DNA of 64,000 bases from Panorpa germanica (Eukaryota; Arthropoda; Insecta; Mecoptera; Panorpidae). Every line of letters begins with the position of its first letter. Within the stretch, counting starts at the first letter, position 1. Shown here piece after piece: positions 1 through 64,000 of the stretch. The stretch lies in contig OY783204.1 of the NCBI GenBank assembly GCA_963678705.1, positions 10,426,759-10,490,758 on the forward strand, read 5' to 3'. The position numbers and the translations under genes were made by a program. Below the pieces are notes generated by a model, which searched no databases, was not told the origin of the DNA, and saw only the letters and a list, made by a program, of their open reading frames with translations.

Positions 1-139
1 TTATCACTCGACTGTTCTGCTTTCTTTAGAAACAATTTAATATTTAGTTTAGTTCTAGACACGACACGAATAACATCGTATCTCGTAGAATTTATTAACT
101 TTTAAAAAAAATTATTTGCAAATCTGACATTTGTGGAAA

Positions 140-770
140 ATGGCTAATTACAATGTGCCTTTACCTAAGCCACGATTGGAATGGTAAGAAATATTCTATT
201 ATTTATAGTTTTATTCTTTTATTTATTATCTTAATAAAGATTGAATTGATTTTTGCAGGCAGTATAGACCGGAACAATTTATGTATAATTTAAGCTTGGC
301 CGAGAGGGCTTTGTACAACAACGTATAAAGCTCTTGGGCCAAAGCAAATTTACAAAGCTTGGCCTATGATCGAGATGTAAGTTTATTTGTTCAGTTCATT
401 ATTAGTATAACGTGAACAATACTTTTAAAGTGTAATTAGCATAATCGTATAATGTATCAATTCTATGTTTCAGATATGTTCCATTGAAGTAAATCGTCCG
501 TTCAACTTTAAAAATAAGCTTCGTTGCATGTCCCGCTTAGTAACAAGAAATCTTAAAAACACGGATGATATTGACGTAATGATAAAAGCTCTGGCGATAA
601 AGTTTAAATCGAAAAAATTACATTCAGCTAGAAGACGTGTTCTGAGGTTCAAAGAGTCATTGTCTGCAAGAAAGCAGGAAAAGATCAACACGGAAGTTGA
701 AACTTTAAAATGTGGTCACTTGTGTGCTGTATTATATGCGGACAAGTGTCCTTGCAATGCACCTACATAA
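140..770 (+). pseudogene. U1: array gene copy, nonsense in exon 2
   Basis: Exons at 140-183, 259-376 and 474-770 with normal GT-AG borders. The Gln codon at residue 38 is TAA instead of CAA, so the product would stop after 37 residues. The last sense codon is also lost (ttatga became taatga), which shortens exon 3 by one residue. The same residue-38 stop recurs in U13, which also shares the ttgtgg leader variant, so these two copies are close relatives. A reading of exon 3 alone is open, but the gene as a whole is not. Confidence 0.88.
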
Positions 771-1913
771 TGAAAACTTGAGGAATAATCTTGACTTTAA
801 CCTCTTTAATTGTAATACCTTTATAAATTAAATTATATGAATAGAATAAATTTTAATTTTAGTAATTGTTTAGTTTTTTTTTTTTTTTTTTTTTACTTTT
901 ATATTTTTCAAATAACAAATCAAAGCAAAATAAATGAAATATAAGAATGACGTATAATAAAATACGCATTCAGACAGAAACAAAATAAAAATTATGTCAG
1001 TTTTTAGGTTACAGTTACTCGAATATTACTACACTTGCCTTCTTTTCTTCAATAAACTAACAACAGACCCGTGTCCCTGCAATACACCTAAAATATGGAA
1101 ACGTGAGGAATGATCTTGACCTTAAACTCTTTAATTGTAATACATATATAAATTAAATAATATATGTAATAAAATAATATGGAAAGAATAAATTTTAATT
1201 TTAGTAATTATTTAGTTTTATTTTATTTTTTTTAAATTTTATTTTAAGGATATTTTAATTGCAAAAATTATTATTTACTAAACAAAGAATATAAATAGAA
1301 GTGAAAATTTCGCATAAAAACATAAAATTTATCATATTCCTAAATTGAAAGAGTATGTTTACAAATCTTATATTTATCCACTTTATACGTTTATTAATTT
1401 TCTATAAGGCACCAAATGTGCTCTCTGAAAATTTATAAGATTTGAGTAATGAACCAGATTCACGTTGCAACAAATTTTTTTTAACAATGCTATTACTAAA
1501 ATAATTTGAATTTATAAATTCAATCAATAAATACTAAAGAATAAATAAAATGTAATGACAGTTGATGACAATATATTAAATCATCGATAAGGCTTACATT
1601 TTTAGTACCACTTGGCGTTAATTTGTTGATGCATAATAAGGAATATGCACATTTTAATATTTATAAAAATTTAAAGTTGAAGTAGCTTATTGGTTATTGG
1701 CTGGAATATAAGGGGTGTGGTCTAAAGATAAGCGCTTCACTATAGTAGATCGGGGATAGTTTAACTCAGGTATGTTATCACTCGACTGTTCTGCTTTCTT
1801 TAGAAACAATTTAATATTTAGTTTAGTCCTAGACACGACACGAATAACATCGTATCTCGTAGAATTTATTAACTTTTAAAAAAAATTATTTGCAAATCTG
1901 ACATTTGAGGAAA

Positions 1914-2547
1914 ATGGCTAATTACAATGTGCCTCTACCTAAGCCAAGATTGGAATGGTAAGACATATTTTATTATTTATAGTTTTATTTTTTTAATTAA
2001 TATCTTAATAATGATTGAATTGATTTTTGCAGGCAGTATAGACCGGAATAATTTATGTATAAATTAAGCTTGGCCGAGAGGGCTTTGTACAACAACGTAC
2101 AAAGCTCTTGGGCCAAAGCAAATTTACAAAGATTAGCCTATGATCGAGATGTAAGTTCATTTGTTCAGTTCATTATTAGTATAACGTAAACAATACTTTT
2201 AAAGTGTAATTAGCATAATCGTATAATGTATTAATTCTATGTTTCAGATATGTTTTATTAAAGTAAATCGTCCGCCCAACTTTAAAAATAAGCTTCGTTG
2301 CATGTCCCGCTTAGTAACAAGAAATCTCAAAAACACGGATGATATTGACGTAATGATGAAAGCTCTGGCGTTGAAGTTTAAATCGAAAAAATTACATTTA
2401 GCTAGAAGCCGTATTCTGAGGTTTAAAGAGTCATTGTCTGCAAGAAAGCAGGAAAAGATTAACACGGAAGTTGAAACTTTAGAATGTGGTCATTTGTGTG
2501 CTGTATTATATGCGGACAAGTGTCCCTGCAATGCACCTACATTATGA
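1914..2547 (+). pseudogene. U2: array gene copy, B-type, nonsense in exon 2
   Basis: Exons at 1914-1957, 2033-2150 and 2248-2547, all splice borders intact. Codon 21 (Gln, CAA) is TAA, so translation would end after 20 residues. Exon 3 carries the B-type markers Phe57 and Leu105 (consensus Ser in both), shared with U5, U6 and U11. No other lesion is visible, so this could be a recent single-base inactivation. Confidence 0.88.
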
Positions 2548-3679
2548 AAACGTGAGGAATAATCTTGACTTTAACCTCTTTAATTGTTATACCTTTATAA
2601 ATAAATAATATGAAAAGAATCCATTTTGGTTTTAGTAATTGTTGAGTTTTATTTTATTTTTTTTTTTTAATTTTATATTTTTTAAATAACAAATCAAAGC
2701 AAAATAAATGAAATATAAGATAACGTATAATAAAATTCGCATTCAGACAGAAACAAAATAAAAATTATGTCAGTTTTTAGGTTTCAGTTACTCGAATATT
2801 ACTACACTTGCCTTCTTTTCTTCAATAAGCTAACAACAGACCCGTGTCCCTGCAATACACCTAAATTATGGAAACGTGAGGAATGATCTTGACCTTAAAC
2901 TCTTTAATTGTAATACATATATAAATTAAATAATATATGTAATAAAATAATATGGAAAGAATAAATTTTAATTTTAGTAATTATTGAGTTTTATTTTATT
3001 TTTTTTAAATTTTATTTTAAGGATATTTTAATTGCAAAAATTATTATTTACTAAACAAAGAATATAAATAGAAGTGAAAATATCGCATAAAAACATAAAA
3101 TTTATCATATTCCTAAATTGAAAGAGTATGTTTACAAATTTTATATTTATCCACTTTATACGTTTATTAATTTTCTATAAGGCACCAAATGTGCTCTCTG
3201 AAAATTTATAAGATTTGAGTAATGAACCAGACTCACGTCGCAACAAATTTTTTTTAACAATGCTATTACTAAAATAATTTGAATTTATAAATTCAATCAA
3301 TAAATACTAAAGAATAAATAAAATATAATGACAGTTGATGACAATTTAATAAATCACCGAAAAGGCTTACATTTTTAGTACCACTTGGCGTTAATTTCTT
3401 GATGCATAATAGGGAATATGCACATTTTAATATTTATAAAAATTTAAAGTTGAAGTAGCTTATTGGTTGGAATATAAGGGGTGTGGTCTAAAGATAAGCG
3501 ATTCACTATAGTCGGTCGGAGATAGTTTAACTCAGGTATGTTATCACTCGACTGTTCTGCTTTCTTTAGAAACAATTTAATATTTAGTTTAGTCCTAGAC
3601 AAGACACGAATAACATCGTATCTCGTAGAATTTATTACCTTTTAAAAAAAATTATTTGCAAATCTGACATTTGAGAAAA

Positions 3680-4313
3680 ATGGCTAATTACAATGTGCCT
3701 TTACCTAAGACAAGATTGGAATAATAAAAAATATTTTATTAATTATAGTTTTATTCTTTTATTTATTATCTTAATAATGATTGAATTGATTTTTGCAGGC
3801 AGTATAGACCGGAACAATTTATGTATAAATTAAGCTTGGCCGAGAGGGCTTTGTACAACAACGTACAAAGCTCTTGGGCCAAAGCAAATTTACAAAGATT
3901 GGCCTATGATCAAGATGTAAGTTCATTTGTTTAGTTCATTATTAGTATAACGTAAACAATACTTTTAAAGTGTAATTAGCATAATCGTAATATGTAATAA
4001 TTTTATGTTTCAGATATGTTCCATTAAAATAAATCGTCCGCCTAACTTTAAAAATAAGCTTCGTTGCATGTCCCGCTTAGTAACAAGAAATCTCAAAAAC
4101 ACGGATAATATTGACGTAATGATGAAAGCTCTGGCGTTAAAGTTTAAATCGAAAAAATTACATTCAGCTAGAAGCCGTGTTCTGAGGTTCAAAGAGTCAT
4201 TGTCTGCAAGAAAGCAGGAAAAGATTAACACGGAAGTTAAAACTTTAGAATGTGGTCATTTGTGTGCTGTATTATATGCGGACAAGTGTCCCTGCAATGC
4301 ACCTACATTATGA
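3680..4313 (+). pseudogene. U3: array gene copy, C-type, first splice donor lost
   Basis: Exon 1 starts at 3680, but the exon 1 donor (normally gaatg/gtaag) reads gaata/ataaa. The GT is gone and read-through meets a TAA immediately after residue 14. Exon 2 (3799-3916) and exon 3 (4014-4313) are open. C-type markers: Lys59, Ile60, Asn86, Gln53. The same donor loss is found in U8 and U9. The 3' side has a long A-run in place of the usual AATAAA context near 4380. Confidence 0.87.
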
Positions 4314-5456
4314 AAACGTGAGGGATAATCTTGACTTTAACCTCTTTAATTGTAATACCTTTATAAATTAAATAATATGAAAAAAAAAAAAATTTTAATT
4401 TTAGTAATTGTTGAGTTTTATTTTATTTTTTTTTTTTAATTTTATATTTTTTAAATAACAAATCAAAGCAAAATAAATGAAATATAAGAATGACGTATAA
4501 TAAAATTCGCATTCAGACAGAAACAAAATTAAAATTATGTCAGTTTTTAGGTTACAGTTACTCGAATAATACTACACTTGCCTTCTTTTCTTCAATAAAC
4601 TAACAACAGACCCGTGTCCCTGCAATACACCTAAATTATGGAAACGTGAGGAATGATCTTGACCTTAAACTCTTTAATTGTAATACATATATAAATTAAA
4701 TAATATATGTAATAAAATAATATGGAAAGAATAAATTTTAATTTTAGTAATTATTGAGTTTTATTTTATTTTTTTTAAATTTTATTTTAAGGATATTTTA
4801 ATTGCAAAAATTATTATTTACTAAACAAAGATTATAAATAGAAGTGAAAATTTCGCATAAAAACATAAAATTTATCATATTATTAAATTGAAAGAGTATG
4901 GTTACAAATTTTATATTTATCCACTTTATACGTTTATTAATTTTCTATATGGCATTAAATGTGCTCTTTGAAAATTTATAAGATTTAAGTAATGAACTAG
5001 ATTCACGTTGCAACAAATTTTTTTTACCAATGCTATTACTAAAATAATTTGAATTTATAAATTCAATTAATAAATACTAAAGAATAAATGAAATATAATG
5101 ACAGTTGATGACAATTTAATAAATCATCGATAAGGCTTACATTTTTAGTACCACTTGGCGTTAATTTTTCGATGCATAATAGGGAATATGCACATTTTAA
5201 TATTTATAAAAATTTAAAGTTGAAGTAGCTTATTGGTTATTGGTTGGAATATAAGGGGTGTGGTCTAAAGATAAGCGCTTCACTATAGTAGGTCGGGGAT
5301 AGTTTAACTCAGGTATGTTATCACTCGACTGTTCTGCTTTCTTTAGAAACAATTTAATCTTTAGTTTAGTCCTAGACACGACACGAATAACATCGTATCT
5401 CGTAGAATTTATTAACTTTTAGAAAAAATTATTTGCAAATCTGACATTTGAGGAAA

Positions 5457-6090
5457 ATTGCTAATTACAATGTGCCTTTACCTAAGCCAAGATTGGAATG
5501 GTAAGAAATATTTTATTATTTATAGTTTTATTCTTTTATTTATTATCTTAATAATGATTGAATTGATTTTTGCAGGCAGTATAGACCGGAACAATTTATG
5601 TATAAATTAAGCTTGGCCAAGAGGGCTTTGTACAACAACGTACAAAGCTCTTGGGCCAAAGCAAATTTACAAAGATTGGCCTATGATCGAGATGTAAGTT
5701 CATTTGTTCCGTTCATTATTAGTATAACGTAAACAATACTTTTAAAGTGTAATTAGCATAATCGTATAATGTATTAATTCTATGTTTCAGATATGCTCCA
5801 TTGAAGTAAATCGTCCGCCCAACTTTAAAAATAAGCTTCGTTGCATGTCCCGCTTAGTAACAAGAAATCTCAAAAACACAGATGATATTGACGTAATGAT
5901 GAAAGCTCTGGCGTTGAAGTTTAAATCGAAAAAATTACATTCAGCTAGAAGCCGTGTTCTGAGGTTCAAAGAGTCATTGTCTGCAAGAAAGCAGGAAAAG
6001 ATTAACACGGAAGTTGAAACTTTAGAATGTGGTCATTTGTGTGCTGTATTATATGCGGACAAGTGTCCCTGCAATGCACCTACATTATGA
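5457..6090 (+). pseudogene. U4: array gene copy, A-type, start codon ATT
   Basis: Exons at 5457-5500, 5576-5693 and 5791-6090 are otherwise complete, with proper splice borders and no internal stop. The start codon position reads ATT instead of ATG, and no in-frame ATG lies upstream in the leader. The first in-frame Met is residue 23 in exon 2, so at best an N-terminally shortened protein could be made. U6, U7 and U10 share this lesion, which defines the A-type. Confidence 0.85.
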
Positions 6091-7229
6091 AAAAGTGAGG
6101 AATAATCTTGACTTTTACCTCTTTAATTGTAGTACCTTTATAAATTAAATAATATAAAAAAAATAGATTTTAATTTTAGTAATTGTTGAGTTTTATTTTA
6201 TTTTTTTTTTAATTTTATATTTTTTAAATAACAAATCAAAGCAAAATAAATGAAATATAAGAATGACGTATAATAAAATTCGCATTCAGACAGAAACAAA
6301 ATGAAAATTATGTCAGTTTTTAGGTTACAGTTACTCGAATATTACTACACTTGCCTTCTTTTCTTCGATAAACTAACAACAGACCCGTGTCCCTGCAAAA
6401 CACCTAAATTATGGAAACGTGAGGAATGATCTTGACCTTAAACTCTTTAATTGTAATACATATATAAATTAAATAATATATGTAATAAAATAATATGGAA
6501 AGAATAAATTTTAATTTTAGTAATTATTGAGTTTTATTTTATTTTTTTAAAATTTTATTTTAAGGATATTTTAATTGCAAAAATTATTATTTACTAAACA
6601 AAGAATATAAATAGAAGTGAAAATTTCGCATAAAAACATAAAATTTATCATATTCCTAAATTGAAAGAGTACTTTTACAAATTTTATATTTATCCACTTT
6701 ATACGTTTATTAATTTTCTATAAGGCACCAAATGTGCTCTCTGAAAATTTATAAGATTTGAGTAATGAACCAGATTCACGTTGCAACAAATTTTTTTTAA
6801 CAATGGTATTACTAAAATAATTTGAATTTATAAATTCAATCGTTAAATACTAAAGAATAAATGAAATATAATGACAGTTGATGACAATTTAATAAATCAT
6901 CGATAAGGCTTACATTTTTAGTACCACTTGGCGTTAATTTCTTGATGCATAATAGGGAATATGCACATTTTAATATTTATAAAAATTTAAAGTTGAAGTT
7001 GCTTATCAATTATTGGTTGGAATATAAGAGGTGTGGTCTAAAGATAAGCGCTTCACTATAGTAGGTCGGGGATAGTTTAACTCAGGTATGTTATCACTCG
7101 ACTGTTCTGCTTTCTTTAGAAACAATTTAATATTTAGTTTAGTCCTAGACACGACACGAATAACATCGTATCTCGTAGAATTTATTAACTTTTAAAAAAA
7201 ATTATTTGCAAATCTGACATTTGAGGAAA

Positions 7230-7863
7230 ATGGCTAATTAAAATGTGCCTTTACCTAAGCCAAGATTGGAATGGTAATAAATATTTTATTATATATAGTT
7301 TTATTCTTTAATTTATTATCTTAATAATGATTGAATTGATTTTTGCAGGCAGTATAGACCGGAACAATTTATGTATAAATCAAGCTTGGCCGAGAGGGCT
7401 TTGTACAACAACGTACAAAGCTCTTGGGCCAAAGCAAATTTACAAAGATTAGCCTATGATCGATATGTAAATTCATTTGTTCAGTTCATTATTAGTATAA
7501 CGTAAACAATACTTTTAAAGTGTATTTACAATAATCGTATAATGTATTAATTCTATGTTTCAGATATGTTTTATTGAAGTAAATCGTCCGCCCAACTTTA
7601 AAAATAAGCTTCGTTGCATGTCCCGCTTAGTAACAAGAAATCTCAAAAACACAGATGATATTGACGTAATGATGAAAGCTCTGGCGTTGAAGTTTAAATC
7701 GAAAAAATTACATTTAGCTAGAAGCCGTGTTCTGAGGTTTAAAGAGTCATTGTCTGCAAGAAAGCAGGAAAAGATTAACACGGAAGTTGAAACTTTAGAA
7801 TGTGGTCATTTGTGTGCTGTATTATATGCGGACAAGTGTCCCTGCAATGCACCTACATTATGA
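7230..7863 (+). pseudogene. U5: array gene copy, B-type, stop at codon 4, Helitron just downstream
   Basis: Exons at 7230-7273, 7349-7466 and 7564-7863. Codon 4 is TAA (normally Tyr TAC), leaving a three-residue peptide. The second donor is weakened (gtaaat) and Asp54 is Tyr. Exon 3 shows Phe57 and Leu105. The Helitron inserted 58 nt after the stop, before the AATAAA, so the transcript would also be separated from its polyadenylation signal. The codon-4 stop is shared with U8 and U11. Confidence 0.88.
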
Positions 7864-7921
7864 AAACGTGAGGAATAATCTTGACTTTAACCTCATTAAT
7901 TGTTATACCTTTATAAATAAA

Positions 7922-7950
7922 CTAGCAAACCCGGCGAACTCCGTTTCGCC
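7922..7950 (-). other. Helitron 3' terminus: CTAG end with subterminal hairpin
   Basis: The terminal CTAG is at 7922-7925. GGCGAA at 7933-7938 pairs with TTCGCC at 7945-7950 around a 6-nt loop. This hairpin about 7 nt inside CTRR is the termination signal that defines Helitron 3' ends. Confidence 0.88.
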
Positions 7951-8173
7951 ATCAGATGGCTTCGTTTTATGTAACATTTCGGTTGGTGATTAAAAGATGA
8001 AGAAAATTTTTTTTTTTGTTTTATATTTGAAAAGGAAAATTTTTATTTCATTTCACAACAGTAATGAATTCATTTTGATTAGTGTTAATTAGTTGAACTT
8101 CTCTAAGTAAATGAAAGTGAATCCAAAGTAAATACTGAATCGAAGCGTTATACGTGTCCGCAAATTATCCGTT

Positions 8174-11100
8174 TCATTGAAGTGCTCTTTGGTAAACCAC
8201 ATTTTTTGTTTTTTGGTCTGACGTTAACACAAACAAAGCGGATGGTTTCCCAACTCGTGAACACGCAACGTATAACTGCCCATGTGAAAAACAATGATTT
8301 TCTAAATTTATCCCGCAAACACTAAGCGATTGGCCTTGCGACTTGTTAATTGTCATTGCGAACGCAAGGCGAACTGGAAATTGCAATCGTTTGAAGTCAA
8401 ACGGAAGATCAGTCGGAATCATTGGTATTCGAGGAATACATACATTTTCACCTGCGTACTTTCCGTTAATAATGGTTGCCTCAATTAAATTCGGCATAAG
8501 TGTTTTTATCGAAAGTCGAGTACCGTTGCAAAGTCGCGGTGGATTCAAATTACGCAATATCATAATAACTGTACCAACTTTGAGTTGCAAGTTATGTGGT
8601 GGAAATCCTGGTAACTCCAGAGAGTTCAAAAACTCCGTTGGATAATTTACTACATCATCGGGATTTGTTATGGAATCAACGGATTTGTATGTCACCAAAT
8701 CGCCAGCAATTTTTGATTGAATGGTGAAATTTAGTGCGTGTACATCATTATTCTTTGCGGCAAGAATTGCTCGTTGACTTAACCAAGCATAATTCTGATA
8801 ATTCTCACTAATGTTTGGGAAAACATTTTCAATAAGAGCTAATTGAGAGTCTACAAATCGGCAAAAGTCGTTTGTAAGAGTAATTAATCCAGATGTCGCA
8901 TCAACTGGGACTTTTCCATTTCCAACAGCTAACAATTGTTTGGAAAATTGTGCAGCACTTTGATCGTTTTGAAGTTGAACTCTCATATTATTGGTTATCG
9001 ATAATGTTTTTACGTTATTCCATAAAGGTGATGCCTTCAGGCAAGCATTCAATTCATCTGCAGGCGTTCCACGGGGAATTACTGGCAACGTCTGCCTGAA
9101 ATCGACTGCCAACAATATCATCAAGCCGCCAAAGATGTTGTTATTTCGCCGAAGATCCTTCAGTGTGAAGTTAAGTGCTTCAAGTGATTTCTTATGTACA
9201 TCAGCGTCGCTGCGAATGGATCTGCTTCACACATTGCAAAGAAGCTAGTCAATGTTGTCGTTGGTGGTCTCTCAGCTCGTTGTGCCGCATTAGCCTCAGT
9301 GAAGTAAACTCTTTGGCCATTTTCCAAATGCACTGCTAAATGTACAACTGTGGGATATCTTTCATGAATTTGAAATGACAATAATCGCCACAGTGCTTCA
9401 TTAGTACTGACGTATCTGCCCATTTGGAAGTTGCTGATTTCGTCATTCGCATTTTCCGACGCAATACCAAACACAGCCATGTCGCTGCCTTTTGTGACGT
9501 ACTTGCACAAATATTTGATTGATTTGGCCGAATGACAACTTTCAACGTTTGCATGTGTTTTGAAAATTCGTGATAGCAGCGGGCAATATGGTACAATGAA
9601 TTCATTTCCGATCTCAATCTCTTGATTTTTAACTTTAACTTTGATAGTTCGACCATTATCTTCTTTTGAACGCCGACGATAAACTGGATATCCATCGTTC
9701 CCTGTGACTGTTTCAGCAACTAACGGTCGCGGATATCGTTTTGTGCACTTTCCATCAGCCATGCAAGGCGATAATGGACTTAATGCACAGCACGGTCCAT
9801 GCACCATCTGTGTCGTCACAATGTCGTGTAGATGGGGATCAGTGACTGGATCAGGTATTTCAGCTGATATGATGTCATCCACTTCATTTGAATGTAATTT
9901 GTTCAGCAACCAAATTAGGATATAAGCATGCGGTTGTCCACGCTTCTGCCATTCCACCAAGTACATATAACAACGTGTGTCACCAAAAACTCGATACTTA
10001 GTAAGCACATCCATCATAACCTTGAGTTTTTGCTGAAATACTCTGGCGATTATGTCATGGCGATCTTGCGGTTTTTGGCCCGGTTCCAACTCACGTTCAA
10101 TTTCCGTCCACTTCTGATTGCATGTGAACGTAATAAATAAATCCGGAGTTCCATAATTTCGCACGTACGTCATAGCGTCTTGAGCGTATTCGTGCATGTG
10201 TCGTGGGCTTCCGATGTAAGATGATGGGAGAATCGTCAGACGTCCAATATTCTGAACATCACCATCTGAATGAATAGCATCACGTTAGTGTATATAGTCC
10301 TCAGATTGTAGCTTTGCCTGATTGAATCGGATGAACGCTAAACGTTCGGTCTCGACTTTGACATACATGTCGACAGCGAATTGCTGGAATAGCCGACAAC
10401 ACTTCAGAATGACATTCTCCTCATGTGTACGAATCATTATACGATACGCATAGTAATTCATTGCGCTTAGATTTTTATTCGTTGATACACCTGAAAATGC
10501 AAAATTAAATGAATTGTTAATGGGAACCAATAATAGCAATAATAGCAATAATTAGTGTGTGAATATTGTACCAGTAATTGGATCAACCATCTTCAACGTG
10601 ATGTCGTATCCGTCTTGCCCTTGCCAATAAATGATTGGATATTGTAACGCATTGTACAAACGATGTGTCTCGTTTACACGATGCATGATATTGCTTCTTC
10701 GCTGAACGACAATGTCTCGCGATTTAGTTGGATCGCCAACAATAATTGCATCAACATCATTAACGGTGGGTGCATTGAATCTTCGCACATGTTCACCTGT
10801 TGGGGTACAATCCGCTCTTATGACAAATTTGTGCGTATCTGATGGCATTCGTTCCAATGCTGTTTTGAACAAATTAACCACAGCATTATTAGCGTGAAAA
10901 AATGCTTGCAACTGTTCAATAATTCGTCTCTTTAACTGTTGTGTTCCCTGTATATTGCACCGCACATTCAGCTGATCCACCATCGACGAAATGAAATATA
11001 TTTGCAGAAATTGATGCGGTTCATCTGGTGTTGGCACCATTGAACCATGCAAATGATATATTTGTCCTTGTATCTGTAATTGCAAACAATCATTTGTTGA

Positions 11101-11675
11101 AGAATACGGTGTAACTTCTGATCGTGTGATGGTGTAGTATGTGGTGTATATGTAGTTGTTATGTGTTGCAATTCATTGTGTTGGTGTGAGTGATTATTTA
11201 TTTGTGTTGTATCTTTTACCTTGCAAGTCGGCATGAAGCCGCCTTCTCGAATGATATTAGCTCTAAAGGAAGTCATGCGAAAGCAGTTATTGTATTCAAG
11301 GATGGGATCAATTCCATCGAACAATGGTTTCAGTGGCTGTGGTGGTGTAAGTAATGGATCTAGTTTGACTTTTCCACTTGCGCAGCACAATCCAGCCGTT
11401 TCTCTTTTGAACTTTAACGCATTGCAATATCGGCATATAGTCGTCGTTCGTCCAATATCTAAATTTTCATCATCACTGTAGTTCGCAGTGGGATCATATT
11501 GGAATGCCAAGCGATTGTATGATGCCAATGATCTTCGAGTGCTTACGCGTTGTCTCAATCGGGCATTTTCTGTTATTATATTTTGTCTTTCTTCGCTTAA
11601 GTTCTGTGAATACAGTTGTTGCTGGCTTGCATGTCTTGCGCGGCTGCCGATGTTCGCACGTCGTCCTCTAGGCAT
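8174..11675 (-). pseudogene. Helitron Rep-helicase gene, two introns, internally deleted
   Basis: Coding pieces on the minus strand run 11675-11220 (N-terminus, zinc-type cysteines C-x2-C then CC), 11073-10572, and 10490 to about 9210 (Rep). The helicase remnant is 9208-8174. Two GT-AG introns fit the frame: 11219-11074 (phase 0) and 10571-10491. Rep motifs seen: DLFITFTCNQKW, PHAYILIW and YLCKYVTKG. The HUH metal-binding motif is damaged, H-A-Y instead of H-A-H, by CAT to TAT at 9922-9924. A TAA at 10285-10287 interrupts Rep. At about 9210 the Rep frame stops after CEADPFA and the helicase resumes out of frame at DADVHKKSLEALNFTLKDLR, so the Walker A and B part has been deleted. Later helicase motifs (DFRQTLPV, INKSQGQSL, LYVACSRVG) and the natural C-terminus remain. 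This copy cannot make an active transposase. Confidence 0.93.
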
Positions 11676-12214
11676 TTTGGACTATGGACAGAGTGGTGAA
11701 TGTAACCTTAAATGCACGATCCACATAATTTACACAGTTCAACTTACCACCTTAAAGACAAATGCCTGCTGTTGAAATTGAATAAAAATTTGCACAATAC
11801 ACGTGATTAATTTGATGGTTTCCAATTTAAATGTTAGGAAATGAATAACTTATTTTTTTAACTTTTTTTTCACAATGAACACAATACCGGTTTGTCACAT
11901 GAAATTAATTAACTGAGCAGAGAATAATGAGTAGCTGTCAAAAATGTATCACGCACCGGCGCCTACTACTTAAAACACCGGTCTACTTAAAATATTGGTT
12001 TGTATATATGCTATGTATCAGAGTAGGCGCTGTATGTGAAAAAAGATTTTCCCGCTTTTCTGTTGAAATTTTTCCTGAATTCCTGAATTTTCTTTGCTAT
12101 AAACCTCACTGAGCCCGAGACCTTTCCAACGAATGCAAAACCGTAAAAATCGGTTCGTGCGTTCTGGAGTTATAACGTCAGGAAGGAAAACCCGACTTAT
12201 TTTTATATAGTAGA
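11676..12214 (-). other. Helitron 5' non-coding region
   Basis: About 540 bp between the Rep start and the element's TC terminus. It presumably holds the Rep promoter and leader. I see no convincing open frame in it. The outermost part (12120-12214) carries the subterminal sequence following the 5' TC end. Confidence 0.7.
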
Positions 12215-13296
12215 TAATATGAAAAGAATAAATTTTAGTTTTAGTAATTGTTGAGTTTTATTTAATTTTTTTTTTTTAATTTTATATTTTTTAAATAACA
12301 AATCAAAGCAAAATAAATGAAATATAAGAATGACGTATAATAAAATTCGCATTCAGACAGAAACAAAATTAAAATTATGTCAGTTTTTAGGTTACAGTTA
12401 CTCGAATAATACTACACTTGCCTTCTTTTCTTCAATAAACTAACAACAGACCCGTGTCCCTGCAATACACCTAAATTATGGAAACGTGAGGAATGATCTT
12501 GACCTTAAACTCTTTAATTGTAATACATATATAAATTAAATAATATATGTAATAAAATAATATGGAAAGAATAAATTTTAATTTTAGTAATTATTGAGTT
12601 TTATTTTATTTTTTTTTAATTTTATTTTAAGGATATTTTAATTGCAAAAATTATTATTTACTAAACAAAGATTATAAATAGAAGTAAAAATTTCGCATAA
12701 AAACATAAAATTTATCATATTATTAAATTGAAAGAGTATGGTTACAAATTTTATATTTATCTACTTTATACGTTTATTAATTTTCTATAAGGCACCAAAT
12801 GTGCTCTTTGAAAATTTATAAGATTTAAGTAATGAACTAGATTCACGTTGCAACAAATTTTTTTTAACAATGCTATTACTAAAATAATTTGAATTTATAA
12901 TTTCAATTAATAAATACTAAAGAATAAATGAAATATAATGACAGTTGATGACAATTTAATAAATCATCGATAAGGCTTACATTTTTAGTACCACTTGGCG
13001 TTAATTTCTTAATGCGTAATAGGGAATATGCACATTTTAATATTTATAAAAATTTAAAGTTAAAGTAGCTTATTGGTTATTGGTTGGAATATAAGGGGTG
13101 TGGTCTAAAGATAAGCGCTTCACTATAGTAGGTCGGGGATAGTTTAACTTAGGTATGTTATCACTCGACTGTTCTGCTTTCTTTAGAAACAATTTAATAT
13201 TTAGTTTAGTCCTAGACACGACACGAATAACATCGTATCTAGTAGAATTTATTAACTTTTAGAAAAAATTATTTGCAAATCTGACATTTGAGGAAA

Positions 13297-13932
13297 ATTG
13301 CTAATTACAATGTGCCTTTACCTAAGCCAAGATTGGAATGGTAAGAAATATTTTATTATATATAGTTTTATTCTTTTATTTATTATCTTAATAATGATTA
13401 AATTGATTTTTGCAGGCAGTATAGACCGGAACAATTTATGTATAAATTAAGCTTGGCCAAGAGGGCTTTGTACAACAACGTACAAAGCTCTTGGGCCAAA
13501 GCAAAAATTTACAAAGATTGGCCAATGATCGAGATGTAAGTTCATTTGTTCAGTTCATTATTAGTATAACGTAAACAATACTTTTAAAGTGTATTTACAA
13601 TAATCGTATAATGTATTAATTCTATGTTTCAGATATGTTTTATTGAAGTAAATCGTCCGCTTAACTTTAAAAATAAGCTTCGTTGCATGTCCCGCTTAGT
13701 AACAAGAAATCTCAAAAACATGGATGATATTGACGTAATGATGAAAGCTCTGGCGTTGAAGTTTAAATCGAAAAAATTACATTTAGCTAGAAGCTGTGTT
13801 CTGAGGTTTAAAGAGTCATTGTCTGCAAGAAAGTAGGAAAAGATTAACACGGAAGTTGAAACTTTAGAATGTGGTCATTTGTGTGCTGTATTATATGCGG
13901 ACAAGTGTCCCTGCAATGCACCTACATTATGA
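13297..13932 (+). pseudogene. U6: array gene copy, A/B recombinant with three lesions
   Basis: Exons at 13297-13340, 13416-13535 and 13633-13932. The start codon is ATT (A-type). Exon 2 has two extra A's (about 13503-13507), giving 120 nt instead of 118 and a frameshift. Exon 3 has TAG at codon 122 (consensus Gln CAG). Exon 3 carries Phe57 and Leu105, the B-type markers, so the unit is an A-type 5' half joined to a B-type 3' half. The downstream spacer is B-type as well. Confidence 0.88.
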
Positions 13933-15072
13933 AAACGTGAGGAATAATCTTGACTTTAACCTCTTTAATTGTTATACCTTTATAAATAAATAATATGAAA
14001 AGAATAAATTTTAGTTTTAGTAATTGTTGAGTTTTATTTTTTTTTTTTTTTTTAATTTTATATTTTTTAAATAACAAATCAAAGCAAAATAAATGAAATA
14101 TAAGAATGACGTATAATAAAATTCGCATTCAGACAGAAACAAAATGAAAATTATGTCAGTTTTTAGGTTTCAGTTACTTGAATATTACTACACTTGCCTT
14201 CTTTTCTTCAATAAGCTAACAACAGACCCGTGTCCCTGCAATACACCTAAATTATGGAAACGTGAGGAATGATCTTGACCTTAAACTCTTTATTTGTAAT
14301 ACATATATAAATTAAATAATATATGTAATTAAATAATATGGAAAGAATAAATTTCAATTTTAGTAATTATTGAGTTTTATTTTATTTTTTTAAAATTTTA
14401 TTTTAAGGATATTTTAATTGCAAAAATTAATATTTACTAAACAAAGAATATAAATAGAAGTGAAAATTTCGCATAAAAACATAAAATTTATCATATTCCT
14501 AAATTGAAAGAGTATGTTTACAAATTTTATATTTATCCACTTTATACGTTTATTAATTTTCTATAAGGCGCCAAATGTGCTCTCTACAAATTTATAAGAT
14601 TTGAGTAATGAACCAGATTCACGTCGCAACAAATTTTTTTTAACAATGCTATTACTAAAATAATTTGAATTTATAAATTCAATCGTTAAATACTAAAGAA
14701 TAAATGAAATATAATGACAGTTGATGACAATTTAATAAATCATTGATAAGGCTTACATTTTTAGTACCACTTGGCGTTAATTTCTTGATGCATAATAGGG
14801 AATATGCACATTTTAATATTTATAAAAATATAAAGTTGAAGTAGCTTATTGGTTATTAGTTGAAATATAAGAAGTGTGGTCTAAAGATAAGCGCTTCACT
14901 ATAGTAGGTCGGGGATAGTTTAACTCAGGTATGTTATCACTCGACTGTTCTGCTTTCTTTAGAAACAATTTAATATTTAGTTTAGTCCTAGACACGACAC
15001 GAATAACATCGTATCTCGTAGAATTTATTAACTTTTAAAAAAAATTATTTGCAAATCTGACATTTGAGGAAA

Positions 15073-15706
15073 ATTGCTAATTACAATGTGCTTTTACCTA
15101 AGCCAAGATTGGAATGGTAAGAAATATTTTATTATTTATAGTTTTATTCTTTTATTTATTATCTTAATAATGATTGAATTGATTTTTGCAGGCAGTATAG
15201 ACCGGATCAATTTATGTATAAATTAAGCTTGGCCGAGAGGGCTTTGTACAACAACGTACAAAGCTCTTGGGCCAAAGCAAATTTACAAAGATTGGCCTAT
15301 GATCGAGATGTAAGTTCATTTGTTCAGTTCATTATTAGTATAACGTAAACAATACTTTTAAAGTGTAATTAGCATAATCGTATAATGTATTAAATCTATG
15401 TTTCAGATATGTTCCATTGAAGTATATCGTCCGCTTAACTTTAAAAATAAGCTTCGTTGCATGTCCCGCTTAGTAACAAGAAATCTCAAAAGCACGGATG
15501 ATATTGACGTAATGATAAAAGCTCTGGCGTTGAAGTTTAAATCGAAAAAATTACATTCAGCTAGAAGCCGTGTTCTGAGGTTCAAAGAGTCATTGTCTGC
15601 AAGAAAGAAGGAAAAGGTTAACACGGAAGTTGAAACTTTAGAATGTGGTCATTTGTGTGCTGTATTATATGCGGACAAGAGTCCCTGCAATGCACCTACA
15701 TTATGA
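15073..15706 (+). pseudogene. U7: array gene copy, A-type, start codon ATT
   Basis: Exons at 15073-15116, 15192-15309 and 15407-15706 with good splice borders. The start codon is ATT; otherwise the reading frame is open. Missense changes include Pro7 to Leu, Glu20 to Asp, Asn61 to Tyr and Cys146 to Ser. The last removes one of the four C-terminal cysteines, which are otherwise kept in all open copies. Confidence 0.86.
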
Positions 15707-16846
15707 AATCGTGAGGAATAATCTTGACTTTAACCTTTTTAATTGTAATACCTTTATAAATTAAATAATATGAAAAAAATAAATTTTAATTTTAGTAATT
15801 GTTGAGTTTTATTTTATTTTTTTTTTTAATTTTATATTTTTTAAATAACAAATTAAAGCAAAATAAATGAAATATAAGAATGACGTATAATAAAATTCGC
15901 ATTCAGACAGAAACAAAATGAAAATTATGTCAGTTTTTAGGTTACAGTTACTCGAATATTAATACACTTGCCTTCTTTTCTTCAATAAACTTACAACAGA
16001 CCCGTGTCCCTGCAATACACCTAAATTATGGAAACGTGAGGAATGATCTTGACCTTAAACTCTTTAATTGTAATACATATATAAATTAAATAAAATATGT
16101 AATAAAATAATATGGAAAGAATAAATTTTAATTTTAGTAATTATTGAGTTTTATTTTATTTTTTTTAAATTTTATTTAAAAAATATTTTATTTGCAAAAA
16201 TCATTATTTACTAAACAAAGAATATAAATAGAAGTGGAAATTTCGCATAAAAACATAAAATTTATCATATTCCTAAATTGAAATAGTATGTTTACAAATT
16301 TTATATTTATCCACTTTATACGTTTATTAATTTTCTATAAGGCACCAAATGTGCTCTCTGAAAATTTATAAGATTTGAGTAATGAACCAGATTCACGTTG
16401 CAACAAATTTTTTTTAACAATGCTATTACTAAAATAATTTGAATTTATAAATTCAATCAATAAATACTAAAGAATAAATGAAATATAATGACAGTTGATG
16501 ACAATTTAATAAATCATCGATAAGGCTTACATTTTTAGTACCACTTGGCGTTAATTTCTTGATGCATAATAGGGAATATGCACATTTTAATATTTATAAA
16601 AATTTAAAGTTGAAGTAGCTTATTAATTATTGGTTGGAATATAAGGGGTGTGGTCTAAAGATAAGCGCTTCACTATAGTAGGTCGGGGATAGTTTAACTC
16701 AGGTATGTTATCACTCGACTGTTCTGCTTTCTTTAGAAACAATTTAATATTTAGTTTAGTCCTAGACACGACACGAATAACATCGTATCTCGTAGAATTT
16801 ATTAACTTTTAAAAAAAATTATTTGCAAATCTGACATTTGAGGAAA

Positions 16847-17379
16847 ATGGCTAATTAAAATTTGCCTTTACCTAAGCCAAGATTGGAATAATAAGAAATA
16901 TTTTATTATATATAGTTTTATTCTTTTATTTATTATCTTAATAATGATTGAATTGATTTTTGCAGGCAGTATAGACCGGAACAATTTATGTATAAATCAA
17001 GCTTGGCCGAGAGGGCTTTGTACAACAACGTACAAAGCTCTTGGGCCAAAGCAAATTTACAAAGATTAGCCTATGATCGAGATGTAAATTCATTTGTTCA
17101 GTTCATTATTAGTATAACGTAAACAATACTTTTAAAGTGTATTTACAATAATCGTATAATGTATAAATTCTATGTTTCAGATATGTTTTATGTGCTCTGG
17201 CGTTGAAGTTTAAATCGAAAAAATTACATTTAGCTAGAAGCCGTGTTCTGAGGTTTAAAGAGTCATTGTCTGCAAGAAAGCAGGAAAAGATTAACACGCA
17301 AGTTGAAACTTTAAAATGTGGTCATTTGTGTGCTGTATTATATGCGGACAAGTGTCCCTGCAATGCACCTACATTATGA
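16847..17379 (+). pseudogene. U8: array gene copy, B-type, exon 3 deletion
   Basis: Three independent lesions. Codon 4 is TAA, the exon 1 donor reads gaata/ataag with no GT, and exon 3 (17181-17379) is 199 nt instead of 300. The net 101-bp loss lies between the first codons of exon 3 and the Ala-Leu-Ala region, and it shifts the frame. Exon 2 is 16966-17083. The unit is correspondingly short (1666 bp). Confidence 0.9.
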
Positions 17380-18512
17380 AAACGTGAGGAATAATCTTGA
17401 CTTTAACCTCTTTAATTGTTATACCTTTATAAATAAATAATATGAAGAGAATAAATTTTAGTTTTAGTAATTGTTGAGTTTTATTTAATTTTTTTTTTTT
17501 AATTTTATATTTTTTAAATAACAAATCAAAGCAAAATAAATGAAATATAAGAATCACGTATAATAAAATTCGCATTCAGACAGAAACAAAATGAAAATTA
17601 TGTCAGTTTTTAGGTTTCAGTTACTCGAATATTACTACACTTGCCTTCTTTTCTTCAATAAGCTAACAACAGACCCGTGTCCCTGCAATACACCTAAATT
17701 ATGGAAACGTGAGGAATGATCTTGACCTTAAACTCTTTAATTGTAATACATATATAAATTAAATAATATATGTAATAAAATAATATGGAAAGAATAAATT
17801 TTAATTTTAGTAATTATTGAGTTTTATTTTATTTTTTTAAAATTTTATTTTAAGGATATTTTAATTGCAAAAATTATTATTTACTAAACAAAGAATATAA
17901 ATAGAAGTGAAAATTTCGCATAAAAACATAAAGTTTATCATATTCCTAAATTAAAAGAGTATGTTTACAAATTTTATATTTATCCACTTTATACGTTTAT
18001 TAATTATCTATAAGGCACCAAATGTGCTCTCTGAAAATTTATAAGATTTAAGTAATGAACCAGATTCACGTCGCAACAAATTTTTTTTAACAATGCTATT
18101 ACTAAAATAATTTGAATTTATAAATTCAATCAATAAATACTAAAGAATAAATAAAATATAATGACAGTTGATGACAATTTAATAAATCATCGATAAGGCT
18201 TACATTTTTAGTACCACTTGGCGTTAATTTCTTGATGCATAATAGGGAATATGCACATTTTAATATTTATAAAAATTTAAAGTTGAAGTAGCTTATTGGT
18301 TGGAATATAAGGGGTGTGGTCTAAAGATAAGCGATTCACTATAGTCGGTCGGGGATAGTTTAACTCAGGTATGTTATCACTCGACTGTTCTGCTTTCTTT
18401 AGAAACAATTTAATATTTAGTTTAGTCCTAGACAAGACATGAATAACATCGTATCTCGTAGAATTTATTACCTTTTAAACAAAATTATTTGCAAATCTGA
18501 CATTTGAGAAAA

Positions 18513-19146
18513 ATGGCTAATTACAATGTGCCTTTACCTAAGCCAAGATTGGAATAATAAGAAATATTTTATTATTTATAGTTTTATTCTTTTATTTATT
18601 ATCTTAATAATGATTGAATTGATTTTTGCAGGCAGTATAGACTGAAACAATTTATGTATAAATTAAGCTTGGCCGAGAGGGCTTTGTACAACAACGTACA
18701 AAGCTCTTGGGCCAAAGCAAATTTACAAAGATTGGCCAATGATCAAGATGTAAGTTCATTTGTTTAGTTCATTATTAGTATAACGTAAACAATACTTTTA
18801 AAGTGTAATTAGCATAATCGTATAATGTAATAATTCTATGTTTCAGATATGTTCCATTAAAATAAATCGTCCGCCTAACTTTAAAAATAAGCTTCGTTGC
18901 ATGTCCCGCTTAGTAACAAGAAATCTCAAAAACACGGATAATATTGACGTAATGATGAAAGCTCTGGCGTTGAAGTTTAAATCGAAAAAATTACATTCAG
19001 CTAGAAGCCGTGTTCTGAGGTTCAAAGAGTCATTGTCTGCAAGAAAGCAGGAAAAGATTAACACGGAAGTTGAAACTTTAGAATGTGGTCATTTGTGTGC
19101 TGTATTATATGCGGACAAGTGTCCCTGCAATGCACCTACATTATGA
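18513..19146 (+). pseudogene. U9: array gene copy, C-type, first splice donor lost
   Basis: Exon 1 18513-18556 has its ATG but no donor (gaata/ataag), giving a TAA right after residue 14. Exon 2 is 18632-18749 and exon 3 18847-19146, both open. Exon 2 has Pro19 to Leu and Glu20 to Lys. Exon 3 has the C-type markers Lys59, Ile60 and Asn86. This is the same variant as U3, two higher-order positions upstream. Confidence 0.87.
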
Positions 19147-20290
19147 AAACGTGAGGAATAATCTTGACTTTAACCTCTTTAATTGTAATACCTTTATAAA
19201 TTAAATAATTTAAAAAAAAAAAAAAAATTTAATTTTAGTAATTGTTGAGTTTTATTTTATTTTTTTTTTTTAATTTTATATTTTTTAAATAACAAATCAA
19301 AGCAAAATAAATGAAATATAAGAATGACGTATAATAAAATTCGCATTCAGACAGAAACAAAATTAAAATTATGTCAGTTTTCAGGTTACAGTTACTCGAA
19401 TAATACTACACTTGCCTTCTTTTCTTCAATAAACTAACAACAGACCCGTGTCCCTGCAATACACCTAAATTATGGAAACGTGAGGAATGATCTTGACCTT
19501 AAACTCTTTAATTGTAATACATATATAAATTAAATAATATATGTAATTAAATAATATGGAAAGAATAAATTTTAATTTTAGTAATTATTGAGTTTTATTT
19601 TATTTTTTTTAAATTTTATTTTAAGGATATTTTAATTGCAAAAATTATTATTTACTAAACAAAGATTATAAATAGAAGTGAAAATTTCGCATAAAAACAT
19701 AAAATTTATCATATTATTAAATTGAAAGAGTATGGTTACAAATTTTATATTTATCCACTTTATACGTTTATTAATTTTCTATAAGGCACCAAATGTGCTC
19801 TTTGAAAATTTATAAGATTTAAGTAATGAACTAGATTCGCGTTGCAACAAATTTTTTTTAACAATGCTATTACTAAAATAATTTGAATTTATAATTTCAA
19901 TTAATAAATACTAAAGAATAAATGAAATATAATGACAGTTGATGACAATTTAATAAATCATCGATAAGGCTTACATTTTTAGTACCACTTGGCGTTAATT
20001 TCTTAATGCATAATAGGAAATATGCACATTTTAATATTTATAAAAATTTAAAGTTGAAGTAGCTTATTGGTTATTGGTTGGAATATAAGGGGTGTGGTCT
20101 ATAGATAAGCGCTTCACTATAGTAGGTCGGGGATAGTTTAACTCAGGTATTTTATCACTCGACTGTTCTGCTTTCTTTAGAAACAATTTAATATTTAGTT
20201 TAGTCCTAGACACGACACGAATAACATCGTATCTCGTAGAATTTATTAACTTTTAGAAAAAATTATTTGCAAATCTGACATTTGAGGAAA

Positions 20291-20924
20291 ATTGCTAATT
20301 ACAATGTGCCTTTACATAAGCCAAGATTGGAATGGTAAGAAATATTTTATTATTTATAGTTTTATTCTTTTATTTATTATCCTAATAATGATTGAATTGA
20401 TTTTTGCAGGCAGTATAGACCGGAACAATTTATGTATAAATTAAGCTTGGCCAAGAGGGCTTTGTACAACAACGTACAAAGCTCTTGGGCCAAAGCAAAT
20501 TTACAAAGATTGGCCAATGATCGAGATGTAAATTCATTTGTTTAGTTCATTATTAGTATAACGTAAACAGTACTTTTAAAGTGTAATTAGCATAATCGTA
20601 TAATGTATTAATTCTATGTTTCAGATATGTTCCATTGAAGTAAATCGTCCGCCCAACTTTAAAAATAAGCTTCGTTGCATGTCCCGCTTAGTAACAAGAA
20701 ATCTTAAAAACACGGATGATATTGACGTAATGATAAAAGCTCTGGCGTTGAAGTTTAAATCAAAAAAATTACATTCAGCTAGAAGCCGTGTTCTGAGGTT
20801 TAAAGAGTCATTGTCTGCAAGAAAGCAGGAAAAGGTTAACACGGAAGTTGAAACTTCAGAATGTGGTCATTTGTGTGCTGTATTATATGCGGACAAGTGT
20901 CCCTGCAATGCACCTACATTATGA
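20291..20924 (+). pseudogene. U10: array gene copy, A-type, start codon ATT
   Basis: Exons at 20291-20334, 20410-20527 and 20625-20924. The only clear lesion is ATT at the start codon. The second donor is the weaker gtaaat. The unit boundary also has a changed base (gtattttatcac for gtatgttatcac). Missense: Pro9 to His, Leu132 to Ser. Like U4 and U7 it could at best be translated from Met23. Confidence 0.85.
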
Positions 20925-22065
20925 AAACGTGAGGAATAATCTTGACTTTAACCTCTTTAATTGTAATACCTTTATAAATTAAATAACATGAAAAGAATAA
21001 ATTTTAATTTTAGTAATTGTTGAGTTTTATTTTATTTTTTTTTTTTAATTTTATATTTTTTAAATATCAAATCAAAGCAAAATAAATGAAATATAAGAAT
21101 GACGTATAATAAAATTCGCATTCAGACAGAAACAAAATGAAAATTATGTCAGTTTTTAGGTTACAGTTACTCGAATATTAATACACTTGCCTTCTTTTCT
21201 TCAATAAACTTACAACAGACCCGTGTCCCTGCAATACACCTAAATTATGGAAACGTGAGGAATGATCTTGACCTTAAACTCTTTAATTGTAATACATATA
21301 TAAATTAAATAAAATATGTAATAAAATAATATGGAAAGAATAAATTTTAATTTTAGTAATTATTGAGTTTTATTTTATTTTTTTTAAATTTTATTTAAAG
21401 GATATTTTAATTGCAAAAATTATTATTTACTAAACAAAGAATATAAATAGAAGTGGAAATTTCGCATAAAAACATAAAATTTATCATATTCCTAAATTGA
21501 AAGAGTATGTTTTCAAATTTTATATTTATCCACTTTATACGTTTATTAATTTTCAATAAGGCACTAAATGTGCTCTCTGAAAATTTATAAGATTTGAGTA
21601 ATGAACCAGATTCACGTTGCAACAAATTTTTTTTAACAATGCTATTACTAAAATAAATTGAATTTATAAATTCAATCAATAAATACTAAAGAATAAATGA
21701 AATATAATGACAGTTGATGACAATTTAATAAATCATCGATAAGGCTTACATTTTTAGTACCACTTGGCGTTAATTTGTTGATGCATAATAGGGAATATGC
21801 ACATTTTAATATTTATAAAAATTTAAAGTTGAAGTAGCTTATTAATTATTGGTTGGAATATAAGGGGTGTGGTCTAAAGATAAGCGCTTCACTATAGTAG
21901 GACGGAGATAGTTTAACTCAGGTATGTTATCACTCGACTGTTCTGCTTTCTTTAGAAACAATTTAATATTTAGTTTAGTCCTAGACACGACACAAATAAC
22001 ATCGTATCTCGTAGAATTTATTAACTTTTAAAAAAAATTATTTGCAAATCTGACATTTGAGGAAA

Positions 22066-22699
22066 ATGGCTAATTAAAATGTGCCTTTACCTAAGCCAAG
22101 ATTGGAATGGTAAGAAATATTTTATTATATATAGTTTTATTCTTTTATTTATTATCTTAATAATGATTGAATTGATTTTTGCAGGCAGTATAGACCGGAA
22201 CAATTTATGTATAAATCAAGCTTGGCCAAGAGGGCTTTGTACAACAACGTACAAAGCTCTTGGGCCAAAGCAAATTTACAAAGATTAGCCTATGATCGAG
22301 ATGTAAATTCATTTGTTCAGTTCATTATAAGTATAACGTAAACAATACTTTTAAAGTGTATTTACAATAATCGTATAATGTATTAATTCTATGTTTCAGA
22401 TATGTTTTATTGAAGTAAATCGTCCGCCCAACTTTAAAAATAAGCTTCGTTGCATGTCCCGCTTAGTAACAAGAAATCTCAAAAACACAGATGATATTGA
22501 CGTAATGATGAAAGCTCTGGCGTTGAAGTTTAAATCGAAAAAATTACATTTAGCTAGAAGCCGTGTTCTGAGGTTTAAAGAGTCATTGTCTGCAAGAAAG
22601 CAGGAAAAGATTAACACGGAAGTTGAAACTTTAGAATGTGGTCATTTGTGTGCTGTATTATATGCGGACAAGTGTCCCTGCAATGCACCTACATTATGA
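22066..22699 (+). pseudogene. U11: array gene copy, B-type, stop at codon 4
   Basis: Exons at 22066-22109, 22185-22302 and 22400-22699. Codon 4 is TAA. Leu26 is Ser and exon 3 carries Phe57 and Leu105. Splice borders are present, the second donor being gtaaat. The unit is nearly the same as U5 and matches U8 in its 5' part. It lies three units after U8, in the repeating B-C-A order. Confidence 0.87.
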
Positions 22700-23830
22700 A
22701 AACGTGAGGAATAATCTTGACTTTAACCTCTTTAATTGTTATACCTTTATAAATAAATAATATGAAAAGAATAAATTTTAGTTTTAGTAATTGTTGAGTT
22801 TTATTTAATTTTTTTTTTTTAATTTTATATTTTTTAAATAACAAATCAAAGCAAAATAAATGAAATATAAGAATGACGTATAATAAAATTCGCATTCAGA
22901 CAGAAACAATATGAAAATTATGTCAGTTTTTAGGTTTCAGTTACTCGAATATTACTACACTTGCCTTCTTTTCTTCAATAAGCTAACAACAGACCCGTGT
23001 CCCTGCAATACACCTAAATTATGGAAACGTGAGGAATGATCTTGACCTTAAACTCTTTAATTGTAATACATATATAAATTAAATAATATATGTAATAAAA
23101 TAATATGGAAAGAATAAATTTTAATTTTAGTAATTATTGAGTTTTATTTTATTTTTTTTAAATTTTATTTTAAGGATATTTTAATTGCAAAAATTATTAT
23201 TTACTAAACAAAGAATATAAATAGAAGTGAAAATTTCGCATAAAAACATAAAATTTATCATATTCCTAAATTGAAAGAGTATGTTTACAAATTTTATATT
23301 TATCCACTTTATACGTTTATTAATTTTCTATAAGGCACCAAATGTGCTCTCTGAAAATTTATAAGATTTGAGTAATGAACCAGATTCACGTCGCAACAAA
23401 TTTTTTTTAACAATGCTATTACTAAAATAATTTGAATTTATAAATTCAATCAATAAATACTAAAGAATAAATAAAATATAATGACAGTTGATGACAATTT
23501 AATAAATCATCGATAAGGCTTACATTTTTAGTACCATTTGGCGTTAATTTCTTGATGCATAATAGGGAATATGCACATTTTAATATTTATAAAAATTTTA
23601 AGTTGAAGTAGCTTATTGGTTGGAATATAAGGGGTGTGGTCTAAAGATAAGCGATTCACTATAGTCGGTCGGGGATAGTTTAACTCAGGTATGTTATCAC
23701 TCGACTGTTCTGCTTTCTTTAGAAACAATTTAATATTTAGTTTAGTCCTAGACAAGACACGAATAACATCGTATCTCGTAGAATTTATTACCTTTTAAAA
23801 AATTATTTGCAAATCTGACATTTGAGAAAA

Positions 23831-24464
23831 ATGGCTAATTACAATGTGCCTTTACCTAAGCCAAGATTGGAATGGTAAGAAATATTTTATTATATATAGT
23901 TTTATTCTTTTATTTATTATCTTAATAATGATTGAATTGATTTTTGCAGGCAGTATAGACCGGAACAATTTATGTATAAATCAAGCTTGGCCGAGAGGGC
24001 TTTGTACAACAACGTACAAAGCTCTTGGGCCAAAGCAAATTTACAAAGATTGGCCTATGATCAAGATGTAAGTTCATTTGTTTAGTTCATTATTAGTATA
24101 ACGTAAACAATACTTTTAAAGTGTAATTAGCATAATCGTATAATGTAATAATTCTATGTTTCAGATATGTTCCATTAAAATATATCGTCCGCCTAACTTT
24201 AAAAATAAGCTTCGTTGCATGTCCCGCTTAGTAACAAGAAATCTCAAAAACACGGATGATATTGACGTAATGATGAAAGCTCTGTCGTTGAAGTTTAAAT
24301 CGAAAAAATTACATTCAGCTAGAAGCCGTGTTCTGAGGTTCAAAGAGTCATTGTCTGCAAGAAAGCAGGAAAAGATTAACACGGAAGTTGAAACTTTAGA
24401 TTGTGGTCATTTGTGTGCTGTATTATATGCGGACAAGTGTCCCTGCAAAGCACCTACATTATGA
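23831..24464 (+). CDS. U12: intact array gene, C-type, 153-residue basic protein of unknown function
   Basis: Exons at 23831-23874, 23950-24067 and 24165-24464, joined by GT-AG introns of 75 and 97 nt in phases 2 and 0. It is the only copy left of 46 kb with ATG, both introns and an uninterrupted frame. It differs from the consensus at Leu26 to Ser, Arg53 to Gln, Glu59 to Lys, Val60 to Ile, Asn61 to Tyr, Ala95 to Ser, Glu133 to Asp and Asn149 to Lys. The C-terminal cysteine cluster is kept. U3 and U9, its C-type siblings, lost the first donor; U12 retains it. The 3' UTR has an A-run in place of the usual AATAAA (near 24530), so transcript processing may differ. Function unknown. Confidence 0.75.
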
Positions 24465-24882
24465 AAACGTGAGGAATAATCTTGACTTTAACCTCTTTAA
24501 TTGTAATACCTTTATAAATTAAATAATATAAAAAAAAAAAAAAATTTTAATTTTAGTAATTGTTGAGTTTTATTTAATTTTTTTTTTTTAATTTTATATT
24601 TTTTAAATAACAAATCAAAGCAAAATAAATGAAATATAAGAATGACGTATAATAAAATTCGCATTCAGACAGAAACAAAATGAAAATTATGTCAGTTTTT
24701 AGGTTACAGTTACTCGAATATTAATACACTTGCCTTCTTTTCTTCAATAAACTTACAACAGACCCGTGTCCCTGCAATACACCTAAATTATGGAAACGTG
24801 AGGAATGATCTTGACCTTAAACTCTTTAATTGTAATACATATATAAATTAAATAATATATGTAATAAAATAATATGGAAAGA

Positions 24883-25148
24883 GACGACACAGTGGGCGAG
24901 AGCATTGATGCTTGACGCCGACTGCTGTGTCTTCGGGTTCGATCCCCGGACCAGATATATATTTTCTAGGCTTGGTTATTATGAACTTATATTGATTATG
25001 GTCATACATAATCGTACACTATTTAGCCAGTGGTGTAGCCCACATATATGAGGCCACGACACCATAAATACTGCCAACATTAAAGGAGGTCGTCGGTGAT
25101 AGGACTCAGCAACAGAAATAGGCCGACGTTAAATAAAAAAAAAAAAAT
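24883..25148 (+). mobile_element. tRNA-derived SINE, 266 bp, with 11-bp target duplication
   Basis: The head (gacgacacagtgggcgagagc) resembles a tRNA-type A box, and GGTTCGATCCC at 24936-24946 is a canonical B box, so an internal RNA polymerase III promoter is present. The body is unrelated to the array, and the element ends in an A-run. The flanks atatggaaaga at 24872-24882 and 25149-25159 are identical target duplications. Subtracting the element and one duplication restores a 1777-bp unit. It sits in the U12-U13 spacer next to the second, diverged 3'-end copy. I cannot name the SINE family. Confidence 0.9.
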
Positions 25149-25885
25149 ATATGGAAAGAATAAATTTTAATTTTAGTAATTATTGAGTTTTATTTTATTT
25201 TTTTTTTAAATTTATTTTAAGGATATTTTAATTGCAAAAATTATTATTTACTAAACAAAGAATTTAAATAGAAGTGAAAATTTTGCATAAAAACATAAAA
25301 TTTATCATATTCCTAAATTGAAAGTGTATGTTTACAAATTTTATATTTATCCACTTTATACGTTTATTAATTTTCTATAAGGCACCAAATGTGCTCTCTG
25401 AAAATTTATAAGATTTGACTAATAAACCAGATCCACGTTGCTACAAATTTTTTTTAATAATGCTATTACTAAAATAATTTGAATTTATAAACTCAATCAA
25501 TAAATACTAAAGAATAAATGAAATATAATGACAGTTGATGACAATTTAATAAATCATCGATAGGGCTAACATTTTTAGTACCACTTGGCGTTAATTTCTT
25601 GATGCATAATAGGGAATATGCACATTTTAATATTTATAAAAATTTAAAGTTGAAGTAGCTTATTAATTATTAGTTGGAATATAAGGGGTGTGGTCTGAAG
25701 ATAAGCGCTTCACTATAGTAGGTCGGGGATAGTTTAACTCAGGTATGTTATCACTCGACTGTTCTGCTTTCTTTAGAAACAATTTAATATTTAGTTTAGT
25801 CCTAGACAGGACACGAATAATATCGTATCTCGTAGAATTTATTAACTTTTAAAAAAATTATTTGCAAATCTGACATTTGTGGAAA

Positions 25886-26519
25886 ATGGCTAATTACAAT
25901 GTGCCTTTACCTAAGCCAAGATTGGAATGGTAAGAAATATTCTATTATTTATAGTTTTATTCCTTTATTTATTATCTTAATAATGATTGAATTGATTTTT
26001 GCAGGCAGTATAGACCGGAACAATTTATGTATAATTTAGGCTTGGCCGAGAGGGCTTTGTACAACAACGTATAAAGCTCTTGGGCCAAAGCAAATTTACA
26101 AAGATTGGCCTATGATCGAGATGTAAGTTTATTTGTTCTGTTCATTATTAGTATAACGTGAACAATACTTTTAAAGTGTAATTAGCATAATCGTATAATG
26201 TATTAATTCTATGTTTCAGATATGTTCCATTGAAGTAAATCGTCCGCCCAACTTTAAAAATAAGCTTCGTTGCATGTCCCGCTTAGTAACAACAAATCTT
26301 AAAAACACGGATGATATTGACGTAATGATGAAAGCTCTGGCGTTGAAGTTTAAATCGAAAAAATTACATTCAGCTAGAAGCCGTGTTCTGAGGTTCAAAG
26401 AGTCATTGTCTGCAAGAAAGCAGGAAAAGATTAACACGGAAGTTGAAACTTTAGAATGTGGTCATTTGTGTGCTGTATTATATGCGGACAAGTGTCCCTG
26501 CAATGCACCTACATTATGA
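25886..26519 (+). pseudogene. U13: array gene copy, nonsense at codon 38
   Basis: Exons at 25886-25929, 26005-26122 and 26220-26519 with normal splice borders. Codon 38 is TAA, the same lesion as U1, together with the same Lys25 to Asn change. Also Ser27 to Gly, Arg79 to Thr. The preceding spacer was interrupted by the SINE. Confidence 0.87.
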
Positions 26520-27202
26520 AAACGTGAGGAATAATCTTGACTTTAACCTCTTTAATTGTAATACCTTTATAAATTAAATTATATAAATAGAATAAATTTT
26601 AATTTTAGTAATTGTTTAGTTTTATTTTATTTTTTTTTTACTTTTATATTTTTTAAATAACAAATCAAAGCAAAATAAATGAAATATAAGAATGACGTAT
26701 AATAAAATTCGCATCTAGACAGAAACAAAATGAAAATTATGTCAGTTTTTAGGTTACAGTTACGCGAATATTACTACACTTGCCTTCTTTTCTTCAATAA
26801 AGTAACAACAGACCCGTGTCCCTGCAATACACCTAAATTATGGAAACGTGAGAAATGATCTTGACCTTAAACTCTTTAATTGTAATACATATATAAATTA
26901 AATAATATATGTAATAAAATAATATGGAAAGAATAAATTTTAATTTTAGTAATTATTGAGTTTTATTTTATTTTTTTTTTAATTTTATTTTAAGGATATT
27001 TTAATTGCAAAAATTATTATTTACTAAACAAAGAATATAAATAAAAGTGAAAATTTCGCATAAAAACATAAAAATTATTATATTCCTAAATTGAAAGAGT
27101 ATGTTTACAAATTTTATATTTATCCACTTTATACGTTTATTAATTTTCTATAAGGCACCAAATGTGCTCTCTGAAAATTTATAAGATTTGGAGATTTTTT
27201 GA

Positions 27203-27803
27203 AGATTGGAATGGTAAAAAATATTTTATTATTTATAGTTTTATTCTTTTATTAATTATCGTAATAATGATTGAATTGATTTTTGCAGGCAGTATAGACC
27301 GGAACAATTTATGTATAAATTTAGCTTGGCCGAGAGGGCTTTGTACAACAACGTACAAAGCTCTTGAGCCAAAGCAAATTTACAAAGATTGGCCTATGAT
27401 CGAGATGTAAGTTTATTTGTTCAGTTCATTATTAGAATAACGTAAACAATACTTTTAAAGTGTAATTAGCATAATCGTATAATGTATTAATTTTATGTTT
27501 TAGATATGTTCCATTGAAGTAAATCGTCCGCCTAACTTTAAAAATAAGCTTCGTTGCATGTCCCGCTTAGTAACAAGAAATCTCAAAAACACGGATGATA
27601 TTGACGTAATGATGAAAGCTCTGGCGTTGAAGTTTAAATCGAAAAAATTACATTCAGCTAGAAGCCGTGTTCTGAGGTTCAAAGAGTCATTTTCTGCAAG
27701 AAAGCAGAAAAAGGTTAACACGGAAGTTGAAACTTTAGAATGTGGTCATTTGTGTGCTGTATTATTTGCGGACAAGTGTCCCTGCAATGCACCTACATTA
27801 TGA
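27203..27803 (+). pseudogene. U14: promoterless recombinant unit
   Basis: The spacer runs normally to ataagatttg (27181-27190), then jumps through gagattttttga into the last 11 nt of exon 1 (27203-27213) and its donor. The promoter, leader, ATG and most of exon 1 are missing, a loss of roughly 700 bp. Exon 2 (27289-27406) has TGA at codon 41 (Trp). Exon 3 is 27504-27803 with a TAG acceptor. An 82-residue frame beginning 27162 is an accidental read-through of the junction. Sister units with the same junction are U16, U23 and U24. Confidence 0.9.
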
Positions 27804-28942
27804 AAACGTAAGGAATAATCTTGACTTTAACCTCTTTAATTGTAATACCTTTATAAATTAAATAATATGAAAAGAATAAATTTTAATTTTAGTAATTGTT
27901 GAGTTTTATTTTATTTTTTTTTTAATTTTATATTTTTTAAATAACAAATATAAGCAAAATAAATAAAATATAAGAATGACGTATAATAAAATTTGCATTC
28001 AGACAGAAACAAAATGAAAATTATGTCAGTTTTTAGGTTACAGTTACTCGAATATTACTACACTTGCCTAATTTTCTTCAATAAACTAACAACAGACCCG
28101 TGTCCCTGCAATACACCTAAATTATGGAAACGTGAGGAATGATCTTGACCTTAAACTCTTTAATTGTAATACATATATAAATTAAATAATATATGTAATA
28201 AAATAATATGGAAAGAATAAATTTTAATTTTAGTAATTATTGAGTTTTATTTAATTTTTTTTAAATTTTATTTTAAGGATATTTTAATTGCAAAAATTAT
28301 TATTTACTAAACAAAGAATATAAATAGAAGTGAAAATTTCGCATAAAAACATAAAATTTATCATATTAATAAATTGAAAGTGTATGTTTACAAATTTTAT
28401 ATTTATCCACTTTATACGTTTATTAATTTTCTATAAGGCACCAAATTTGCTTTCTGAAAATTTATAAGATTTAAGTAATGAACCAGATTCACGTTGCGAC
28501 AAATTTTTTTTAACAATGCTATTACTAAAATAATTTGAATTTATAAATTCAATCAATAAATACTAAAGAATAAATGAAATATAATGACAGTTGATGACAA
28601 TTTAATAAATCATCGATAAGGCTTACATTTTTAGTACCACTTGGCGTTAATTTCTTGATGCATAATAGGGAATATGCACATTTTAATATTTATAAAAATT
28701 TAAAGTTGAAGTAGCTTATTGGTTATTGGTTGGAATATAAAGGGTGTGGTCTAAAGATAAGCGCTTCACTATAGTAGGTCGGGGATAGTTTAACTCAGGT
28801 ATGTTATCACTCGACTGTTCTGCTTTCTTTAGAAACAATTTAATATTTAGTTTAGTTCTAGACACGACACGAATAACATCGTATCTCGTAGAATTTATTA
28901 ACTTTTAAAAAAAATTATTTGCAAATCTGACATTTGAGAAAA

Positions 28943-29587
28943 ATGGCTAATTACAATGTGCCTTTACCTAAGCCAAGATTGGAATGGTAAGAAATATTTT
29001 CATATAGAAATATAATTCATAGTTTTATTCTTTTATTTATTATCTTAATAATGATTGAATTGATTTTTGCAGGCAGTATAGACCGGAACAATTTACGTAT
29101 AAATTAAGCTTGGCCGAGAGGGCTTTGTACAACAACGTACAAAGCTCTTGGGCCAAAGCAAATTTACAAAGATTGGCCTATGATCGAGATGTAAGTTTAT
29201 TTATTCAGTTCATTATTAGTATAACGTAAATAATACTTATAAAGTGTAATTAGCATAATTGTATAATGTATTATTTCTATGTTTAAAATATGTTCCATTA
29301 AAGTAAATCGTCCGTTCAACTTTAAAAATAAGCTTCGTTGCATGTCCCGCTTAGTAACAAGAAATCTCAAAAACACGGATGATATTGACGTAATGATGAA
29401 AGCTCTGGCGTTGAAGTTTGAATCGAAAAAATTACATTCAGCTAGAAGCCGTGTTCTGAGGTTCAAAGAGTCATTGTCTGCAAGAAAGCAGGAGAAGATT
29501 AACACGGAAGTTGAAACTTTAGAATGTGGTCATTTGTGTGCTGTATTATATGCGGACAAGTGTCCTTGCAATGCACCTACATTATGA
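28943..29587 (+). pseudogene. U15: array gene copy, second splice acceptor lost
   Basis: Exons 28943-28986, 29073-29190 and 29288-29587. ATG and frame are intact, but the acceptor before exon 3 reads tttaaa instead of tttcag, so the AG is gone. Intron 1 is 86 nt, longer than usual because of a small insertion (catatagaaa near 29000). Met23 is Thr and Lys99 is Glu, as in U22. A cryptic acceptor cannot be excluded, but none keeps the normal exon 3 start. Confidence 0.78.
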
Positions 29588-30270
29588 AAACGTGACGAAT
29601 AATCTTGACTTTAACCTCTTTAATTGTAATACCTTAATAAATTAAATAATATGAAAAAAAAAAATTTTAATTTTAGTAATTGTTGAATTTTATTTTATTT
29701 TTTTTTTTTAATTTTATATTTTTTAAATAACAAATCAAAGCAAAATAAATGAAATATACGAATGACGTATAATAAAATTCGCATTCAGACAGAAACAAAA
29801 TGAAAATTATGTCAGTTTTTAGGTTACAGTTACTCGAATATTACTACACTTGCCTTCTTTTCTTCAATAAACTAACAACAGACCTGTGTCCCTGCAATAC
29901 ACCTAAATTATGGAAACGTGAGGTATGATCTTGACCTAAAACTTTTTAATTGTAATACATATATAAATTAAATAATATATGTAATAAAATAATATGGAAA
30001 GAATAAATTTTAATTTTAGAAATTATTGAGTTTTATTTTATTTTTTTTAAATTTTATTTTAAGGATATTTTAATTGCAAAAATTATTATTTACTAAACAA
30101 AGAATATAAATAGAAGTGAAAATTTCGCATAAAAACATAAAAATTATTATATTCCTAAATTGAAACAGTATGTTTACAAATTTTATATTTATCCACTTTA
30201 TACGTTTATTAATTTTCTATAAGGCACCAAATGTGCTCTCTGAAAATTTATAAGATTTGGAGATTTTTTA

Positions 30271-30872
30271 AAGATTGGAATGGTAAAAAATATTTTATTA
30301 TTTATAGTTTTATTCTTTTATTAATTATCGTAATAATGATTGAATTGATTTTTGCAGGCAGTATAGACCGGAACAATTTATGTATAAATTAGGCTTGGCC
30401 GAGAGGGCTTTGTACAACAACGTACAAAGCTCTTGAGCCAAAGCAAATTTACAAAGATTGGCCTATGATCGAGATGTAAGTTCATTTGTTCAGTTCATTA
30501 TTAGAATAACGTAAACAATACTTTTAAAGTGTAATTAGCATAATCGTATAATGTATTAATTTTATGTTTTAGATATGTTCCATTGAAGTAAATCGTTCGC
30601 CTAACTTTATAAAAAAGCTTCGTTGCATGTCCCGCTTAGTAACACGAAATCTCAAAAACACGAATGATATTGACGTAATGATGAAAGCTCTGGCGTTGAA
30701 GTTTAAATCGAAAAAATTACATTCAGCTAGAAGCCGTGTTCTGAGGTTCAAAGAGTCATTGTCTGCAAGAAAGCAGGAAAAGATTAACACGGAAGTTGAA
30801 ACTTTAGAATGTGGTCATTTGTGTGCTGTATTATTTGCGGACAAGTGTCCCTGCAATGCACCTACATTATGA
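30271..30872 (+). pseudogene. U16: promoterless recombinant unit
   Basis: Same structure as U14: the spacer joins directly to the last nucleotides of exon 1 (ending 30282). Exon 2 is 30358-30475 with TGA at codon 41, exon 3 30573-30872 with a TAG acceptor. The junction is agatttttta rather than U14's agattttttg, a single-base difference. U14 and U16 alternate with promoter-bearing U15 and U17, so a two-unit block appears to have been copied as one piece. Confidence 0.9.
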
Positions 30873-32013
30873 AAACGTGAGGAATAATCTTGACTTTACC
30901 CTCTTTATTTGTAATACCTTTATAAATTAAATAATATGAAAAGAATAAATTTTAATTTTAGTAATTGTTGAGTTTTATTTTATTTTTTTTTTTTAATTTT
31001 ATATTTTTTAAATAACAAATCAAAACAAAATAAATAAAATATAAGAATGACGTATAATAAAATTCGCATTCAGACAGAAACAAAATGAAAATTATGTCAG
31101 TTTTTAGGTTACAGTTACTCGAATATTACTACACTTGCCTTCTTTTCTTCAATAAACTAACAACAGACCCGTGTTCCTGCAATACACCTAAATTATGGAA
31201 ACGTGAGGAATGATCTTGACCTTAAACTCTTCAATTGTAATACATATATAAATTAAATAATATATGTAATAAAATAATATGGAAAGAATAAATTTTAATT
31301 TTAGTAATTATTGAGTTTAATTTTATTTTTTTTAAATTTTATTTAAAGGATATTTTAATTGCAAAAATTATTATTTACTAAACAAAGAATATAAATAGAA
31401 GTGAAAATTTCGCATAAAAACATAAAATTTATCATATTCCTAAATTGAAAGAGTATGTTTACAAATTTTATATTTATCCACTTTATACGTTTATTAATTT
31501 TCTATAAGGCACCAAACGTGCTCTCTGAAAATTTATAAGATTTGAGTAATGAACCAGATTCACGTTGCAACAAATTTTTTTTAACAAAGCTATTACTAAA
31601 ATAATTAGAATTTATAAATTCAATCAATAAATACTAAAGAATAAATGAAATATAATGACAGTTGATGACAATTTAATAAATCATCGATAAGGCTTACATT
31701 TTTAGTACCACTTGGCGTTAATTTCTTGATGCATAATAGGGAATATGCACATTTTAATATTTATAAAAATTTAAAGTTGAAGTAGCTTATTGGTTATTGG
31801 TTGGAATATAAAGGGTGTGGTCTAAAGATAAGCGCTTCACTATAGTAGGTCGGGGATAGTTTAACTCAGGTATGTTATCACTCGACTGTTCTGCTTTCTT
31901 TAGAAACAATTTAATATTTAGTTTAGTCCTAGACACGACACGAATAACATCGTATCTCGTAGAATTTATTAACTTTTAAAAAAAATTATTTGCAAATCTG
32001 ACATTTGAGGAAA

Positions 32014-32640
32014 ATGGCTAATTACAATGTGCCTTTACCTAAGCCAAGATTGGAATGGTAAAAAATTATTTATTATTCATAGTTTTATTCTTTTATTTAT
32101 TATCTCAATAATGATTGAATTGATTTTTGTATAGACCGGAACAATTTACGCATAAATTAAGCTTGGCCGAGAGGGCTTTGTACAACAACGTACAAAGCTC
32201 TTGGGCCAAAGCAAAATTACAAAGATTGGCCTATGATCGAGATGTTAGTTTATTTATTCAGTTCATTATTAGTATAACGTAAACAATACTTATAAAGTGT
32301 AATTAGCATAATTGTATAATGTAATAATTCTATGTTTAAGATATGTTCCATTGACGTAAATCGTCCGCCCAACTTTAAAAATAAGCTTCGTTGCATATCC
32401 CGCTTAGTAACAAGAAATCTCAAAAACACGGATAATATTGACGTAATGATGAAAGCTCTGGCGTTGAAGTTTAAATCGAAAAAATTACATTCAGCTAAAA
32501 GCCGTGTTCTGAGGTTCAAAGAGCCATTGTCTGCAAGAAAGCAGGAGAAGATTAACACGGAAGTTGAAACTTTAGAATGTGGTCATTTGTGTGCTGTATT
32601 ATATGCGGACAAGTGTCCTTGCAATGCACCTACATTATGA
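32014..32640 (+). pseudogene. U17: array gene copy, exon 2 acceptor deleted
   Basis: Exon 1 is 32014-32057 and exon 3 32341-32640, both open. Seven bases (caggcag) spanning the intron 1 acceptor and the first four bases of exon 2 are missing, so exon 2 begins as tatagaccgg at 32130 and ends at 32243. The nearest AG (tatag/accgg) would join to exon 1 as TG-A, making an immediate TGA. The second donor is gttagt. The same deletion is in U18. Confidence 0.87.
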
Positions 32641-33781
32641 AAACGTGAGGAATAATCTTGACTTTAACCTCTTTAATTGTAATACCTTTATAAATTAAAT
32701 AATATGAAAAGAATAAATTTTAATTTTAGTAATTGTTGAGTTTTATTTTATTTTTTTTTTTTAATTTTATATTTTTTAAATAACAAATCAAAGCAAAATA
32801 AATGAAATATACGAATGACGTATAATAAAATTCGCATTCGGACAGAAACAAAATGAAAATTATGTCAGTTTTTAGGTTACAGTTCCTTGAATATTACTAC
32901 ACTTGCCTTCTTTTCTTCAATAAACTAACAACAGACCCGTGTCCCTGCAATACACCTAAATTATGGAAACGTGAGGAATGATCTTGACCTTAAACTCTTT
33001 AATTGTAATACATATATAAATTAAATAATATATGTAATAAAATAATATGGAAAGAATAAATTTTAATTTTAGTAATTATTGAGTTTTATTTTATTTTTTT
33101 TAAATTTTATTTTAAGGATATTTTTATTGCAAAAATTATTATTTACTAAACAAAGAATATAAATAGAAGTGAAAATTTCGCATAAAAACATAAAATTTAT
33201 CATATTCCTAAATTGAAAGAGTATGTTTACAAATTTTATATTTATCCACTTTATACGTTTATTAATTTTCTATAAGGCACCAAACGTGCTCTCTGAAAAT
33301 TTATAAGATTTGAGTAATAAACCAGATTCACGTTGCAACAAATTTTTTTTAACAAAGCTATTACTAAAATAATTAGAATTTATAAATTCAATCAATAAAT
33401 GCTAAAGAATAAATGAAATATAATGACAGTTGATGACAATTTAATAAATCATCGATAAGGCTTACATTTTTAGTACCACTTTGCGTTAATTTTTTGATGC
33501 ATAACAGGGAATATGCACATTTTAATATTTATAAAAATTTAAAGTTAAAGTAGCTTATTGGTTATTGGTTGGAATATAAGGGGTGTGGTCTAAAGATAAG
33601 CGCTTCACTATAGTAGGTCGGGGATAGTTTAACTCAGGTATGTTATCACTCGACTGTTCTGCTTTCTTTAGAAACAATTTAATATTTAGTTTAGTCCTAG
33701 ACACGACACGAATAACATCGTATCTCGTAGAATTTATTAACTTTTAAAAAAAAATATTTGCAAATCTGACATTTGAGGAAA

Positions 33782-34408
33782 ATGGCTAATTACAATGTGC
33801 CTTTACCTAAGCCAAGATTGGAATGGTAAAAAATTATTTATTATTTATAGTTTTATTCTTTTATTTATTATCTTAATAATGATTGAATTGATTTTTGTAT
33901 AGACCGGAACAATTTACGTATAAATTAAGCTTGGCCGAGAGGGCTTTGTACAACAACGTACAAAGCTCTTGGGCTAAAGCAAAATTACAAAGATTGGCCT
34001 ATGATCGAGATGTAAGTTTATTTATTCAGTTCATTATTAGTATAACGTAAACAATACTTATAAAGTGTAATTAGCATAATTGTATAATGTAATAATTCTA
34101 TGTTTAAGATATGTTCCATTGAAGTAAATCGTCCGCCCAACTTTAAAAATAAGCTTCGTTGCATATCCCGCTTAGTAACAAGAAATCTTAAAAACACGGA
34201 TAATATTGACGTAATGATGAAAGCTGTGGCGTTGAAGTTTAAATCGAAAAAATTACATTCAGCTAAAAGCCGTGTTCTGAGGTTCAAAGAGCCATTGTCT
34301 GCAAGAAAGCAGGAGAAGATTAACACGGAAGTTGAAACTTTAGAATGTGGTCATTTGTGTGCTGTATTATATGCGGACAAGTGTCCTTGCAATGCACCTA
34401 CATTATGA
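33782..34408 (+). pseudogene. U18: array gene copy, exon 2 acceptor deleted
   Basis: Exon 1 33782-33825, exon 2 remnant 33898-34011, exon 3 34109-34408. It carries the same 7-bp acceptor deletion as U17 and the same Met23 to Thr, Met73 to Ile, Arg107 to Lys and Ser116 to Pro changes. The two units are adjacent duplicates, differing at few positions (for example Ala94 to Val and Ala108-region bases). Confidence 0.86.
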
Positions 34409-36616
34409 AAACGTGAGGAATAATCTTGACTTTAACCTCTTTAATTGTAATACCTTTATAAATTAAATAATATGAAAAGAATAAATTTTAATTTTAGAAA
34501 TTGTTGAGTTTTATTTTATTTTTTTTTTTTAATTTTATATTTTTTAAATAACAAATCAAAGCAAAATAATTGAAATATAAGAATGACGTATAATAAAATT
34601 CGCATTCAGACAGAAACAAAATGAAAATTATGTCAGTTTTTAGGTTACAGTTACTCGAATATTACTACACTTGCCTTCTTTTCTTCAATAAACTAACAAC
34701 AGACCCGTGTCCCTGCAATACACCTAAATTATGGAAACGTGAGGAATGATCTTGACCTTAAACTCTTTAATTGTAATACATATATAAATTAAATAATATA
34801 TGTAATAAAATAATATGGAAAGAATAAATTTTAGTTTTAGTAATTATTGAGTTTTATTTTTTTTTTTTTAAATTTTATTTTAAGGATATTTTAATTGCAA
34901 AAATTATTATTTACTAAACAAAGAATATAAACAGAAGTGAAAATTTCGCATAAAAACATAAAATTTATCATATTCCTAAATTGAAAGAGTATGTTTACAA
35001 ATTTTATATTTATCCACTTTATACGTTTATTAATTTTCTATAAGGCACCAAATGTGCTCTCTTAAAATTTATAAGATTTGAGTAATGAACCAGATTCACG
35101 TTGCAACAAATTTTTTTTAACAAAGCTATTACTAAAATAATTAGAATTTATAAATTCAATCAATAAATACTAAAGAATAAATGAAATATAATGACAGTTG
35201 ATGACAATTTAATAAATCATCGATAAGGCTTACATTTTTAGTACCACTTGGCGTTAATTTCTTGATGCATAACAGGGAATATGCACATTTTAATATTTAT
35301 AAAAATTTAAAGTTGAAGTAGCTTATTAATTATTGGTTGGAATATAAGGGGTGTGGTCTAAAGATAAGCGCTTCACTATAGTAGGTCGGGGATAGTTTAA
35401 CTCAGGTATGTTATCACTCGACTGTTCTGCTTTCTTTAGAAACAATTTAATATTTAGTTTAGTCCTAGACACGACACGAATAACATCGTATCTCGTAGAA
35501 TTTATTAACTTTTAAAAAAAATTATTTGCAAATCTGACATTTGAGGAAAATGGCTAATTACAATGTGCCTTTACCTAAGCCAAGATTGGAATGGTAAGAA
35601 ATATTTTATTATTTATAGTTTTATTCTTTTATTTTTTATCGTAATAATGATTGAATTGATTTTTGCAGGCAGTATAGACCGGAACAATTTATGTTTAAAT
35701 TAAGCTTGGCCGAGAGGGCTTTGTACAACAACGTACAAAGCTCTTAGGCCAAAGCAAATTTACAAAGATTGGCCTATGATCGAGATGAAAGTTCATTTGT
35801 TCAGTTCATTATTAGTATAACGTAAACAATACTTTTAAAGTGTAATTAGCATCATATATTATAATGTGCCAGGTGTATATTTATATTCTTATTATCTTAT
35901 ATGTTTATATGTTTGGTTCAAATTTTGTATGGCATCTCAAAAACGGCTCCAGGGAAGTTTTTGAAAATTGCCTATTTCGTAGAGAAAAAAATTCTAAGAC
36001 TTTTGGCGTCCCCAGATTTTTCCCTGAATTTCCTGGAAACCCGTTATTTTGAAAAAACTGAAAAAAAAGTGAGCCCTTTTTTGCTGTATTACTTTTAAGT
36101 CGTAAAAGATAGAAAGTTGAAATTTTGCATGTGTATTAAGCTATTTAAGGCTGATATTTTTAAAAAATTTAAAATTCAAAAATTGAAAAAGGGGGGGTTA
36201 AAGAAATTCGGGGGCCCGGTAGGAAACTTTGGAGAAAGTTCATATTCTGAATTCTAGAATAATTAAGTATATTATTAATGAAAAAAAATTCAAAATTTCA
36301 AAATTTTATTTGGGGGCAGTATTTTCCGAGAGTAAAAATTGTGCTAGAAAGTTGAAATTTTGTATATAGGCTAACCTTGGTAACTTATTTACGAATCGAA
36401 AAAAAAAATCCCAAATTTTGAAAAAAAGTTGGTCAAATAACGCATAAATTGAAAATATTTTTTATTTTGATAAAAAAATAATTTTTTTTTAGTCAATTTA
36501 TATGTGTGTATATGTGTGCGAGTTTATTTATTATTTCAATTTAAAAATAGAACAGTGAAATATGAAATTTAATTACGAATTATTTTATTGGATTCAAATG
36601 ATACACGCCAAAAAGA

Positions 36617-36640
36617 CGTCGCATTGCGACGGGGGTAAAC
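36617..36640 (+). other. Internal Helitron-like 3' hairpin, monomer 1
   Basis: CGTCGC and GCGACG pair around ATT, followed by ggggtaaac and then TC of monomer 2. The terminal CTAG is absent, so this stop signal appears bypassed or decayed. Confidence 0.8.
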
Positions 36641-37457
36641 TCAAGTATATTATAATGTCCTAAGTGTATATTTATATTCTTATATGTTTATCCTATATTA
36701 TAATGTTCCAACTGTTTGAATCTATTCTTAAATGTTTATATGTTTGGTACTGAATTTTGTATGGCAGCGCGAAAACGGCTTCAGGGAAGTTTTTGAAAAT
36801 TGCCTATTTCGTAGAGAAAAAAATTCTAAGACTTTTGGCGTCCCCGAATTTTTTCCTGAATTTCCTGGAAACGCGTAATTTTGGAAAAACCGGAAAAAAA
36901 GTGATCCCTTTTTTGCTGTATTACTTTCAAGTCGTAAAAGATAGAAAGTTGAAATTTTGCATGTGTATTTAGCAATTTAATGCTGACATTTCTGAAAAAT
37001 TAGAATTTCAAAAATAAAAAAAGGGGGGGTTGAAGAAATTCGGGGGCCCGGTAGGGAACTTTGGAGAAAGTTCATATTTTGGATTGTAGAATAATTAAGT
37101 ATATTATTAAAAAAAAAAAATTCAAAATTTTAAAATTTTATTTGGGGGCACGGGGGCAGTATTTTCCGAGAGTAAAAATTGTGCTAGAAAGTTGAAATTT
37201 TGTATATAGGCTAACCTTGGTAACTTATTTACGAATCGAAAAAAAAAATCCCATATTTTGAAAAAAAATTAGTCAAATAACGCATAAATTAAAAATATTT
37301 TTTATTTTGATAAAAAAATAATATTTTTTTAAGTCAATTTATATGTGTGTATATGTGCGCGAGTTTATTTATTATTTCAATTTAAAAATAACACAGTTAA
37401 ATATGAAATTTAATTACGAATTATTTTATTGAATTCAAATGATACACGCCAAAAAGA

Positions 37458-37481
37458 CGTCGCATTGCGACGGGGGTAAAC
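37458..37481 (+). other. Internal Helitron-like 3' hairpin, monomer 2
   Basis: Same structure as in monomer 1 (CGTCGC-att-GCGACG, then ggggtaaac) leading straight into the TC start of monomer 3, with no CTAG. Confidence 0.8.
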
Positions 37482-39691
37482 TCAAGTATATTATAATGTC
37501 CCAAGTGTATATTTATATTCTTATATGTTTATGTGTTTATATGTTTGGTTCGAATTTTGTATGGCATCTCAAAAACGGCTCCAGGGAAGTTTTTAAAAAT
37601 TTCCTATTTCGTAGAGAAAAAAATTCTAAGACTTTTTAAGAATTCTAAGAAACCCGTAATTTTGGAAAAACTGGAAAAAAGTGATCCCTTCTTTGCTGTA
37701 TTACTTTTAATTCGTATATGATAGAAAGTTGAAATTTTGCATGTGTATTAAAGTATTCAATGCTGACATTTCTCAAAAATTAGAAATTCAAAAATTGAAA
37801 AAGGGGGGGTTAAAGAAATTCGGGGGCCCGGTAGGGAACTTTGGAGAAAATTCATTTTCTGGATTCTAGAATAATTAAGTATATTATTAAAAAAAAAATC
37901 AAAATTTTAAAATTTTAATGGGGGGCACAAGGGCAGTATTTGCCGAGAGTAAAAATTGTGCTAGAAAGTTGAAATTTTTTATATAGGCTAACCTTGGCAA
38001 CTTATTTACGAATCAAAAAGAAAATCCCAAATTTTGAAAAAAAGTTGTTCAAATATTGCATAAATTCAAAATATTTTCTATTTTGATATAAAAATTGTAT
38101 TTTCTTAGTCAGTTTGTATGAAAAATTAATTGTTATTAAATGTTAAATCAATATAGGACGAGTTTATTTATTATTTTAATTTAAAAATTAAATTTTGACT
38201 TGAAATTTAAGCCACTCACAAAAAACAAACGTCGCTTGCGACGGGGGTAAAAGCTAGTAATCGTATAATGTATTAATTCTATGTTTCAGATATGTTCCAT
38301 TGAAGTAAATTGTCTGCCTAACTTTGAAAATAAGCTTCGTTGCATGTCCCGCTTAGTAACAAGAAATCTCAAAAACACGGATGATATTGACGTAATGATG
38401 AAAGCTCTGGCGTTGAAGTTTAAATCGAAAAAATTACATTCAGCTAGAATAGGCCAATCATTGTCTGCAAGAAAGCAGAAAAAGATTAACACGGAAGTTG
38501 AAACTTTAGAATGTGGTCATTTGTGTGCTGTATTATATGCGGACAAGTGTCCCTGCAATGCACCTACATTATGAAAACGTGAGGAATAATCTTGACTTTA
38601 ACCTCTTTAATTGTAAAACCTTTATAAATTAAATAATATAAAAAAAAAAAAAAATTTAATTTTAGTAATTGTTGAGTTTTATTTTATTTTTTTTTTTTAA
38701 TTTTATATTTTTTAAATAACAAATCAAAGCAAAATAATTGAAATATAAGAATGACGTATAATAAAATTCGCATTCAGACAGAAACAAAATGAAAATTATG
38801 TCAGTTTTTAGGTTACAGTTACTCGAATATTACTACACTTGCCTTCTTTTCTTCAATAAACTAACAACAGACCCGTGTCCCTGCAATACACCTAAATTAT
38901 GGAAACGTGAGGAATGATCTTGACCTTAAACTCTTTAATTGTAATACATATATAAATTAAATAATATATGTAATAAAATAATATGGAAAAAATAAATTTT
39001 AATTTTAGTAATTATTGAGTTTTATTTTATTTTTTTAAAATTTTATTTTAAGGATATTTTAATTGCAAAAATTATTATTTACTAAACAAAGAATATAAAT
39101 AGAAGTGAAAATTTCGCATAAAAACATAAAATTTATCATATTCCTAAATTGAAAGAGTATGTTTACAAATTTTATATTTATATAATTCACCAAATGTGCT
39201 CTCTGAAAATTTATAAGATTTGAGTAATGAACCAGATTCACGTTGCAACAAATTTTTTTTAACAATGCTATTACTAAAATAATTTGAATTTATAAATTCA
39301 ATCAATAAATACTAAAGATTAAATGAAATATAATGAGAGTTGATGACAATTTAATAAATCATCGATAAGGCTTACATTTTTAGTACCACTTGGCGTTAAT
39401 TTCTTGATGCATAATAGGGAATATGCACATTTTAATATTTATAAAAACTTAAAGTTGAAGTAGCTTATTGGTTATTAGTTGGAATATAAGGGGTGTGGTC
39501 TAAAGATAAGAGCTTTACTATAGTAGGTCGGGGATAGTTTAACTCAGGTATGTTATCACTCGACTGTTCTGCTTTCTTTAGAAACAATTTAATATTTAGT
39601 TTAGTCCTAGACACGACACGAATAACATCGTATCTCGTAGAATTTATTAACTTTCAAAAAAAATTATTTGCAAATCTGACATTTGAGGAAA

Positions 39692-40325
39692 ATGGCTAAT
39701 TACAATGTGCCTTTACCTAAGCCAAGATTGGAATGGTAAGAAATATTTTATTATTTAAAGTTTTATTCTTTTATTTATTATCTTAATAATGATTGAATTG
39801 ATTTTTGCAGGCAGTATAGACCGGAACAATTTATGTATAAATTAAGCTTGGCCGAGAGGGCTTTGTACAACAACGTACAAAGCTCTTGGGTTAAAGCAAA
39901 TTTACAAAGATTAACCTATGATTGAGATGTAAGTTCATTTGTTCAGTTCATTATTAGTATAACGTAAACAATACTTTTTAAGTGTAATTAGCATAATCGT
40001 ATAATGTATTAATTCTATGTTTCAGATATGTTCCATTGAAGTAAATCGTCCGCCCAACTTTAAAAATAAGCTTCGTTGCATGTCCCGCTTAGTAACAAGA
40101 AATCTTAAAAACACGGATGATATTGACGTAACGATGAAAGCTCTGGCGTTGAAGTTTAAATCGAAAAATATACATTCAGCTAGAAGACGTGTTCTAAGGT
40201 TCAAAGAGTCATTGTCTGCAAGAGAGGAGAAAAAGATCAACACAGAAGTTGAAACTTTAGAATGTGGTCATTTGTGTTTTGTATTATATGCGGACAAGTG
40301 TCCCTGCAATGCACCAACATTATGA
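39692..40325 (+). pseudogene. U20: array gene copy, nonsense at codon 53
   Basis: Exons at 39692-39735, 39811-39928 and 40026-40325 with normal splice borders. Codon 53 is TGA (Arg CGA). Other changes: Ala42 to Val, Ala50 to Thr, Met90 to Thr, Lys102-region to Asn-Ile, and Ala139 to Phe within the cysteine cluster. It is the most diverged full-length copy, consistent with age. Confidence 0.86.
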
Positions 40326-40641
40326 AAACGTGAGGAATAATCTTGACTTTAACCTCTTTAATTGTAATACCTTTATAAATTAAATAATATGAATAGAATA
40401 AATTTTAATTTTAGTAATTGTAGAGTTTTATTTTATTTTTTTTTTTAATTTTATATTTTTTAAATAACAAATCAAAGCAAAATAAATAAAATATAAGAAT
40501 GACGTATAATAAAATTCGCATCTAGACAGAAACAAAATAAAAATAATGTCAGTTTTAAGGTTACAGTTACTTGAATATTACTACACTTGCCTTCTTTTCT
40601 TTAATAAACTAACAACGGACCAGTGTCCCTGCAATACACCT

Positions 40642-40816
40642 GAAGTTTAAATCGAAAAAATTACATTCAGCTAGAAGCCGTGTTCTGAAGTTCAAAGAGT
40701 CATTGTCTGCAAGAAAGCAGGAAAAGATTAACACGGAAGTTAAAACTTTAGAATGTGGTCATTTGTGTGCTGTATTATATGCAGACAAGTGTCCCTGCAA
40801 TGCACCTACATTATGA
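40642..40816 (+). pseudogene. U21: exon 3 fragment fused to the U20 spacer
   Basis: After the second, diverged 3'-end copy of the U20 spacer (tgtccctgcaatacacc at 40624-40640) the sequence switches to the middle of exon 3 at gaagtttaaatcg and continues to the TGA at 40814-40816. It has no promoter, start or exons 1-2. It is the product of an unequal exchange between a spacer and exon 3. Confidence 0.9.
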
Positions 40817-41537
40817 AAACGTGAGGAATAATCTTGACTTTAACCTCTTTAATTGTAATACCTTTATAAATTGAATAATATAAAAAGAATAAATTTTAAT
40901 TTTAGTAATTGTTTAGTTTTATTTTATTTTTTTTTTTTAATTCTATATTTTTTAAATAACAAATCAAAGCAAAATAAATGAAATATAAAAATGACGTATA
41001 ATAAAATTCGCATTCAGACAGAAACAAAATGAAAATTATGTCAGTTTTTAGGTTACAGTTACTCGAATATTACTACACTTGCCTTCTTTTCTTCAATAAA
41101 CTAACAACAGACCCGTGTCCCTGCAATACACCTAAATTATGGAAACGTGAGGAATGATCTTGACCTTTAACTCTTTAATTGTAATACATATATAAATTAA
41201 ATAATATATGTAATAAAATAATATGGAAAGAATAAATTTTAATTTTAGTAATTATTGAGTTTTATTTTATTTTTTTAAATTTTATTTTAAGGATATTTTA
41301 ATTGCAAAAATTATTATTTATTAAACAAAGAATATAAATAGAAGTGAAAATTTCGCATAAAAACATAAAATTTATCATATTCCTAAATTGAAAGAGTATG
41401 TTTACAAATTTTATATTTATCCACTTTATACGTTTATTAATTTTCTATAAGGCACCAAATGTGCTCTCTGAAAATTTATAAGATTTGAGTAATGAACCAG
41501 ATTCACGTTGCAACAAATTTTTTTTAACAATGCTATT

Positions 41538-42353
41538 TGGTTGAGTGAGTTTGGACCTATGGAGATCTATATAGGCTTGAGGTTGGCTTATCTGCGATCT
41601 GTTGACGGTATCCAAATCTCGGATTGCTCGATTGCATCCAACTCCATTGATAGCGTAGATTGCGCCAAAACTTCTCGAAGGACCTTTTTGTTATTAATTA
41701 TTTAATAACAATTTTTTATTTTTACTTTAAGTCAAATAGCAGCGAAACACTAGTATTTTACAGAAAACATTTATTATACAAATACACTTGACGAATTACA
41801 ATAATTGAAACTTAAATGAATATCTAGATGTATCGATGTTACTGTGATGCAATTCACTATTAAAATATTTATAATATTAATTTTATTATAATTGTTTAGA
41901 TTATTAGACTGTTAAACGTTAGAGTTGATAATTTAGATGTTTACTGTTCTAGATGCTAGGTAATAATTTAAAGATATTTAGTGATGTTTACTGTATGAAG
42001 TTTGTGTTAATAATATTTAAGATATTTAGTGATGTTTACTGTATGAAGTTTGTGTAAATAATGAATATTTTAATAATGATTGAACAGCACATTGGTACAA
42101 AAGGCATTTGCCAAGCCAAGCTGGTGGCCTTGGAACAAGCTTGTATACTCGAATACAATGCCAGAGCATCAACGACAATAACTTTGTTAATTGATTCAAT
42201 AACAAAGCAAAGGATAAAATATTTGATTAAACAATAGAATTATTACAGAACTAAAAAAAAACTAAAATATACAAAATTAGATTCTAAATGAAATACATTA
42301 AAGAATGCGAAATATCTATATAAAAATATAGGTTGTGCATGCGTTCTTTAACA
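41538..42353 (-). repeat. 3' LTR of the BEL/Pao element (816 bp)
   Basis: Starts tggttgagtg and ends ttctttaaca on the + strand. On the coding strand the purine-rich gcgcgggagta abuts it (42354-42364), as a polypurine tract should. It contains a tandem duplication of about 47 bp at 41962-42055 (tagtgatgtttactgtatg). A 65-residue frame at 41508-41705 crosses the boundary and is not a gene. Confidence 0.9.
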
Positions 42354-42800
42354 TACTCCCGCGCGTTGAAAATTTGAAGAGTCATCTTGGTTTTCAACTG
42401 ATGTTCTGTAAGTAGCGGAACGAGATATTGCACTAGACGCTTTGTTTCTCCCTTAGCTGTTTTGATAGTGGCTGCTCGAGTCGTTGAATCTTCACTAACA
42501 CTTAATTTCACTTGGCTACCCAACATCCATTTTGATGGAAGAAGATTTGGCTTCTTGATTAAGACCAAAGCTCCTTGCTGCGGTACAGCATCCTTTGACA
42601 TTTTCCATTTCACGAGCTTTCTGCAGCGTCCTAGGTAGTCGCTTGACCATCGTTTCCACCAACTTTGAATAAAGCCTTGAAATTGTGAGAAGCGCTGCGT
42701 CCTCTGCAGGAGCGATTCTAGTGATTTGCCGTCCTATAAAGAGGTGTCCAGGTGTGAAGGGAATAAGGTCATTAGGATCATTGGAAGCGGGATAAAAGGG
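42284..42800 (-). pseudogene. BEL/Pao pol 3' end: integrase C-terminal (DUF5641-like) remnant
   Basis: The minus strand reads NDPNDLIPFTPGHLFIGRQ from about 42785, the typical segment before the BEL/Pao integrase tail, and then changes frame near 42650. A 109-residue frame (42613-42284) follows, with GALVLIKKPNLLPSKW and RAATIKTAKGETKR, the DUF5641 pattern. The catalytic integrase core is not present upstream. The frame runs over the LTR border into the LTR. Confidence 0.8.
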
Positions 42801-43202
42801 GTGGAAATAGAATATTGCCTCAATTTGAGTTTGCAGTGTATAAGTGTCGTTGAGAATGGTATGATTATTTAGTTTCGTTAGTTTGGCAAGTGGATAAAAA
42901 TGTAAAATACTGTATTTAAAACAGTCAGGTTCAGAGTGCCATTTAACGATTAAATTTTTGAAATATTCTATACCTCCTGGGTCGATATAGAAGAGTTTGT
43001 CATTTAAAAAATTGCGGTTGATAGGTTTAAAATAAATACAAAAACCACATGCACTTACTAACGCATCACAAAAACCATGAATTTCAATTGTTTTTGAATT
43101 CTTTATTAATGATTTTCGTGGTATGGATGCATTGTTTAAGATCGGTAATTGCTTTATTAAAGGAGTCCATGTTTTTACTAAATTTTCTGGAATTTCAACA
43201 TT
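42801..43202 (-). other. BEL/Pao pol segment, second diverged copy, no open frame
   Basis: Reading the minus strand near 43000-42850 gives LFYIDPGGIEYFKNLIVKW and then CFKYSILHFYPLAKL. This parallels LFYIDHADLEHFKTLVVKW and CFKYNIAHFDPFVKL about 470 bp away inside the main frame. It is an internal duplication with many differences. Confidence 0.65.
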
Positions 43203-45383
43203 CTAGTGGAGATTTGTTAGCAATAATTGTTGTCTCATTAGCTTGAACGGTATAACGCAGAGTGATAATAATCCAAGCGGATCAAAGATTTTGGCAATGA
43301 ATGATAGAACATTTCTATTGGGTAATTTTACAAATGGATCAAAATGGGCGATATTGTATTTGAAACAGTATGTTTTTGAGCACCATTTGACAACTAAAGT
43401 TTTGAAATGCTCTAAGTCTGCGTGATCTATATAAAAGAGTTGGTCTTGAATAGTGTTGTCTAAATTGAATAAAATAATAGGATCGTTTGACATCCATTTT
43501 CGTGAGTAAGTTCTTGCACTGCTTAATGTTTCTATGTTTTTAGTACAGCGTAGCTTAAATTCTGATAGATCATTTGATCCAGTCAGAAACTTATCAACAT
43601 AGAAATCATTACGGGTGGTGTTTGTGGCATATGGATGTGATTTTAAAAATAATAATTTAGACCTTGTATGTAAGTTAATTAACCATAGTTGTTGTATCAT
43701 TATTTTGCATGGTATGGCACAAGGCAATAGTAATGCGAGTGGATAAAAGGTTCTAGCGATTAATAATAAAACATTTGCTTTGGTTAATTTCATAAGTACT
43801 TGAATTGAATTATGCAATTCCTTGACCGTAAAGATGCCGTTTGTCTTGTTTGGTTTGGTTTTAAAATTGTGAATGAAACGTAAGCAATACGTGGTGACGC
43901 TATTGATCGGTTTAAAATTTGAAAATTTGTCAAATATAGAATTTGACTTGGCTATGGAGTAATTTGACAATATGAATGATTTATGATGTTTACTAGTAAC
44001 ACGCTTTCTTTGTGGTAAAAGAAAGGGTTTAGTAATTGCTGTTTTGAGAACTCCTATACCGTGATGCGGTAAAAAATATGTAGGTTCAGATGAATTCTGA
44101 ATAGTGTTAGTGGTCATGTGACCTAATCGTAAATATTCATTAATGAATGCAGAATACATAGATTTATGTTGTTTATTTCTATCAAATTTTCTTTCCAATG
44201 AAAGAAACTGTTGGGTAGCTGCGGTTTTGGAATCCCCTAGAGCTGATGCGGGCAATGTTAATGGTAATGTACTTACGAATCTACCATCTGAGTTGCGAGT
44301 AGTAGTTTTGTTACAATGATCAAGGCATGCTTGTTCTTCTAAAGTTAAAGTCCTACATTTCTTAACAGACTCGCTTTCACAAACCTTGGGAATTTGAGTT
44401 TGTTCTTTTATAATTAAAGTGTTACATTCCTTAACATACTCGCTTTCACAAAACTTGGGAATTTGAGTTTGCAAGGATGTGTGATAATGATGCGCATGAT
44501 TGTTGTTGGTAACAGATTTGTATTTAGTTACTATCCAACCCAGTGAAGTGTTTTGCAACTGCAATCGATCATTGGATAGTGTTGATTTGCCTACGCGTAA
44601 TAGTTTCCAAAAAGTATCAGCTCCTAACAATAAATCCACAGATTGTGGTTTGTTAAAACTAGGATCTGCTAGTTTTATGCTATGCGGTATTGATAGATTG
44701 ACAATATCCAATGTGATGTGTGGAATTTTGTCGGTTATTGTGTCTGTAAGCAGACAATTTACAAAGGTTTTGTAGTTGTTGTTGGATGAATGCAAAGTGA
44801 TTTTTGCTTGATTATGAGTTTTAGTTTCGGAGTTATCAATTCCGGTAGTAACTACATCCGAATTTGTAGTATGAATGTTTAATTTTTGTAATAAACTCTT
44901 GGTAATAAAACTTGATTGACTACCGTTATTTAGAAGCGCGCGAGCGACAATTATTTTACCGTTCTTGTCAGGAATGTTCACCAAAGCGGTTGATAACATA
45001 ACTTGACTTTTTTGATTGACGTGCGCTGTGAGTGTGCTAGAAGTGGTAGCTTTAGGAATTGAAGTGCTTGATGCTTCAATTGATTTAGACACTAAGATAA
45101 TTTTATTGATTTTGGTGCCTATTTTAACGTATTGCATAAGAAAATCAGTATTTTCTTCATCAATGCGGTCTATTTCAGCTTGATCCTCAGTTTGTTCATG
45201 CATTTGTTTATGAACTTTATTAATGGAAGCCATTAGTGGTTCCCATTGTTTATGAAGAAATTTTATGTTTTCCACATCGTAAGTGGATGGATCTTTTATA
45301 TCAACATTTTCAATGGCTTTGCTGCATTGTTTTAATGATGATTTAATACAATGTATTTTTGTAGTTAAGATTTTTAAAGACAT
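43203..45383 (-). pseudogene. BEL/Pao gag-pol frame, 726 residues, internally deleted and rearranged
   Basis: Residues about 1-100 are a helical gag N-terminus. Zinc-knuckle and most of gag are missing. From about residue 125 there is the DUF1758 aspartic protease region: ARALLNNGSQSSFITKSLL, where the expected catalytic D-S/T-G reads N-N-G, followed by LLLGADTFW and LGWIV. A start of the reverse transcriptase domain (YFLPHHG) follows, but the palm core is absent. FYVDKFLTGSNDL stands where YVDD is expected, with one Asp replaced by Lys. IFDPLGLLSLCVIPFKLM and a related FYPLALLLPCAIPCKIM show a duplicated post-RT segment. The long frame with lost active sites suggests decay by rearrangement rather than by many point stops. 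Confidence 0.85.
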
Positions 45384-45892
45384 TGTGGATGGACTTTTAA
45401 AATCTCTAATGATATTTTAAATATAATATTTAAAACTGATAGTAAAAATATATTATTGTTGATGCAAATAATATAAGTGGTACTCTATTACGTACAATAC
45501 GTAAAAGACTTCTGTGCAAAATACACAGATGGTAATTTCGGTTTGAACAAATGTATTCAAACGCTTGAGTCGGAATAATAATATTCGCTAAATAATGCGA
45601 TTGGCGTATGCTCTAAGTGTCGTAGTCCATTGAGAGGACGTTAGATGACGTAATGTAAGAGGCTATACTTATGGAATCTAATATTCGCAACCAATGCAAT
45701 TAATGTATGTGTGTATGTGTGCTAAATGACACGAATACGAGCCCTATAGATGGTCATTAGCTTGGTAACGCGTTAAATGACTTTACTAAAGAGGCAAGGA
45801 TTTATTAACTACAAACAGAAAACTAAATATCGTTGAATGATTGATTGAAAAATATAATTCAAAAATGATACGAACTTTGTGATGGAAATAAA
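45384..45892 (-). other. BEL/Pao region without an open frame
   Basis: AT-rich sequence between the gag-start fragment and the gag-pol frame. It could include an intron: a possible donor (tcaag/gtaat) lies within the fragment upstream. I see no protein similarity in it. Confidence 0.5.
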
Positions 45893-46138
45893 TCATTGAT
45901 GGCCAACACCTTGGTACAATGAAATAACGATTGAAGCAGTAGTACATGTAAAAAAATTGTAAAATATGAGATGTAAATGCAAAAACCCAAAATAGAGGTA
46001 ATAAATGGGGATAGGATGGGAATTATATAAATGTTTTAGGATTACCTTGACACCACTGACGTGTATTAGCTCTCGTTTCAAGACTGAATCCAAATGTTGC
46101 TGCGATTGACTCGTGTGTGCTGTTGTACTTGGCGCCAA
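45893..46138 (-). pseudogene. Possible gag 5' fragment of the BEL/Pao element
   Basis: An 81-residue frame beginning MAPSTTAHTSQSQQHLDSVL, placed where gag should start, just after the leader. After about 31 residues the sequence turns into low-complexity, membrane-like residues. GTCAAG/gtaatcc at that point looks like a splice donor, so only the first part may be coding. No confirmed similarity. Confidence 0.4.
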
Positions 46139-46478
46139 AAGTGAGATTTTTCTTGATTGTTCACCTTGCTTGATGAATCCTTTTCAAAGGTGATCAGTGT
46201 GGGAATCCTTTTCAAAGATGATCAGTTGCTAGATCCGTTGATGAATCTAGCTTGAAGATGATCAAATGGATGGAATCTTCTTTGAAGGATCAAAATACTG
46301 AATATCCGTTCTTCAAGATGATCAATTCTTGTGAATCCGCTCTTGAAGATGGTTTAATGGTGTAAATCCGGCTCTTGAAGATGGTTTAATGGTGTAAATC
46401 CGGCTCGAAGCTGACCAAATGGTTGTAAGTCTTCTTCAAAGGATCAAAATGCTGAATATCCTAGCTCGAAGGACCAAA
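46139..46478 (-). other. BEL/Pao untranslated leader with short tandem repeats
   Basis: Between the 5' LTR and gag. It contains loosely repeated blocks around gatgatca and gaatcc, including an exact 32-bp tandem repeat at 46339-46403 (ctcttgaagatggtttaatg...). The primer-binding site would lie next to the LTR at about 46460-46478 (coding strand tttggtccttcgagc); I do not assign a tRNA. Confidence 0.6.
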
Positions 46479-46769
46479 TAGTTAAGTGAGTTTGGACCTA
46501 TGGAGATCTATATAAGCTTGAGGTTGGCTTATCTGCGATCTGTTGACGGTATCCAAATCTCGGATTGCTCGATTGCAAGCAAAGCTGGTGGCCTTGGAAC
46601 GGGCTTGTATACTCGAATACAATGCCAGAGCATCAACGACAATAACTTTGTTAATTGATTTGAGAATTATTACAGAACTAAAATATACAAAATTAGATTC
46701 TAAATGAAATACATTAAAGAATGCGAAATATCTATATAAAAATATAGGTTGTGCATGGGTTCTTTAACA
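46479..46769 (-). repeat. 5' LTR of the BEL/Pao element, internally deleted (291 bp)
   Basis: Matches the two ends of the left LTR but lacks about 525 bp of its middle; the break is near gattgca/agc at about 46575. The inner end reads tagttaagtg where the left LTR has tggttgagtg. The deletion probably removed promoter sequence. Confidence 0.88.
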
Positions 46770-47193
46770 CTATTACTAAAATAATTTGAATTTATAAATT
46801 TAATCAATAAATACTAAAGAATAAATGAAATATAATGACAGTTGATGACAATTTAATAAATCATCGATAAGGCTTACATTTTTAGTACCACTTGGCGTTA
46901 ATTTCTTGATGCATAATAGGGAATATGCACATTTCAATATTTATAAAAATTTAAAGTTGAAGTAGCTTATTGGTTATTGGTTGGAATATAAGGGGTGTGG
47001 TCTAAAGATAAGCGCTTCACTATAGTAGGTCGGGGATAGTTTAACTCAGGTATGTTATCACTCGACTGTTCTGCTTTCTTTAGAAACAATTTAATATTTA
47101 GTTTAGTCCTAGACACGACACGAATAACATCGTATCTCGTAGAATTTATTAACTTTTAAAAAAAATTATTTGCAAATCTGACATTTGAGGAAA

Positions 47194-47827
47194 ATGGCTA
47201 ATTACAATGTGCCTTTACCTAAGCCAAGATTGGAATGGTAAGAAATATTTTATTATTCATAGTTTAATTCTTTTATTTATTATCTTAATAATGATTGAAT
47301 TGATTTTTGCAGGCAGTATAGACCGCAACAATTTACGTATAAATTAAGCTTGGCCGAGAGGGCTTTGTACAACAACGTACAAAGCTCTTGGGCCAAAGCA
47401 AATTTACAAAGATTGGCCTATGATCGAGATGTAAGTTTATTTATTCAGTTTATTATTAGTATAACGTAAACAATACTTATAAAGTGTAATTAGCATAATT
47501 GTATAATGTATTATTTCTATGTTTAAGATATGTTCCATTGAAGTAAATCGTCCGTTCAACTTTAAAAATAAGCTTCGTTGCATGTCCCGCTTAGTAACAA
47601 GAAATCTCAAAAACACGGATGATATTGACGTAATGATGAAAGCTCTGGCGTTGAAGTTTGAATCGAAAAAATTACATTCAGCTAGAAGCCGTGTTCTGAG
47701 GTTCAAAGAGTCATTGTCTGCAAGAAAGCAGGAGAAGATTAACACGGAAGTTGAAACTTTAGAATGTGGTCATTTGTGTGCTGTATTATATGCGGACAAG
47801 TGTAATTGCAATGCACCTACATTATGA
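47194..47827 (+). CDS. U22: intact array gene, 153 residues
   Basis: Exons at 47194-47237, 47313-47430 and 47528-47827. Introns are GT-AG; the second acceptor is the less favourable aag. The frame is open throughout. Changes from consensus: Glu20 to Gln, Met23 to Thr, Pro64 to Phe, Lys99 to Glu and Pro147 to Asn, the last inside the cysteine cluster (C-N-C instead of C-P-C). Its promoter has TATAAG at 46987-46992. The fragment U23 shares the Pro147 change, so U23 descends from a U22-like copy. Confidence 0.75.
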
Positions 47828-48494
47828 AAACGTGAGGAATAATCTTGACTTCAACCTCTTTAATTGTAATACCTTAATAAATTAAATAATATGAAAAAAA
47901 TAAATTTTAATTTTATTAATTGTTGAGTTTTATTTTATTTTTTTTTTTTAATTTTATATTTTTTAAATAACAAATTAAAGCAAAATAAATGAAATATACG
48001 AATGACGTATAATAAAATTCGCATTCAGACAGAAACAAAATGAAAATTATGTCAGTTTTTAGGTTACAGTTACTCGAATATTACTACACTTGCCTTCATT
48101 TCTTCAATAAACTAACAACAGACCTGTGTCCCTGCAATACACCTAAATTATGGAAACGTGAGGTATGATCTTGACCTTAAACTCTTTAATTGTAATACAT
48201 ATATAAATTAAATAATATGGAAAGAATAAATTTTAATTTTAAAAATTATTGAGTTTTATTTTATTTTTTTTAAATTTTATTTTAAGGATATTTTAATTGC
48301 AAAAATTATTATTTACTAAACAAAGAATATAAATAGAAGTGAAAATTTCGCATAAAAACATAAAAATTATTATATTCCTAAATTGAAAGAGTATGTTTAC
48401 AAATTTTATATTTATCCACTTTATACGTTTATTAATTTTCTATAAGGCACCAAATGTGCTCTCTGAAAATTTATAAGATTTGGAAATTTTTTGA

Positions 48495-48730
48495 AGATTG
48501 GAATGGTAAAAAATATTTTATTATTCATAGTTTTATTCTTTTATTTATTATCGTAATAATGATTGAATTGATTTTTGCAGGCAGTATAGACCAGAACAAT
48601 TTATGTATAAATTTAGCTTGGCCGAGAGGGCTTTGAAAAAATTAACACGGAAGTTGAAACTTTAGAATGTGGTCATTTGTGTGCTGTATTATATGCGGAC
48701 AAGTGTAATTGCAATGCACCTACATTATGA
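48495..48730 (+). pseudogene. U23: doubly deleted 903-bp unit
   Basis: Two deletions. The spacer joins the end of exon 1 (ending 48505), as in U14 and U16, removing the promoter and start. Within exon 2 (from 48581) the sequence jumps after gagggctttg (48635) into exon 3 at aattaacacgg, removing the end of exon 2, intron 2 and two thirds of exon 3. The TGA at 48728-48730 is that of exon 3, out of frame. It carries the U22-type tgtaattgc variant. Confidence 0.9.
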
Positions 48731-49397
48731 AAACGTGAGGAATAATCTTGACTTTAACCTCTTTAATTGTAATACCTTAATAAATTAAATAATATGAAAA
48801 AAATAAATTTTAATTTTATTAATTGTTGAGTTTTATTTTATTTTTTTTTTTTAATTTTATATTTTTTAAATAACAAATCAAAGCAAAATAAATGAAATAT
48901 ACGAATGACGTATAATAAAATTCGCATTCAGACAGAAACAAAATGAAAATTATGTCAGTTTTTAGGTTACAGTTACTCGAATATTACTACACTTGGCTTC
49001 TTTTCTTCAATAAACTAACAACAGACCTGTGTCCCTGCAATACACCTAAATTATGGAAACGTGAGGTATGATCTTGACCTTAAACTCTTTAATTGTAATA
49101 CATATATAAATTAAATAATATGGAAAGAATAAATTTTAATTTTAGAAATTATTGAGTTTTATTTTATTTTTTTTAAATTTTATTTTAATTATATTTTAAT
49201 TGCAAAAATTATTATTTACTAAACAAAGAATATAAATAGAAGTAAAAATTTCGCATAAAAACATAAAAATTATTATATTCCTAAATTGAAAGAGTATGTT
49301 TACAAATTTTATATTTATCCACTTTATACGTTTATTAATTTTCTATAAGGCACCAAATGTGCTCTCTGAAAATTTATAAGATTTGGAGATTTTTTGA

Positions 49398-49633
49398 AGA
49401 TTGGAATGGTAAAAAATATTTTATTATTTATAGTTTTATTCTTTTATTTATTATCGTAATAATGATTTAATTGATTTTTGCAGGCAGTATAGACCGGAAC
49501 AATTTATGTATAAATTTAGCTTGGCCGAGAGGGCTTTGAAAAAATTAACACGAAAGTTGAAACTTTAGAATGTGGTCATTTGTGTGCTGTATTATTTGCG
49601 GACAAGTGTCCCTGCAATGCACCTACATTATGA
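49398..49633 (+). pseudogene. U24: doubly deleted 903-bp unit
   Basis: Same two breakpoints as U23 (exon 1 end at 49408, exon 2 from 49484, jump after 49538) and 903 bp downstream of it, so the deleted unit was itself tandemly duplicated. The tail has attatttgcgg and tgtccctgc, variants of U14 and U16 rather than of U22/U23, showing exchange of sequence at the right side. Confidence 0.9.
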
Positions 49634-50773
49634 AAACGTGAGGAATAATCTTGACTTTAACCTTTTTAATTGTAATACCTTTATAAATTAAATAATATGA
49701 AAAGAATAAATTTTAATTTTAGTAATTGTTGAGTTTTATTTTATTTATTTTTTTTAATTTTATATTTTTTAAATAACAAATCAAAACAAAATAAATAATA
49801 TATAAGAATGACGTATAATAAAATTCGCATTCAGACAGAAACAAAATGAAAATTATGTCAGTTTTTAGGTTACAGTTACTCTATTATTACTACACTTGCC
49901 TTCTTTTCTTCAATAAACTAACAACAGACCCGTGTCCCTGCAATACACCTAAATTATGGAAACGTGAGGAATGATCTTGACCTTAAACTCTTTAATTGTA
50001 ATACATATATAAATTAAATAATATATGTAATAAAATAATATGGAAAGAATAAATTTTAATTTTAGTAATTATTGAGCTTTATTTTATTTTTTTTAAATTT
50101 TATTTTAAGGATATTTTAATTGCAAAAATTATTATTTACTAAACAAAGAATATAAATAGAAGTGAAAATTTCGCATAAAAACATAAAATTTATCATATTC
50201 CTAAATTGAAAGAGTATGTTTACAAATTTTATTTTTATCCACTTTATACGTTTATTAATTTTCTATAAGGCACCAAATGTGCTCTCTGAAAATTTATAAG
50301 ATTTGAGTTATGAACCAGATTCACGTTGCAACAAATTTTTTTTAACAATGCTATTACTAAAATAATTTGAATTTATAAATTCAATCAATAAATACTAAAG
50401 AATAAATGAAATATAATGACAGTTGATGACAATTTACTAAATCATCGATAAGGCTTACATTTTTAGTACCACTTGGCGTTAATTTCTTAATGCATAATAG
50501 GGAATATGCACATTTTAATATTTATAAAAATTTAAAGTTGAAGTAGCTTATTGGTTATTGGTTGGAATATAAGGGGTGTGGTCTAAAGATAAGCGCTTCA
50601 CTATAGTAGGTCGGGGATAGTTTAACTCAGGTATGTTATCACTCGACTGTTCTGCTTTCTTTAGAAACAATTTAATATTTAGTTTAGTCCTAGACACGAC
50701 ACGAATAACATCGTATCTCGTAGAATTTATTAACTTTTAAGAAAATTATTTGCAAATCTGACATTTGAGGAAA

Positions 50774-51407
50774 ATGGCTAATTACAATGTGCCTTTACCT
50801 AAGCCAAGATTGGAATGGTAAGAAATATTTTATTATTTATAGTTTTATTCTTTTATTTATTATCTTAATAATGATTGAATTAATTTTTGCAGGCAGTATA
50901 GACCGGAACAATTTATGTATAAATTAAGCTTGGCCGATAGGGCTTTGTACAACAACGTACAAAGCTCTTGGGCCAAAGCAAATTTACAAAGATTGGCCTA
51001 TGATCGAGATGTAAGTCCATTTGTTTAGTTCATTATTAGTATAACGTAAACAATACTTTTAAAGTTTAATTAGCATAATTGTATAATGTATTAATTCTAT
51101 GTTTTAGATATGTTCCATTGAAGTAAATCGTCCGCCCAACTTTGAAAATAAGCTTCGTTGCATGTCCCGCTTAGTAACAAGAAATCTCAAAAACACAGAT
51201 GATATTGACGTTATGATGAAAGCTCTGGCATTAAAGTTTAAATCGAAAAAATTACATTCAGCTAGAAGCCGTGTTCTGAGGTTCAAAGAGTCATTGTCTG
51301 CAAGGAAGCAGGAAAAGATGAACACGGAAGTTAAAACTTTAGAATGTGGTCATTTGTGTGCTGTATTATATGCGGACAAGTGTCCCTGCAATGCACTTAC
51401 ATTATGA
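50774..51407 (+). CDS. U25: intact array gene, 153 residues
   Basis: Exons 50774-50817, 50893-51010 and 51108-51407; second acceptor tag. Open frame. Changes: Glu30 to Asp, Lys67 to Glu, Ile125 to Met, Glu130 to Lys, and Pro151 to Leu. From here to the right end every copy has Leu151, whereas nearly all copies to the left have Pro151, so this marks a boundary between two array subfamilies. TATAAG is at 50568-50573. It is almost the same as U28, 5321 bp downstream. Confidence 0.8.
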
Positions 51408-52547
51408 AAACGTGAGGAATAATCTTGACTTTAACCTCTTTAATTGTAATACCTTTATAAATTAAATAATATGAAAAAAATGAATTTTAATTTTAGTAAT
51501 TGTTGAGTTTTATTTTATTTTTTTTTTTAATTTTATATTTTTTAAATAACAAATCAAAGCAAAATAAATGAAATATAAGAATGACGTATAATAAAATTCG
51601 CATTCAGACAGAAACAAAATGAAAATTATGTCAGTTTTTAGGTTACAGTTACTCGAATATTACTACACTTGCCTTCTTTTCTTCAATAAACTAACAACAG
51701 ACCCGTGTCCCTGCAATACACCTAAATTATGGAAACGTGAGAAATGATCTTGACCTTAAACTTTTTAATTGTAATACATATATAAATTAAATAATATATG
51801 TAATAAAATAATATGGAAAGAATTAATTTTAATTTTAGTAATTATTGAGTTTTATATTATTTTTTTTAAATTTTATTTTAAGGATATTTTAATTGCAAAA
51901 ATTATTATTTACTAAACAAAGAATATAAATAGAAGTAAAAATTTCGCATAAAAACATAAAATTTATCATATTCCTAAATTGAAAGAGTATGTTTACAAAT
52001 TTTATATTTATCCACTTTATACGTTTATTAATTTTCTATAAGGCACCAAATGTGCTTTCTGAAAATTTATAAGATTTGAGTAATGAAACAGATTCACGTT
52101 GCAACAAATTTTTTTTAACAATGCTATTACTAAAATAATTTGAATTTATAAATTCAATCAATAAATACTAAAGAATAAATGAAATATAATGACAGTTGAT
52201 GACAATTTACTAAATCATCGATAAGGCTTACATTTTTAGTACCACTTGGCGTTAATTTCTTAATGCATAATAGGAAATATGCACATTTCAATATTTATAA
52301 AAATTTAAAGTTGAAGTAGCTTATTGGTTATTGGTTGGAATATAAGGGGTGTGGTCTAAAGATAAGCCCTTCACTATAGTAGGTCGGGGATAGTTTAACT
52401 CAGGTATGTTATCACTCGACTGTTCTGCTTTCTTTAGAATCAATTTAATATTTAGTTTAGTCCTAGACACGACACGAATAACATCGTATCTCGTAGAATT
52501 TATTAACTTTTAAAAAAAATTATTTGCAAATCTGACATTTGAGGAAA

Positions 52548-53180
52548 ATGGCTAATTACAATGTGCCTTTACCTGAGCCAAGATTGGAATAGTAAGAAAT
52601 ATTTTATTATTTATAGTATTATTCTTTTATTTATTATCTTAATAATGATTGAATTGATTTTTGCAGGTAGTATAGACCGGAACAATTTATGTATAAATTA
52701 AGCTAGGCCGAGAAGGCTATGTACATCAACGTACAAAGCTCTTGGGCCAAAGCAAATTTACAAAGATTGGCCTATGATCGAGATGTAAGTTCATTTGTTC
52801 AGTTCATTATTATTATAACGTAAACAATACTTTTAAAGTGTAATTAGCATAATCGTATAATGTATTAATTCTATGTTTCAGATATGTTTTATTGAAGTAA
52901 ATCGTCCGCCCAACTTTAAAAATAAGCTTCTTGCATGTCACGCTTAGTAACAAGAAATCTCAAAAACACGGATGATATTGACGTAATGATGAAAGCTCTG
53001 GCGTTGAAGTTTAAATTGAAAAAATTACATTCAGCTAGAAGCCGTGTTCTGAGGTTCAAAGAGTCATTGTCTGCAAGAAAGCAGGAAAAGATTAACACGG
53101 AAGTTGAAACTTTAGAATGTGGTCATTTGTGTGCTGTATTATATGCGGACAAGTGTCCCTGCAATGCACTTACATTATGA
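52548..53180 (+). pseudogene. U26: array gene copy, nonsense codons and frameshift
   Basis: Exons 52548-52591, 52667-52784 and 52882-53180. The codon spanning the first splice is TAG (Trp15) and the next is TAG too (Gln16). Exon 3 lacks one G in cttcgttgc (now cttcttgc), shifting the frame, so it is 299 nt. It is the only dead copy inside the otherwise open right-hand block. Confidence 0.9.
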
Positions 53181-54321
53181 AAACGTAAGGAATAATCTTG
53201 ACTTTAACCTCTTTAATTGTAATACCTTTATAAATTAAATAATATGAAAAGAATAAATTTTAATTTTAGTAATTGTTGAAATTTATTTTATTTTTTTTTT
53301 TTAATTTTATATTTTTTAAATAACAAATCAAAGCAAAATAAATGAAATATAAAAATGACGTATAATAAAATTCGCATTCAGACTGAAACAAAATGAAAAT
53401 TATGTCAGTTTTTAGGTTACAGTTACTCGAATATTACTACACTTGTCTTCTTTTCTTCAATAAACTAACAACAGACCCGTGTCCCTGCAATACACCTAAA
53501 TTATGGAAACGTGAGGAATGATCTTGACCTTAAACTCTTTAATTGTAATACATATATAAATTAAATAATATATGTAATAAAATAATATGGAAAGAATAAA
53601 TTTTAATTTTAGTAATTATTGAGTTTTATTTTATTTTTTTTAAATTTTATTTTAAGGATATTTTAATTGCAAAAATTATTATTTACTAAACAAAGAATAT
53701 AAATAGAAGTAAAAATTTCGCATAAAAACATAAAATTTATCATATTCCTAAATTAAAAGAGTATGTTTACAAATTTTATATTTATCCACTTTATACGTTT
53801 ATTAATTTTCTATAAGGCACTAAATGTGCTCTCTGAAAATTTATAAGATTTGAGTAATGAACCAGATTCACGTTGCAACAAATTTTTTTTAACAATGCTA
53901 TTACTAAAATAATTTGAATTTATAAATTCAATCAATAAATACTAAAGAATAAATGAAATATAATGACAGTTGATGACAAATTAATAAATCATCGATAAGG
54001 CTTACATTTTTAGTACCACTTGGCGTTAATTTCTTTATGCATAATAGGGAATATGCACATTTTAATATTTATAAAAATTTAAAGTTGAAGTAGCTTATTG
54101 GTTATTGGTTGGAATATAAGAGGTGTGGTCTAAAGATAAGCGCTTTACTATAGTAGGTCGGGGATAGTTTAACTCAGGTATGTTATCACTCGACTGTTCT
54201 GCTTTCTTTAGAAACAATTTAATATTTAGTTTAGTCCTAGACACGACACGAATAACATCGTATCTCGTAGAATTTATTAATTTTTAAAAAAAATTATTTG
54301 CAAATCTGACATTTGAGGAAA

Positions 54322-54955
54322 ATGGCTAATTACAATGTGCCTTTACCTAAGCCAAGATTGGAATGGCAAAAAATATTTCATTATTTATAGCTTTATTCTT
54401 TTATTTATTATCCTAATAATGATTGAATTGATTTTTGCAGGCAGTATAGACCGGAACAATTTATGTATAAATTAAGCTTGGCCGATAGGGCTTTGTACAA
54501 CAACGTACAAAGCTCTTGGGCCAAAGCAAATTTACAAAGATTGGCCTATGATCGAGATGTAAGTTCATTTGTTCAGTTCATTATTAGTATAACGTAAACA
54601 ATACTTTTAATGTGTAATTAGCATAATCGTATAATGTATTAATTCTATGTTTCAGATATGTTCCATTGATGTAAATCGTCCGCCCAACTTTAACAATAAG
54701 CTTCGTTGCATGTCCCGCTTAGTAAAAAGAAATCTCAAAAACACGGATGATATTGACGTAATGATGAAAGCTCTGGCGTTGAAGTTTAAATCGAAAAAAT
54801 TACATTCAGCTAGAAGCCGTGTTCTGAGGTTCAAAGAGTCATTGTCTGCAAGGAAGCAGGAAAAGATTAACACGGAAGTTGAAACTTTAGAATGTGGTCA
54901 TTTGTGTGCTGTATTATATGCGGACAAGTGTCCCTGCAATGCACTTACATTATGA
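54322..54955 (+). CDS. U27: array gene, open frame but GC splice donor
   Basis: Exons 54322-54365, 54441-54558 and 54656-54955. The frame is intact. The first donor is gaatg/gcaaaa, GC instead of GT. GC donors can be used when the surrounding match is strong, but here the downstream bases (aaaa) are poor, so splicing is doubtful. Changes: Glu30 to Asp, Glu59 to Asp, Lys67 to Asn, Thr78 to Lys. Confidence 0.6.
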
Positions 54956-56094
54956 AAACGTGAGGAATAATCTTGACTTTAACCTCTTTAATTGTAATAC
55001 CTTTATAAATTAAATAATATGAAAAGAATAAATTTTAATTTTAGTAATTGTTGAGTTTTATTTTATTTTTTTTTTTAATTTTATATTTTTTAAATAACAA
55101 ATCAAAGCAAAATAAATGAATAATAAGAATGACGTATAATAAAATTCGCATTCAGACAGAAACAAAATGAAAATTATGTCAGTTTTTAGGTTACAGTTAC
55201 TCGAATATTACTACACTTGCCTTCTTTTCTTCAATAAACTAACAACAGACCCGTGTCCCTGCAATACACCTAAATTATGGAAACGTGAGGAATGATCTTG
55301 ACCTTAAACTCTTTAATTGTAATACATATATAAATTAAATAATATATGTAATAAAATAATATGGAAAGAATAAATTTTAATTTTAGTAATTATTTAGTTT
55401 TATTTTATTTTTTTTAAATTTTATTTTAAGGATATTTTAATTGCAAAAATTATTATGTACTAAACAAAAAATATAAATAGAAGTGAAAATTTCGCATAAA
55501 AACATACAATTTGTAATATTCCTAAATTGAAAGAGTAAGTTTACAAATTTTATATTTATCCACTTTATACGTTTATTAATTTTCTATAAGGCACCAAATG
55601 TGCTCTCTGAAAATTTATAAGATTTGAGTAATGAACCAGATTCACGTTGCAACAAACTTTTTTTAACAATGCTATTACTAAAATAATTTAAATTTATAAA
55701 TTCAATCAATAAATACTAAAGAATAAATAAAATATAATGACAGTTGATGACAATTTAATAAATCATCGATAAGGCTTACATTTTTAGTACTACTTGGCGT
55801 TAATTTCTTTATGCATAATAGGAAATATGCACATTTTAATATTTATAAAAATTTAAAGTTGAAGTAGCTTATTGGTTATTGGTTGGAATATAAGGGGTGT
55901 GGTCTAAAGATAAGCGCTTCATTGTAGTAGGTCGGGGATAGTTTAACTCAGGTATGTTATCACTCGACTGTTCTGCTTTCTTTAGAAACAATTTAATATT
56001 TAGTTTAGTCCTAGACACGACACGAATAACATCGTATCTCGTAGAATTTATTAACTTTTAAAAAAATTATTTGCAAATCTGACATTTGAGAAAA

Positions 56095-56728
56095 ATGGCT
56101 AATTACAATGTGCCTTTACCTAAGCAAAGATTGGAATGGTAAGAAATATTTTATTATTTATAGTTTTATTCTTTTATTTATTATCTTAATAATGATTGAA
56201 TTAATTTTTGCAGGCAGTATAGACCGGAACAATTTATGTATAAATTAAGCTTGGCCGATAGGGCTTTGTACAACAACGTACAAAGCTCTTGGGCCAAAGC
56301 AAATTTACAAAGATTGGCCTATGATCGAGATGTAAGTCCATTTGTTTAGTTCATTATTAGTATAACGTAAACAATACTTTTAAAGTTTAATTAGCATAAT
56401 CGTATAATGTATTAATTCTATGTTTTAGATATGTTTCATTGAAGTAAATCGTCCGCCCAACTTTAAAAATAAGCTTCGTTGCATGTCCCGCTTAGTAACA
56501 AGAAATCTCAAAAACACAGATGATATTGACGTTATAATGAAAGCTCTGGCGTTAAAGTTTAAATCGAAAAAATTACATTCAGCTAGAAGCCGTGTTCTGA
56601 GGTTCAAAGAGTCATTGTCTGCAAGGAAGCAGGAAAAGATGAACACGGAAGTTGAAACTTTAGAATGTGGTCATTTGTGTGCTGTATTATATGCGGACAA
56701 GTGTCCCTGCAATGCACTTACATTATGA
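56095..56728 (+). CDS. U28: intact array gene, 153 residues
   Basis: Exons 56095-56138, 56214-56331 and 56429-56728, acceptor tag before exon 3. Open frame. Changes: Pro11 to Gln, Glu30 to Asp, Ser57 to Phe, Met90 to Ile, Ile125 to Met. With U25 it shares gaagtccatttgtttag in intron 2 and spacer details, placing the two at the same position of a three-unit repeat. Confidence 0.8.
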
Positions 56729-57868
56729 AAACGTGAGGAATAATCTTGACTTTAACCTCTTTAATTGTAATACCTTTATAAATTAAATAATATGAAAAAA
56801 ATGAATTTCAATTTTAGTAATTGTTGAGTTTTATTTTATTTTTTTTTTTAATTTTATATTTTTTAAATAACAAATCAAAGCAAAATAAATGAAATATAAG
56901 AATGACGTATAATAAAATTCGCATTCAGACAGAAACAAAATGAAAATTATGTCAGTTTTTAGGTTACAGTTACTCGTATATTACTACACTTGCCTTCTTT
57001 TCTTCAATAAACTAACAACAGACCCGTGTCCCTGCAATACACCTAAATTATGGAAACGTGAGAAATGATCTTGACCTTAAACTTTTTAATTGTAATACAT
57101 ATATAAATTAAATAATATATGTAATAAAATAATATGGAAAGAATTAATTTTAATTTTAGTGATTATTGAGTTTTATATTATTTTTTTTAAATTTTATTTT
57201 AAGGATATTTTAATTGCAAAAATTATTATTTACTAAACAAAGAATATAAAAAGAAGTAAAAATTTCGCATAAAAACATAAAATTTATCATATTCCTAAAT
57301 TGAAAGAGTATGTTTACAAATTTTATATTTATCCACTTTATACGTTTATTAATTTTCTATAAGGCACCAAATGTGCTCTCTGAAAATTTATAAGATTTGA
57401 GTAATGAAACAGATTCACGTTGCAACAAATTTTTTTTAACAATGCTATTACTAAAATAATTTGAATTTATAAATTCAATCAATAAATACTAAAGAATAAA
57501 TGAAATATAATGACAGTTGATGACAATTTACTAAATCATCGATAAGGCTTACATTTTTAGTACCACTTGGCGTTAATTTCTTAATGCATAATAGGGAATA
57601 TGCACATTTCAATATTTATAAAAATTTAAAGTTGAAGTAGCTTATTGGTTATTGGTTGGAATATAAGGGGTGTGGTCTAAAGATAAGCGCTTCACTATAG
57701 TAGGTCGGGGATAGTTTAACTCAGGTATGTTATCACTCGACTGTTCTGCTTTCTTTAGAATCAATTTAATATTTAGTTTAGTCCTAGACACGACACGAAT
57801 AACATCGTTTCTCGTAGAATTTATTAACTTTTAAAAAAAATTATTTGCAAATTTGACATTTGAGGAAA

Positions 57869-58502
57869 ATGGCTAATTACAATGTGCCTTTACCTAAGCC
57901 AAGATTGGAATGGTAGGAAATATTTTATTATTTATGGTTTTATTCTTTTATTTATTATCTTAATAATGATTGAATTGATTTTTGCAGGCAGTATAGACCG
58001 GAACAATTTATGTATAAATTAAGCTTGGCCGAGAGGGCTTTGTACAACAACGTACAAAGCTCTTGGGCCAAAGCAAATTTACAAAGATTGGCCTATGATC
58101 GAGATGTAAGTTCATTTGTTCAGTTCATTATTAGTATAACGTAAACAATACTTTTAAAGTGTAATTAGCATAATCGTATAATGTATTAATTCTATGTTTC
58201 AGATATGTTCCATTGAAGTAAATCGTCCGCCCAACTTTAAAAATAAGCTTCGTTGCATGTCCCGCTTAGTAACAAGAAATCTCAAAAACACGGATGATAT
58301 TGACGTAATGATGAAAGCTCTGGCGTTGAAGTTTAAATCGAAAAAATTACATTCAGCTAGAAGCCGTGTTCTATGGTTCAAAGAGTCATTGTCTGCAAGA
58401 AAGCAAGAAAAGATTAACACGGAAGTTGAAACTTTAGAATGTGGTCATTTGTGTGCTGTATTATATGCGGACAAGTGTCCCTGCAATGCACTTACATTAT
58501 GA
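57869..58502 (+). CDS. U29: intact array gene, 153 residues
   Basis: Exons 57869-57912, 57988-58105 and 58203-58502. The first donor is gtagga, weaker than the usual gtaaga. Open frame; differs from consensus by Arg112 to Trp and Pro151 to Leu, both shared with U30-U32. The leader carries agaatcaattt, as in U26 three units upstream, showing the mosaic nature of the units. Confidence 0.82.
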
Positions 58503-59642
58503 AAACGTGAGGAATAATCTTGACTTTAACCTCTTTAATTGTAATACCTTTATAAATTAAATAATATGAAAAGAATAAATTTTAATTTTAGTAATTGTTA
58601 AGTTTTATTTTATTTTTTTTTTTAATTTTATATTTTTTAAATAACAAATCAAAGCAAAATAAATGAATAATAAGAATGACGTATAATAAAATTCGCATTC
58701 AGACAGAAACAAAATGAAAATTATGTCAGTTTTTAGGTTACAGTTACTCGAATATTACTACACTTGCCTTCTTTTCTTCAATAAACTAACAACAGACCCG
58801 TGTCCCTGCAATACACCTAAATTATGGAAACGTGAGGAATGATCTTGACCTTAAACTCTTTAATTGTAATACATATATAAATTAAATAATATATGTAATA
58901 AAATAATATGGAAAGAATAAATTTTAATTTTAGTAATTATTTAGTTTTATTTTATTTTTTTTAAATTTTATTTTAAGGATATTTTAATTGCAAAAATTAT
59001 TATGTACTAAACAAAAAATATAAATAGAAGTGAAAATTTCGCATAAAAACATACAATTTGTAATATTCCTAAATTGAAAGAGTAAGTTTACAAATTTGAT
59101 ATTTATCCACTTTATACGTTTATTAATTTTCTATAAGGCACCAAATGTGCTCTCTGAAAATTTATAAGATTTGAGTAATGAACCAGATTCACGTTGCAAC
59201 AAACTTTTTTTAACAATGCTATTACTAAAATAATTTAAATTTATAAATTCAATCAATAAATACTAAAGAATAAATGAAATATAATGACAGTTGATGACAA
59301 TTTAATAAATCATCGATAAGGCTTACATTTTTAGTACTACTTGGCGTTAATTTCTTTATGCATAATAGGAAATATGCACATTTTAATATTTATAAAAATT
59401 TAAAGTTGAAGTAGCTTATTGGTTATTGGTTGGAATATAAGGGGTGTGGTCTAAAGATAAGCGCTTCATTGTAGTAGGTCGGGGATAGTTTAACTCAGGT
59501 ATGTTATCACTCGACTGTTCTGCTTTCTTTAGAAACAATTTAATATTTAGTTTAGTCCTAGACACGACACAAATAACATCGTCTCTCGTAGAATTTATTA
59601 ACTTTTAAAAAAAATTATTTGCAAATTTGACATTTGAGGAAA

Positions 59643-60276
59643 ATGGCTAATTACAATGTGCCTTTACCTAAGCCAAGATTGGAATGGTAGGAAATATTTT
59701 ATTATTTATGGTTTTATTCTTTTATTTATTATCTTAATAATGATTGAATTGATTTTTGCAGGCAGTACAGACCGGAACAATTTATGTATAAATTAAGCAT
59801 GGCCGAGAGAGCTTTGTACAACAACGTACAAAGCTCTTGGGCCAAAGCAAATTTACAAAGATTGGCCTATGATCGAGATGTAAGTTCATTTGTTCAGTTC
59901 ATTATTAGTATAACGTAAACAATACTTTTAAAGTGTAATTAGCATAATCGTATAATGTATTTATTCTATGTTTCAGATATGTTCCATTGAAGTAAATCGT
60001 CCGCCCAACTTTAAAAATAAGCTTCGTTGCATGTCCCGCTTAGTAACAAAAAATCTCAAAAACACGGATGATATTGACGTAATGATGAAAGCTCTGGCGT
60101 TGAAGTTTAAATCGAAAAAATTACATTCAGCTAGAAGCCGTGTTCTATGGTTCAAAGAGTCATTGTCTGCAAGAAAGCAAGAAAAGATTAACACGGAAGT
60201 TGAAACTTTAGAATGTGGTCATTTGTGTGCTCTATTATATGCGGACAAGTGTCCCTGCAATGCACTTACATTATGA
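59643..60276 (+). CDS. U30: intact array gene, 153 residues
   Basis: Exons 59643-59686, 59762-59879 and 59977-60276; donor gtagga as in U29. Open frame. Changes: Leu28 to Met, Arg79 to Lys, Arg112 to Trp, Val140 to Leu, Pro151 to Leu. Val140 to Leu and the downstream tgattgttt variants recur in U32, 3548 bp further on. Confidence 0.82.
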
Positions 60277-61191
60277 AAACGTAAGGAATAATCTTGACTT
60301 TAACCTCCTTAATTGTAATACCTTTATAAATTAAATAATATGAAAAGAATAAATTTTAATTTTAGTGATTGTTTAATTTTATTTTATTTTTTTTTTTGAT
60401 TTTATATTTTTTAAATAACAAATCAAAGCAAAATAAATGAAATATAAGAATGACGTATAATAAAATTCGCATTAAGACAGAAACAAAATGAAAATTATGT
60501 CAGTTTTTAGGTTACAGTTACTTGAATATTACTACACTTGCCTTCTTTTCTTCAATAAACTAACAACAGACCCGTGTCCCTGCAATACACCTAAATTATG
60601 GAAACGTGAGGAATGATCTTGACCTTAAACTCTTTAATTGTAATACATATATAAATTAAATAATATATGTAATAAAATAATATGGAAAGAATAAATTTTA
60701 ATTTTAGTAATTATTTAGTTTTATTTTATTTTTTTTAAATTTAATTTTAAGGATATTTTAATTGCAAAAATCATTATGTACTAAACAAAAAATATAAATA
60801 GAAGTGAAAATTTTGCATAAAATCATAAAATCTATCATATTCCTAAATTGAAAGACTATGTTTACAAATTTTATATTTATCCACTTTATACGTTTATTAA
60901 TTTTCTATAAGGCACCAAATGTTTTCTTTAAAAATTTATAAGATTTGAGTAATGAACCAGATTCACGTTGGAACAAACTTTTTTTAACAATGCTATTACT
61001 AAAATAATTTAAATTTATAAATTCAATCAATAAATACTAAAGAATAAATAAAATATAATGACAGTTGATGACAATTTAATAAATCATTGATAAGGCTTAC
61101 ATTTTTAGTACCACTTGGCGTTAATTTCTTTATGCATAATAGGGAATATGCACATTTTAATATTTATAAAAATTTAAAGTTGAAGTAGCTT

Positions 61192-61250
61192 ATTGGTTAT
61201 TGGTTGGAATATAAGGGGTGTGGTCTAAAGATAAGCGCTTCACTATAGTA
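61192..61250 (+). promoter_or_regulatory. Putative polymerase II promoter of U31 (CCAAT, TATA, start site)
   Basis: Two inverted CCAAT boxes (ATTGG at 61192-61196 and 61199-61203), TATAAG at 61210-61215 and ttcactatag with a possible +1 A at 61242, about 32 bp after the TATA box. The leader to the ATG would then be about 175 nt. The arrangement is kept in nearly every full unit, including U2 (TATAAG 1707-1712) and U22. It is absent from U14, U16, U23 and U24. The start site is inferred, not observed. Confidence 0.6.
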
Positions 61251-61416
61251 GGTCGGGGATAGTTTAACTCAGGTATGTTATCACTCGACTGTTCTGCTTT
61301 CTTTAGAAACAATTTAATATTTAGTTTAGTCCTAGACACGACACGAATAACATCGTATCTCGTAGAATTTATTAACTTTTAAAGAAAATTATTTGCAAAT
61401 CTGACATTTGAGGAAA

Positions 61417-62050
61417 ATGGCTAATTACAATGTGCCTTTACCTAAGCCAAGATTGGAATGGTAAGAAATATTTTATTATTTATAGTTTTATTCTTTTATT
61501 TATTATCTTAATAATGATTGAATTGATTTTTGCAGGCAGTATAGACCGGAACAATTTATGTATAAATTAAGCTTGGCCGAGAGGGCTTTGTACAACAACG
61601 TACAAAGCTCTTGGGCCAAAGCAAATTTACAAAGATTGGCCTATGATCGAGATGTAAGTTCATTTGTTCAGTTCATTATTAGTATAACGTAAACAATACT
61701 TTTAAAGTGTAATTAGCATAATCGTATAATGTATTAATTCTATGTTTCAGATATGTTCCATTGAAGTAAATCGTCCGCCCAACTTTAAAAATAAGCTTCG
61801 TTGCATGTCCCGCTTAGTAACAAGAAATCTCAAAAACACGGATGATATTGACGTAATGATGAAAGCTCTGGCGTTGAAGTTTAAATCGAAAAAATTACAT
61901 TCAGCTAGAAGCCGTGTTCTATGGTTCAAAGAGTCATTGTCTGCAAGAAAGCAAGAAAAGATTAACACGGAAGTTGAAACTTTAGAATGTGGTCATTTGT
62001 GTGCTGTATTATATGCGGACAAGTGTCCCTGCAATGCACTTACATTATGA
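61417..62050 (+). CDS. U31: intact array gene, reference copy; 153-residue basic protein of unknown function
   Basis: Exons 61417-61460, 61536-61653 and 61751-62050 with consensus gtaaga/ttgcag and gtaagt/ttcag borders; introns of 75 nt (phase 2, within the Trp15 codon) and 97 nt (phase 0). The 153-residue product has a Pro-containing N-terminus (P7, P9, P11), a likely helical middle (residues 25-54), and a long Lys/Arg-rich part (62-125) with many basic residues. A C-terminal cluster has cysteines at 134, 138, 146 and 148 (C-x3-C-x7-C-x-C) with His136 between, which could bind a metal. No signal peptide or membrane segment is visible. I recognise no family. I chose the ATG at 61417 because it opens the only frame that spans both splice junctions, and it is the first ATG of the inferred leader. 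Possible roles such as nucleic-acid binding are only suggested by charge. Confidence 0.82.
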
Positions 62051-62510
62051 AAACGTGAGGAATAATCTTGACTTTAACCTCTTTAATTGTAATACCTTTA
62101 TAAATTAAATAATATGAAAAGAATAAATTTTAATTTTAGTAATTGTTAAGTTTTATTTTATTTTTTTTTTTAATTTTATATTTTTTAAATAACAAATCAA
62201 AGCAAAATAAATGAATAATAAGAATGACGTATAATAAAATTCGCATTCAGACAGAAACAAAATGAAAATTATGTCAGTTTTTAGGTTACAGTTACTCGAA
62301 TATTACTACACTTGCCTTCTTTTCTTCAATAAACTAACAACAGACCCGTGTCCCTGCAATACACCTAAATTATGGAAACGTGAGGAATGATCTTGACCTT
62401 AAACTCTTTAATTGTAATACATATATAAATTAAATAATATATGTAATAAAATAATATGGAAAGAATAAATTTTAATTTTAGTAATTATTTAGTTTTATTT
62501 TATTTTTTTT
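62018..62510 (+). repeat. Direct duplication of the gene's 3' end within each unit (325-bp offset)
   Basis: gtgtccctgcaat at 62023 in exon 3 recurs at 62348, followed in both by related cacct/ttatg, acgtgaggaat, cttgac, ctctttaattgtaata, aataaattttaatttt and gttttatttta. The first copy (62018 to about 62170) is the functional gene end. The second (62343 to about 62510) is diverged, so the duplication predates spread of the array. The second copy also holds an AATAAA (62464-62469). Confidence 0.85.
62122..62127 (+). terminator. Polyadenylation signal AATAAA of U31
   Basis: AATAAA 72 nt after the TGA, followed by a T-rich run, the expected layout for a 3' end. Most full units have it at the same place; U3, U9 and U12 have A-runs there instead. 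Confidence 0.7.
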
Positions 62511-62965
62511 AAATTTAATTTTAAGGATATTTTAATTGCAAAAATCATTATGTACTAAACAAAAAATATAAATAGAAGTAAAAATTTTGCATAAAATCAT
62601 AAAATCTATCATATTCCTAAATTGAAAGACTATGTTTACAAATTTTATATTTATCCACTTTATACGTTTATTAATTTTCTATAAGGCACCAAATGTTTTC
62701 TCTAAAAATTTATAAGATTTGAGTAATGAACCAGATTCACGTTGGAACAAACTTTTTTTAACAATGCTATTACTAAAATAATATAAATTTATAAATTCAA
62801 TCAATAAATACTAAAGAATAAATAAAATATAATGACAGTTGATGACAATTTAATAAATCATTGATAAGGCTTACATTTTTAGTACCACTTGGCGTTAATT
62901 TCTTGATGCATAATAGGGAATATGCACATTTTAATATTTATAAAAATTTAAAGTTGAAGTAGCTT

Positions 62966-63030
62966 ATTGGTTATTGGTTGGAATATAAGGGGTGTGGTCT
63001 AAAGATAAGCGCTTCACTATAGTAGGTCGG
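62966..63030 (+). promoter_or_regulatory. Putative polymerase II promoter of U32
   Basis: Same inverted CCAAT pair, TATAAG (62984-62989) and ttcactatag as in U31, with no changed base in these motifs. Confidence 0.58.
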
Positions 63031-63190
63031 GGATAGTTTAACTCAGGTATGTTATCACTCGACTGTTCTGCTTTCTTTAGAAACAATTTAATATTTAGTT
63101 TAGTCCTAGACACGACACGAATAACATCGTATCTCGTAGAATTTATTAACTTTTAAAGAAAATTATTTGCAAATCTGACATTTGAGGAAA

Positions 63191-63824
63191 ATGGCTAATT
63201 ACAATGTGCCTTTACCTAAGCCAAGATTGGAATGGTAAGAAATATTTTATTATTTATAGTTTTATTCTTTTATTTATTATCTTAATAATGATTGAATTGA
63301 TTTTTGCAGGCAGTATAGACCGGAACAATTTATGTATAAATTAAGCTTGGCCAAAAGGGCTTTGTACAACAACGTACAAAGCTCTTGGGCCAAAGCAAAT
63401 TTACAAAGATTGGCCTATGATCGAGATGTAAGTTCATTTGTTCAGTTCATTATTAGTATAACGTAAACAATACTTTTAAAGTGTAATTAGCATAATCGTA
63501 TAATGTATTAATTCTATGTTTCAGATATGTTCCATTGAAGTAAATCGTCCGCCCAACTTTAAAAATAAGCTTCGTTGCATGTCCCGCTTAGTAACAAGAA
63601 ATCTCAAAAACACGGATGATATTGACGTAATGATGAAAGCTCTGGCGTTGAAGCTTAAATCGAAAAAATTACATTCAGCTAGAAGCCGTGTTCTATGGTT
63701 CAAAGAGTCATTGTCTGCAAGAAAGCAAGAAAAGATTAACACGGAAGTTGAAACTTTAGAATGTGGTAATTTGTGTGCTCTATTATATGCGGACAAGTGT
63801 CCCTGCAATGCACTTACATTATGA
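63191..63824 (+). CDS. U32: intact array gene, 153 residues
   Basis: Exons 63191-63234, 63310-63427 and 63525-63824 with consensus splice borders. Open frame. Changes: Glu30 to Lys, Phe98 to Leu, Arg112 to Trp, His136 to Asn, Val140 to Leu, Pro151 to Leu. His136 to Asn is notable because this His lies inside the cysteine cluster, but the four cysteines are kept. The spacer after it (63825-64000) is the start of the usual 3' UTR and runs off the window. Confidence 0.82.
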
Positions 63825-64000
63825 AAACGTAAGGAATAATCTTGACTTTAACCTCCTTAATTGTAATACCTTTATAAATTAAATAATATGAAAAGAATAA
63901 ATTTTAATTTTAGTGATTGTTGAGTTTTATTTTATTTTTTTTTTTGATTTTATATTTTTTAAATAACAAATCAAAGCAAAATAAATGAAATATAAGAATG

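Follow-up and report, generated by a model that had tools for sequence, protein, structure and literature searches.

Copies of a spliced gene in a probable, mostly drifting macrosatellite on an autosome of Panorpa germanica

The window analysed here is the whole 64-kb stretch chr1:10426759-10490758 of the Panorpa germanica assembly ijPanGerm4.1, and it holds head-to-tail units of about 1.77 kb with a three-exon gene for a 153-residue protein, on the forward strand wherever copies were counted (Table 1). Pairwise identity among the 18 full-length units is 95.4–99.1%. An earlier note, made from the letters alone, had described such a tandem array, with two introns and a 153-residue product, and this description holds, both introns being of the GT..AG type. 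Its statement that each unit is a complete transcription unit does not: the window has 25 full-length copies of the gene, and only 8 of them are intact, i.e. keep the ATG, all four splice dinucleotides, the frame and a single final stop, and there are partial copies besides, exon 2 being present as 29 full and 2 partial copies and exon 3 as 28 full and 4 partial ones. The promoter and polyadenylation words were for the most part recovered by word matching, with AATATAA in all 26 full promoter copies and ATTGG (reverse CCAAT) at least once in 25 of them and twice in 16; AATAAA follows exon 3 within 480 nt in all 28 full copies, often inside a duplicated 3' block, but within 120 nt in just 21.

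Table 1. Features of the window, numbered from its first nucleotide; ends of the three inserts are approximate.
Feature	Position	Strand	Basis
Tandem array portion, 18 unit intervals of 1740–1800 bp plus truncated or interrupted units	1..64000	+	repeat analysis of window
Ten full-length gene copies, every one broken	60..22755	+	frame/splice check
Helitron insertion, with fragments of Helitron_like_N and PIF1 helicase	7922..12201	-	domain matches
Intact gene copy, ATG at about 23833	23753..24520	+	frame/splice check
Deleted unit; promoter and 5'UTR missing, as is the greater part of exon 1	27202..28803	+	unit comparison
Insert of three tandem units of ~800 bp, longest frame at most 71 codons	35868..38257		repeat and frame analysis
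Pao-type retrotransposon remains, Peptidase_A17	41538..46759	-	domain match
Intact gene copy	47114..47883	+	frame/splice check
Intact gene copy	50695..51463	+	frame/splice check
Five intact gene copies in a run, blocks at 56016, 57789, 59563, 61337 and 63111	56016..63880	+	frame/splice check
Representative intact copy: promoter block, two ATTGG words and AATATAAGG	61068..61277	+	word matches
Representative intact copy: exon 1 coding part, MANYNVPLPKPRLE...	61417..61460	+	gene model
Representative intact copy: intron 1, GT..AG, 75 nt	61461..61535	+	gene model
Representative intact copy: exon 2, 118 nt	61536..61653	+	gene model
Representative intact copy: intron 2, GT..AG, 97 nt	61654..61750	+	gene model
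Representative intact copy: exon 3 including stop, 99 residues	61751..62050	+	gene model

The lesions in the ten broken copies at the 5' end comprise start loss, stops at codon 4, 15, 21 or 38 (codon 21 in the unit at 1774), donor loss and frameshift. The five consecutive intact full-length copies stand at the 3' end, where the units at 57725, 59499 and 61273 are 97.7–98.5% identical to one another. Junctions like that of the deleted unit recur at 30271, 48494 and 49397. The array had been said to run through the whole window; it does lie on both sides and continues beyond, from about 10.08 to 10.78 Mb of chr1, but the three inserts contribute about 11.9 kb of foreign DNA, the Pao-type remains having direct repeats of 85–112 nt, 93–96% identical, close to each end.

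An exon-2 tag was found at 185 places across the genome (reversed control, 0). Among the 100 of these that were listed, 95 are on chr1 (94 at 10.08–10.55 Mb and one at 9.0 Mb) and 5 on chr17. In the array the gene is repeated head to tail well over a hundred times, and its copies on chr1 probably number up to about 180, within a span of ~0.7 Mb. Many head-to-tail units of more than about 1 kb, and a gene, whole or broken, in most of them, are among the marks of gene-bearing macrosatellites, and the chr1 array has both, with the 25 full-length gene copies and the partial ones in the window. A second, separate satellite in the same genome is built of exon 2 alone. The array lies on an autosome (chr1, 30.64 Mb), the X being a separate scaffold of 47.99 Mb, which removes the sex-chromosome location from the parallel to Stellate-type repeats drawn in the earlier note. 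The supposed rarity of gene-bearing arrays is not supported either: a human survey counts genes or repeated exons in 53 of 96 arrays with units >2 kb (PMC2588610), and PRR20, a macrosatellite on human chr13, is described as autosomal with a three-exon gene per monomer (PMC3018141).

Variation among array copies was taken from one haplotype and compared with expectation from noncoding change. Among 53 array copies the observed/expected ratios were 0.74 for silent, 0.66 for missense and 0.71 for stop changes, and among the 25 window copies 0.72, 0.70 and 0.73, so that stop and missense changes do not show the depletion relative to silent ones by which purifying selection would be recognised, and little selection at the protein level is visible. 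The intact share tells the same: drift with substitutions only predicts ~40%, and 8 of 25 is no excess over this; beyond the window 14 of 28 copies are intact, in a sample made up of the best matches of a search and hence selected. Array copies now change nearly as though the protein were irrelevant, with about one third of the window's full-length copies intact, at or below the drift prediction. The array could instead be a functional multicopy gene under dosage selection, Stellate-like or amplified through some other conflict, with many copies making a germ-line protein; conflict has been proposed as an origin of multigene families (PMC10618873). Eight intact copies, five of them consecutive, and promoter words retained in nearly all units would fit, as would array exons that vary less than noncoding DNA (missense 145 vs 218 expected; silent 50 vs 68 expected, P 0.014), which, with missense slightly below silent, means that weak selection may act on array copies. 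Given stops about as common as silent changes relative to expectation, an intact fraction not above drift and an array without sex linkage, we consider dosage selection unlikely, even with the family-level constraint on exons 1–2 described below in its favour.

The earlier note would have reduced the array to a satellite with a relic gene if both spliced transcripts and any homologue outside it were lacking. The second half of this condition is answered: homologues were found on chr17, chr6, chr8 and chr19, so the gene is not an orphan. On chr17 there are four near-copies, all four full ones with open frames and splice signals, about 91% identical to the array across the transcribed part and preceded 5' by blocks 84–85% identical to the array promoter block, and additionally one diverged paralogue whose frame is open and whose splice signals are kept. 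The copies on chr6, chr8 and chr19 are broken or truncated but retain the introns they span; since the aligned loci have kept their introns, and the chr8 fragment still has intron 1, an array of retrocopies was rejected. Counting methods gave dN/dS below 1 between loci: 0.32 between the array and the chr17 near-copy consensus (14 silent, 19 missense; P = 0.014 for at least 14 silent of 33 changes under the array's own spectrum), and, for exons 1–2 against an array copy, omega of 0.13–0.22 across six loci. Figures for chr19 exon 3 were left out because they run beyond the chr19 truncation, and the comparison of exons 1–2 between the chr17 paralogue and chr19 is saturated and yields no omega value. 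Judged by these ratios, exons 1–2 are constrained between loci. This constraint, and the open frames and splice signals on chr17, speak against a dead satellite whose protein is no longer made by array or relatives, a view that has in its favour the 17 of 25 broken full copies in the window, the damaged copies on the three other chromosomes and the separate exon-2 satellite, and that we regard as quite improbable.

The least variable 60-bp window is not in the exons but at the unit start, where 4 changes stand against 12.1 expected. Its P of 0.007 is the single value below 0.01 among 58 overlapping windows; four overlapping windows at unit positions 1046–1196 have P of 0.010–0.014. Low variation at the unit start could reflect constraint on the transcript, as one nominal result among 58 windows. 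Minus-strand exon matches near 10.20–10.25 and 10.62–10.65 Mb show both orientations to be present on chr1, which makes antisense transcripts possible. Both observations would suit an array that acts through its RNA, either supplying small silencing RNAs or absorbing them, the coding frame being a passenger; against the single nominal result, and with no Rfam match in the 64-kb window, this stands as an outside chance.

Between older paralogues, exon divergence, silent sites included, is far above intron divergence: for an array copy against the chr17 paralogue and chr19, raw silent divergence in exons 1–2 is 0.56–0.58 vs 0.06–0.13 in introns. Exon and intron rates are alike within the array and between two broken chr6 copies, and base composition was rejected as the cause, since base-specific array rates give about 1.2–1.3-fold. 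Array and chr17 near-copies also show a silent excess (14/92 vs 3/172, P 5e-5), which is weak at four-fold sites (2/35), so that the contrast rests mainly on the older comparisons. Selection on mature mRNA rather than patchy gene conversion, with the family in an RNA-silencing arms race and the autosomal array as driver, target or silencer of a conflict system off the sex chromosomes, would be a very speculative explanation. Three-finger toxin families offer a partial likeness, in that their paralogues have introns alike and exons differing in parts (PMC2474615), but those toxins are secreted, whereas the Panorpa protein is basic, with no obvious signal peptide by eye, and its silent sites have diverged too.

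The view that the product belongs to no recognised family was upheld by profile searches, which gave no significant match in Pfam (none at E up to 10), NCBIfam or PDB. Fourteen PDB sequences reached through a six-row profile (myoglobins, E 0.043–0.27; RPAP3, E 0.43–0.55) and matches to PIG-S (E 0.15) and a PQLLE model (E 0.057) were judged chance, and AlphaFold2 gave exon 3 alone a mean pLDDT of 46. A histone, rRNA or 5S array was rejected, there being no Rfam hit in the window and no Pfam hit for the protein. Among the publications listed by the literature searches bearing on the question, none concerned this gene family, which is small, unnamed and fast-diverging, with three exons and a small basic protein. 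The Stellate protein of Drosophila melanogaster is related to casein kinase 2 beta, a relatedness the array protein, lacking any Pfam match, does not parallel, and Stellate has a silencing partner, Su(Ste), an antisense piRNA repressor locus. The Stellate clusters do resemble the Panorpa array in their short tandem gene, transposon insertions and partial copies, the euchromatic cluster having 1 to 198 copies across three strains, but they are X-linked (PMC12400953).

Arrays of this kind are already known from human macrosatellites. PRR20 is likewise tandem and autosomal, every monomer having a gene of three exons that encodes a small protein, a likeness of array organisation and not a protein comparison; its unit is 6.6 kb with 5–20 copies (from a table column taken as PRR20), whereas the Panorpa unit is 1.77 kb and its copies are far more numerous, and expression of PRR20 in testis has been shown (PMC3018141). 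RS447, D4Z4/DUX4 and CT47 also have a reading frame or gene per unit, but are human, with other genes and larger units, and are alike in organisation, not proteins (PMC3018141, PMC2588610). Extending this analogy, one might guess at germ-line expression of the gene.

Our preferred reading, with a probability of about 0.6, is that of a gene-bearing macrosatellite on an autosome, derived from one member of a fast-diverging family and now mostly drifting. The array would have grown from a chr17-like gene, with chr17 as the source and chr1 as the destination; duplication at the DNA level and unequal exchange of multi-unit blocks would have enlarged it, and it would have lost units through deletion and transposon insertion. 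Protein function, if any, would then lie with the chr17 copies and those array copies that chance to be intact, and the array may be a by-product of amplification, not a factory maintained by selection on each copy.

Exons that have diverged beside introns that are conserved make an unusual trace of exchange or conflict within one gene family. A gene-bearing macrosatellite of this kind would be a clear example, in an insect, of a spliced gene become macrosatellite, with source-like genes, relics and a one-exon satellite in one genome, and P. germanica would let one ask what keeps such arrays: protein dose, RNA, or nothing.

The array on chromosome 1 of Panorpa germanica is best explained, with a probability we put at about 0.6, as a gene-bearing autosomal macrosatellite that would have grown from a member of a small gene family and is now mostly drifting. 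The repeat unit is about 1.77 kb long and is arranged head to tail. Each unit contains the 3′ block twice, the copies being 76–85% identical, and this duplication, which comprises the end of exon 3 and the 3′UTR (unit positions 747–912 and 1071–1258), adds another AATAAA. Mean pairwise identity among the 18 full units in the window is 0.966, list-adjacent units are barely closer (0.969), and some of the closest pairs are non-adjacent (window units 3536 and 18369, 0.983; 50631 and 55952, 0.991), a pattern suggesting that blocks of several units have been exchanged or duplicated within the array. An inserted repeat of three diverged units of about 800 bp in tandem occupies window positions 35868–38257.

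Layout of the repeat unit, with an example of its internal duplication and the position of the chr17 paralogue
Feature	Position	Description
Full unit		promoter block, exon 1, intron 1, exon 2, intron 2, exon 3, 3′ block
Exon 1		44 coding nt
Intron 1		75 nt
Exon 2		118 nt
Intron 2		97 nt
Exon 3		300 nt including stop
Intra-unit duplication, example	window 2520-2685 and 2844-3031	
chr17 paralogue	C17:10521722-10522388 (fetched locus L029)	downstream of array-like gene

The assembly analysed (464,208,970 bases, 249 contigs; window at C1:10426759-10490758) includes chromosomes 1, 6, 10, 17 and 19 at 30,639,171, 24,531,805, 17,756,717, 14,118,734 and 13,756,844 bases. The genome note for the species gives 254 scaffolds, 464,228,243 bp, an N90 of 13,756,844 and 30.64, 24.53, 17.76, 14.12 and 13.76 Mb for the same chromosomes; it describes a male specimen, with chromosome 1 an autosome and an X of 47.99 Mb (PMC11464959). 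COX1 lies on a 16,386-base contig, the published mitochondrion being 16.39 kb (PMC11464959); its 19 matches elsewhere (C16, C3, C21, C5 and others), 17 of them above the family cut-off, are probably nuclear mitochondrial copies.

A whole-genome search with a 32-base exon-2 tag, allowing up to three mismatches, matched 154 places in forward and 31 in reverse orientation, against zero for the reversed control. Among the 100 listed of these 185, 94 fall at chr1:10.08–10.55 Mb, one at chr1:9.0 Mb and five on chr17, while protein searches placed further chr1 exons, on both strands, as far as 10.78 Mb among the matches listed. Units near 10.084–10.104 Mb are degenerate, at the array edge, and the final unit ends near 10.783 Mb, with a Helitron beyond.

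Relatives of the gene occur on several chromosomes. Four near-copies lie at chr17:10.51–10.54 Mb (exon 3 protein identity 81–82%), together with a fifth bearing a deletion and an open paralogue in which exon 1 is nearly unchanged, the introns are similar, about 600 bp of upstream DNA is at 85% identity and exon 3 is strongly diverged. The paralogue encodes 169 residues (pI 10.6) with an arginine-rich C-terminus; the array consensus protein is also basic (pI 9.7). A long open frame, Ty3-type retrotransposon-like by eye, adjoins this cluster (C17:10512649-10517604, fetched loci L038 and L029). Chr17 also has two almost identical peptides similar to array exon 3; querying the whole genome with this peptide returned 121 matches to E 10, two on chr17 itself and 119 chr1 exon-3 copies, although the best E value reached no lower than 0.0135 and array copies do not count as independent. 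Broken relatives were found on chr6 (two), chr19 and chr8, and the copy at chr1:9.0 Mb has its exon 3 end replaced. Wherever introns are spanned the relatives keep them, which indicates that family copies spread as DNA. A second satellite, 28 tandem copies of 132 bp at chr1:1,705,096-1,708,692 (fetched loci L043 and L054), is built solely from this family's exon 2 plus the last part of intron 1.

Of the 57 full-length genes extracted, 53 come from chr1, 25 of them within the window and 28 at fetched loci, and four from chr17. Strictly intact copies number 8 of 25 in the window and 14 of 28 outside it, the latter set being biased towards top-ranked search matches; the four chr17 genes missed this test solely through a later stop, their frames being open to 172 residues. 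Drift by substitutions only, taken from the 2.25% mean noncoding divergence of the window copies, would leave 40% intact. With expected changes scaled by the mutation spectrum that the copies themselves show in noncoding DNA, observed/expected ratios for silent, missense and stop changes were 0.74, 0.66 and 0.71 in 53 copies, and 0.72, 0.70 and 0.73 in the 25 window copies. Exons are thus less variable than noncoding DNA, which slightly lowers our confidence in the drifting macrosatellite, but near-equally so across the three classes. A spectrum-free count, restricted to chr1 copies of the standard length (48, with five dropped), gave 47/278 possible silent, 128/1013 missense and 13/86 stop changes. 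Within the array silent rates are close to noncoding ones; pi is 0.048–0.050 in introns versus 0.032–0.038 in exons, and lowest (0.009) in the unit's first 64 bp.

Between loci, array and chr17 consensus differ by 14 silent and 19 missense changes (dN/dS 0.32; silent excess P 0.014 with the array's own spectrum). Omega for exons 1–2 is 0.13–0.22 between one array copy and six other loci and 0.12–0.52 in the remaining pairs, one being undefined; for the first 71 codons of exon 3, compared with chr19 left out, it is 0.24–0.58 against the array and 0.44–1.90 in other pairs. This difference indicates that selection has preserved the N-terminal part, and the C-terminal part much less.

Between the old paralogues silent sites are much more diverged than introns: about 17/30 versus 10/156 between an array copy and chr19 (P 9e-10), and about 17/31 versus 19/152 for the chr17 paralogue (P 1e-6); in the chr6 pair the two are alike (P 0.57). 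Relatedness also differs by segment, since in the 5′UTR the chr17 genes are mutually closer (3/73) than to the array copy (7/74, 8/73), whereas in introns the array and a chr17 near-copy are closest (3/164 versus 19/152 and 21/152). Selection on the mature mRNA would be a bolder alternative; in our view the best account is ectopic conversion of noncoding segments, with exon types held apart by selection, which would explain both the silent/intron contrast and the segment discordance. Venom genes provide a published case of intron segments more than 85% identical next to dissimilar exon segments (PMC2474615).

The family gave nothing significant in the libraries searched. The Stellate euchromatic cluster ranges from 1 to 198 copies (PMC12400953); Stellate is X-linked, whereas the P. 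germanica array is autosomal. Each 6.6-kb monomer of human PRR20 holds a three-exon gene, RS447 and D4Z4 carry frames in their units, and a survey of 96 arrays with units above 2 kb reports genes or repeated exons in 53 (PMC3018141 and PMC2588610). Alongside PRR20, RS447 and D4Z4, the array would be filed, on its sequence, as another gene-bearing macrosatellite, of a kind itself already known.
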